Positions 1 through 64,000 of a stretch of DNA of 64,000 nt are shown one piece after another. Positions within the stretch are counted from its first letter, which is position 1. The number at the start of each line of letters is the position of its first letter. Origin of the DNA: Liolophura sinensis (lineage: Eukaryota > Mollusca > Polyplacophora > Chitonida > Chitonidae); NCBI RefSeq assembly GCF_032854445.1, contig NC_088295.1, positions 82,196,644 through 82,260,643 on the forward strand. Reading direction: 5' to 3'. The notes under the pieces were generated by a model. It was not told the DNA's origin, did no database searches, and saw nothing but the letters and a program-made list of their open reading frames with translations. Both the position numbers and the translations under genes were made by a program.

Positions 1-130
1 GCCTGTGCCCACTGGACCTCCAAATATGGGGGAAAACTGCACTTTGTCGGGCTTTAATGACAATTCGCAACAAAACTGTGCATCAGAGAAACCAATGAAG
101 ACCAGATTCGTGACCAGAACATGAAACTAC
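1..130. repeat. Diverged dispersed repeat, copy 1
   Basis: The stretch around 'gacaattcgcaacaaaa' up to 'gattcgtgaccag' matches 655-780 in order ('cccaattcgcgacaaaa' ... 'gactcgtgatcag'). It is probably a non-autonomous transposon fragment inside the last visible intron. No coding capacity is seen. Confidence 0.45.
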
Positions 131-654
131 TCCAATCAGGGTACTTAAAATGTTTAAATTCAGAAAATTTTAATCACGTGACAAATTCGCGATACAAGCC
201 CGGCGCGATCTGCCTGGACCAGGGCATATGTAGGCATCCTTCAATTACCAAAGCCTGGTTATCGTACAATAAAGAGGACAAGGTTTGCTCAAAACAAGGC
301 TAACTTTCAGATATACATGCACAACATACACTGACTGGCCATGCACAAAGTTTAGGTGAACATGTACCGGGGGCGGGGAGCAATGGCACAGGGTGAGCCA
401 ATCACAACTGCAGTGTAACCCAAATAATTAAGAAAACATATACATGATACATGATACATATTCTTAGCAGTCATCCAAACACTGTATTACACTACTTGGC
501 ATGTGTATGTGAATGTGCCAAAAGTGGTAAATCTGCCTTTGGACATTATTATTGTCCAGTTTTTTTTTGACACAGGTCAGCGAGTTTCACAATACATACA
601 GTACATGTATAGTCCTGTACACAAAGCGATTTTCAGCTTTACAGCTGTAAGTTT

Positions 655-780
655 TCTGTCACGTGACCTGCCAAAAATGGTGGAAATTGCGCTTTTTCGC
701 CTTTTGATCCCAATTCGCGACAAAAAATATACACCACAGAACAAAAATAGCACCGGACTCGTGATCAGGTAACATGTAAA
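655..780. repeat. Diverged dispersed repeat, copy 2
   Basis: This is the second copy of the sequence at 1-130, in the same orientation. Related phrases ('aaaatggcca', 'gatcacgtgat') recur near 970 and 1470, so the whole stretch to about 1660 may be one degenerate element. Confidence 0.45.
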
Positions 781-1763
781 GAATCATCAAATTCAAATTT
801 TCCGTCACATCATATGTATCCGTCAAAGCCTAATTTGACAACATATTGCATCCCTTTTCTGTCCAAATAGCGTCCATGGAACGTTTGTTATGTATGCTAA
901 ATTTTAAGCCAATCGGACATTGCGTTTTGGAAAAACATAGCTGTCAAATGTTTTCACATCAACCAAAAATGGCCACCTGATCACGTGATTCAGATCGCCC
1001 AACTTCTACTCGTAAGAGCACAACTCCGGATCTATCACGTACCTAAGTTTCACGCATTTCTGTTGAGACGTTTAAGCTGTATACGTTTTTCAATTTTGAA
1101 AAATAAAAAATGGCGATTTTTTTTGGCATGTACTACTTCCGATTTGCTGACGTCACTTCCGGTTATGTATAAGTTGTCTGTTTGTCTCGGGATGATGTTA
1201 GGCCTTAAGATTGCATCTCTAGCTTCATTGGTTAAGGAAATATACCTACTTCTAGTTTTGATGAACTCACATCCGATTTCCGATCCGGTAAAATTCTTAA
1301 CAGTTTAGACAATATTTTGAAAAAAAGCAGTTTTTTCGTCACATGATAATTTCACCCAATATCGAGCTCGTGCAAGTTTCAACGCAGAAAGTTTCCATTT
1401 CCACCCTAAATGTACCTAGGCCTTGTGCAATTGCAGTTTGAAGTTCAGCTGAATCGCGTCAGCCATTTTGGAGAAGGAGATGTTTAAAGGTTTTGATCAA
1501 AATCCAATACGGACGCCAAGTCGCGTGATCAACAGTTTCCAAAAGCTTAGGTGCAAACCTTCTGGTCTGTAGCTAAAACATACTGAAAATTCATTACTGT
1601 GCGACTTGCCGTTTTTTGCTAAAAACGTGGCACAAATTTGTGGAGAATAATAATAATAATCCTAGCGAAAACAATAGGGATTCAAGTCTGAATGGCACGA
1701 ACCCCTAATAAAATGAACGTAAGGTTTCTTCCACTAAATACATGTAGAGAAATAACGACTTAC
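781..1763. other. Intron or flank with no exon seen
   Basis: No exon with EGF or SEA signature is seen on either strand. An (AAT)n run at about 1645-1660 is followed by 'cctagcgaaaacaatagg', the kind of tail seen on short transposons. Confidence 0.4.
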
Positions 1764-1960
1764 CAACATCCACTATTTCGCCGTTCTCACGGACAAGGTA
1801 TGTGGCGTTCTCTATTGGTCTGTTCATCGTGCCGTATTCGTAATATAAGTTTTCATTCACATAGTCCTTCAGGAGTATAGCGGTGTTCCATTCCTCACGT
1901 GGTGTCACCGGACGATTGTACAGGACACGGTGCGTGGTCACTGTTTCACCATCAGTTGTC
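1764..1960 (-). CDS. SEA-like module 3, exon c (last exon seen)
   Basis: The exon reads [20 protein letters not shown], then [17 protein letters not shown], then [17 protein letters not shown]. It is 197 bases, phase 2 to phase 1, with donor GTTG|GTAAGT. By analogy with modules 1 and 2, an EGF-like exon should follow in phase 1. I see none between here and position 1, so it is presumably left of the window. Confidence 0.8.
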
Positions 1961-2551
1961 CTATCGTTTTATAAAATTACAGAAGTGAAGTTATGTGAAC
2001 GATAGTGACACAATTATATAAACTTCACTAGCATACATTCTCGTGTTAAAAAGAATGAAACAGTTATTTATTTATTTATTTATTATTTTATATTTTATAT
2101 TTGGTGTTTTACGCCTACTCAAGAACATTTCACTCATATGACGGATATGACGGCCTCCAGCATTATGGTGGGAGAAAACCGGGCTATGTTACACAGACAA
2201 TAAGTATACAGTGGGTCTGGCTTCATGACAGTTTACTTAGAACAAGTGCACTTAGGCTTCTAAAAATACTTACAGAAATTCACATGGCAACAAAGATAAA
2301 TTGTAGAGTTTATTGTGCCTTTGATCTCGGTAAACTTTTATGAAGCTCACTTGGCAAGAGGTTTAGTGTGGTTTGGAAAGTTAAAAATCGAAATACAGAA
2401 AACTTTCATGAAACGGAGGAAATTCTTACGTAATGTTCGCGATCTCCACGCCTCGGTAATATGGAAGCCCACCATACAGGTTCTCCAACTGCAAATAAAG
2501 ATGGAAAGTACATGAAAACACATGGATATAGTCCCAATGTACTTTGTGTAG

Positions 2552-2628
<77 letters not shown>

Positions 2629-5600
2629 TATTCTATCGGTTGTGATACAAGCGCTTTTAGAGATAATAATTGAGTACTCACGAACTGTTCCATTTGCTGA
2701 TAATCCGTGGAGTCTGGGAATGTATCCATATTACCACCAAGACTGAGAGTCAGCCATGACTCAGTCGCTGTAAATCGCAACATTCGCAAACTTAATACTG
2801 GGACATAAATCAAAGCGCCATAACAACCCTAAATGTAGCAGGGCATATTTTAGTTATCAGCCTTTCCAGGAGGGCTACTGGACATAAACATTGTAATTTG
2901 AATTTAGAGAAGGGACATTTGAATGTCATTAACGTGCCTTTACACATGTCGAAAATAAATAAACTATATTCAGTAATTCAGTGACTCATATTGGTAAACT
3001 CCAAATACCGATAAATAAGTACAGATTACAAAACTAAAACATCCCAGAAAACTTACTGTTGTATCCAGTGTTTGGCAAATTCCATTGACAATAGTCTCCC
3101 CAAAATCCTGCTGCACATCTGAAAATACAACGGTTTTGATGACAGGTATATGTGGAAGGAGGGAGGAATTTTCAAATACTGCAGTGTCGTGAGAGAACTA
3201 AATACCTTAAAAAAAAACAATATTTAGCTTGAAAGGTCAATTTTTAGATATATCAATGAAAACTGATGCCTGCTTCTGTAGACGAAGTAGTATTTTCCAT
3301 ATACATGAGAAAAGGCTTTAACTATTATGATAGATGTAAGCCTTGCCATTTACTTATTGCATCAAAGAGCCTGTGGGATTTGATTCAAAGTGCTGAAAAG
3401 CCACTGTAACAATGATACATTTGAAACAAAAAGCATACAGCAATTGTATCAATGATGCATTTTTTTTCACAAGAGTTAACACCCGGTTTAGTAATGGTGT
3501 ATATGGTTCTAAAGTCAGCGGAACAATTATGGATTTTGTAATAATTATGGATTTGGTAACAATTATGGATTGGTAATAAAAGTTTACAGCCGTTTTAACA
3601 ATGGTGCATATGGTTCTAAAGTCTTTATAGCAATTGCAGTTTCAAATTTGTACAAAAGAAACACCTTTATTGTCTAACCTGCATGCGGGATACCCGAATT
3701 CGTTGACATAGCAACTTCCCGCGTGCTGACAGGCATAGGTAAAGTCAAACAGCAAACATGCACTGATGTTTCTGTCCAGCAAGGGAACTAAACGGAAGAC
3801 AAAAATGTTATACACGATTGATACATCAGACGAGATTTGTATATACCTAGATGCATTATATACTTTCCAGGCTGGCAGACCACATCTTTATTATAGACAC
3901 TGCCATACAGCTGATTTTGGTTGTGGTCTTTATGTAAGTGTTAACTAGGTTCTTTTATATCTACAGAACTGTCGATGCTTTTGTGTTAGGGTTTGCATAT
4001 CTAACAACAACTGATGTGTAGAGATCGAGACAAAATACGCCTAACAACAATTTCCTAAAGTTACACTTAAAACTTACTGATGTCAATGATGTCATTTCCG
4101 CTCTTGATGAGGTAAGTAGCGTTGTCAATGGAGCTGTTTACTGCTGAGTCCAGCTCTAAACGAAGATGAGAATTCACGAAATCTTTCAGTTGTAATGCTG
4201 TCAGCCAAGCCTCAAGAGGGTTCACAGGTCTATCATAGTTAACTAGGTGGGACAGAGTGGAGCCGTTACCCTCCGGCCTGAATGAAGACAAACAAACAGA
4301 TGAAATGTTTCTTAAGTGTCAATATGATAAATGGGTGAAATTTTCAAAGAAACAAAAGCAGAGGTTTTATTTTCCAGAGATCTTTATCATCAGATTTAAA
4401 CAAAACAATTTACCGAATATAATGACAGCAAGAAAACATGGCAACAGCGAAGTATTTCGCATTTAAACAGCTACCTACTTGATGTCTATGAACTCCACGC
4501 TTCTGTAGTACGGCAAGTCCTTGTAGAGAGTGTCCAGCTAAAACATACGGCATAGGCCAGATATATAATCTTTGGACAGTAGATGCTTATTACATTGGAG
4601 TCCAGTAACATTTGTAGTCAATATGGACAGGATCTAAAACGTCAGATAAACTCGCTGGTTTTATATGCGAACTAATTCCTTTGTAGGGCGACTGCTGCTG
4701 ACCATTGTGTCCAAGGTCGTTAACCAGTAACACCCGAGTTTTGAAAGCAGCTCTCTATATTGCATTTATGATCTTACGTCCGATCATTCAGCGGACTGTC
4801 AATATAGTTCAATAGGTGCCAATGGCTTTTTACATAGGTCAAACGGTTTGTTGACCTCAGTCAGTTGGTTTGTTAATGTGGGCCAGCTGGTTTGTTAACC
4901 CAGGTCAAACTGTTTGTGGACATAGGCCAGGTGCATGTTTGTCAAACTAGGTCAAATAATTTATCAACATGGGCTGTGTCTGGCCTTCTTTATCGATAAA
5001 TTTCGTAGATCTCATTAATGACCGGTCTTCGATTTGCAAAATACCAATTATAATACATGCAGTTCATGTAATCATTATGAGAAATCTGTGATTATAGGGG
5101 AGCTTGACTTACGAAGGACAGGATTGCTTGGTTATCCGGTGACGAACTATTAGACGACACGACATCTCCAAGCGTGAGCGTCAGAAAGGACCCTAGAACT
5201 GGAGTAAAAGATACACTGATTAGTTTATGGTGACCAAGTGATAGGCTTGTTCAGTTTTAAGAAAGATTCATTATCAAACGTCACAGCGTCATATAACTTG
5301 TCTATAATAGTCTTCATCAAAGATGTCTAATATATCCCTCTTTCCGACACACTTTTCCTCTTTAAATAATGCATGCTTGAAAATGTGGGTACATACATAC
5401 TTGTACCGTACGCGGTTGATGCCACAGTTCACATATATCTATATAACTCTCTTTATGGACAGAAACTGATAGAAAATCGATGATAAATATTAATGTCTGA
5501 AAAGGACCATCTCACCTGAGTAGCCAATGTACTGACAATAGTCACCGAAGTGGTTACTGAAGCACCTGCAAATGTAAGTACAACAATCAACTAAGGTAAG

Positions 5601-8600
5601 AAGTGTACCTTTTAAAACTATTGAGCAATTTACACAGAGCGTGTCAAAGAAACATCAAAGTTTCCAGTTTATCAGAAGGAAGGATGTAAAGTAAGCAAGA
5701 AATAACTAGTTTAAAATCAACTTTCACATGCGCTCATACCTGCATCCTGGATAACCAGTGGCGAGAGCATAGCACTGTCCTTCCGCCCCGCATACGCCGC
5801 TGGCATCATACAATCCACATACCGTCCACTGGTCTATCAACAATGGCACTGCAACAACGCACATGAAGGAAACACCATGAGTAAATGTAATAGTCTAATG
5901 TAAATCTGGTAACTTTTATTTTGTCAACAAATTTTTTTGAGCCTCTCAAACTGGCGTTAGGCGCTTTTGCTCGTTGTATAATTCCGGGCCTATAAAGTGT
6001 AGCTTTGGAGTGATCCCCATAATGTTTGTTTCTTTCCTTGTTTTGCCATCTCAGTCAGTGGCTGGACACACTTTTTTAACGACCAACAAATGAACAATGC
6101 CTGTTCCAACGTCAAAAAACACATCAGCAAAGCGTACTCTGAAAGCATAAATACGAGAAAACTTACCGACGTCTACCAATTCCCCGTTGTTGAGAACCAA
6201 GTAGGTGCCATTAATAAGAGTTGTTTTAAGTGAGTCCCATTGCAAGATGGTATTTAATTCCAGGTAATTCTTGAGCACACTGACAACTTCCCATTCCTCT
6301 ACGGGAGTCAAAGGCTGGTTGTAGTTCACATTGTAAGTGATGACGGTTTCACCGCTCTCAACGCTGCAAACGGATTAAAGTATTTTGACGAAATCTAGTT
6401 AAAACTTCAACTTGCAAACTGAATAAACATATACCCATTCAACCATTCACCACTCCTGCTTGCTGTGACATACTTGTTACAGTGTATAGCCAATGAATGC
6501 TAATTCACGTTCAGATAAAGGGCACTGTTAGCTTTTTGAATTGAAAACTTATCATTATCAGTCGAAAGAATAACATACATTGATTCTTAGCCAAAACTCA
6601 CCGAATGTCTTGTATAGTGGTGTAGTTGTAATTCGTGCTGTTTCCGTATAGGTTTTGCAACTGTAAAAGAGACAGCATGCGATCATATAAAAACAGTGTA
6701 CGTTTTGCCTTAAACAAAGCGTTCTGGAAGTATAAACAAATTATGAACATGTAGACATAAGTATACTTACAAAGAGCAGAAGGTCCTGGTAATCACTGGA
6801 TAGGGGATCCGTTGAGAGGTTTCCCTCCAGGGTTAAGGTAAAGGTGGAATTCATAATGCCTGCAACACAACGCAAACATTATTTATTTGACTGAGTGGGT
6901 GTTGCTTAAGGGCTCACTGACAATTTTTTTACTAATACGTTTTATGGGTGGAAGAAACTGGAGTGTCTTTGATAAAACTAACTATACCACGTGAGATTTT
7001 CAGAAATACTGGTTCATTGGCGGGAGACAAGCAGTCTTCAACAAACGACTGTGAAAAGGTCCTTACAACCGCCGTTGACCACTTACTATCACCAATTCCC
7101 CAAGTACATTAAACCCCACCTCCTGGAAAAGAGTCGTGCACCTTATTCACCAAGCCACACCCCATTCCCATAGGCTCCTCTTCTGTTAACGTGTCGAGTG
7201 TAGGTGTCATCATTGACTGTAAACTTCTATTTACATACCATTACCATTTATAACGACTTCTAACTCTCGGTCGTATATCTGAAACAACCACTGTGGTAAA
7301 TGTAAAAAACTACAGCGCGTAGAGTAAAACCGGATCAAGGACGACAACCTGATATTTGGCAAATGCATCTTATTTAGGTAACAAAGCAGTTCTTCTCACC
7401 TGTTGGTTGCTTCTGAATCGCTGAAATGAAAGATTGAAAGAAAAAAATTAAACTTGCAAACAAGAAACATGCACGACTGGAAACAAATTTAGTTTTTTGT
7501 ATCTTTTCATCTGTGAGAAAAACGGCAACTTTGAGTATGATATAAAATGTTATTTTGTTGAATTTATTCCGATACTTTACCTGGGCATCGAGCTGATGGA
7601 TAATATCCAAAGTTACAGCGACACCTGTAGCTACCCTGATAGTTCATGCATGTTTCATCTGCCGTGCAATCGTCGAGGCCTTCTGTACACTCATCCACGT
7701 CAACATCACAGCGACTGCCTGACCACCCTGACATACATAGGCAACCTTTTGCCTTATCACATATCCGCGCTCCTTGTCCACAGTCGCATGGCTGAGAACA
7801 GTTCTCTCCCCATGAATTTCCACGACAGCCTGTGGTCATGAATAATACAGGATCAGGATGATGTGCTCATATAGCTGTTGTAAGCTAAACATCTTCAGAG
7901 TAAGAAAAATTTCAAATATTGACAGGCTTTCATTAATTAAGTTTATATGTAATTTCTGGGATGTTTTTCCGGGCGGAAATATCATGGAATCTGGAAATAA
8001 ATCTGGAACCACCGCTAATTTCAAATGATTACAAGTAAATTTAATTTTACTGGAAAACTAACCGTAGCAATTCAATGGGTCACCGTAAATTGTTTTGCCC
8101 ACTGGACACTGGCAAAAATACCCTCCCATGGTGTTGATACAAACTCCAGTGGGTCCACAGCGAGGGAAGTTGGTATTGTTACATTCATTTATATCTGAAA
8201 CATAAGTGTGGAGAAAGTTTTTGTTAAACTAGGTATAATTCTTTTCATCTCTCTCACACACACACACACACACACTATTAAAGCTTAAACAAAAACATGA
8301 CCCCGGGAGATATGTACAACAGAAGACGCTATACTAAGTGATGGAGAAACTGTCCTTCTCTCCGATCTCTATCTAGAAAACCACATTTTTACAAACGATT
8401 GTCATGGCTCAGTTATGATGAATCTCGATCCAAATCAAGTTACCTCCAGATATCTTTCTTTTATCACTAGGAATCGAAAAATTCAGTAAACTCACCCAAA
8501 CAGGTCAATCCATCCACAGCCAGAGACCAGCCTAATTGACAGAAACACGCGGGATTTCCGTTGACCAGTCGACAGCCGTGTTCACATGACAAGCTATCAC

Positions 8601-11600
8601 ATCCTGGTATCACAGCTACCAAAGGATTAAAACAATGTAAAAAAAAATGCACATCATATTAAAATTTCCTGTAAAAGTTTACTCTTGGTAGTTACATACA
8701 GCATTCTTAAATCTTCATGAGATTAGATTTGATTTTTTCAACAATTTTACGCAGAAATAATTTTAACGGACAGAGACAGCTACAGAGCGATCTTACTTTT
8801 CACGTCATACATAGTTTAACCTGTCGCGTATGTGTATATTACCACGCCACTAATACATTCCTTCACTTACCAACCAGATTACATGTGTACCCATCGGCAC
8901 TGAGCCCGTAACCATCATAACACCCACAATTGTAGGATCCAGGCGTGTCAAAACATAAATGTTTACACCCACTTATGCTATCGTCACACTCGTTGATATC
9001 TAGTACAATAGAAAAGGAAACAATGTAGGGATAGACTATGAACGAGTTAAGTGCAGCGCTTTAAATCTAAACAGCTAACTCAAGAAACATGTTCCAATAT
9101 ACACATAATTACTTTCAAATTCTAACAGACTTGTTACCCATGATAGTACTTTTGAAAGTCAAGGTCATCAACCCAACGTTTACCATGCTTTTAAGAGTTT
9201 TGTTGTAACAATAACAATTTCAATTTTATGCTGAAAACTGCTTTAATAGCTGACAGTAGTAAATTCGTTGACGGTACAACAAGAGAATGCGTTCCATGTG
9301 ATCGGTAAACTTTAATATACTAAATGAGCATTTACGATTCCAACCGTTTTCAAGGTTATATTTACCACTCATGGATCACCGCGAAGAAGCAAATACTGAG
9401 TCAGTATATATAACTATAAGGAAGGTTCGATATTTACTCTGACAGCTTTTCCCTCCATTGGTCAGCCTGTAACCTTGATTACACTGGCACATATAATCTC
9501 CCGCCGTGTTGATACACGTGTGAACCCCGCATAATGACTTATCAATAAGACATTCGTTCACATCTATAAGAAGAGTATTTCAAAAATTAATGTTTTGTAT
9601 CACAACCTATATACTCATTCTCTACGCTAACTTATGCTTTACAGTAAAAATTAGACGTTTTTCTCTGGACAAACAATTATTATTAACTCAAACATTTAAA
9701 ATCTGCAAATGTTGAATTGCAATCTTCTCAAACATAAAGAAGCACTGTTGCCGGCACGTCTAGCACTTTTAACAATTTGTCTGTGAGTTATATATATTAT
9801 ATGTGGTACTTACCGACACAGCCAGATCCTCCAGATGTGTATCCCGTTGGACAGTCGCTGCAGATGTACGGCCACACGGACTGTCTGTGTACATGAGGGG
9901 CAAGGTCAATACAGCTGGCGTTCCACCTGCTGCACGGCGCACCGTAACAGCCATCATAATTCACATCACAATGGGGTCCTTGAAGAGAATGCCTTTATGT
10001 TTAATAGTCGATTTAACTCTAAGTCAAGTTCCCAACTGGTAAGTTAAATGTGTGGACAAACTGCTACTCTCATATTTGAGCTTATCTAACCAGTAATAGC
10101 TGAATTTGGCTTAAGTTGTAGGAATAAAATGAAGTCCTCATCCGAGATGAACATAACCGCCAGACAAGTGGTGCTGACAGTGGCCATTCCACCACAAATA
10201 ATTTTTCATTGTTTAAATCAGTTACGCAGTAACTCACAACTTTTGCCTTCCAAAGCTAAATAGAAAGGCTTTTATCTTTTACCTAGTTAAATAGTATACA
10301 TATGTAACCAAATACAAGTGTGAAACATCATGATCTACAACAGTAGCCAACTTAGGGGTTGTCCACCGGTCTTACCTGTCCATCCTCTATCACAGTAACA
10401 TCCCACAAGGTCAAACCCGAAGGAGATGAAATCGTCCTCCAGAGATATGTCCAGGTCACAACGGCCATGACCAGAACATCCACACAGGTTAATCATCACG
10501 TCATGTATGGCTGATCGGCCGTAGTTTCCATCAATCGCCAGAAACCTTCAATTAGATTATACAGTTTTATAAAAATGTTTTTCGACTGTACCGTCGGAAT
10601 GTCAGGTAGATGAGACGACACCTTCCATAATTAGCAGGAACTCTTCAGTTAAATTATATCGACAATTCAGAATGGTTGTTTATACATGTTTTGCAACTTG
10701 ACCGTCTCAATGTCAGATATATGTAGCTGAGACCAGAGTGTTCATGATTAGTAATGTAAGTTTTGTTGGATTACATCGACAATTCAAAATGGTTGTTTCA
10801 ATATGTCTTCTGCCTTAACCGTTTCAATGTGAGGTACATATAAGTGAAAGCCTAGTTTCCACTATTTAGCCGTCGCAATGTCCAAGAGCTTTGGCCATGC
10901 ATGTGGTCGTGCATATATGCCCAGCCAACAACAATATTCGATTATTCCTTGATATGGACACTCATTATTATATGTTAACTCCAACAAGACAGATGTACCG
11001 AAAGGTTTCGCGCTGTAGACTGGTTGGTGTCCACTGGACTTCAATAGTGTCGTCGGATATCCTGCTGTAGGTGGCATTGACTGGCATCTCCTCTTGAATC
11101 ACTATGTCAGCGTTATTTCCATCTGGGTCGTCTAAGGCCAGTCGGAACACTACCGGCTCATTCACACTTGCAAAGATCTTGACTGGCCCAGTTATAACGG
11201 GAGCTTGGTTTTCTGTGGTAATTCAAGGATATAACATTTTTCAAATAGTTAAATCGCCACCGGATAAATGCCATATTCTTACACTTTCAACTGGAGGACA
11301 TACAATGCAACATGGAACCTAGCCCACATTATTTGAACAAACGAAGTCACAAAGTTGGCTTGGCAGCTGTACGGTGTTTAAGCTCTGGCCCAAGGACACG
11401 CCCTGTATTTCGTTCATATCACGACAATATCTCCTTTAACCCCGCTTAAGTAGGGTAACTATTCGTGTGCGACTTGGACTAAGCTGACTTGACCATTATT
11501 CTATGGAAATAAATGGTCACCTGGTATAATGCCTTACTAGTTTGTCCAAAAAACGTGATCACGAGGTAGCAATTATGAAATAATAGAAACCTTAAGTTAG

Positions 11601-13618
11601 AAGTTACAAGTTCAACTTGAAACTTATAACTTCAAACTAGAATACGTAAATTAACATTAGTATGAAGTTACAAGTCACAAGTTACTTGTAGCTTCTAACT
11701 GAACGTATCTCGTGTTCCTGCTGCGCCTTCGATCTTATATAATAATCTCGTCCTACTAAGTGTAAAATTACCACCTGATATCCATAGCTGGAACATTATT
11801 TCTCCTCTATAACTCTCTCCAAAGCTTTTAATGCCGATCATAAGTAATCAGACAAATAAAAAAAACAACACTTTTGCACCCATGCAAAGTAGGAAGATTT
11901 GAACATTGTTACTCTAAATAATGCGCGGCTGGCAACGTCATACACACCAGGCGAAATCATTGCTTCTAACAATCGGGGCAACAGCCTATATGGTCACTGA
12001 TTTCAGTTCGAACCAGTATCAAACTGATCCCAAATGCGGCTGTTTGAAATAGTCTGTGAATTGTTTTGAACAGTGAAACATTCGTAGTTTCCGATCTGCT
12101 CGCAGTCTTTGACAATGGCACATTTGTCATGGAGACAGATGTTGTTGACATATCGTCTGCAACACACCATTTAATACATATACATTCCATATGGCTGTGA
12201 CGTCACTGCCTTCACCGGGAATGTAATACAAAGTTAAAAATCGTTCATCGTACACTGCTACATATTACATAATATTTCACTACATATTTATAACCTGTCA
12301 GTGACGCCATGACGTGACAATAGCTATCACCAAATGAAATTAACAATGTTATGAAAAGTTTTATTGTTTAAACCTCGCGTAATACATCTATCCATTCATT
12401 TTTGTCAACAAAAAAACATCCCGTTTAAATAATGACTCGCCTGTTCTATTTACGTCCTAGGTAAGCGTTTTGCACGCGCATCAGGGAGTAAAACATGAGC
12501 TTTACAGTCTTTTTATCGCCTTCTTAATATGTAATATGAAAATGGTTGAGGGTATAAAATTAACAACGAACTACACAGCTTTGACCTGAGTTACTTTAGG
12601 AGGGAAAAGTGCCCATGTCCGAAGTCCACCGCACCCTAACACCGGGCCAATCAGTCTTTGGCCAGGTAATACGGAGACAGACAAGAATTCGGGTGAACAC
12701 AACAAATGCGTTTACTTGAAATGTATTAAAAATACCAGCAGCATTGTATTGAGAATAACCCTTGAGGGGAATCTTCATGGGTGTTGATGATAGGTGTGTG
12801 GTTACCATGACAACCGTGAAGTGGACAAATGAAAACTTTATGCGGGAAAACACTTGGAGCTGTAGCATGGATAAGGGCTATCCCGTTATTATGACAATCA
12901 CGATAATGGGCAATTGTAAGTCGCGACACATCATCATCTGTGTATCTATGCATCCACCAAAACTGAAACTCTATGTGGAAAACTGTTGGAGTTATAGCCC
13001 GAACACGAATACGGACGGAAAGATGGACAGTCGCTATAACATAATACGCTCCGCCGAATGGCGAGGGCGAATAAAAATTGTAAACGCTTATGCTTTAGCA
13101 CAGCCATATACTGAAATCCGGCTTCCTTCAAACGGGTCGCACCAGATGGAGATGGGAAGTATGCAATTAGTACTTACCTAGGGTTGTTCGTATAATAGTC
13201 AATCCATTAAAGAACTCCAGGCTCTTGATAGCTGCATCTCTTCCTTCACGAAGGTAGTCGTATCTACATAGGGTGTTGTTCCCACATAGTTCATCAACAG
13301 CTGCGAGCACATCCGGAGATATACCGCTTTCAAGGTCAGTCAGGAAGGTCGGGGTAAAGTTCAGATAGCCTGAGTGATTCAATGGCTGGTACCACAGGGA
13401 GCTATAGTCTAGCTCGTTCACTTGCCCTGAAATCCACAAGCACAGTATATGTTCTTATTTATTTATAAAATAATTCTGGAACCTTTTTTAAACACGATAA
13501 AACAGCAAATTTTATTTATAAATTAATTTTGGGACCTTGCTTGAACACGATGAAACACAGATTTTTAACTATATGTTTATATACTAATTTTGTTATTTTG
13601 GTTAAAAATGATGAAACA

Positions 13619-13657
<39 letters not shown>

Positions 13658-16600
13658 ACTTAACACTAAGTACGCTTCATGAAACCTACCCCAGATAAAT
13701 ACTAAGCGTTAGGAAGCAAACAAATTTTAAGTTGTGCTAATACAGCAAATTCTACTGAACGCTCAATGAAATATACTACATGGAACACTTACACTCTTTA
13801 AGAAGGTGGTAAAGTTGACTTTCTGGTTGTCCATCTAACAGTACAATCTCTGATGGGGTAGACACATCATCCAGTGGAAGTCCGTTGTTGTTACCAAAAA
13901 GACCTTCTGTGTTGTTGATTCCTGATCGCGGCCCTATGACCATACCTTGAAGGTCTCCATTCACCAAAGTGAAGTTCACGGCGAAATCTGGAATAATTTG
14001 CATACAGTATATCTGCATAAGGTAAATGTATATCTTGGCATTATATCAACCAGTAATCTGTCATATGTATCAGGCAACAGAAAAGTTACCAAAGTGCCTG
14101 ATTCGGTTGCGACTGTTTTACTGTTATTTATATAAATCTACCATCGTTCTCTTTCACCACAGTCTGACAACACTGGATAATTCTAAATATGCGTTCTCAG
14201 CCTCTCACGAATGCGGTCGATGAGAGTTGAAGTCCAGCTCATGCTGTTTTCCTCTCCAGCCATACATGGGCAGGTTCTACAGTAACCTGCGGATGGTCGT
14301 GGGTTTGTCCCGGGCTTTGCCCGGTTTCCTCCCACCATAATGCTGGCTGCCGTCATATAAGTGAAATATTCTTGAGTACGGCGTAAAAGACCAATCAAAT
14401 AAATAAATAAATTAGGATGTGTTCTCACCTGACTCGAACAGGGCTATTATACTGTTGTTGTCTGTGAAGATGATAGCGTCTTCTGTCTGTAGCGTGGAAA
14501 CTGTGCTGAACTGCAGGGTGGTATTCTGTCCATTTACAAGTATTACGAATCCTAGTGTTGGAAAATCGAGATAACAAAAAGCATTGCCATTAATTCTCAA
14601 AATATTACAATAAGATTGTACTCCGCGCCATACGTTCTCTGTAAACCACTGTGACTACTTTAGTACTTGATAAATACACAAACATACGTAGGTCCCACAT
14701 TGTAAACTCAGTAGCTAGATGTAGTCCTGATAGCAATGATGAGCATTTGTCATAGACTATAGTCCACCGAGTTGTTGAATGGTGTGGAATTCACGTAACG
14801 GGAAATCATAATTTAGGGTAAGACTTACATGCGTTCACGTGTCAGACTTATCATTTTAAAGAAAATTCACGTTGATAAGAAGGGTTTGACATTTTTCCAA
14901 CAGAAGGGCGCGTCATTGTGATCCGGTGGAATAGGCTACTACAGGGTTAGAGGGTTGTGTTTATTTATTTTGGGGGCTATAAGGACTAAACCATCGTGAG
15001 TTCTTCATGCTTTGACCCTGCAGTTTGGTCACTCTTTCTTAGTCCGTGTTGGACAGGTGAAGCAGTTGTGTCTGAGTTTAGACTTGTTCAGGTACCGTAC
15101 TGCATGTTTGTCCAGTTCTTCAGAAACCAATTTTATAATGAAACGCAAGGAGTAATTTGTGAATTGGATGCAAGAAACAAATAACTATTTCCTACTCATA
15201 TTGTTTTACATGCATTTGTTTGCAGATTCAACATGATACGGTAGCAAAACTGTAGTGTAGAGCATCGTCGAGTAACCTGTGTTAGCACATGTGATACTAC
15301 CGAATTCTGTAGCCGAAAATTTTCTGATGGCAGCCGATACCTATGAGGTAAGTAACAACTGTTTTACATTTTGTTTCTCTATGTTTTGGATTGTCAATCC
15401 AGCGTTCATGTGCAGCCACTGGTCGATAGTATGAAACAATCAACCCAGCATTCATGTGCAGCCATTTGTCGATGGTACTGAATTTTTACACACCATATAC
15501 AATCGACTAAAATCTCATGGGATCTCTCAGATCGGAAGCCATTTTTGGTTTACACGTACATTCGTACATCCGGCCATAACGTATCACAGGCCAGCATGTA
15601 TTTTTTATCAATAAGTAGGAAGTGCGGTGTGCAGTTTTGCTTTTCAGAACATGTACATGAAAGAATGTTGTATGTCATTAGCGCTTTGTTCTATCCTGTA
15701 TTCTTTGACAGAACGGGGTATGGGACTAAAGCCGATCGGTTGAGGAGAGAAGAACGATAACTCTACATGTACCTGTGTTGTTTTGATCAGTGTAACTTGC
15801 AATGTAGTGTTTCCACCCGCCACATGCAAATGCAGTGAACCTTGAACTGCTGGCGTTATTCATTAGCTCGATCGTCTCCATTCCGCCCTGCAAAATGAAC
15901 GCCCATCCGTGAATTGACTAGAGTGACTCCCCCTTGACCGGCAAATGTGTAGTTCAAACCGTCAAATGTTGGTAGTGAGTACCGTCCGTAAATGCTGGAA
16001 CAGAAAAATTTAGAACCACGTTAATTTTGTGAGTGGAGTATTGAGTTAAAATTACACACACATCATAAATATGTATAAATGATTAACCAATTGGTTATCT
16101 TCTTACCTATTTGATGGTGGTATATAACCCTCACAGCGGACAGTAGGGCGGTATTGTCTGAATACGTGGCACAAATCTTCAAATATACAACAGCTTTGAT
16201 AGGCATTATAGTCAGAAGAGAGGCCTGCCCAGATGGGTCTGTTCTGATGAGACTTGTTCTATCCATATCACGCCCAAGAGACTGCCGTACGAAACACTAT
16301 CCAGGCGACTTTCATAGCAGCAGAACTGTTCAATAGATACATACATTTTTAGATACAAAAATGCTGAACATTTTTCCTTTTTAAATTCTTTGGTATTACC
16401 TATCACTTGTCTCCAGTTCAACCACTTAGACATCGTAGAACACTGTGTATCAATACCCCAAGGAAGATGAAACGGGCGAGACTGTTAGTTATGACTGAAA
16501 TTAGTTACTAGATATTCACAGGTACTAGTTTCTATCTTTTCTGTCAAATATCGCTCAGCCAAGATAGAATTTTCTCATCGTTTAATTGCCTAAAGTGCAA

Positions 16601-19554
16601 ATAGTGAGGTGTAAATGGAGTGAACAAAAGGAACCAACCTGTTGAAAGCCAGAAGAGGATAGCGACAGTGATGTTGCACAGAAGTCGGTCTCATTCCAGC
16701 TGAACCATGGGTCTAACAATGCCTGTTTGTGGTTACAAGGGCAACTCAGCAAAGGTATAGCCGATAGTTCACTAGTTTGTTCCATTAAAAACCAGTCTGC
16801 ACAGATTTTTTTTGTAGTTGGGACCAATGGTACCGCCAGTTGTCAGTTCAAACATCCAAGAACCGACTTGACCTAAAACAACGCAACGACAAAAAACATC
16901 AAATAACCGATCTTTTTTTATTTCCCTATATGCAAACAGAAAGATGTACATTACATACTGGTAATACGCCTACATGTCACAACTTTTGTGTTTCTAGAGG
17001 CCAAATTCTGTCAATTTCAATCGCACACAAATGCAGTAGGTCATAGGTTTTAGTAAACCGCATAAAACCATAACTGAAAAAAAAACAAACAAAAACACTC
17101 AGATCTATGACCATACTGATAAGGTATAATCTAAAACATACTGACTACTACATTGCACATACCTGTATTTCGATGAAAGACCCAATTCCAAAGGCATCTG
17201 GGGTGCCCGAAACATACAGTGTTTCACTGTGTAACACCATCATTTGCGTCATACCCAATGATGGCTTTCCTGCTCTCGTCATATCTGTCCCAACTGGAGT
17301 AATTGCTGTTGTAATTGAAGATAACAACGGTTCTCTGTCCATCACTGACCAACACAGCTTGAAATGTCATTGTCTACAAGAAAAAAGATGAATGTTGAAC
17401 GTTTTATAGCCACTTCGTGGGTTTTACACAAACAGATACATATCTCGAGGATGAAGAAAAAATTGGTTAAATACTTACTTCATTTGTGTCAATTTCTTGG
17501 GGCATCAACGGTTTGAACGGAATCCCAGGTAACAACTAGACCCCATATAGCACTAAAATTACTTGTTGCATTTGAACCACTTCCAGTCATAAATGCGTCA
17601 TTCAACCGAACTATTTCGGATAACCCAGTCAAATAATCACTGTCCGTGTTGTTGGGAGCCAGTGTACTGTATTGGTGTAGTAAATCCTAGACGTTGTAGA
17701 ACTGGTGTCGATGTTAGTCCAAAATGGTGCAATGATTGTGCTGTTGTAGCCCAGTGGTCGGGAATGGATCGGGAAAGTAGCCCAAGGTCTCATTACCTAA
17801 AGATATAATTCCATTCGGACTTATCTGTAAAACATAAAACATTCATTACGTAATTGATAAAGGCGTTTAATACTGATCCTATCTTCATGTTATACTTCGC
17901 CACAGCAGCGGTGTGATACATGCTTAACGATGCAAAAATATTGTCGAAACTCTTCCCATTGTTTTTCCACTATGATTTAGTTCCATTTTCAGCACACATT
18001 GACGCCATATTATCATATGCCGAAAAAAACCTTTGTAATGTATCTAATGCAAAAACCAAACAGAAAAAAAAACACCTTAAAACCGAATACGCCCTTTTTT
18101 AATTGTCATGACTATGAAACAAATCCGGACGACAACAATTATTAAGCTGTACATATCTGTACAAGAGGACAGGACACATTGTACCCGTGTATCGACTCAC
18201 CTCAGCATAGTCGTAGTCCTCCTCATAGACTGTCATTTCAGGGTTCAATGAATTCGATGGGAAGGCCTCATCGCCTGTTATTGTTATTTGTGTATCTCCT
18301 GCATTCACTCCAAAGTCAACAAGACCTCCTGCAAATCAATAAATATGTAAACGTATATATCAAATTAAATATAGAAATAGGACAAGCAGGTAACATATCA
18401 ATATGAAACGTTTCCCCACACGACAATGGCAAAAGTACTATGAAAGAAATTGTAACTTGACGATTGCATTTTGGAAAGAAAAGTTAGCTGATTAAGTCGC
18501 CTTCTTTGTGATATGTGCCATGGGTGCATGGGATGGGGGAGTTTCGTAATCGATGATGTTTCCGTGGTACCAAGATAGCTCGTTACAGCTGAGGATGTTT
18601 ATCATGAAGTTGGTGTCTTGCTTCTGCTGTCGATCTATTTAAAACCAATTAGTTTTTCATGATTGATTGCTGCACAACTACTCTGTCTCAAGCTTCTATT
18701 TCAACGAGGCTCAGGGCTTCACGGTATTCGGTTTAATATCAGGTCTCAGAGTAAAAATATCTATTGTGCGAATTATAGTTTGTGAGAGTAAAAATAAAGC
18801 CCAAATATATGTAAACTGACAAGAGGCTGGATTTAACGGAATGCACGGGATCATTTGCCTTCGCTGGTCGGTTACTCGAAATGCTCTAGTCTTTATTTTA
18901 TTGAATGCCTTCATAAACCCGGATAACCAAACCTGGTCCCATTGCCCAGTTTTCATTTTTGTTTAACGAGACAACATAACATTTTGAGTAATTCTAGACC
19001 ACTGATGTCTAATAAACTGCTACTGCCCAATTTTGCTAAAAGCATAATGCTAGCTGTCTAACCAAGGTAAATTTCATAACAAGCCAGATTTCACCCGTTA
19101 TTTGCTCCCATTTACTATCACACCGTCGTCGCATCTCTGGTTTTGTTGTCTCTGATATAGCTTCTTATAATGTGTAAAATATTAACTGCTTAAGTATCAG
19201 GCGAACTAAGTTTTCTTGACTTGGGCGTTCCCTTTTTCTTACACAGCACAATAGGTAAGGTTTTGATACGAGATGTGGTAGAGTGGAATTTTAAGTCAGG
19301 ATTAGAGAGGTTCTGACGGTTGAAAGTCGATTTATTTATTTGTTTATTTATTTATTTATTTATTTCAGGAGAGTATTACGACGTACTCATGTATATTTCG
19401 CTTATATGAAGGCGACCAGCATTATGGTGGAAGGAAACTGGGCAGAGCCTGGGAGAAACACACGAACATCGGCAGGTTCCACGCGCCATCTTTCTTAGAC
19501 TAGAAATTTGTCTCTATTAATTAACTAAATGGGATATATATATATATATTATAT

Positions 19555-19607
<53 letters not shown>

Positions 19608-22600
19608 AAGATGGTAACCGGACGCCACCGACGTCTAGTAGGCTCAGTTAGCACAAATAACTGCGACATCGCGTGGTGCCGGTCTTAAGTCATTTCATAC
19701 CCTAACTTCTTATATATCTGTAGGAGGGTGGTACGTGGCATGTATAGGGTTTACAGGCTGGATTCGAGCGCCTGTGGGTAAAGGCTATCCGCTCCCTACA
19801 GTTAGTGCATAGCCTGCTACCTAAAACAAGCAACCACTTAATTCGGGATCCCGGGAACGAAAATCTAGACTCTCTTTTTGTTTGGCTTTATTTTGGATAA
19901 GCCATGGCATTCGCTTGTAGGCATTTCTGGGCCATGTATGTAACTTTAAAATGTCCTGTATTATGTTCTTGTGGTCGCAAGCAATAGATGGGCGTAAATG
20001 GTCTCAAAATTACTGTGAAAGTACAGCGATTGTCTCCTGTGGCCTGTGCTGTACACATTAGAGAAGCCTCAGTGTGTGTTCAGGGTTTGATCTGCCTGTA
20101 ACATCATCTGCCGTAAGGTCGCTCGATAGTAGTGCACTGGATTTCCTTTTTGTTCACAAATTGTACCGGTTTTCTTCCGTGTTAGGCGATTTAAGTGACT
20201 GGAATCGATTTTCCTTTGTCTATTCCCGTCACCAATAAAACACAAAGATGCTGCATCATGAGTCAAGCTTTCTTTCCATACATCAGTAATGCGTTGGCGG
20301 TTTTAGGGACGCCATATTCCGTGTGTTACAGGCCATGCTAACCCTGCTGTATTCCGTATTTTTGTAACGCATAGGTCACTTCCCTTGATGATGGTATAAG
20401 AATTAAATTATCTAATGCTGTCAGAATCTGGAGTTCAATGAACCACAATGATTAACTAAATCACCTGTTTAATTTATTGTGAAATGTATTATTTTGTGAA
20501 TTTGTGCGATTGTCATGATGGTTTTTGCTTCGGCGAGACTCAGAACAGGTTAGCTGATTATGGAGATTATCGGGTTAATATTGATTTACCCTAGGGAAGC
20601 TTTAATGCGCGTGGGAAGATGCGGTAAATGGTCCTTACCGTCGATCCAACACATTAGAGGCAGTTTCTCTCCGAAACTCTCGAAACACTTACTGTGACTC
20701 GATTTAAGAGTACATGTTGTCGTGTCAGAGTTGTGATTGTAGCCGTATGTTGTTAGAGCGCCTTTATTAGTTTCTGCATTTTTATTACAGTTATAAATGA
20801 CTAATACCATGGCGACACTAGACTTTATAAACAAATAACATACCATACAAATACTATCAGTAGAAGGCGGTTGCTTTGTTGTTGTTTACAAACATTTTTT
20901 TATCGTTGTTTTCTATCAATTCCGAATTTTCCTTGAAGCAGCAGGGACAAAAGACAATAATTATAAAAATGCTTACCTACGCAGATGATTCAGTACTAGC
21001 CTCTGTACTCTGTACTGTTGTTGACGCTGTCGTTCCTCTTGATATACTAACACTAAGACCAATAGAAGAAGCACTGGAGGTTCCAACAGAAATCATGGAA
21101 AGAGGTGTTGTGGTAAGAAATCTTTGCGTGAATCCGAGACCTGAAGTTGTCACTGGTGCTGTGGTTGTATTCTGCACAGGTGTTGGCGTAGTTGTTTCTG
21201 TGCTCGTGCTTATACTTGAGCCAGCGTTGGTAGAACTGGGAGCTACACCAGATGTCCTTGTAAGTGACGATTGCGTGGGTCCTAGACCTGAAGTTGTCAC
21301 TGGAGCTGTGGCTGTGTCCGTATTCTGCACGGCCGCTGGCGTGGTTTGTTTCTGTGCTCGTGCTTATAGTGGAGCCAGTGATGGTAGAACTGGGAGCTAC
21401 ACCAGATGTACTTGTAAGTGACGTTTGCGTGGATCCTAGACCTAAAGTTGTCACTGGTGCTATGGTTGTATCTGTATTCTGCCACAGCCGTTGGCGTGGT
21501 CGTTTCTGTGGTCGTGGTATTACTAGGGCCAGTGATGGTAGAACTGGGAGCTACCCCAGATGTACTTGTGGGTGACGTTTGCGTGGATCCTAGACCTAAA
21601 GTTGTCACTGGTGCTATGGCTGTATCTGTATTCTGCGCAGCCGTTGGCGTGGTCGTTTCTGTGGTCGTGGTAATACTAGGGCCAGTGATGGTAGAACTGG
21701 GAGCTACACCGATGTACTTGTGGGTGACGTTTGCGTGGATCCTCGACCCGAAGTTGTCACTGGTGCTGTGGTTGTCTCTGTATTCTGCACAGGTGTTGCC
21801 GTGGTTGTTTTTGTGCTCGTGCTTATACTGGAGCCAGTGATGGCAGAACTGGAGCTACACCAGATGTACTTGCAAGTAACGTTTGCGTGGATCCTACACC
21901 CGAAGTTGTCACTGGTGCTGTGGTTGTATCTGTATTCTGCACAGGTGCTGGCGTGGTTGTTTCTGTGCTCGTGCTTATACTGGAGCCAGTTATGGTAGAA
22001 CTGTGAACTACACCAGGTGTATTTGTAAGTGACGTTTGCGTGGATCCTAGACCTGAAGTTGTCACTGGTGCTATGGTTGTGTCTGTATTCTGCACGGCCG
22101 TTGGCGTTTTTGTTTCTGTGCTCGTGCTTATACTGGAGCCAGTGATGCTAGAACTGGGAGCTACACCAGATGTACCTGTGGGTGACGTTTGCGTGGATCC
22201 TAGACCCGAAGTTGTCACTGGTGCTGTGGTTGTATCTGTATTCTGCACAGGTGCTGGCGTGGTTGTTTCTGTGCTGGTGCTTATACTGGAGCCAATTATG
22301 GTAGAACTGGGAGCTACACCAGATGTACTTGTAAGTAAAATTTGCGTGGATCCTGCACCCGAAGTTGTCACTGGTGCTGTGGTTGTGTCTGTATTCTGCA
22401 CGGCCGTTGGCGTTTTTGTTTTTGTGCTCGTGCTTATACTGGAGCCAGAGATGCTAGAACTGGGAGCTACACCAGGTGTACTTGTAAGTGACGTTTGCGT
22501 GGATCCTAGACCCGAAGTTGTCATTGGTGCTGTGGTTGTGTCTGTATTCTGCACAGCCGCTGGCGTGGCTGTTTCTGTGCTCGTGCTTATACTGGAGCCA

Positions 22601-25600
22601 GTGATGGTAGAACTGGGAGCTACACCAGGTGTACTTGTAAGTGACGTTTGCGTGGGTCCTAGGCCCGAAGTTGTCACTGGTGCTGTGGTTGTGTCTGTAT
22701 TCTGCACAGATGTTGGCGTGGTTGTTTCTGTGCTCGTGCTTATACTGGAGCCAGTGATGCTAGAACTGGGAGCTACACCAGATGTACTTGTGGGTGATGT
22801 TTGCGTGGATCCTAGACCCAAAGTTGTCACTGGTGCTGTGGTTGTGTCTGTATTCTGCACGGCCGTTGGCGTTTTTGTTTCTGTGCTCGTGCTTATACTG
22901 GAACCAGTGATGCTAGAACTGGGAGCTACACCAGGTGTACTTGTAAGTGACGTTTGCGTGGACCGTAGACCCGAAGTTGTCACTGGTGCTGTGGTTGTGT
23001 CCGTATTCTGCACAGGTGTTGTCGTGGTTGTTTCTGTGCTCGTGCTTACACTTGAGCCAGCGTTGGTAGAACTGGGAGCTACAGCAGAGGTCCTTGTAAG
23101 TGAAATTTGCGTGGATCCTAGACCCGAAGATGTCACTGGTACTGTGGTTGTGTCTGTATACTGCACAGCCGTTGGCGTGGTCGTTTCTGTGGTCGTGCGT
23201 ATACTGGAGCCAGTGATGGTAGAACTGTGATCTACACCAGGTGTATTTGTAAGTGACGTTTGCGTGGATCCTAGACCTGAAGTTGTCACAGGTGCTGTGG
23301 TTGTATCTGTATTCTGCACAGCCGTTGGCGTGTACGTTTCTGTGGTCGTGGTAATACTGGAGCCAGTGATGGTAGAACTGGGAGCTACACCAGATGTACT
23401 TGTGGGTGACGTTTGCGTGGATCCTAGACCCGAAGTTGTCACTGGTGCTGTGGTTGTATCTGTATTCTGCACAGATGTTGGCGTGGTTGTTTTTGTGCCC
23501 GTGCTTATACTGGAGCCAGTGATGCCGAAACTGGGAGCTACACCAGATGTACTTGCAAGTAACCTTTGCGTGGATCCTAGACCCGAAGTTGTCACTGGTG
23601 CTGTGGTCGTGTCTGTATTCTGCACGGCCGTTGGCGTTTTTGTTTCTGTGCTCGTGCTTATACTGGAGCCAGTGATGGTAGAACTGGGAGCTACACCAGA
23701 TGTACTTGTAAGTGACGTTTGCGTGGATCCTAGACCCAAAGTTGTCACTGGTGCTATGGTTGTATCTGTATTCTGCACAGCCGTTGGCGTGGTCGTTTCT
23801 GTGCTCGTGGTAATACTGGAGCCAGTGATGCTAGAACTGGGAGCTACACCAGATGTACTTGCAAGTAACGTTTGCGTGGATCCTAGACTCAAACTTGTCA
23901 CTGGTGCTGTGGTTGTGTCCGTATTCTGCACAGGTGTTGGCGTGGTTGTTTCTGTGCTCGTGCTTACACTTGAGCCAGCGTTGGTAGAACTGGGAGCTAC
24001 ACCAGATGTCCTTGTAAGTGACGTTTCCGTGGATCCTAGACCTGAAGTTGTCACTGGTGCTGTGGTTGTATCTGTATTCTGCACAGCCGTTGGCGTGGTC
24101 GTTTCTGTGGTCGTGGTAACACTGGAGCCAGTAATGGTAGAACTGGGAGCTACACCAGATTTACCTGTGAATGACGTTTGCGTGGATCCTAGGCCCGAAG
24201 TTGTCACTGGTACTGTGGTTGTGTCTGTATTCTGCACAGATGCTGGCGTGGTTGTTTCTGTGCTCGTGCTTATACTGGAGCCAGTTATGGTAGAACTGGG
24301 AGCTACACCAGATGTACTTGTAAGTGAAATTTGCGTGGATCCTAGACCCGAAGTTGTCACTGGTGCTGTGGTTGTGTCTGTATTCTGCACGGCTGTTGGC
24401 GTTTTTGTTTCTGTTCTCGTGCTTATACTGGAGCCAGTGATGCTAAAACTGGGAGCTACACCAGGTGTACTTGTAAGTGACGTTTGCGTGGACCGTAGAC
24501 CCGAAGTTGTCATTGGTGCTGTAGTTGTGTCTGTATTCTGCACAGCCGTTGGCGTGGTTGTTTCTGTGCTCGTGCTTACACTGGAGCCAGTGATGGTAGA
24601 ACTGGGAACTACACCAGGTGTACTTGTAAGTGACGTTTGCGTGGATCCTAGACCCGAAGTTGTCACTGGTGCTGTGGTTGTGTCTGTATTCTGCATAGAT
24701 GTTGGCGTGGTCGTTTCTGTGCTCGTGCTTATACTGGAGCCAGTGATGTTAGAAATGGGAGCTACACCAGATGTACTTGTAAGTGAAATTTGCGTGGATC
24801 CTAGACCCGAAGTTGTCACTGGTGCTGTGGTTGTATCTGTATTCTGCACAGCCGATGGTGTGTACGTTTCTATGGTCGTGGTAACACTGGTGCCAGTGAT
24901 GGAAGAACTGGGAGCTACACCAGATGTACCTGTGGGTGACGTTTGCGTGGATCCTAGACCTGAAGTTGTCACTGGTGCTGTGGTTGTATCTGTATTCTGC
25001 ACAGGTGCTGGCGTGGTTGTTTCTGTGCTGGTGCTTATACTGGAGCCAGTGATGGTAGAACTGGGAGCTACACCAGGTGTACTTGTAAGTAACGTTTCCG
25101 TGGATCCTACACCCGAAGTTGTCACTGGTGCTGTGGTTGTATCTGTATTCTGCACAGATGTTGGCGTGGTTGTTTCTGTGCTCGTGTTTATACTGGAGCC
25201 AGTGATGGTAGAACTGGGAGCTACACCAGATGTACTTGTGGCTGACGTTTGCGTGGATCCTAAACCTGATGTTGTTTTTTCTGTTTCTATGCTGACAGTC
25301 GGGCTACTGGTGCTTGCAGTGGAAGTTACAGCAGACGTCCTTGTAAAAGGAAAGGAGCTTGCCGTACTTAGACCGGACGTTGCAGATGTAGTTTCCGTCG
25401 TTGTGCTAATACTAGGGCCAGTCGATGTCGCACTTAAAGTTACAGAAATACTTGTAGAAGGCAATGCTTGTGTAGATGGTACAGTTGAAGTTGTTGTACT
25501 CTGCACTGAATATGGTGTTGTAGTTTTAGCTGTTGTAGATCCGGTTGCTGTATTAGCTTCCGTTGTGCTAATGTATGGGCCAGTGGTAGTAGCACTCGGA

Positions 25601-28600
25601 GTTAAAGCAAAAGTACTTGCAGAAGGCAATGCTTGTGTAGAAGGTACAGTTGAAATTGTTGTACTCTGCACTGATGATGGTGTTGTAGTTCTAACTGTTG
25701 TAGTTTCAGCTGTTGTAGTTCCAGTTGTTGTACTTGGTGTCGTTGTGCTAAAACTTGGGCCAGTGTTCGTAACACTGGGAGGTACACCAGAAATACTTGT
25801 AGAAAGGAATGATTGTGTAGATGCTGCACTTGAAGCTGTGCTCAGCACTAACGTTGGCGTTGTTGTTTCTGTTGCTGTGCTCAAAGTTGGGCTACTGGAG
25901 CTTGCAGTGGAAGTTACAGCAGACGTACTTGCAAAAGGTGATGAGATTGCCGTACTTAGAAAAGACGTTGCAGATGTAGTTCTTCCCGTAGTGCTGCTAC
26001 TACGGCCAGGCGATGTCGCACTTGAAGTTACACCAGAAGGACTTGTAGAAGGCAATGCTTGTGTAGATGGTACAGTTGAAGTTGTTGTACTCTGCACTGA
26101 TGATGGTGTTGTAGTTCCAGCTCTTGTAGTTCCACTTGTTGTACTTGGTGTCGTTGTGCTAATACTTGGGCCAGTGTTGTTAGCACTGAGACGTACACCA
26201 GAAGTACTTTTAGAAAGGAATGATTGTGTAGATGCTACACTTAAAGTTGTGCTCGGTACTGACGTTGGCATTTTTGTTTCTGTCCCTGTGCTTACAGTTG
26301 GGCTACTGGTGCTTGCACTTGGAGTTATAGACGTACTTGTAAAAGGTGATGAAGTTGTCGCATTTAGACCAGTCTTCGCTGATGTAGTTCCTGTCCTTGT
26401 GGTGATACTAGGACCAGTGGTAGTAGTTCTTAAAGTTACACCAGAAGGACTTGTAGCAAGCAATGCTTGTGTAGATGGTACAGATGAAATTGTTGTACTC
26501 TGCACTGATGATGGTGTTGTAGTTCCAGCTGTTGTAGTTCCAGATGTTGTACTTGGTGTCGTTGTGCTAATACTTGGGCCAGTGTTGGTAGCACTGGGAG
26601 GTACACCAGAAGTACTTGTAGAAAGGAATGATTGTGTAGATGCTACACTTAAAGTTGTGCTGGGCACTGACGTTGGCGTTGTTGTTTCTGTTGCTGTGCT
26701 TACAGTTGGGCTACTGGTGCTTGTACTTGGAGTTACAGACGTACTTGTAAAAGGTAATGAAGTTGTCGTACTTAGACCAGTCGTCCCAGATGTAGTTCCT
26801 GTCGTTGTGCTGATACTAGGGCCAGTGGTAGTAGCACTTGAAGTTACACCAGAAGAACTTGTAGAAGGGAATGCTTTTGTAGATGGTACAGTTGAAGTTG
26901 TCGTACTCTGCACTGATGATGGTGTTGTAGTTCCAGCTGTTGTAGTTCCACTTGTTGTACTTGGTGTCGTTGTGCTAATACTTGGGCCAGTGTTGGTAAC
27001 ACTGGGAGGTACACCAGAAGTGCTTGTAGATAGGAATGATTGTGTAGGTGCTACACTTGAAGTTGTGCTCGGCACTGACGTTGGCGTTTTTGTTTCTGAT
27101 GCTGTCCTTACAGTTGGGCTACTGGTGCTTGTACTTGGAGTTACAGACGTACTTGAAAAAGGTGATGAAGTTGTCGTACTTAGACTAGTCGTCGCAGATG
27201 TAGTTCCTGTCGTTGTGCTGATACTAGGGCCAGTGGTAGTAGCACTTGAAGTTACACCAGAAGAACTTGTAGAAGGCAATGCTTGTGTAGATGGTACAGT
27301 TGAAGTTGTCGTACTCTGCACTGATAATGGTGTTGTAGTTTCAGCTGTTGTAGTTCCACTTGTTGTACTTGGTGTCGTTGTGCTAATACTTGGACCAGCG
27401 TTGGTAGCACTGGGAGGTACACCAGAAATACTTGTAGAAAGGAATAATTGTGTAGATGCTACACTTGAAGTTGTGCTGGGCACTGACGTTGGCGTTGTTG
27501 TTTCTGTTGCTATGCTGACAGTTGGGCTACTGGAGCTTGCAGTGGAAGTTACAGCAGACGTACTTGTAAAAGGTGAGGAGATTGCCGTACTTAGAAAAGA
27601 CGTTGCAGATGTAGTTCTTCCCGTAGTGCTGCTACTACGGCCAGGCGATGTCGCACTTGAAGTTACACCAGAAGGACTTGTAGAAGGCAATGCTTGTGTA
27701 GATGGTACAGTTGAAGTGTTTGTACTCTGCACTGATGATGGTGTTGTAGTTCCAGCTGTTGTATTTCCAGTTGTTGTACTTGGTGTCGTTGTGCTAATAC
27801 TTGGGCCAGCGTTGGTAGCACTGGAAGGTACACCAGAAGTACTTGTAGAAAAAAATGATTGTGTAGATGCTACACTAGAAGTTGTGCTCGGTACTGACGT
27901 TGGCGTTGTTGTTTCTGTCCCTGTGCTTACAGTTGGGCTACTGGTGCTTGCACTTGGAGTTACAGACGTACTTGTGAAAGGTGATGAAGTTCTCGTACTT
28001 AGACCAGTCGTCGCAGATGTAGTTCCTGTCGTTGTGCTGATACTAGGACCAGTGGTAGTAGCACTTGAAGTTAAACCAAAAGGACTTGTAGAAGGCAATG
28101 CTTGTGTAGATGGTACAGTTGAAGTTGTAGTACTCTGCACTGATGATGGTGTTGTAGTTCCAGCTGTTGTAGTTCCACTTGTTGTACTTGGTGTCGTTGT
28201 GCTAATACTTGGTCCAGTGGTGGTAGCACTGGGGGGTACACCAGAAGTACTTGTAGAAAGGAATGATTGTGTAGATGCTACACTTGAAATTGTGCTGGGC
28301 ACTGACGTTGGCGTTTTTGTTTCTGTCCCTGTGCTTACAGTTGGGCTACTGGTGCTTGCACTTGGAGTGACAGACGTACTTGTGAAAGATGATGAAGTTG
28401 TCGTACTTAGACCAGACGTTGCAGATGTAGTTCCTGTCGTTGTGCTGATACTTGGGCCAGTGGTAGTAGCACCTAAACTTACATCAGAAAAACTTGTAGA
28501 AGGCAATGCTTGTGTAGATGGTACAGTTAAAGTTGTCGTACTCTGCACTGATGATGGTGTTGTAGTTCCAGCTGTTGTAGTTCCACTTGCTGTACTTGGT

Positions 28601-31600
28601 GTCGTTGTGCTAATACTTGGTCCAGTGGTGGTAGCACTGGAAGGTACACCAGAAGTGCTTGTAGAAAGGAATGATTGTGTAGATGCTACACTTGAAATTG
28701 TGCTGGGCACTGACGTTGGCGTTTTTGTTTCTGTCCCTGTGCTTACAGTTGGGCTACTGGTGCTTCCACTTGGAGTTACAGACGTACTTGTGAAAGGTGA
28801 TAAAGTTGTCGCACTTAGACCAGATGTTGCATATGTAGTTCCTGCCGTTGTGCTGATACTTGGGCCAGTGGTAGTAGCACTTGAAATTACACCAGAAAGA
28901 CTTGTAGAAGGCAATGCTTGTGTAGATGGTACAGTTGAAGTTGTCGTACTCTGCACTGATGATGATGTTGTAGTTCCAGCTGTTGTAGTTCTACTTCTTG
29001 TACTTGGTGTCGTTGTGCTAATACTTGGGCCAGTGGTGGTAGCACTTGAAGGTACACCAGAAGTACTTGTAGAAAGGAATGATTGTGTAGATGCTACACT
29101 AGAAGTTGTGCTCGGTACTGACGTTGGCGTTTTTGTTTCTGTTGCCGTGCTTATAGTTGGGCTACTGGTGCTTGTACTTGGAGTTACAGACGTACTTGTA
29201 AAAGGTGATGAAGTTCTCGTACTTAGACCAATCGTCCCAGATGTAGTTTCTGTCGTTGTGCTGATACTAGGACCAGTGGTAGTAGCACTTGAAGTTACAC
29301 CAGAAGAACTTGTAGAAGGCAATGCTTGTGTAGATGGTACAGTTGAAGTTGTCGTACTCTGCACTGATGATGGTGTTGTAGTTCCAGCTGTTGTAGTTCC
29401 ACTTCTTGTACTTGGTGTCGTTGTGCTAACACTTGGGCCAGTGTTGGTAGCATTGGAAGGTAGACCAGAAGTACTTGTAGAAAGGAATGATTGTGTAGAT
29501 GCTACACTAGAAGTTGTGCTCGGCACTGACGTTGGCGTTGTTGTTTCTGTCCCTGTGCTTCCAGTTGGGCTACTGTTGCTTGCACTTGGAATTACAGACG
29601 TACTTGTGAAAGGTGATGAAGTTGTCGTACTTAGACCAGACGTTGCAGATGTAGTTCCTGTCGTTGTGCTGATACTTGGGCCAGTGGTAGTAGCACCTAA
29701 ACTTACATCAGAAAAACTTGTAGAAGGCAATGCTTGTGTAGATGGTACAGTTAAAGTTGTCGTACTCTGCACTGATGATGGTGTTGTAGTTCCAGCTCTT
29801 GTAGTTCTACTTGCTGTACTTGGTGTCGTTGTGCTAATATTTGGTCCAGTGGTGGTAGCACTGGAAGGTACACCAGAAGTACTTGTAGAAAGGAATGATT
29901 GTGTAGATGCTACACTTGAAATTGTGCTGGGCACTGACGTTGGCGTTTTTGTTTCTGTCCCTGTGCTTACAGTTGGGCTACTGGTGCTTCCACTTGGAGT
30001 TACAGACGTACTTGTGAAAGGTGATAAAGTTGTCGCACTTAGACCAGATGTTGCAGATGTAGTTCCTGCCGTTGTGCTGATACTTGGGCCAGTGGTAGTA
30101 GCACTTGAAATTACACCAGAAAGACTTGTAGAAGGGAATGCTTGTGTAGATGGGACAGTTGAAGTTGTCGTACTCTGCACTGATGATGATGTTGTAGTTC
30201 CAGCTGTTGTAGTTCTACTTCTTGTACTTGGTGTCGTTGTGCTAATACTTGGGCCAGTGGTGGTAGCACTGGAAGGTACACCAGAAGTACTTGTAGAAAG
30301 GAATGATTGTGTAGATGCTACACTAGAAGTTGTGCTCGGTACTGACGTTGGCGTTTTTGTTTCTGTTGCTGTGCTTATAGTTGGGCTACTGGTGCTTGTA
30401 CTTGGAGTTACAGACGTACTTGTAAAAGGTGATGAAGTTCTCGTACTTAGACCAATCGTCCCAGATGTAGTTTCTGTCGTTCTGCTGATACTAGGACCAG
30501 TGGTAGTAGCACTTGAAGTTACACCAGAAGAACTTGTAGAAGACAATGCTTGTGTAGATGGTACAGTTGAAGTTGTCGTACTCTGCACTGATGATGGTGT
30601 TGTAGTTCCAGCTGTTGTAGTTCCACTTGTTGTACTTGGTGTCGTTGTGCTAATACTTGGGCCAGTGTTGGTAACACTGGAAGGTACACCAGAATTACTT
30701 GTAGAAAGGAATGATTGTGTAGATGCTACACTTGAAGTTGTGCTCGGCACTGACGATGGCGTTGTTGTTTCTGTCAATGTGCTTACAGTTGGGCTACTGG
30801 TGCTTGCAATTGTAGTTACAGACGTACTTGAGAAAGGTGATGAAGTTGTCGTACTTAGACCAGACGTTGCAGATGTAGTTCCTGTCGTTGTGCTGATACT
30901 AGGACCAGTGGTAGTAGCACTTGAAGTTACACCAAAAGGACTTGTAGAAAGCAATGCTTGTGTAGATGGTACAGTTAAAGTTGTCGTACTCTGCACTGAT
31001 GATGGTGTTGTAGTTCCAGCTGTTGTAGTTCCAATTGTTGTACTTGGTGTCGTTGTGCTAATACTTGGGCCAGTGTTGGTAGCACTGGGAGGTACACCAG
31101 AAGTACTTGTAGAAAGGAATGATTGTGTAGATGCTACACTTGAAGTTGTGCTCGGCACTGACGTTGGCGTTGTTGTTTCTGTCCCTGTGCTTACAGTTGG
31201 GCTACTGGTGCTTGCACTTGGAGATACAGACGTACTTGTGAAAGGAGATGAGCTTGCCGTACTTAGACCAGTCGTCGCAGATGTAGTTCCTGTCGTTGTG
31301 CTGATACTAGGACCAGTGGTGGTAGCACTTGAAGTTACACCAGAAGAACTTGTAGAAGGGAATGCTTGTGTAGATGGTACAGTTGAAGTTGTCGTACTCT
31401 GCACTGATGATGGTGTTGTAGTTCCAGCTGTTGTAGTTCCACTTGTTGTACTTGGTGTCGTTGTGCTAATACTTGGGCCAGTGTTGGTAACACTGGGAGG
31501 TACACCAGAAGTGCTTGTAGATAGGAATGATTGTGTAGGTGCTACACTTGAAGTTGTGCTCGGCACTGACGTTGGCGTTTTTGTTTCTGATGCTGTCCTT

Positions 31601-34600
31601 ACAGTTGGGCTACTGGTGCTTGTACTTGGAGTTACAGACGTACTTGTAAAAGGTGATGAAGTTGTCGTACTTAGACTAGTCGTCGCAGATGTAGTTCCTG
31701 TCGTTGTGCTGATACTAGGGCCAGTGGTAGTAGCACTTGAAGTTACACCAGAAGAACTTGTAGAAGGCAATGCTTGTGTAGATGGTACAGTTGAAGTTGT
31801 CGTACTCTGCACTGATAATGGTGTTGTATGTTCAGCTGTTGTAGTTCCACTTGTTGTACTTGGTGTCGTTGTGCTAATACTTGGACCAGCGTTGGTAGCA
31901 CTGGGAGGTACACCAGAAATACTTGTAGAAAGGAATAATTGTGTAGATGCTACACTTGAAGTTGTGCTGGGCACTGACGTTGGCGTTGTTGTTTCTGTTG
32001 CTATGCTGACAGTTGGGCTACTGGAGCTTGCAGTGGAAGTTACAGCAGACGTACTTGTAAAAGGTGAGGAGATTGCCGTACTTAGAAAAGACGTTGCAGA
32101 TGTAGTTCTTCCCGTAGTGCTGCTACTACGGCCAGGCGATGTCGCACTTGAAGTTACACCAGAAGGACTTGTAGAAGGCAATGCTTGTGTAGATGGTACA
32201 GTTGAAGTTGTTGTACTCTGCACTGATGATGGTGTTGTAGTTCCAGCTGTTGTATTTCCAGTTGTTGTACTTGGTGTCGTTGTGCTAATACTTGGGCCAG
32301 CGTTGGTAGCACTGGAAGGTACACCAGAAGTACTTGTAGAAAAAAATGATTGTGTAGATGCTACACTAGAAGTTGTGCTCGGTACTGACGTTGGCGTTGT
32401 TGTTTCTGTCCCTGTGCTTACAGTTGGGCTACTGGTGCTTGCACTTGGTGTTACAGACGTACTTGTGAAAGGTGATGAAGTTCTCGTACTTAGACCAGTC
32501 GTCGCAGATGTAGTTCCTGTCGTTGTGCTGATACTAGGACCAGTGGTAGTAGCACTTGAAGTTAAACCAAAAGGACTTGTAGAAGGCAATGCTTGTGTAG
32601 ATGGTACAGTTGAAGTTGTAGTACTCTGCACTGATGATGGTGTTGTAGTTCCAGCTGTTGTAGTTCCACTTGTTGTACTTGGTGTCGTTGTGCTAATACT
32701 TGGTCCAGTGGTGGTAGCACTGGGGGGTACACCAGAAGTACTTGTAGAAAGGAATGATTGTGTAGATGCTACACTTGAAATTGTGCTGGGCACTGACGTT
32801 GGCGTTTTTGTTTCTGTCCCTGTGCTTACAGTTGGGCTACTGGTGCTTGCACTTGGAGTGACAGACGTACTTGTGAAAGATGATGAAGTTGTCGTACTTA
32901 GACCAGACGTTGCAGATGTAGTTCCTGTCGTTGTGCTGATACTTGGGCCAGTGGTAGTAGCACCTAAACTTACATCAGAAAAACTTGTAGAAGGCAATGC
33001 TTGTGTAGATGGTACAGTTAAAGTTGTCGTACTCTGCACTGATGATGGTGTTGTAGTTCCAGCTGTTGTAGTTCCACTTGCTGTACTTGGTGTCGTTGTG
33101 CTAATACTTGGTCCAGTGGTGGTAGCACTGGAAGGTACACCAGAAGTGCTTGTAGAAAGGAATGATTGTGTAGATGCTACACTTGAAATTGTGCTGGGCA
33201 CTGACGTTGGCGTTTTTGTTTCTGTCCCTGTGCTTACAGTTGGGCTACTGGTGCTTCCACTTGGAGTTACAGACGTACTTGTGAAAGGTGATAAAGTTGT
33301 CGCACTTAGACCAGATGTTGCATATGTAGTTCCTGCCGTTGTGCTGATACTTGGGCCAGTGGTAGTAGCACTTGAAATTACACCAGAAAGACTTGTAGAA
33401 GGCAATGCTTGTGTAGATGGTACAGTTGAAGTTGTCGTACTCTGCACTGATGATGATGTTGTAGTTCCAGCTGTTGTAGTTCTACTTCTTGTACTTGGTG
33501 TCGTTGTGCTAATACTTGGGCCAGTGGTGGTAGCACTTGAAGGTACACCAGAAGTACTTGTAGAAAGGAATGATTGTGTAGATGCTACACTAGAAGTTGT
33601 GCTCGGTACTGACGTTGGCGTTTTTGTTTCTGTTGCCGTGCTTATAGTTGGGCTACTGGTGCTTGTACTTGGAGTTACAGACGTACTTGTAAAAGGTGAT
33701 GAAGTTCTCGTACTTAGACCAATCGTCCCAGATGTAGTTTCTGTCGTTGTGCTGATACTAGGACCAGTGGTAGTAGCACTTGAAGTTACACCAGAAGAAC
33801 TTGTAGAAGGCAATGCTTGTGTAGATGGTACAGTTGAAGTTGTCGTACTCTGCACTGATGATGGTGTTGTAGTTCCAGCTGTTGTAGTTCCATTTCTTGT
33901 ACTTGGTGTCGTTGTGCTAACACTTGGGCCAGTGTTGGTAGCATTGGAAGGTAGACCAGAAGTACTTGTAGAAAGGAATGATTGTGTAGATGCTACACTA
34001 GAAGTTGTGCTCGGCACTGACGTTGGCGTTGTTGTTTCTGTCCCTGTGCTTCCAGTTGGGCTACTGTTGCTTGCACTTGGAATTACAGACGTACTTGTGA
34101 AAGGTGATGAAGTTGTCGTACTTAGACCAGACGTTGCAGATGTAGTTCCTGTCGTTGTGCTGATACTTGGGCCAGTGGTAGTAGCACCTAAACTTACATC
34201 AGAAAAACTTGTAGAAGGCAATGCTTGTGTAGATGGTACAGTTAAAGTTGTCGTACTCTGCACTGATGATGGTGTTGTAGTTCCAGCTCTTGTAGTTCTA
34301 CTTGCTGTACTTGGTGTCGTTGTGCTAATATTTGGTCCAGTGGTGGTAGCACTGGAAGGTACACCAGAAGTACTTGTAGAAAGGAATGATTGTGTAGGTG
34401 CTACACTTGAAATTGTGCTGGGCACTGACGTTGGCGTTTTTGTTTCTGTCCCTGTGCTTACAGTTGGGCTACTGGTGCTTCCACTTGGAGTTACAGACGT
34501 ACTTGTGAAAGGTGATAAAGTTGTCGCACTTAGACCAGATGTTGCAGATGTAGTTTCTGCCGTTGTGCTGATACTTGGGCCAGTGGTAGTAGCACTTGAA

Positions 34601-37600
34601 ATTACACCAGAAAGACTTGTAGAAGGCAATGCTTGTGTAGATGGGACAGTTGAAGTTGTCGTACTCTGCACTGATGATGATGTTGTAGTTCCAGCTGTTG
34701 TAGTTCTACTTCTTGTACTTGGTGTCGTTGTGCTAATACTTCGGCCAGTGGTGGTAGCACTGGAAGGTACACCAGAAGTACTTGTAGAAAGGAATGATTG
34801 TGTAGATGCTACACTAGAAGTTGTGCTCGGTACTGACGTTGGCGTTTTTGTTTCTGTTGCTGTGCTTATAGTTGGGCTACTGGTGCTTGTACTTGGAGTT
34901 ACAGACGTACTTGTAAAAGGTGATGAAGTTCTCGTACTTAGACCAATCGTCCCAGATGTAGTTTCTGTCGTTCTGCTGATACTAGGACCAGTGGTAGTAG
35001 CACTTGAAGTTACACCAGAAGAACTTGTAGAAGACAATGCTTGTGTAGATGGTACAGTTGAAGTTGTCGTACTCTGCACTGATGATGGTGTTGTAGTTCC
35101 AGCTGTTGTAGTTCCACTTGTTGTACTTGGTGTCGTTGTGCTAATACTTGGGCCAGTGTTGGTAACACTGGAAGGTACACCAGAATTACTTGTAGAAAGG
35201 AATGATTGTGTAGATGCTACACTTGAAGTTGTGCTCGGCACTGACGATGGCGTTGTTGTTTCTGTCAATGTGCTTACAGTTGGGCTACTGGTGCTTGCAA
35301 TTGTAGTTACAGACGTACTTGAGAAAGGTGATGAAGTTGTCGTACTTAGACCAGACGTTGCAGATGTAGTTCCTGTCGTTGTGCTGATACTAGGACCAGT
35401 GGTAGTAGCACTTGAAGTTACACCAAAAGGACTTGTAGAAAGCAATGCTTGTGTAGATGGTACAGTTAAAGTTGTCGTACTCTGCACTGATGATGGTGTT
35501 GTAGTTCCAGCTGTTGTAGTTCCAATTGTTGTACTTGGTGTCGTTGTGCTAATACTTGGGCCAGTGTTGGTAGCACTGGGAGGTACACCAGAAGTACTTG
35601 TAGAAAGGAATGATTGTGTAGATGCTACACTTGAAGTTGTGCTCGGCACTGACGTTGGCGTTGTTGTTTCTGTCCCTGTGCTTACAGTTGGGCTACTGGT
35701 GCTTGCACTTGGAGATACAGACGTACTTGTGAAAGGAGATGAGCTTGCCGTACTTAGACCAGTCGTCGCAGATGTAGTTCCTGTCGTTGTGCTGATACTA
35801 GGACCAGTGGTGGTAGCACTTGAAGTTACACCAGAAGAACTTGTAGAAGGGAATGCTTTTGTAGATGGTACAGTTGAAGTTGTTGTACTCTGCACTGATA
35901 ATAGTGTTGTAGTTCCAATTGTTGTACTTGGTGTCGTTGTGCTAATACTTGGGCTAGTGTTGGTAGCACTGGGAGGTACACCAGAAGTACTTGTAGAAAG
36001 GAATGATTGTGTAGATGCTACACCTGAAGTTGTGCTGGGCACTGACGTTGGCGTTGTTGTTTCTGTCCCTGTGCTTACAGTTGGGCTACTGGTGCTTGCC
36101 CTTGTAGTCACAGACGTACTTGTGAAAGGTGTTGAAGTTGTCGTACTTAGACCAGACGTTGCAGATGTAGTTCCCGCCGTTGTGCTGATAATAGGGCCAG
36201 TGGTAGTAGCACTTGAAGTTACACCAGAAGAACTTGTAGAAGGCAATGCTTGTGTAGATGGTACAGTTGAAGTTGTCGTACTCTGCACTGATGATGGTGT
36301 TGTAGTTTCAGCTCTTGTAGTTCCAGTTGTTGTACTTGGTGTCGTTGTGCTAATACTTGGGCCAGTGTTGGTAGCACTGGGAGGTACACCAGAAGTACTT
36401 GTAGAAAGGAATGATTGTGTAGATGCTACACTTGAAGTTGTGCTTGGCACTGACGTTGGCGTTGTTGTTTCTGTCCCTGTGCTTACAGTTGGGCTACTGG
36501 TGCTTGCACTTGTAGTTACAGACGTACTTGTGAAAGGTGATGAAGTTGTCGTACTTAGAGAAGGCGTTGCAGATGTAGTTCCTGTCGTTGTGGTGATACT
36601 AGGGTCAGTGGTAGTGGCACTCGAAGTCACAGGAAAAGGACTTGTAGAAGGCAATGCTTGGGTAGATAGTACAGTTGAAGTTGTTGTACTCTGCACTGAT
36701 GATGGTGTTGTAGTTTCAGCTGTTGTAGTTCCACTTGTTGTACTTGGTGTCGTTGTGCTAACACTTGGGCCAGTGTTGGTAACACTGGGAGGTACACCAG
36801 AAGTGCTTGTAGATAGGAATGATTGTGTAGGTGCTACACTTGAAGTTGTGCTCGGCACTGACGTTGGCGTTTTTGTTTCTGTCCCTGTGCTTACAGTTGG
36901 GCTACTGGTGCTTGCACTTGTAGTTATAGACGTACTTGTGAAAGGTGATGAAGTTGTCGTACATAGACCAAACGTTGGAGAGATAGTTCCTGTCGTTGTG
37001 CTGACACTAGGGCCAGTGGTAGTAGCACTTAAAGTTACACCAGAAGGACTTGTAGAAAGCAATGCTTGTGTAGATGGTATAGTTGAAGTTGTCGTACTCT
37101 GCACTGATAATGGTGTTGTAGTTCCAGCTTTTGTAGTTCCAATTGTTGTACTTGGGCCAGTGTTGGTAACACTGGGAGGTACACCAGAAGTACTTGTAGA
37201 TAGGAATGATTGTGTAGATGCTACACTTGAAGTTGTGCTAGGTACTAACGTTGGCGTTGTTGTTTCTGTTGCTGTGCTTACAGTTGGGCTACTGGTGCTT
37301 GTACTTGGAGATACAGACGTACTTGTGAAAGGTGATGAGCTTGCCGTACTTAGACCAGTCGTCGCAGATGTAGTTCCTGCCGTTGTGCTGATACTAGGGT
37401 CAGTCGATGTCGCCCTTGAAGTTACACCAGTAGGACTTGTAGAAGGCAATGCTTGTGTAGATGGTACAGTTGAAGTTGTCGTATTCTGCACTGATGATGG
37501 TGTTGTAGTTCCAGCTGTTGTAGTTTCACTTCTTGTACTTGGTGTCGTTGTGCTAATACTTGGGCCAGTGTTGGTAGCACTGGAAGGTACACCAGAAGTA

Positions 37601-40600
37601 CTTGTAGAAAGGAATGATTGTGTGGATGCTACACTTGAAGTTGTGCTCGGCACTGACGTTAGCGTTGTTGTTTCTGTCCCTGTGCTTACAGTTGGGCTAC
37701 TGGTGCTTGCACTTGGAGTTACAGACGTATTTGTAAAAGGTGATAAAGTTGTCGCACTTAGACCAGTCGTCGGAGATGTAGTTCCTATCGTTGTGCTGAT
37801 ACTAGGACCAGTGGTAGTAGTACTTAAAGTTACACCAAAATGACTTGTAGAAGGCAATGCTTGTGTAGATGGTACAGTTGAAGTTGTCGTACTCTGCACT
37901 GATAATGGTGTTGTAGTTCCAGCTGTTGTAGTTCCAACTGTTGTACTTGGGCCAGTGTTGGTAACACTGGGAGGTACACCAGAAGTACTTGTAGAAAGGA
38001 ATAATTGTGTAGATGTTACACCTGAAGTTGTGCTCGGTACTAACGTTGGCGTTTTTGTTTCTGTTGCTGTGCTTACAGTTGGGCTACTGGTGCTTGTACT
38101 TGGAGATACAGACGTACTTGTGAAAGGTGATGAACTTGCCGAACTTAGAACAGTCGTCGCAGATGTAATTCCTGTCGTTGTGGTAATACTAGGGCCATTG
38201 GTAGTAGCACTTGAAGTTACACCAGAAGAACTTGTGGAAGGCAATGCTTGTGTAGATGGTACAGTTGAAGTTGCCGTACTCTGCACTGATGATGGTGTTG
38301 TAGTTCCAGCCGTTGTAGTTCCACTTGTTGCACTTGGTGTCGTTGTGCTAATACTTGGGCCAGTGTTGGTAGCACTGGGAGTTAAAGCAAAAGTACTTGT
38401 AGAAAGGAATGATTGTGTAGGTGCTACACTTGAAGTTGTGCTGTGCACTGACGTTGGCGTTGTTGTTTCTGTCCCTGTGCTTACAGTTGGGCTACTGGTG
38501 CTTGCACTTGTAGTTACAGACGCACTTGTGAAAAGTGATGAAGTTGTCGTACTAAGAGAAGGAGTCGCAGATGTAGTTTCTGTCGTTGTGCTGATACTAG
38601 GGTCAGTGGTAGTGGCACTTGAAGTCACACCAGAAGGACTTGTAGAAGGCAATGCTTGTGTAGATGGTACAGTTGAAGTTGTTGTACTCTGCACTGATGA
38701 TGGTGTTGTAGTTTCAGCTGTTGTAGTTCCACTTCTTGTACTTGGCGTGGTTGTGCTAACACTTGGGCCAGTGTTGGTAACACTGGGAGGTACACCAGAA
38801 GTACTTGTACATAGGAATGATTGTGTAGGTGCTACACCTGAAGTTGTGCTCGGCACTGACGTTGGCGTTGTTGTGCTTACAGTTGGGCTACTGGTGCTTG
38901 CACTTGTAGTTACAGATGTACTTGTGAAAGGTGATGAAGTTGTCGTACTTAGACCAGACGTTGCAGATGTAGTTCCTGTCGTTGTGCTGATACTAGGACC
39001 AGTGGTAGTAGCACTTAAAGTTACACCAGAAGAACTTGTAGAAAGCAATGCTTGTGTAGATGGTACAGTTGAAGTTGCCGTACTCTGCACTGATGATGGT
39101 GTTGTAGTTCCAGCTATTGTAGTTCCAATTGTTGTACTTGGTGTCGTTGTGCTAATACTTGGGCCAGTGTTGGTAGCACTGGGAGGTACACCAGAAGTAC
39201 TTGTAGAAAGGAATGATTGTGTAGATGCTACACTTGAAGTTGTGCTCGGCACTGACGTTAGCGTTGTTGTTTCTGTTGCTATTTTGACAGTCGGGCTACT
39301 GGTGCTTGCAGTGGAAATTACAGCAGACGTACTTGTAAAAGATGATGAAGTTGTCGCACTTAGACCAGACGTTGCAGATGTAGTTCCCGCCGTTGTGGTG
39401 ATACTAGGGTCAGTCGATGTCGCACTTGAAGTTACACCAGTAGGACTTGTAGAAGGCAATGCTGGTGTAGATGGTACAGTTGAAGTTGTCGTACTCTGCA
39501 CTGATGATGGTGTTGTAGTTCCAGCTGTTGTAGTTCCACTTGTTGTACTTGGTATCGTTGTGCTAATACTTGGGCCAGTGTTGGTAGCACTGGGAGGTAC
39601 ACCAGAAGTACTTGTAGAAAGGAATGATTCTGTAGATGCTACACTTGAAGTTGTGCTCGGCATTGACGTTGGCTTTGTTGTTTCTGTCCCTGTGCTTACA
39701 GTTGGGCTACTGGTGCTTGCACTTGGAGTTACAGACGTACTTGTGAAAGGTGATAAAGTTGTCGCACTTAGACCAGTCGTCGCAGATGTAGTTCCTGTCG
39801 TTATGCTGATACTAGGACCAGTGGTTGTAGCACTAAAAGTTACACCAGAAGGACTTGTAGAAGGCAATGCTTGTGTAGATGGTACAGTTGAAGTTGTCGT
39901 ACTCTGCACTGATGATGGTGTTGTAGTTCCAGCTGTAGTAGTTCCACTTGTTGTACTTGGTGTCGTTGTGCTAATACTTAGGCCAGTGTTGGTAGCACTG
40001 GGAGGTACACCAGAAGTACTTGTAGAAAGGAATAATTGTGTGGATGCTACACTTGAAGTTGTGCTCGGCACTGACGTTAGCGTTGTTGTTTCTGTCCCTG
40101 TGCTTACAGTTGGGCTACTGGTGCTTCCACTTGGAGTTACAGATGTACTTGTGAAAGGTGATGAAGTTCTCGTACTTAGACCAGTCGTCGCAGATGTAGT
40201 TCCTGTCGTTGTGCTGATACTAGGACCAGTGGTAGCAGCACTTGAAGTTAAACCAAAAGGACTTGTAGAAGGCAATGCTTGTGTAGATGGTACAGTTGAA
40301 GTTGTAGTACTCTGCACTGATGATGGTGTTGTAGTTCCAGCTGTTGTAGTTCCACTTGTTGTACTTGGTGTCGTTGTGCTAATACTTGGTCCAGTGGTGG
40401 TAGCACTGGGGAGTACACCAGAAGTACTTGTAGAAAGGAATGATTGTGTAGATGCTACACTTGAAATTGTGCTAGGCACTGACGTTGGCGTTCTTGTTTC
40501 TGTCCCTGTGGTTACAGTTGGGCCACTGGTGCTTGTACTTGAGGTGACAGACGTACTTGTGAAAGATGATGAAGTTGTCGTACTTAGACCAGACGTTGCA

Positions 40601-43600
40601 GATGTAGTTCCTGTCGTTGTACTGATACTAAGACCAGTGGTAGTAGCACTTGAAGTTACACCAGAAGGACTTGTAGAAGGCAATGCTTGTGTAGATGGTA
40701 CAGTTAAAGTTGTTGTACTCTGCACTGATGATGGTGTTGTAATTCCAGCTGTTGTAGTTCCACTTGTTGCACTTAGTGTCGTTGTGCTAATACTTGGGCC
40801 AGTGTTGGTAGCACTGGGAGGTACACCAGAAGTACTTGTAGAAAGGAATGATTGTGTAGATGCTACACTTGAAATTTTGCTGGGCACTGACGTTGGCGTT
40901 TTTGTTTCTGTCCCTGTGCTTACAGTTGGGCTACTGGTGCTTCCACTTGGAGTTACAGACGTACTTGTGAAAGGTGATAAATTTGTCGCACTTAGACCAG
41001 ATGTTGCAGATGTAGTTCCTGCCGTTGTGCTGATACTTGGGCCAGTGGTAGTAGCACTTGAAATTATACCAGAAGGACTTGTAGAAGGCAATGCTTGTGT
41101 AGATGGTACAGTTGAAGTTGTCGTACTCTGCACTGATGATGGTATTGTAGTTCCAGCTGTTGTAGTTCCACTTCTTGTACTTGGTGTCGTTGTGCTAATA
41201 CTTGGGCCAGTGGTGGTAGCACTGGAAGGTACACCAGAAGTACTTGTAGAAAGGAATGATTCTGTAGATGCTACACTTGAAGTTGTGCTCGGCACAGACG
41301 TTGGCGTTGTTGTTTCTGTCCCTGTGCTTACAGTCGGACTACTGGTGCTTGCAGTGGAAATTACAGCAGACGTACTTGTAAAAGGTGATAAAGTTGTCGC
41401 ACTTAGACCAGACGTTGCAGATGTAGTTCCTGCAGTTGTGCTGATACTAGGGTCAGTCGATGTCGCACGTGAAGTTACAACAGAAGGACTTGTAGACGGC
41501 AATGCTTGTGTAGATGGTACAGTTGAAGTTGTCGTACTCTGCACTGATGATGGGGTTGTAGTTCCAGCTTTTGTAGTTCCACTTCTTGTACTTGGTGTCG
41601 TTGTGCTAATACTTGGGCGAGTGTTGGTAGCACTTGAAGGTACACCAGAAGTACTTGTAGAAAGGAATGATTGTGTAGATGCTACACTTGAAGTTGTGCT
41701 CGGCACTGACGTTGGCGTTGTTGTTTCTGTCCCTGTGCTTACAGTTGGGCTACTGGTGCTTGCACTGGGAGTTACAGACGTACTTGTGAAAGGTGATAAG
41801 GTTGTCGCACTTAGACCAGTCGTCGCAGATGTAGTTCCTGTCGTTGTGCTGATACTAGGACCAGTGGTAGTAGCACTTAAACTTACACCAGAAGGACTTG
41901 TAGAAGGCAATGCTTGTGTAGATGGTACAGTTGAAGTTGTCGTACTCTGCACTGATGATGGTGTTGTAGTTCCAGCTGTTGTAGTTCCAATTGTTGTACT
42001 TGGTGTCGTTGTGCTAATACTTGGGCCAGTGTTGGTAGCACTGGAAGGTACACCAGAAGTACTTGTAGAAAGGAATGATTGTGTAGATGCTACACTTGAA
42101 GTTGTGCTCGGCACTGACGTTGGCGTTGTTGTTTCTATCACTGTGCTTACAGTTGGGCTACTGGTGCTTGCACTGGGAGTTACAGACGTACTTGTGAAAG
42201 GTGATAAGGTTGTCGCACTTAGACCAGTCGTCGCAGATGTAGTTCTTGTCGTTGTGCTGATACTAGGACCAGTGGTAGTAGCACTTAAAGTTACACCAGA
42301 AGGACTTGTAGAAGGCAATGCTTGTGTAGATGGTACAGTTGAAGTTGTCGTACTCTGCACTGATGATGGTGTTGTAGTTCCAGCTGTTGTAGTTCCAATT
42401 GTTGTACTTGGTGTCGTTGTGCTTACACTTGGGCCAGTGTTGGTAGCACTGGAAGGTACACCAGAAGTACTTGTAGAAAGGAATGATTGTGTGGATACTA
42501 CACTTGAAGTTGTGCTCGGCACTGACGTTGGCGTTGTTGTTTCAATCACTGTGCTTACAGTTTGGCTACTGGTGGTTGCACTTGGAGTTACAGACGTACT
42601 TGTAAAAGGTGATAAAGTTGTCTCACTTAGACCAGTCGTCGCAGATGTAGTTCTTGTCGTTGTGCTGATACTAGGACCAGTGGTAGTAGCACTTAAAGTT
42701 ACACCAGAAGGACTTGTAGAAGGCAATGCTTGTGTAGATGGTACAGTTGAAGTTGTCGTACTCTGCACTGATAATGGTGTTGTAGTTCCAGCTGTTGTAG
42801 TTCCAATTGTTGTACTTGGGCCAGTGTTGGTAGCACTGGGAGGTACACCAGAAGTACTTGTAGAAAGGAATGATTGTGTAGATGCTACACTTGAAGTTGT
42901 GCTCGGTACTAACGTTGGCGTTGTTGTTTCTGTTGCTGTGCTTACAGTTGGGCTACTGGTGCTTGCACTTGGAGATACAGACGTACTTGTGAAAGGTGAT
43001 GAGCTTGCCGTACTGAGACCAGTCGTCGCAGATGTAGTTCCTGTCGTTGTGCTGATACTAGGGCCAGTGTTGGTAGCACTTGAAGTTACACCAGAAGTAC
43101 TTGTAGAAAGGAATGATTGTGTGGGTGCTACACTTGAAGTTGTGCTCGGCACTGACGTTGGCGTTGTTGTTTCTGTCCCTGTGCTTACAGTCGGACTACT
43201 GGTGCTTGCACTTGGAGTTACAGACGTACTTGTGAAAGGTGATGAAGTTGTCGTACTAAGAGAAGGAGTCACAGATGTAGTTCCTGTCGTTGTGGTAATA
43301 CTAGGGTCAGTGGTAGTGGCATTTGAAGTCACAGGAAAAGTACTTGTAGAAGGCAATGCTTGTGTAGATGGTACAGTTGAAGTTGTCGTACTCTGCACTG
43401 ATGATAGTGTTGTAGTTTCAGCTGTTGTAGTTCCAGTTGTTGTACTTGGTGTCGTTGTGCTAATACTTGGGCCAGTGTTGGTAACACTGGGCGGTACACC
43501 AGAAGTACTTGTAGAAAGGAATGATTGTGTAGATGCTACACTTGAGGTTGTGCTCGGCACAGACGTTGGCGTTGTTGTTTCTGTCCCTGTGCTTACAGTT

Positions 43601-46600
43601 GGGCTACTGGTGCTTGCACTTGGAGTTACAGACGTACTTGTGAAAGGTGATGAAGTTGTCGTACTCAGACCAGACGTTGCAGATGTAGTTCCTATCGTTG
43701 TGCTGATACTAGGACCAGTGGTAGTAGCACTTGAAGTTACACCAGCAGGACTTGTAGAAGGCAATGCTTGTGTAGATGGTACAGATGAAGTTGTTGTACT
43801 CTGCACTGATGATAGTGTTGTAGTTCCACTTGTTGTACTTGGTGTCGTTGTGCTAATACTTGGGCCAGTGTTGGTAGCACTGGGAGGTACACCAGAAGTA
43901 CTTGTAGAAAGGAATGATTCTGTAGAGGCTACACTTGAAGTTGTGCTCGGCACTGACGTTAGCGTTGTTGTTTCTGTTGCTATGCTGACAGTTGGGCTAC
44001 TGGTGCTTGCAGTGGAAAGTACAGCAGACGTACTTGTAAAAGATGATGAAGTTGTCCTACTTAGACCAGACGTTGCAGATGTAGTTCCTGCAGTTGTGCT
44101 GATACTAGGGTCAGTCGATGTCGCACTTGAAGTTACACCAGAAGGACTTGTAGAAGGCAATGCTTGTGTAGATGGTACAGTTGAAGTTGTCGTACTCTGC
44201 ACTGATGATGGTGTTGTAGTTCCAGCTGTTGTAGTTCCAATTGTTGTACTTGGTGTCGTTGTGCTTACACTTGGGCCAGTGTTGGTAGCACTGGAAGGTA
44301 CACCAGAAGTACTTGTAGAAAGGAATGATTGTGTGGATACTACACTTGAAGTTGTGCTCGGCACTGACGTTGGCGTTGTTGTTTCTATCCCTGTGCTTAC
44401 AGTTGGGCTACTGGTGCTTGCACTTGGAGTGACAGACGTACTTGTAAAAGGTGATAAAGTTGTCGTACTTAGACCAGACGTTGCAGATGTAGTTCCTGTC
44501 GTTGTGCTGATACTAGGACCAGTGGTAGTAGCACTTGAAGTTACACCAGAAGGACTGGTAGAAAGCAATGCTTGTGTAGATGGTACAGTTGAAGTTGTTG
44601 TACTCTGCACTGATGATAGTGTTGTAGTTCCATTTGTTGTACTTGGTTTCGTTGTGTTAACACTTGGGCCAGTGTTGGTAACACTAGGAGGTACATCAGA
44701 AGTGCTTGTAGATAGGAATGATTGTGTAGGTGCTACACTTGAAGTTGTGCTCGGCACTGACATTGGCGTTGTTGTTTCTGTCCCTGTGCTTACAGTTGGG
44801 CTACTGGTGCTTGCACTTGTAGTTACAGATGTACTTGTGAAAGGTGATGAAGTTGTCGTACTTAGACCAGACGTTGCAGATGTAGTTCCTGTCGTGGTGC
44901 TGATACTAGGACCAGTGGTAGTAGCACTTGAAGTTACACCAGAAGGACTTGTAGAAGGCAATGCTTGTGTAGATGGTACAGTTGAAGTTGTCGTACTCTG
45001 CACTGATGATGGTGTTGTAGTTCCAGCTGTTGTAGTTCCAATTGTTGTACTTGGTGTCGTTGTGCTTACACTTGGGCCAGTGTTGGTAGCACTGGAAGGT
45101 ACACCAGAAGTACTTGTAGAAAGGAATGATTGTGTGGATACTACACTTGAAGTTGTGCTCGGCACTGACGTTGGCGTTGTTGTTTCAATCACTGTGCTTA
45201 CAGTTTGGCTACTGGTGGTTGCACTTGGAGTTACAGACGTACTTGTAAAAGGTGATAAAGTTGTCTCACTTAGACCAGTCGTCGCAGATGTAGTTCTTGT
45301 CGTTGTGCTGATACTAGGACCAGTGGTAGTAGCACTTAAAGTTACACCAGAAGGACTTGTAGAAGGCAATGCTTGTGTAGATGGTACAGTTGAAGTTGTC
45401 GTACTCTGCACTGATAATGGTGTTGTAGTTCCAGCTGTTGTAGTTCCAATTGTTGTACTTGGGCCAGTGTTGGTAGCACTGGGAGGTACACCAGAAGTAC
45501 TTGTAGAAAGGAATGATTGTGTAGATGCTACACTTGAAGTTGTGCTCGGTACTAACGTTGGCGTTGTTGTTTCTGTTGCTGTGCTTACAGTTGGGCTACT
45601 GGTGCTTGCACTTGGAGATACAGACGTACTTGTGAAAGGTGATGAGCTTGCCGTACTGAGACCAGTCGTCGCAGATGTAGTTCCTGTCGTTGTGCTGATA
45701 CTAGGGCCAGTGTTGGTAGCACTTGAAGTTACACCAGAAGTACTTGTAGAAAGGAATGATTGTGTGGGTGCTACACTTGAAGTTGTGCTCGGCACTGACG
45801 TTGGCGTTGTTGTTTCTGTCCCTGTGCTTACAGTCGGACTACTGGTGCTTGCACTTGGAGTTACAGACGTACTTGTGAAAGGTGATGAAGTTGTCGTACT
45901 AAGAGAAGGAGTCACAGATGTAGTTCCTGTCGTTGTGGTAATACTAGGGTCAGTGGTAGTGGCATTTGAAGTCACAGGAAAAGTACTTGTAGAAGGCAAT
46001 GCTTGTGTATATGGTACAGTTGAAGTTGTCGTACTCTGCACTGATGATAGTGTTGTAGTTTCAGCTGTTGTAGTTCCAGTTGTTGTACTTGGTGTCGTTG
46101 TGCTAATACTTGGGCCAGTGTTGGTAACACTGGGCGGTACACCAGAAGTACTTGTAGAAAGGAATGATTGTGTAGATGCTACACTTGAGGTTGTGCTCGG
46201 CACAGACGTTGGCGTTGTTGTTTCTGTCCCTGTGCTTACAGTTGGGCTACTGGTGCTTGCACTTGGAGTTACAGACGTACTTGTGAAAGGTGATGAAGTT
46301 GTCGTACTCAGACCAGACGTTGCAGATGTAGTTCCTATCGTTGTGCTGATACTAGGACCAGTGGTAGTAGCACTTGAAGTTACACCAGCAGGACTTGTAG
46401 AAGGCAATGCTTGTGTAGATGGTACAGATGAAGTTGTTGTACTCTGCACTGATGATAGTGTTGTAGTTCCACTTGTTGTACTTGGTGTCGTTGTGCTAAT
46501 ACTTGGGCCAGTGTTGGTAGCACTGGGAGGTACACCAGAAGTACTTGTAGAAAGGAATGATTCTGTAGAGGCTACACTTGAAGTTGTGCTCGGCACTGAC

Positions 46601-49600
46601 GTTAGCGTTGTTGTTTCTGTTGCTATGCTGACAGTTGGGCTACTGGTGCTTGCAGTGGAAAGTACAGCAGACGTACTTGTAAAAGATGATGAAGTTGTCC
46701 TACTTAGACCAAACGTTGCAGATGTAGTTCCTGCAGTTGTGCTGATACTAGGGTCAGTCGATGTCGCACTTGAAGTTACACCAGAAGGACTTGTAGAAGG
46801 CAATGCTTGTGTAGATGGTACAGTTGAAGTTGTCGTACTCTGCACTGATGATGGTGTTGTAGTTCCAGCTGTTGTAGTTCCAATTGTTGTACTTGGTGTC
46901 GTTGTGCTTACACTTGGGCCAGTGTTGGTAGCACTGGAAGGTACACCAGAAGTACTTGTAGAAAGGAATGATTGTGTGGATACTACACTTGAAGTTGTGC
47001 TCGGCACTGACGTTGGCGTTGTTGTTTCTATCCCTGTGCTTACAGTTGGGCTACTGGTGCTTGCACTTGGAGTGACAGACGTACTTGTAAAAGGTGATAA
47101 AGTTGTCGTACTTAGACCAGACGTTGCAGATGTAGTTCCTGTCGTTGTGCTGATACTAGGACCAGTGGTAGTAGCACTTGAAGTTACACCAGAAGGACTG
47201 GTAGAAAGCAATGCTTGTGTAGATGGTACAGTTGAAGTTGTTGTACTCTGCACTGATGATAGTGTTGTAGTTCCACTTGTTGTACTTGGTTTCGTTGTGT
47301 TAACACTTGGGCCAGTGTTGGTAACACTAGGAGGTACATCAGAAGTGCTTGTAGATAGGAATGATTGTGTAGGTGCTACACTTGAAGTTGTGCTCGGCAC
47401 TGACATTGGCGTTGTTGTTTCTGTCCCTGTGCTTACAGTTGGGCTACTGGTGCTTGCACTTGTAGTTACAGATGTACTTGTGAAAGGTGATGAAGTTGTC
47501 GTACTTAGACCAGACGTTGCAGATGCAGTTCCTGTCGTGGTGCTGATACTAGGACCAGTGGTAGTAGCACTTGAAGTTACACCAGAAGGACTTGTAGAAG
47601 GCAATGCTTGTGTAGATGGTACAGTTGAAGTTGTCGTACTCTGCACTGATGATGGTGTTGTAGTTCCAGCTGTTGTAGTTCGAATTGTTGTACTTGGTGT
47701 CGTTGTGCTAATACTTGGGCCAGTGTTGGTAGCACTGGGAGGTACACCAGAAGTACTTGTAGAAAGGAATGATTCTGTAGATGCTACACTTGAAGTTGTG
47801 CTCGGCACTGACGTTAGCGTTGTTGTTTCTGTCCCTGTGCTTACAGTCGGACTACTGGTGCTTGCAGTGGAAAGTACAGCAGACGTACTTGTAAAAGATG
47901 ATGAAATTGTCCTACTTAGACCAGACGTTGCAGATGTAGTTCCTGCAGTTGTGCTGATACTAGGGTCAGTCGATGTCGCACTTGAAGTTACACCAGAAGG
48001 ACTTGTAGAAGGCAATGCTTGTGTAGATGGTACAGTTGAAGTTGTCGTACTCTGCACTGATGATGGTGTTGTAGTTCCAGCTGTTGTAGTTCCACTTGTT
48101 GCACTTGGTGTCGTTGTGCTAATACTTGGGCCAGTGTTGGTAACACTGGGAGGTACACCAGAAGTACTTGTAGAAAGAAATGATTGTGTGGATGCTACAC
48201 TTGAAGTTGTGCTCGGCACTGACGTTGGCGTTGTTGTTTCTGTCCCTCTGCTTACAGTTGGGCTACCGGTGCTTGCACTAGGAGTTACAGACGTACTTGT
48301 GAAAGGTGATAGAGTTGTCGCACTTAGACCAGTCGTCGCAGATGTAGTTCCTGTCGTTGTGCTGATACTAGGACCAGTGGTAGTAGTACTTAAAGTTACA
48401 CCAGAAGGACTTGTAGAAGGCAATGCTTGTGTAGATGGTACAGTTGAAGTTGTCGTACTCTGCACTGATGATGGTGTTGTAGTTCCAGCTGTTGTAGTTC
48501 GAATTGTTGTACTTGGTGTCGTTGTGCTAATACTTGGGCCAGTGTTGGTAGCACTGGGAGGTACACCAGAAGTACTTGTAGAAAGGAATGATTCTGTAGA
48601 TGCTACACTTGAAGTTGTGCTCGGCACAGACGTTGGCGTTGTTGTTTCTGTCCCTGTGCTTACAGTCGGACTACTGGTGCTTGCAGTGGAAATTACAGCA
48701 GACGTACTTGTAAAAGGTGATAAAGTTGTCGCACTTAGACCAGACGTTGCAGATGTAGTTCCTGCAGTTGTGCTGATACTAGGGTCAGTCGATGTCGCAC
48801 GTGAAGTTACAACAGAAGGACTTGTAGAAGGCAATGCTTGTGTAGATGGTACAGTTGAAGTTGTCGGACTCTGCACTGATGATGGGGTTGTAGTTCCAGC
48901 TTTTGTAGTTCCACTTGTTGTACTTGGTGTCGTTGTGCTAATACTTGGGCGAGTGTTGGTAGCACTTGAAGGTACACCAGAAGTACTTGTAGAAAGGAAT
49001 GATTGTGTAGATGCTACACTTGAAGTTGTGCTCGGCACTGACGTTGGCGTTGTTGTTTCTGTCCCTGTGCTTACAGTTGGGCTACTGGTGCTTGCACTGG
49101 GAGTTACAGACGTACTTGTGAAAGGTGATAAGGTTGTCGCACTTAGACCAGTCGTCGCAGATGTAGTTCTTGTCGTTGTGCTGATACTAGGACCAGTGGT
49201 AGTAGCACTTAAAGTTACACCAGAAGGACTTGTAGAAGGCAATGCTTGTGTAGATGGTACAGTTGAAGTTGTCGTACTCTGCACTGATGATGGTGTTGTA
49301 GTTCCAGCTGTTGTAGTTCCAATTGTTGTACTTGGTGTCGTTGTGCTAATACTTGGGCCAGTGTTGGTAGCACTGGAAGGTACACCAGAAGTACTTGTAG
49401 AAAGGAATGATTGTGTAGATGCTACACTTGAAGTTGTGCTCGGCACTGACGTTGGCGTTTTTGTTTCTATCACTGTGCTTACAGTTGGGCTACTGGTGCT
49501 TGCACTGGGAGTTACAGACGTACTTGTGAAAGGTGATAAGGTTGTCGCACTTAGACCAGTCGTCGCAGATGTAGTTCTTGTCGTTGTGCTGATACTAGGA

Positions 49601-52600
49601 CCAGTGGTAGTAGCACTTAAAGTTACACCAGAAGGACTTGTAGAAGGCAATGCTTGTGTAGATGGTACAGTTGAAGTTGTCGTACTCTGCACTGATGATG
49701 GTGTTGTAGTTCCAGCTGTTGTAGTTCCAATTGTTGTACTTGGTGTCGTTGTGCTTACACTTGGGCCAGTGTTGGTAGCACTGGAAGGTACACCAGAAGT
49801 ACTTGTAGAAAGGAATGATTGTGTGGATACTACACTTGAAGTTGTGCTCGGCACTGACGTTGGCGTTGTTGTTTCAATCACTGTGCTTACAGTTTGGCTA
49901 CTGGTGGTTGCACTTGGAGTTACAGACGTACTTGTAAAAGGTGATAAAGTTGTCTCACTTAGACCAGTCGTCGCAGATGTAGTTCTTGTCGTTGTGCTGA
50001 TACTAGGACCAGTGGTAGTAGCACTTAAAGTTACACCAGAAGGACTTGTAGAAGGCAATGCTTGTGTAGATGGTACAGTTGAAGTTGTCGTACTCTGCAC
50101 TGATAATGGTGTTGTAGTTCCAGCTGTTGTAGTTCCAATTGTTGTACTTGGGCCAGTGTTGGTAGCACTGGGAGGTACACCAGAAGTACTTGTAGAAAGG
50201 AATGATTGTGTAGATGCTACACTTGAAGTTGTGCTCGGTACTAACGTTGGCGTTGTTGTTTCTGTTGCTGTGCTTACAGTTGGGCTACTGGTGCTTGCAC
50301 TTGGAGATACAGACGTACTTGTGAAAGGTGATGAGCTTGCCGTACTGAGACCAGTCGTCGCAGATGTAGTTCCTGTCGTTGTGCTGATACTAGGGCCAGT
50401 GTTGGTAGCACTTGAAGTTACACCAGAAGTACTTGTAGAAAGGAATGATTGTGTGGGTGCTACACTTGAAGTTGTGCTCGGCACTGACGTTGGCGTTGTT
50501 GTTTCTGTCCCTGTGCTTACAGTCGGACTACTGGTGCTTGCACTTGGAGTTACAGACGTACTTGTAAAAGGTGATGAAGTTGTCGTACTAAGAGAAGGAG
50601 TCACAGATGTAGTTCCTGTCGTTGTGGTAATACTAGGGTCAGTGGTAGTGGCATTTGAAGTCACAGGAAAAGAACTTGTAGAAGGCAATGCTTGTGTAGA
50701 TGGTACAGTTGAAGTTGTCGTACTCTGCACTGATGATAGTGTTGTAGTTTCAGCTGTTGTAGTTCCAGTTGTTGTACTTGGTGTCGTTGTGCTAATACTT
50801 GGGCCAGTGTTGGTAACACTGGGCGGTACACCAGAATTACTTGTAGAAAGGAATGATTGTGTAGATGCTACACTTGAGGTTGTGCTCGGCACAGACGTTG
50901 GCGTTGTTGTTTCTGTCCCTGTGCTTACAGTTGGGCTACTGGTGCTTGCACTTGGAGTTACAGACGTACTTGTGAAAGGTGATGAAGTTGTCGTACTCAG
51001 ACCAGACGTTGCAGATGTAGTTCCTATCGTTGTGCTGATACTAGGACCAGTGGTAGTAGCACTTGAAGTTACACCAGCAGGACTTGTAGAAGGCAATGCT
51101 TGTGTAGATGGTACAGATGAAGTTGTTGTACTCTGCACTGATGATAGTGTTGTAGTTCCACTTGTTGTACTTGGTGTCGTTGTGCTCATACTTGGGCCAG
51201 TGTTGGTAGCACTGGGAGGTACACCAGAAGTACTTGTAGAAAGGAATGATTCTGTAGAGGCTACACTTGAAGTTGTGCTCGGCACTGACGTTAGCGTTGT
51301 TGTTTCTGTTGCTATGCTGACAGTTGGGCTACTGGTGCTTGCAGTGGAAAGTACAGCAGACGTACTTGTAAAAGATGATGAAGTTGTCCTACTTAGACCA
51401 GACGTTGCAGATGTAGTTCCTGCAGTTGTGCTGATACTAGGGTCAGTCGATGTCGCACTTGAAGTTACACCAGAAGGACTTGTAGAAGGCAATGCTTGTG
51501 TAGATGGTACAGTTGAAGTTGTCGTACTCTGCACTGATGATGGTGTTGTAGTTCCAGCTGTTGTAGTTCCAATTGTTGTACTTGGTGTCGTTGTGCTTAC
51601 ACTTGGGCCAGTGTTGGTAGCACTGGAAGGTACACCAGAAGTACTTGTAGAAAGGAATGATTGTGTGGATACTACACTTGAAGTTGTGCTCGGCACTGAC
51701 GTTGGCGTTGTTGTTTCTATCCCTGTGCTTACAGTTGGGCTACTGGTGCTTGCACTTGGAGTGACAGACGTACTTGTAAAAGGTGATAAAGTTGTCGCAC
51801 TTAGACCAGTCGTCGCAGATGTAATTTTTGTCGTTGTGCTGATACTAGGACCAGTGGTAGTAGCACTTGAAGTTACACCAGAAGGACTTGTAAAAGGCAA
51901 TGCTTGTGTAGATGGTACAGTTGAAGTTGTCGTACTCTGCACCGATAATGGTGTTGTAGTTCCAGCTGTTGTAGTTCCAATTGTTGTACTTGGTGTCGTT
52001 GTGCTCATACTTGGGCCAGTGTTGGTAGCACTGGGAGGTACACCAGATGTACTTGTAGAAAGGAATGATTGTGTGGATGCTACACTTGAAGTTGTGCTCG
52101 GCACTGACGTTGGCGTTGCTGTTTCTGTCCCTGTGCTTACAGTTGGGCTACTGGTGCTTGCACTGGGCGTTACAGACGTACTTGTGAAAGGTGATAAAGT
52201 TGTCGCACTTAGACCAGTCGTCGCAGATGTAGTTCTTGTCGTTGTGCTGATACTAGGACCAGTGGTAGTAGCACTTAAAGTTACACCAGAAGGACTTGTA
52301 GAAGGCAATGCTTGTGTAGATGGTACAGTTGAAGTTGTCGTACTCTGCACTGATGATGGTGTTGTAGTTCCAGCTGTTGTAGTTCCAATTGTTGTACTTG
52401 GTGTCGTTGTGCTAATACTTGGGCCAGTGTTGGTAGCACTGGGAGGTACACCAGAAGTACTTGTAGAAAGGAATGATTCTGTAGATGCTACACTTGAAGT
52501 TGTGCTCGGCACTGACGATAGCGTTGTTGTTTCTGTTGCTATGCTGACAGTTGGGCTACTGGTGCTTGCAGTGGAAAGTACAGCAGACGTAGTTGTAAAA

Positions 52601-55600
52601 GATGATGAAGTTGTCCTACTTAGACCAGACGTTGCAGGTGTAGTTCCTGCAGTTGTGCTGATACTAGGGTCAGTCGATGTCGCACTTGAAGTTACACCAG
52701 AAGGACTTGTAGAAGGCAATGCTTGTGTAGATGGTACAGTTGAAGTTGTCGTACTCTGCACTGATGATGGTGTTGTAGTTCCAGCTGTTGTAGTTCCACT
52801 TGTTGCACTTGGTGTCGTTGTGCTAATACTTGGGCCAGTGTTGGTAACACTGGGAGGTACACCAGAGATACTTGTAGAAAGAAATGATTGTGTGGATGCT
52901 ACACTTGAAGTTGTGCTCGGCACTGACGTTGGCGTTGCTGTTTCTGTCCCTGTGCTTACAGTTGGGCTACTGGTGCTTGCACTGGGCGTTACAGACGTAC
53001 TTGTGAAAGGTGATAAAGTTGTCGCACTTAGACCAGTCGTCGCAGATGTAGTTCTTGTCGTTGTGCTGATACTAGGACCAGTGGTAGTAGCACTTAAAGT
53101 TACACCAGAAGGACTTGTAGAAGGCAATGCTTGTGTAGATGGTACAGTTGAAGTTGTCGTACTCTGCACTGATGATGGTGTTGTAGTTCCAGCTGTTGTA
53201 GTTCCAATTGTTGTACTTGGTGTCGTTGTGCTAATACTTGGGCCAGTGTTGGTAGCACTGGGAGGTACACCAGAAGTACTTGTAGAAAGGAATGATTCTG
53301 TAGATGCTACACTTGAAGTTGTGCTCGGCACTGACGATAGCGTTGTTGTTTCTGTTGCTATGCGGACAGTTGGGCTACTGGTGCTTGCAGTGGAAAGTAC
53401 AGCAGACGCACTTGTAAAAGATGATGAAGTTGTCCTACTTAGACCAGACGTTGCAGATGTAGTTCCTGCAGTTGTGCTGATACTAGGGTCAGTCGATGTC
53501 GCACTTGAAGTTACACCAGAAGGACTTGTAGAAGGCAATGCTTGTGTAGATGGTACAGTTGAAGTTGTCGTACTCTGCACTGATGATGGTGTTGTAGTTC
53601 CAGCTGTTGTAGTTCCAACTGTTGTACTTGGTGTCGCTGTGCTTACACTTGGGCCAGTATTGGTAGCACTGGAAGGTACACCAGAAGGACCTGTAGAAAG
53701 GAATGATTGTGTGGATACTACACTTGAAGTTGTGCTCGGCACTGACGTTGGCGTTTTTGTTTCTATCCCTGTGCTTACAGTTGGGCTACTGGTGCTTGCA
53801 CTTGGAGTTACAGACGTACTTGTAAAAGGTGATAAAGTTGTCGCACTTAGACCAGTCGTCGCAGATGTAGTTCCTGTCGTTGTGCTGATACTAGGATCAG
53901 TGGTAGTAGTACTTAAAGTTACACCAGAAGGACTTGTAGAAGGCAATGCTTGTGTAGATGGTACAGTTGAAGTTGTCGTAGTCTGCACTGATGATGGTGT
54001 TGTAGTTCCAGCTGTTGTAGTTCCAATTGTTGTACTTGGTGTCGTTGTGCTTACACTTGGGCCAGTGTTGGTAGCACTGGAAGGTACACCAGAAGTACTT
54101 GTAGAAAGGAATGATTGTGTGGATACTACACTTGAAATTGTGCTCGGCACTGACGTTGGCGTTGTTGTTTCTATCCCTGTGCTTACAGTTGGGCTACTGG
54201 TGCTTGCACTTGGAGTTACAGACGTACTTGTAAAAGGTGATAAAGTTGTCGCACTTAGACCAGTCGTCGCAGATGTAGTTCCTGTCGTTGTGGTGATACT
54301 AGGACCAGTGGTAGTAGTACTTAAAGTTACACCAGAAGGACTTGTAGAAGGCAATGCTTGTGTAGATGGTACAGTTGAAGTTGTCGTACTCTGCACTGAC
54401 AATGGTGTTGTAGTTCCAGCTGTTGTAGTTCCAATTGTTGTACTTGGGCCAGTGTTGGTAGCACTGGGAGGTACACCAGAAGTACTTGTAGAAAGGAATG
54501 ATTGTGTAGATTCTACACTTGAAGTTGTGCTCGGTACTAACGTTGGCGTTGTTGTTTCTGTTGCTGTGCTTACAGTTCGGCTACTGGTGCTTGCACTTGG
54601 AGATACAGACGTACTTGTGAAAGGTGATGAGCTTGCCGTACTGAGACCAGTCGTAGCAGATGCAGTTCCTGTCGTTGTGCTGATACTAGGGCCAGTGTTG
54701 GTAGCACTTGAAGTTACACCTGAAGTACTTGTAGAAAGGAATGATTGTGTGGGTGCTACACTTGATGTTGTGCTCGGCACTGACGTTGGCGTTGTTGTTT
54801 CTGTCCCTGTGCTTACAGTCGGGCTACTGGTGCTTGCACTTGGAGTTACAGACGTACTTGTGAAAGGTGATGAAGTTGTCGTACTAAGAGAAGGAGTCAC
54901 AGATGTAGTTCCTGTCGTTGTGGTAATACTAGGGTCAGTGGTAGTGGCACTTGAAGTCACAGGAAAGGTACTTGTAGAAAGCAATGCTTGGGTAGATGGT
55001 ACAGTTGAAGTTGTTGTACTCTGCACTGATGATGGTGTTGTAGTTTCAGCTGTTGTAGTTCGAATTGTTGTACTTGGTGTCGTTGTGCTAATACTTGGGC
55101 CAGTGTTGGTAGCACTGGGAGGTACACCAGAAGTACTTGTAGAAAGGAATGATTCTGTAGATGCTACACTTGAAGTTGTGCTCGGCACTGACGTTAGCGT
55201 TGTTGTTTCTGTCCCTGTGCTTACAGTCGGACTACTGGTGCTTGCAGTGGAAAGTACAGCAGACGTACTTGTAAAAGATGATGAAATTGTCCTACTTAGA
55301 CCAGACGTTGCAGATGTAGTTCCTGCAGTTGTGCTGATACTAGGGTCAGTCGATGTCGCACTTGAAGTTACACCAGAAGGACTTGTAGAAGGCAATGCTT
55401 GTGTAGATGGTACAGTTGAAGTTGTCGTACTCTGCACTGATGATGGTGTTGTAGTTCCAGCTGTTGTAGTTCCAATTGTTGCACTTGGTGTCGTTGTGCT
55501 AATACTTGGGCCAGTGTTGGTAACACTGGGAGGTACACCAGAAGTACTTGTAGAAAGAAATGATTGTGTGGATGCTACACTTGAAGTTGTGCTCGGCACT

Positions 55601-58600
55601 GACGTTGGCGTTGTTGTTTCTGTCCCTGTGCTTACAGTTGGGCTACCGGTGCTTGCACTGGGAGTTACAGACGTACTTGTGAAAGGTGATAGAGTTGTCG
55701 CACTTAGACCAGTCGTCGCAGATGTAGTTCCTGTCGTTGTGCTGATACTAGGACCAGTGGTAGTAGTACTTAAAGTTACACCAGAAGGACTTGTAGAAGG
55801 CAATGCTTGTGTAGATGGTACAGTTGAAGTTGTCGTACTCTGCACTGATGATGGTGTTGTAGTTCCAGCTGTTGTAGTTCCAATTGTTGTACTTGGTGTC
55901 GTTGTGCTAATACTTGGGCCAGTGTTGGTAGCACTGGGAGGTACACCAGAAGTACTTGTAGAAAGGAATGATTCTGTAGATGCTACACTTGAAGTTGTGC
56001 TCGGCACAGACGTTGGCGTTGTTGTTTCTGTCCCTGTGCTTACAGTCGGACTACTGGTGCTTGCAATGGAAATTACAGCAGACGTACTTGTAAAAGGTGA
56101 TAAAGTTGTCGCACTTAGACCAGACGTTGCAGATGTAGTTCCTGCAGTTGTGCTGATACTAGGGTCAGTCGATGTCGCACGTGAAGTTACAACAGAAGGA
56201 CTTGTAGACGGCAATGCTTGTGTAGATGGTACAGTTGAAGTTGTCGTACTCTGCACTGATAATGGTGTTGTAGTTCCAGCTGTTGTAGTTCCAATTGTTG
56301 TACTTGGACCAGTGTTGGTAGCACTGGGAGGTACACCAGAAGTACTTGTAGAAAGGAATGATTGTGTAGATGCTACACTTGAAGTTGTGCTCGGTACTAA
56401 CGTTGGCGTTGTTGTTTCTGTTGCTGTGCTTACAGTTGGGCTACTGGTGCTTGCACTTGGAGATACAGACGTACTTGTGAAAGGTGATGAGCTTGCCGTA
56501 CTGAGACCAGTCGTCGCAGATGTAGTTCCTGTCGTTGTGCTGATACTAGGGCCAGTGTTGGTAGCACTTGAAGTTACACCAGAAGTACTTGTAGAAAGGA
56601 ATGATTGTGTGGGTGCTACACTTGAAGTTGTGCTCGGCACTGACGTTGGCGTTGTTGTTTCTGTCCCTGTGCTTACAGTCGGACTACTGGTGCTTGCACT
56701 TGGAGTTACAGACGTACTTGTGAAAGGTGATGAAGTTGTCGTACTAAGAGAAGGAGTCACAGATGTAGTTCCTGTCGTTGTGGTAATACTAGGGTCAGTG
56801 GTAGTGGCATTTGAAGTCACAGGAAAAGTACTTGTAGAAGGCAATGCCTGTGTAGATGGTACAGTTGAAGTTGTCGTACTCTGCACTGATGATAGTGTTG
56901 TAGTTTCAGCTGTTGTAGTTCCAGTTGTTGTACTTGGTGTCGTTGTGCTCATACTTGGGCCAGTGTTGGTAACACTGGGCGGTACACCAGAAGTACTTGT
57001 AGAAAGGAATGATTGTGTAGATGCTACACTTGAGGTTGTGCTCGGCACAGACGTTGGCGTTGTTGTTTCTGTCCCTGTGCTTACAGTTGGGCTACTGGTG
57101 CTTGCACTTGGAGTTACAGACGTACTTGTGAAAGGTGATGAAGTTGTCGTACTCAGACCAGACGTTGCAGATGTAGTTCCTATCGTTGTGCTGATACTAG
57201 GACCAGTGGTAGTAGCACTTGAAGTTACACCAGCAGGACTTGTAGAAGGCAATGCTTGTGTAGATGGTACAGATGAAGTTGTTGTACTCTGCACTGATGA
57301 TAGTGTTGTAGTTCCACTTGTTGTACTTGGTGTCGTTGTGCTAATACTTGGGCCAGTGTTGGTAGCACTGGGAGGTACACCAGAAGTACTTGTAGAAAGG
57401 AATGATTCTGTAGAGGCTACACTTGAAGTTGTGCTCGGCACTGACGTTAGCGTTGTTGTTTCTGTTGCTATGCTGACAGTTGGGCTACTGGTGCTTGCAG
57501 TGGAAAGTACAGCAGACGTACTTGTAAAAGATGATGAAGTTGTCCTACTTAGACCAGACGTTGCAGATGTAGTTCCTGCAGTTGTGCTGATACTAGGGTC
57601 AGTCGATGTCGCACTTGAAGTTACACCAGAAGGACTTGTAGAAGGCAATGCTTGTGTAGATGGTACAGTTGAAGTTGTCGTACTCTGCACTGATGATGGT
57701 GTTGTAGTTCCAGCTGTTGTAGTTCCAATTGTTGTACTTGGTGTCGTTGTGCTTACACTTGGGCCAGTGTTGGTAGCACTGGAAGGTACACCAGAAGTAC
57801 TTGTAGAAAGGAATGATTGTGTGGATACTACACTTGAAGTTGTGCTCGGCACTGACGTTGGCGTTGTTGTTTCTATCCCTGTGCTTACAGTTGGGCTACT
57901 GGTGCTTGCACTTGGAGTGACAGACGTACTTGTAAAAGGTGATAAAGTTGTCGCACTTAGACCAGTCGTCGCAGATGTAATTTTTGTCGTTGTGCTGATA
58001 CTAGGACCAGTGGTAGTAGCACTTGAAGTTACACCAGAAGGACTTGTAAAAGGCAATGCTTGTGTAGATGGTACAGTTGAAGTTGTCGTACTCTGCACCG
58101 ATGATGGTGTTGTAGTTCCAGCTGTTGTAGTTCCAATTGTTGTACTTGGTGTCGTTGTGCTAATACTTGGGCCAGTGTTGGTAGCACTGGGAGGTACACC
58201 AGAAGTACTTGTAGAAAGGAATGATTCTGTAGATTCTACACTTGAAGTTGTGCTCGGCACTGACGTTAGCGTTGTTGTTTCTGTTGCTATGCTGACAGTT
58301 GGGCTACTGGTGTTTGCAGTGGAAAGTACAGCAGACGTAGTTGTAAAAGATGATGAAGTTGTCCTACTTAGACCAGACGTTGCAGATGTAGTTCCTGCAG
58401 TTGTGCTGATACTAGAGTCAGTCGATGTCGCACTTGAAGTTACACCAGAAGGACTTGTAGAAGGCAATGCTTGTGTAGATGGTACAGTTGAAGTTGTCGT
58501 ACTCTGCACTGATGATGGTGTTGTAGTTCCAGCTGTTGTAGTTCCACTTGTTGCACTTGGTGTCGTTGTGCTAATACTTGGGCCAGTGTTGGTAACACTG

Positions 58601-61600
58601 GGAGGTACACCAGAGATACTTGTAGAAAGAAATGATTGTGTGGATGCTACACTTGAAGTTGTGCTCGGCACTGACGTTGGCGTTGCTGTTTCTGTCCCTG
58701 TGCTTACAGTTGGGCTACTGGTGCTTGCACTGGGCGTTACAGACGTACTTGTGAAAGGTGATAAAGTTGTCGCACTTAGACCAGTCGTCGCAGATGTAGT
58801 TCTTGTCGTTGTGCTGATACTAGGACCAGTGGTAGTAGCACTTAAAGTTACACCAGAAGGACTTGTAGAAGGCAATGCTTGTGTAGATGGTACAGTTGAA
58901 GTTGTCGTACTCTGCACTGATGATGGTGTTGTAGTTCCAGCTGTTGTAGTTCCAATTGTTGTACTTGGTGTCGTTGTGCTAATACTTGGGCCAGTGTTGG
59001 TAGCACTGGGAGGTACACCAGAAGTACTTGTAGAAAGGAATGATTCTGTAGATGCTACACTTGAAGTTGTGCTCGGCACTGACGATAGCGTTGTTGTTTC
59101 TGTTGCTATGCGGACAGTTGGGCTACTGGTGCTTGCAGTGGAAAGTACAGCAGACGCACTTGTAAAAGATGATGAAGTTGTCCTACTTAGACCAGACGTT
59201 GCAGATGTAGTTCCTGCAGTTGTGCTGATACTAGGGTCAGTCGATGTCGCACTTGAAGTTACACCAGAAGGACTTGTAGAAGGCAATGCTTGTGTAGATG
59301 GTACAGTTGAAGTTGTCGTACTCTGCACTGATGATGGTGTTGTAGTTCCAGCTGTTGTAGTTCCAATTGTTGTACTTGGTGTCGCTGTGCTTACACTTGG
59401 GCCAGTGTTGGTAGCACTGGAAGGTACACCAGAAGTACCTGTAGAAAGGAATGATTGTGTGGATACTACACTTGAAGTTGTGCTCGGCACTGACGTTGGC
59501 GTTTTTGTTTCTATCCCTGTGCTTACAGTTGGGCTACTGGTGCTTGCACTTGGAGTTACAGACGTACTTGTAAAAGGTGATAAAGTTGTCGCACTTAGAC
59601 CAGTCGTCGCAGATGTAGTTCCTGTCGTTGTGCTGATACTAGGCCCAGTGGTAGTAGTACTTAAAGTTACACCAGAAGGACTTGTAGAAGGCAATGCTTG
59701 TGTAGATGGTACAGTTGAAGTTGTCGTACTCTGCACTGATGATGGTGTTGTAGTTCCAGCTGTTGTAGTTCCAATTGTTGTACTTGGTGTCGTTGTGCTT
59801 ACACTTGGGCCAGTGTTGGTAGCACTGGAAGGTACACCAGAAGTACTTGTAGAAAGGAATGATTGTGTGGATACTACACTTGAAATTGTGCTCGGCACTG
59901 ACGTTGGCGTTGTTGTTTCTATCCCTGTGCTTACAGTTGGGCTACTGGTGCTAGCACTTGGAGTTACAGACGTACTTGTAAAAGGTGATAAAGTGGTCGC
60001 ACTTAGACCAGTCGTCGCAGATGTAGTTCCTGTCGTTGTGGTGATACTAGGACCAGTGGTAGTAGTACTTAAAGTTACACCAGAAGGACTTGTAGAAGGC
60101 AATGCTTGTGTAGATGGTACAGTTGAAGTTGTCGTACTCTGCACTGACAATGGTGTTGTAGTTCCAGCTGTTGTAGTTCCAATTGTTGTACTTGGGCCAG
60201 TGTTGGTAGCACTGGGAGGTACACCAGAAGTACTTGTAGAAAGGAATGATTGTGTAGATGCTACACTTGAAGTTGTGCTCGGTACTAACGTTGGCGTTGT
60301 TGTTTCTGTTGCTGTGCTTACAGTTGGGCTACTGGTGCTTGCACTTGGAGATACAGACGTACTTGTGAAAGGTGATGAGCTTGCCGTACTGAGACCAGTC
60401 GTAGCAGATGCAGTTCCTGTCGTTGTGCTGATACTAGGGCCAGTGTTGGTAGCACTTGAAGTTACACCAGAAGTACTTGTAGAAAGGAATGATTGTGTGG
60501 GTGCTACACTTGATGTTGTGCTCGGCACTGACGTTGGCGTTGTTGTTTCTGTCCCTGTGCTTACAGTCGGGCTACTGGTGCTTGCACTTGGAGTTACAGA
60601 CGTACTTGTGAAAGGTGATGAAGTTGTCGTACTAAGAGAAGGAGTCACAGATGTAGTTCCTGTCGTTGTGGTAATACTAGGGTCAGTGGTAGTGGCACTT
60701 GAAGTCACAGGAAAGGTACTTGTAGAAAGCAATGCTTGGGTAGATGGTACAGTTGAAGTTGTTGTACTCTGCACTGATGATGGTGTTGTAGTTTCAGCTG
60801 TTGTAGTTACATTTGTTGTACTTGGTGTCGTTGTTCTACCACTTGGGCCAGTGTTGGTAACACTGGGAGGTACACCAGAAGAGCTTGTAGATAGGAATGA
60901 TTGAGTAGGTGCTACACTTGAAGTTGTGCTCGGCACTGACGTTCGCGTTGTTGTTTCTGTTGCTGTGCTTACAGTTGGTCTACTGGTGGTTGCACTTGTA
61001 GTTACAGACGTACTTGTAAAAGATGATGAAGTTGTCCTACTTAGACCAGACGTTGCAGATGTAGTTCCTGCAGTTGTGCTGATATTAGGGTCAGTCGATG
61101 TCGCACTTGAAGTTACACCAGAAGAACTTGTAGAAGGCAATGCTTGTGTAGATGGTACAGTTGAAGTTGTCGTACTCTGCACTGATGATGGTGTTGTAGT
61201 TCCAGCTGTTGTAGTTCCAATTGTTGTACTTGGTGTCGTTGTGCTTACACTTGGGCCAGTGTTGGTAGCACTGGAAGGTACACCAGAAGTACTTGTAGAA
61301 AGGAATGATTGTGTGGATACTACACTTGAAGTTGTGCTCGGCACTGACGTTGGCGTTGTTGTTTCTATCCCTGTGCTTACAGTTGGGCTACTGGTGCTTG
61401 CACTTGGAGTTACAGACGTACTTGTAAAAGGTGATAAAGTTGTCGCACTTAGACCAGTCGTCGCAGATGTAGTTCTTGTCGTTGTGCTGATACTAGGACC
61501 AGTGGTAGTAGCACTTAAAGTTACACCAGAAGGACTTGTAGAAGGCAATGCTTGTGTAGATGGTACAGTTAAAGTTGTCGTACTCTGCACTGATGATGGT

Positions 61601-64000
61601 GTTGTAGTTCCAGCTGTTGTACTTCCAATTGTTGTACTTGGTGTCGTTGTGCTAATACTTGGGCCAGTGTTGGTAGCACTGGAAGGTACACCAGAAGTAC
61701 TTGTAGAAAGGAATGATTCTGTAGATGGTACACTTGAAGTTGTGCTCGGCACTGACGTTAGCGTTGTTGTTTCTGTTGCTATGCTGACAGTTGGGCTACT
61801 GGTGCTTGCAGTGGAAAGTACAGCAGACGCACTTGTAAAAGATGATGAAGTTGTCCTACTTAGACCAGACGTTGCAGATGTAGTTCCTGCAGTTGTGCTG
61901 ATACTAGGGTCAGTCGATGTCGCACTTGAAGTTACACCAGAAGGACTTGTAGAAGGCAATGCTTGTGTAGATGGTACAGTTGAAGTTGTCGTACTCTGCA
62001 CTGATGATGGTGTTGTAGTTCCAGCTGTTGTAGTTCCAATTCTTGTACTTGGTGTCGCTGTGCTTACACTTGGGCCAGTGTTGGTAGCACTGGAAGGTAC
62101 ACCAGAAGTAATTGTAGAAAGGAATGATTGTGTGGATACTACACTTGAAGTTGTGCTCGGCACTGACGTTGGCGTTGTTGTTTCTATCCCTGTGCTTACA
62201 GTTGGGCTACTGGTGCTTGCACTTGGAGTTACAGACGTACTTGTAAAAGATGATAAAGTTGTCGCACTTAGACCAGTCGTCGCAGATGTAGTTCCTGTCG
62301 TTGTGCTGATACTAGGACCAGTGGTAGTAGTACTTAAAGTTACACCAGAAGGACTTGTAGAAGGCAATGCTTGTGTAGATGGTACAGTTGAAGTTGTCGT
62401 ACTCTGCACTGATGATGGTGTTGTAGTTCCAGCTGTTGTAGTTCCAATTGTTGTACTTGGTGTCGTTGTGCTTACACTTGGGCCAGTGTTGGTAGCACTG
62501 GAAGGTACACCAGAAGTACTTGTAGAAAGGAATGATTGTGTGGATACTACACTTGAAATTGTGCTCGGCACTGACGTTGGCGTTGTTGTTTCTATCCCTG
62601 TGCTTACAGTTGGGCTACTGGTGCTTGCACTTGGAGTTACAGACGTACTTGTAAAAGGTGATAAAGTTGTCGCACTTAGACCAGTCGTCGCAGATGTAGT
62701 TCCTGTCGTTTTGGTGATACTAGGACCAGTGGTAGTAGTACTTAAAGTTACACCAGAAGGACTTGTAGAAGGCAATGCTTGTGTAGATGGTACAGTTGAA
62801 GTTGTCGTACTCTGCACTGATGATGGTGTTGTAGTTCCAGCTGTTGTAGTTCCAATTGTTGTACTTGGTGTCGTTGTGCTTACACTTGGGCCAGTGTTGG
62901 TAGCACTGGAAGGTACACCAGAAGTACTTGTAGAAAGGAATGATTGTGTGGATACTACACTTGAAGTTGTGCTCGGCACTGACGTTGGCGTTGTTGTTTC
63001 TATCCCTGTTCTTTCAGTTGGGCTACTGGTGCTTGCACTTGGAGTTACAGACGTACTTGTAAAAGGTGATAAAGTTGTCGCACTTAGACCAGTCGTCGCA
63101 GATGTAGTTCTTGTCGTTGTGCTGATACTAGGACCAGTGGTAGTAGCACTTGAAGTTACACCAGAAGGACTTGTAAAAGGCAATGCTTGTGTAGATGGTA
63201 CAGTTGAAGTTGTCGTACTCTGCACCGATGATGGTGTTGTAGTTCCAGCTGTTGTAGTTCGAATTGTTGTACTTGGTGTCGTTGTGCTAATACTTTGGCC
63301 AGTGTTGGTAGCACTGGGAGGTACAACAGAAGTACTTGTAGAAAGGAATGATTCTGTAGATTCTACACTTGAAGTTGTGCTCGGCACTGACGTTGGCGTT
63401 GTTGTTTCTGTTGCTATGCTGACAGTTGGGCTACTGGTGCTTGCGGTGGAAAGTACAGTAGACGTAGTTGTAAAAGATGATGAAGTTGTCCTACTTAGAC
63501 CAGTCGTCGCAGATGTAGTTCCTGCAGTTGTGCTGATACTAGGGTCAGTCGATGTCGCACTTGAAGTTACACCAGAAGGACTTGTAGAAGGCAATGCTTG
63601 TGTAGATGGTACAGTTGAAGTTGTCGTACTCTGCACTGATGATGGTGTTGTAGTTCCAGCTGTTGTAGTTCCACTTGTTGCACTTGGTGTCGTTGTGCTA
63701 ATACTTGGGCCAGTGTTGGTAACACTGGGAGGTACACCAGAGATACTTGTAGAAAGAAATGATTGTGTGGATGCTACACTTGAAGTTGTGCTCGGCACTG
63801 ACGTTGGCGTTGTTGTTTCTGTCCCTGTGCTTACAGTTGGGCTACCGGTGCTTGCACTTGGAGTTACAGACGTACTTGTGAAAGGTGATAGAGTTGTCGC
63901 ACTTAGACCAGTCGTCGCAGATGTAGTTCCTGTCGTTGTGCTGATACTAGGACCAGTGGTAGTAGTACTTAAAGTTACACCTGAAGGACTTGTAGAAGGC
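1764..64000 (-). CDS. Giant MUC4-like mucin gene (partial at both ends)
   Basis: This is a single multi-exon gene read right to left. The order of domains is a Ser/Thr/Pro repeat domain, NIDO, AMOP, VWD-like, EGF domains, then SEA-like and EGF modules. NIDO-AMOP-VWD-EGF after a mucin repeat domain is the known layout of vertebrate MUC4 and of MUC4-like proteins of invertebrates. Such proteins are secreted or membrane-tethered glycoproteins that form or anchor a mucous or extracellular coat; that role is inferred from the family. I found about 27 exons by GT/AG borders, open frame and domain match. Most borders are phase 1, which is typical of extracellular modules. The 5' end, promoter and signal peptide lie beyond the right edge, and the 3' end lies beyond the left edge. 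Several exons between 15.8 and 21.9 kb carry frame breaks, so a decayed copy is possible, though local sequence error is as likely. Confidence 0.85.
2064..2200 (+). repeat. Dispersed SINE-like element, copy A
   Basis: A (TTTA)n run is followed by 'ggtgttttacgcc', 'actcaagaacatttcac', 'atatgacgg' and 'cagcattatggtgggag'. The same core occurs at 14201-14413 in opposite orientation and at 19330-19490. In the reverse sense the (AAAT)n would be a 3' tail, as in a retroposed short element. Confidence 0.6.
2430..2488 (-). CDS. SEA-like module 3, exon b
   Basis: The exon reads [20 protein letters not shown]. It is exactly 59 bases, phase 0 to phase 2, the best SEA match of the three b exons. Confidence 0.8.
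2554..2620. repeat. (AT)n microsatellite
   Basis: About 67 bases of pure AT dinucleotide lie in the intron between exons a and b of SEA-like module 3. It produces spurious Tyr-Ile open frames on both strands. Confidence 0.95.
2682..2767 (-). CDS. SEA-like module 3, exon a
   Basis: The exon reads [16 protein letters not shown], then [12 protein letters not shown]. It is 86 bases, phase 1 to phase 0, with donor TTC|GTGAGT. Confidence 0.75.
3057..3118 (-). CDS. EGF-like module between SEA 2 and 3, exon 2
   Basis: The exon reads [19 protein letters not shown]. It shares G-D-Y-C-Q with the exon at 5516-5565. It is 62 bases, phase 2 to phase 1, with donor ACA|GTAAGT. Confidence 0.75.
3119..3678. 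other. Intron with small direct repeats
   Basis: This is the intron between the two exons of an EGF-like module. At 3522-3576 'aattatggatt' plus a short GT-rich spacer is repeated three times. The phrase 'atatggttctaaagtc' occurs near 3500 and again near 3608. No coding signal is seen. Confidence 0.6.
3679..3787 (-). CDS. EGF-like module between SEA 2 and 3, exon 1
   Basis: The exon reads [20 protein letters not shown], then [15 protein letters not shown] chose the acceptor CGTTTAG because it gives the correct phase and the P-L-L start shared with the exon at 5740-5848. An AG twelve bases downstream would break the frame. It is 109 bases, phase 1 to phase 2. Confidence 0.75.
4078..4277 (-). 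CDS. SEA-like module 2, exon c
   Basis: The exon reads [20 protein letters not shown], then [15 protein letters not shown], then [17 protein letters not shown]. It is 200 bases, phase 2 to phase 1. This copy keeps a G-S pair at the site where SEA domains self-cleave, but not the full G-S-V-V-V motif. Confidence 0.75.
4479..4537 (-). CDS. SEA-like module 2, exon b
   Basis: The exon reads [20 protein letters not shown]. It is exactly 59 bases, phase 0 to phase 2. The LPYYR-x-VE stretch is shared with module 3. Confidence 0.75.
4839..4973. repeat. 22-bp intronic minisatellite, ~6 copies
   Basis: Six diverged copies of a 22-base unit of the form 'tcaaactgtttgttgacatgg' lie in the intron between 4537 and 5113. 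No coding signal is seen in the rest of that intron. Confidence 0.7.
5113..5192 (-). CDS. SEA-like module 2, exon a
   Basis: The exon reads [20 protein letters not shown], then NQAILSF. It is 80 bases, phase 1 to phase 0, and paralogous to the exons at 6771-6859 and 2682-2767. Confidence 0.65.
5193..5515. other. Intron, nothing seen
   Basis: This intron lies between an EGF-like exon and SEA-like module 2. No repeat or coding signal is seen. Confidence 0.6.
5516..5565 (-). CDS. EGF-like module between SEA 1 and 2, exon 2
   Basis: The exon reads [16 protein letters not shown] and supplies the last Cys residues of the EGF-like domain begun in the previous exon. It is 50 bases, phase 2 to phase 1. 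Confidence 0.7.
5740..5848 (-). CDS. EGF-like module between SEA 1 and 2, exon 1
   Basis: The exon reads [20 protein letters not shown], then [12 protein letters not shown]. It is 109 bases, phase 1 to phase 2. It matches the exon at 3679-3787 in length, phase and the P-L-L...C...C...C-Y...G-Y-P-x-C-R pattern. Confidence 0.75.
5849..6166. other. Intron, nothing seen
   Basis: This intron lies between SEA-like module 1 and the next EGF-like exon. No repeat or coding signal is seen. Confidence 0.6.
6167..6363 (-). CDS. SEA-like module 1, exon c
   Basis: The exon reads [20 protein letters not shown], then [14 protein letters not shown], then [21 protein letters not shown] takes the place of the G-S-V-V-V self-cleavage site of classic SEA domains, so cleavage is doubtful. 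An N-G-T sequon is conserved in position in all three modules. It is 197 bases, phase 2 to phase 1. Confidence 0.7.
6602..6660 (-). CDS. SEA-like module 1, exon b
   Basis: The exon reads [19 protein letters not shown], the 'I..L......Y..V.I..I' step of a SEA fold. It is exactly 59 bases, phase 0 to phase 2, like the two paralogous exons. Confidence 0.7.
6771..6859 (-). CDS. SEA-like module 1, exon a
   Basis: The exon reads [19 protein letters not shown], then [10 protein letters not shown]. It resembles the first strand and helix of SEA domains ('F.L.L.....D..S..Y..L'). It is 89 bases, phase 1 to phase 0. The matching exons of modules 2 and 3 are 5113-5192 and 2682-2767. Confidence 0.7.
6860..7244. 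other. Intron before SEA-like module 1, nothing seen
   Basis: No repeat or clear exon is seen. If the phase conflict at 7245-7420 is real, a missing micro-exon is more likely between 7279 and 7399 than here. Confidence 0.5.
7245..7278 (-). CDS. Short exon leading into SEA-like module 1
   Basis: Thirty-four bases read [12 protein letters not shown] when entered in phase 0. The phase-1 exit joins perfectly to the next exon ([12 protein letters not shown]). The donor AAATG|GTAATG is acceptable and the acceptor GTTTCAG is good. The upstream phase is unresolved. Confidence 0.45.
7400..7420 (-). CDS. Possible 21-base micro-exon
   Basis: Twenty-one bases lie between a good acceptor (TTTCATTTCAG) and a donor (ACAG|GTGAGA). 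It enters in phase 1, as the previous exon requires, and leaves in phase 1. It codes for roughly A-I-Q-K-Q-P-T. It does not fit the phase-0 entry of the next exon, so either it or that exon is misplaced, or another micro-exon exists. Confidence 0.3.
7581..7829 (-). CDS. Double EGF exon
   Basis: The exon holds two EGF-like domains. The first runs [17 protein letters not shown] to [13 protein letters not shown]; the second runs [18 protein letters not shown] to [12 protein letters not shown]. The second has the calcium-binding D-V-D-E-C start. It is 249 bases, phase 1 to phase 1, with acceptor CCACAG and donor CCAG|GTAAAG. Confidence 0.9.
8063..8194 (-). CDS. Calcium-binding EGF domain exon
   Basis: The exon reads [19 protein letters not shown], then [14 protein letters not shown] and NCYG. 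This is a clear calcium-binding EGF consensus. It is 132 bases, phase 1 to phase 1. Confidence 0.9.
8254..8275. repeat. (CA)n microsatellite
   Basis: This is a short CA dinucleotide run in an intron between two EGF exons. Confidence 0.85.
8496..8615 (-). CDS. EGF-like domain exon
   Basis: The exon reads [15 protein letters not shown], then [18 protein letters not shown] and LTC. Six Cys are in EGF spacing, without the calcium-binding D-x-N-E-C start. It is 120 bases, phase 1 to phase 1. Confidence 0.85.
8871..8999 (-). CDS. Calcium-binding EGF domain exon
   Basis: The exon reads [20 protein letters not shown], then [12 protein letters not shown] and YTC. This has I-N-E-C and the Asp/Asn-x-x-G-S-Y-x-C-x-C consensus. 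It is 129 bases, phase 1 to phase 1, with donor GTTG|GTAAGT. Confidence 0.9.
9000..9437. other. Intron, nothing seen
   Basis: This intron lies between two calcium-binding EGF exons. No repeat or coding signal is seen. Confidence 0.6.
9438..9563 (-). CDS. Calcium-binding EGF domain exon
   Basis: The exon reads [20 protein letters not shown], then [14 protein letters not shown] and KSC. The D-V-N-E-C start and the C-x-N-T...Y-x-C-x-C consensus mark a calcium-binding EGF domain. It is 126 bases, phase 1 to phase 1. Confidence 0.9.
9814..9978 (-). CDS. EGF-like domain exon
   Basis: The exon starts [16 protein letters not shown] and ends [18 protein letters not shown], giving six or more Cys in EGF-like spacing. 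It is 165 bases, phase 1 to phase 1, and follows on directly from the previous C-x-x-G-W-T-G. Confidence 0.8.
9979..10375. other. Intron, nothing seen
   Basis: This intron lies between EGF-like exons. No repeat or coding signal is seen. Confidence 0.6.
10376..10545 (-). CDS. End of post-VWD segment plus first EGF-like domain
   Basis: The exon reads [20 protein letters not shown], then [10 protein letters not shown], then [10 protein letters not shown]. The F-x-A-x-D...G-x-S-A segment completes the preceding domain, and the C-G-C-x-x-H-G-x-C...C-x-C-x-x-G-W part is an EGF-like domain. It is 170 bases, phase 2 to phase 1. Confidence 0.85.
10550..10870. repeat. ~115-bp intronic tandem repeat, ~3 copies
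   Basis: Three diverged copies contain 'cgacaattcaaaatggttgt', then 'tgaccgtctcaatgtcag', then a TA-rich 'gtacatataagtgaga' part. The first copy overlaps the branch and acceptor region of the exon at 10376-10545. Confidence 0.6.
10999..11212 (-). CDS. Ig-like/cadherin-like 'PVI' segment after VWD
   Basis: The exon reads [20 protein letters not shown], then [12 protein letters not shown] and [13 protein letters not shown]. 'N.PPVI', 'DPDG' and 'WTPTS' are hallmarks of the segment that follows VWD in MUC4-like proteins. The donor is CG|GTACAT. The join to the next exon gives [13 protein letters not shown] without a break, which fixes the border; reading through the donor gives stops soon after. 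Confidence 0.8.
11213..13177. other. Largest C-terminal intron (~2 kb)
   Basis: No exon that I trust is seen here. It holds an inverted repeat at about 11594-11700 and a Cys-containing open stretch at about 12045-12170 described among the findings. The exons on both sides join in phase, so nothing needs to lie here. Confidence 0.6.
13178..13426 (-). CDS. Post-VWD domain exon
   Basis: The exon reads [12 protein letters not shown], then [12 protein letters not shown], then [20 protein letters not shown]. The 'C..N..C.YD' motif is what follows VWD in MUC4 and related proteins. It is 249 bases, phase 1 to phase 1, with donor TAG|GTAAGT. Confidence 0.85.
13454..13619. repeat. ~57-bp AT-rich tandem repeat, 3 copies
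   Basis: Three diverged copies end in 'acacgataaaacag', 'acacgatgaaacacag' and 'aaatgatgaaacag', just before the (AT)n run at 13620. They are intronic. Confidence 0.5.
13620..13654. repeat. (AT)n microsatellite
   Basis: This is a short AT dinucleotide run in the intron between 13426 and 13793. Confidence 0.9.
13793..13987 (-). CDS. VWD-like domain, exon 3
   Basis: The exon reads [20 protein letters not shown], then [18 protein letters not shown]. The 'T.GL.GN.NG.P.DD' motif is the characteristic end of VWD domains. The exon ends LYHLLKE and joins in phase 1 to W-Q-V-N, matching the 'F...W.V' step after VWD in MUC4. Confidence 0.85.
14201..14413 (-). repeat. Dispersed SINE-like element, copy B (longest)
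   Basis: Copy B lies in the intron between 13987 and 14429 and is the most complete of the three. Reading on the minus strand it has (TTTA)n, 'tcttttacgccgtactcaag', 'atatgacggcagccagcatt', 'gggaggaaaccgggcaaagc' and 'ccacgaccatccgcaggtt', and ends near 'gcattcgtgagaggctgag'. Confidence 0.65.
14429..14551 (-). CDS. VWD-like domain, exon 2
   Basis: The exon reads [15 protein letters not shown], then [10 protein letters not shown] and ALFESG. It is 123 bases, phase 1 to phase 1, with acceptor CACTAG and donor CAG|GTGAG. It continues the VWD fold ('L.V.VNG..') and is intact. From here to the left the gene shows no frame breaks. Confidence 0.7.
14552..15772. other. Intron within the VWD-like domain
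   Basis: No exon is seen. A 45-base tandem duplication lies at 15392-15482, with 'ttcatgtgcagccactggtc' and 'ttcatgtgcagccatttgtc' as its core. The intron separates the frame-broken exon to the right from the intact exons to the left. Confidence 0.5.
15773..15994 (-). CDS. VWD-like domain, exon 1 (frame-broken)
   Basis: The exon reads [20 protein letters not shown] and, after a frame change near 15895, [20 protein letters not shown], then FTAFA. A further change near 15826 gives [11 protein letters not shown]. '[11 protein letters not shown]' and 'F.LQ....' match the start of the MUC4 VWD domain. The usual GDPH motif ahead of 'TFDG' is not present. Confidence 0.65.
16107..16325 (-). CDS. AMOP tail / AMOP-VWD linker (frame-broken)
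   Basis: The exon begins [17 protein letters not shown] and, after frame changes near 16270 and 16220, reads DPSGQAS and then [19 protein letters not shown], followed by [13 protein letters not shown]. The CC-x-x-x-x-x-C...Y-R-P...C...Y-x-P-P pattern is the conserved link between AMOP and VWD in MUC4-like proteins. Confidence 0.65.
16400..16442 (-). CDS. Short exon after AMOP
   Basis: This is a 43-base open segment between an acceptor (TACACAG) and a donor (GATAG|GTAATA). In phase 0 it reads [10 protein letters not shown]... and follows the phase-0 end of the AMOP exon. Its own end phase does not match the next exon, as expected in a stretch with indels, so its exact borders are uncertain. 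Confidence 0.4.
16639..16871 (-). CDS. AMOP domain exon (frame-broken)
   Basis: After the NIDO end ([19 protein letters not shown]), the exon reads [20 protein letters not shown] and then [16 protein letters not shown]. The C-x-x-W, then C-P-C and Q-A-x-x-D-P pattern is diagnostic for AMOP, an adhesion-associated domain of MUC4 and SUSD2. One frame change is needed at the eight-base T run at 16806-16813 (A8 on the coding strand), which is a typical homopolymer length error. Confidence 0.75.
17163..17373 (-). CDS. NIDO domain, exon 3 (frame-broken)
   Basis: The first part reads [20 protein letters not shown] and then [10 protein letters not shown], matching the 'FQ.VL..DG..TFVIF.Y' region of NIDO. 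The frame must change near 17235 to read [18 protein letters not shown], and again near 17180 to reach [12 protein letters not shown], which crosses into the next exon. That last motif is the usual end of NIDO (NTG..G.W.FR). Confidence 0.7.
17479..17824 (-). CDS. NIDO domain, exon 2 (frame-broken)
   Basis: The exon starts [10 protein letters not shown]...GYFPDPFP, matching the 'NG.ISF' strand of NIDO. It then runs through segments I can follow only by changing frame: a [15 protein letters not shown]-like segment, a [18 protein letters not shown]-like segment, then GLVVTWDSV and [11 protein letters not shown]. The changes fall near 17750, 17668 and 17518. Each segment matches NIDO order, including the conserved 'APFW.D.D' and 'VTW' motifs. 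The exon is therefore real by descent, but it is not translatable as given. Confidence 0.7.
17825..18200. other. Intron, nothing seen
   Basis: This AT-rich intron lies between the first two NIDO exons. No repeat or coding signal is seen. Confidence 0.6.
18201..18328 (-). CDS. NIDO domain, exon 1
   Basis: The exon opens with the NIDO signature FGVNAGDTQ and continues through a GDEAF...LNP stretch to EDYDYAE. This corresponds to the start of nidogen extracellular domains (F-G-x-x-x-G-D-x). The acceptor is TTTGCAG and the donor GAG|GTGAGT. It is 128 bases, entering in phase 1 and leaving in phase 0, with no frame break. Confidence 0.8.
19330..19490 (+). repeat. Dispersed SINE-like element, copy C
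   Basis: A (TTTA)n run is followed by a diverged core: 'gacgtactcatgtatatttc', 'cgaccagcattatggtggaa', 'gggcagagcctgggagaaac'. It lies between the repeat exon and the NIDO exons. Confidence 0.6.
19533..19601. repeat. (AT)n microsatellite
   Basis: This is an AT dinucleotide run with two small interruptions, in the intron upstream of the NIDO exons. Confidence 0.9.
20639..20773 (-). CDS. Possible small exon between repeat domain and NIDO
   Basis: This is a tentative exon of 135 bases. It has a good donor (GACG|GTAAGG) and an AG acceptor with a poor pyrimidine tract. The open frame contains three Cys and ends in CWIDG. Its end phase (1) fits the phase needed by the first NIDO exon, and its start phase fits the weak phase-1 donor at 20997. 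I recognise no domain and there is no other support, so it may be chance. Confidence 0.2.
20977..64000 (-). CDS. Mucin Ser/Thr/Pro repeat exon, over 43 kb
   Basis: One exon codes for the mucin domain. The frame is open without a stop from the right edge to about 21851, then is broken by four single-base indels that cancel out, and regains the same frame down to a TAG at 20977-20979. In a representative 136-residue unit I count 48 Thr, 38 Ser and 14 Pro, so about 63% Ser plus Thr, which is typical of a densely O-glycosylated domain. Trp is absent and charged residues are few. I found only two Cys codons in the long frame. The strong donor AG|GTAAGC begins at 20976, directly after the in-frame TAG. 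A weaker donor, A|GTACTG, would end the exon at 20997 in phase 1 and avoid the stop. The exon has no visible acceptor in the window, so its full length is unknown. Confidence 0.9.
21130..25270 (-). repeat. Tandem array of 153-bp coding repeats (~27 units)
   Basis: This second repeat type lies at the C-terminal end of the mucin domain. The unit is 51 residues, with markers [20 protein letters not shown] and [20 protein letters not shown]. It resembles the half-units of the 408-bp repeat (a VPST...[13 protein letters not shown]...GPSIST pattern), so the two families probably share an ancestor. The units at 21350-21851 contain four single-base indels compared with their neighbours. Confidence 0.88.
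25270..64000 (-). repeat. Tandem array of ~408-bp coding repeats (~95 units)
   Basis: The unit is about 408 bp, or 136 residues. Its markers on the protein strand include [30 protein letters not shown] and [15 protein letters not shown]. The unit is itself compound: the VQST...STQAL...GPSIST part and the VPST...STQSFL...GPSIST part are diverged versions of one roughly 50-residue sequence. About 95 units fit the span by length. Units differ by point changes and by in-frame losses of sub-blocks. Several larger blocks of many units are duplicated almost exactly, with spacings of 2643, 4491 and 5748 bp, all multiples of three. Units near 25-27 kb look more diverged than those between 42 and 64 kb. 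Confidence 0.9.

Follow-up and report, generated by a model that had tools for sequence, protein, structure and literature searches.

The giant exon and its borders

The window, that is, the whole stretch of 64,000 nucleotides that was analysed, covers C1:82196644-82260643 (contig NC_088295.1) in the 609-Mb genome of the chiton Liolophura sinensis; window-extended coordinates continue its numbering past 64000. On the minus strand lies a predicted giant PTS exon, of which 43,024 bp (20977..64000) fall within the window. The minus-strand ORF at 63999..21823 comprises 14,058 stop-free codons. Its first stop, at 21825-21823, comes after a one-base loss at about 21852. Three more changes of one base each, at about 21712, 21478, and 21348, restore the original frame of the exon, which is regained over 21363-20977 as judged from the ORF list and the frame path. 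A TAG at 20979-20977 closes this frame as its final codon, and a GTAAGC donor follows immediately after it (donor 20976).

An earlier note on this DNA had described an uninterrupted mucin exon of at least 43 kb, of which the minus-strand frame runs from the window edge to about 21851 and then, via four indels, to 20977. Both parts of this frame are found in the sequence. The note had also regarded the frame as still open at the right edge and had suggested a search for the 5' acceptor beyond the window. The repeat array indeed extends 62.65 kb past the edge, up to a TTTATTTCAG acceptor. At this predicted border, TTTATTTCAG is directly followed by TATCAGAC, and the first exon base is 126654 in window-extended coordinates. 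The predicted giant exon corresponds to C1:82217620-82323297 on the minus strand, that is, 105,678 bp or about 35,200 codons, and contains no N. The 43-kb observation is an underestimate of the exon size, for which 105.7 kb is now predicted.

About 68% of the encoded residues are Thr, Ser, or Pro; over 34,877 codons, T accounts for 33.4%, S for 25.1%, P for 9.1%, and C for 0.01%, and W does not occur. A 24-mer of the array was found 118 times in the genome, on a single strand, and all 100 listed occurrences fall in this array. At its 3' edge the array consists of 153-bp (51-codon) repeats (21123..25275; TRF), with a consensus akin to the units of 408 and 1035 bp. These are followed by 408-bp (136-codon) repeats from 25399 to 64000 and on to about 81 kb (repeat analysis including TRF), by 1035-bp units from about 81 to about 104 kb, and by 153-bp-based units from about 104 to 126.6 kb (repeat analysis; window-extended coordinates), all on the minus strand.

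Domains of the surrounding gene and the neighbouring paralogue

On the same strand, the giant exon is followed in the 3' direction by NIDO, AMOP, VWD, C8-3_MUC4, and EGF stretches, in this order. The exon after the giant exon (18201..18328), N-terminal to NIDO, has a phase-1 acceptor as judged from its open frame, and its splice sites were assigned by eye. Two NIDO exons lie at 17824-17479 and 17373-17163, with a Pfam NIDO match of 29.7 bits (cut-off 25) in 17373-17227. Three AMOP exons lie at 16872-16639, 16481-16400, and 16325-16107, and AMOP scored 18.7 bits over one exon (cut-off 25). The first VWD exon (15773..15994) was recognized by its homology to the VWD exon of the neighbouring paralogue described below and has no Pfam match of its own, and the second VWD part (13779..14045) scored 21.4 bits (cut-off 22.9). 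The C8-3_MUC4 exon (13170..13454) scored 20.9 bits (cut-off 25). EGF-like exons lie at 7567..9579, where five ORFs, from 9579-9379 to 7866-7567, were tested and four of them gave an EGF_CA match above the cut-off, with up to 41.6 bits. One of four candidates for a membrane anchor, based on hydropathy, is a hydrophobic segment at C1:82187107 that carries a basic tail.

In the 5' direction, a signal-peptide-like candidate exon 1 (133022-132986, window-extended) is one of three candidates chosen by hydropathy and splice phase. Exon 2 (128380-128216) would contain a short PTS stretch, where 25-residue windows reach at least 56% S/T/P. The phase-1 chain from exon 1 through exon 2 to the giant exon reads MKCVVSLTALLIVAIYNGVNVSG...SGVSDTTTT, in frame into the array. 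Two Pfam scans of ten proteins each gave, for the ORFs, a sole match, to New_glue, which was below the cut-off and lay in exon 2.

Judging from these domains, we file the gene as a predicted MUC4-type mucin. That is, the PTS exon, NIDO, and EGF are present, and the AMOP, VWD, and C8-3 matches are below the Pfam cut-offs but align to the paralogue, which itself scored 19.6 bits for AMOP, 22.6 for C8-3_MUC4, 23.7 and 27.2 for VWD (above the cut-off), and 71.1 for NIDO. In such a gene, exon 1 would supply the signal peptide, exon 2 the short PTS stretch, and exon 3 a repeat domain of 35,000 residues, and the 3' exons would supply NIDO-AMOP-VWD-C8-EGF together with the hydrophobic segment and its basic tail. 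The predicted repeat domain may be densely O-glycosylated and form a stiff bottlebrush that either stays on the cell surface or is shed. Such a bottlebrush would presumably be microns long if fully extended, as estimated from the rise per residue.

Three minus-strand ORFs, at 6374-6054, 4318-4070, and 1968-1708, resemble one another by the pattern GET..T..V.YN.P.TP.EEW and have a SEA-like look, and no Pfam match was obtained for these three. A dispersed repeat that includes a conserved fragment of coding sequence is seen at 19379-19479 and 2117-2182. It is intronic here and is also present in two of the paralogue loci.

The neighbouring paralogue lies on the same strand, with its NIDO at C1:82058769, behind its PTS exon. 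This exon (C1:82155434-82060306) is 95,129 bp long including a 200-N gap, and is in phase 1 at both ends. Its 435-bp (145-codon) unit is unrelated to the units of the window gene, since the alignment scores were 21-25 versus maxima of 29-36 for codon-shuffled controls. No stop was found in any scored coding segment of this exon. Its coding frame switches 45 times: 29 switches lie at 82118300-82126382, within about 4.1 kb of the gap, and further clusters of 10 and 5 switches lie at 82136.0-82136.8 kb and 82150.3-82151.1 kb, respectively. Other paralogues, at 30.37 Mb and 77.11 Mb of C1, have PTS exons in ORFs of 252 and 449 codons, respectively (20 kb examined at each), and at the paralogue on C13 no PTS exon was seen within the 10 kb examined.

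Variation among the repeat units

The earlier note had held that a frame of this length implies selection on the product or very recent expansion. Length alone does not carry this claim. Most units are a multiple of three bases long and poor in stops, and the antisense strand is nearly as open, with ORFs of 4,870 and 7,686 aa; frame length alone is therefore weak evidence, and we rejected it as a proof of selection. There is evidence for both alternatives, namely the missing nonsense variants described here and the large near-identical blocks described in the next section.

In four repeat families, only 110 of 6,296 weighted one-step opportunities yield a stop. The 564 unique one-step variants of these families included no nonsense variant, versus 10.0-10.3 expected. 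In the 408-bp family (106 units), the corresponding values were 0 versus 5.0-5.8. When the same family was read in control frames, two on the sense strand and two on the antisense strand, 16-25 nonsense variants were found, and in the antisense +1 control frame, which is also stop-poor, 2 were observed versus 3.2-3.4 expected. Nonsense variants in the remaining control frames were about as frequent as expected, indicating that the method is able to detect them. The distinct units used were 93 of 108, 15 of 15, 40 of 64, and 15 of 17 in the four families; the counts exclude off-length units, duplicates, and frameshifted stretches and assume independence of the variants, an assumption that gene conversion among units may violate.

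Purifying selection at the amino acid level was not found in the four families. The overall N/S value, computed at a ts/tv weight of 1.6, was 0.97, with 1.12, 0.91, 1.40, and 0.64 in the individual families, and the count for the 408-bp family at a ts/tv weight of 2.0 gave 1.16. Changes from S/T to S/T numbered 55 versus 36.8 expected. Furthermore, unit lengths elsewhere in the array differ by multiples of three bases (136, 137, 132, 129, 135, and 131 codons). Our reading of these results is that selection acts on the frame and the composition, not on the amino acid sequence.

Frameshifts, array length, and known giants

As assembled, the giant exon cannot be translated through, and its first frameshift lies 4.6 kb from the 5' end. 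A Viterbi path over the frames contains 15 frameshifts in four places and, in the frames that it selects, meets no stop. The number 15 is a lower bound, because alignment to sister copies reveals one more closely spaced pair. The places are at about 122.0 kb (1), 94.4-91.9 kb (4), 71.9-69.2 kb (6), and 21.9-21.3 kb (4), and are separated by clean stretches of 47.3, 27.7, and 20.0 kb. According to the same alignment, the frameshifts are one-base changes, many of them in short single-base runs. For the four closest to the exon's 3' end (21348..21852, minus strand), assembly error is favoured.

These four changes are the cancelling indels of the earlier note. They are present in the assembly, but they belong to a wider region rich in indels (about 15.8-21.85 kb), which also affects the NIDO and AMOP exons and the first VWD exon. 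Compared to the intact exons of the neighbour, the five tested exons of the window gene at 17.83-15.79 kb have 11 frameshifts and no stops: four in the NIDO exons, four in two tested AMOP exons, and three in the first VWD exon. One of those in AMOP (16111) is doubtful, because it is at the exon end. No frameshift was found when two exons farther on, at 14.0-13.2 kb, namely the second VWD part and the C8-3_MUC4 exon, were aligned to the paralogue. At the giant-exon end, the TAG at the donor mismatches the phase-1 acceptor of the following exon, unless another unseen indel lies near the exon end.

Most of these frameshifts most likely reflect local assembly error. The stretch with the bad frame crosses exon borders and then ends, which fits a local fault of the assembly, since decay would be expected in the later exons too. 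The frame switches of the neighbour crowd around its 200-N gap, indicating that in this assembly such crowding accompanies unresolved sequence. On the other hand, 14 of the genome's 16 NIDO matches are free of internal stops. The assembly thus seems mostly sound, and decay of the window gene is conceivable. That is, the gene might be a decaying or truncated copy, of which the frame is open only through homogenisation of the repeats while the gene still worked. The 11 frameshifts in five conserved exons that are intact in the neighbour, the 15 in the giant exon, and the in-frame TAG at its end are all in line with such decay. We nevertheless consider it improbable, because the frameshifted exons have no stops and nonsense in the array is 0 versus about 10 expected, the exons at 14.0-13.2 kb are intact, and the seven exons read at 18.3-15.8 kb (chosen by eye) all retain AG and GT. 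Furthermore, the indels are confined to four places, with up to 47 kb free of indels between them, and the neighbour has a like crowding of frameshifts around its sequence gap. Far less probable still is a non-coding satellite with a fortuitous open frame. Stop-poor codons and a period of 3n do leave even the antisense frame open, but nonsense variants are missing, the indels elsewhere are multiples of three, the splice-phase chain and the MUC4-type domains lie on the same strand, and the neighbour has an equal layout.

We therefore think it probable that the giant exon is the central PTS exon of a minus-strand gene that encodes a functional giant mucin, predicted to be membrane-anchored and of the MUC4 type. 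We are less certain of a length near 100 kb than of the coding nature of the exon. Within the array, a 5,379-bp block is perfectly duplicated in tandem (110567-115973 = 115946-121352, window-extended), and exact matches of at least 700 bp occur at twelve offsets. Either recent exchange or false duplication could produce this block, and for this reason the copy number of the array is uncertain. It is possible, though on balance unlikely, that the array is real and coding but was inflated by the assembly, so that the true exon is well under 100 kb. Besides the duplication and the twelve offsets, this is suggested by the assembly of the mitochondrial genome as a tandem concatemer in C99 and by the 200-N gap in the neighbouring paralogue. 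The giant exon has no gap, however, and beyond the 5.4-kb block its longest exact match is 1.7 kb, so that most copies have private variants, which an assembler would have to invent; moreover, two independent arrays are of similar size. C99 itself (108,685 bases) has seven COX1 matches about 15.5 kb apart, and one more is in C632, which suggests an uncurated assembly. The mitochondrial genes appear in the order nad3-nad2-cox1-cox2-atp6, which points to a mollusc of gastropod-like type.

The large near-identical blocks point to a recent expansion of the array. Alignments among the 153-bp (from both ends), 408-bp, and 1035-bp consensus units score 106-1087, far above the codon-shuffled maxima of 30-43, in line with a nested amplification that started from a 51-codon module. 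Growth may have proceeded by nested unequal exchange from this module to the 136-codon and 345-codon units and then to multi-kb blocks, with selection tolerating nearly all residue changes as long as the frame stays open and the composition remains rich in Ser/Thr. In the adjacent paralogue, an unrelated unit would have given rise to another giant exon. Our broader proposal, which we hold to be evenly balanced, is that the two adjacent MUC4-type paralogues independently grew single coding exons of about 100 kb, the longest described in an animal, with proteins near 35,000 residues, and that this gigantism is driven at the level of the locus, be it by chromatin, by recombination, or by selection for longer surface bottlebrushes, with selection on frame and composition only.

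Human MUC4 has a large VNTR exon ahead of NIDO, AMOP, VWD, EGF, and a membrane anchor, a layout that is predicted for the window gene too, and its coding repeats are likewise prone to unequal exchange. GDPH is the cleavage motif in the VWD of MUC4, whereas the VWD of the neighbour begins with GGPHIHTFDG. Human MUC12 is likewise a membrane mucin with a single VNTR exon of extreme length and is not known to have NIDO-AMOP-VWD. Titin and the algal PKZILLA have tens of thousands of residues like the predicted mucin, but they are multi-domain folded chains, and titin is spread over hundreds of exons.

In a 2026 pangenome preprint (PMC13345508), the longest human MUC4 VNTR allele is 27,843 bp, and the longest predicted human MUC12, said to hold the largest human exon, is 23,080 aa. 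On these figures, the predicted repeat exon of the window gene, with its 408-, 1035-, and 153-bp units, is about four times longer than that of MUC4, from which the gene also differs in its extra EGF-rich region, and the predicted protein is about 1.5 times longer than MUC12. The earlier note had stated that the frame rivals the longest known mucin repeat domains; the 43 kb in the window does not exceed this MUC12 allele, but the full 105.7 kb does. The spider aggregate spidroin AgSp1, a secreted glue, is also a very long repetitive protein, but belongs to another family, is intron-split, and is under half as long, with 42,270 bp of coding sequence in two exons (PMC6553539). A search of the open-access literature for giant, longest, or largest exons found none of this size, and one may still be described. 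Within the reach of these sources, the locus holds a known kind of gene at record scale, with an adjacent independent case, and its exon would exceed MUC12, MUC4, and AgSp1.

If the assembly is right, both neighbouring mucins would be among the longest known animal proteins, and the known size of coding exons and animal mucins would rise by about half over the longest human allele in PMC13345508. It could then be asked how splicing defines a 105-kb exon, how ribosomes manage a message of more than 105 kb, and what keeps the frame intact in a protein that is under almost no constraint at individual sites. Two adjacent arrays built from unrelated units permit a test of gigantism as a property of the locus. 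For annotation, the locus is a warning, as gene callers would split this gene at the assembly indels.

In a loose pattern search, other tandem arrays were seen at C1:4654777-4655591 and C1:6782989-6786180, with steps near 50 and 53 bases.
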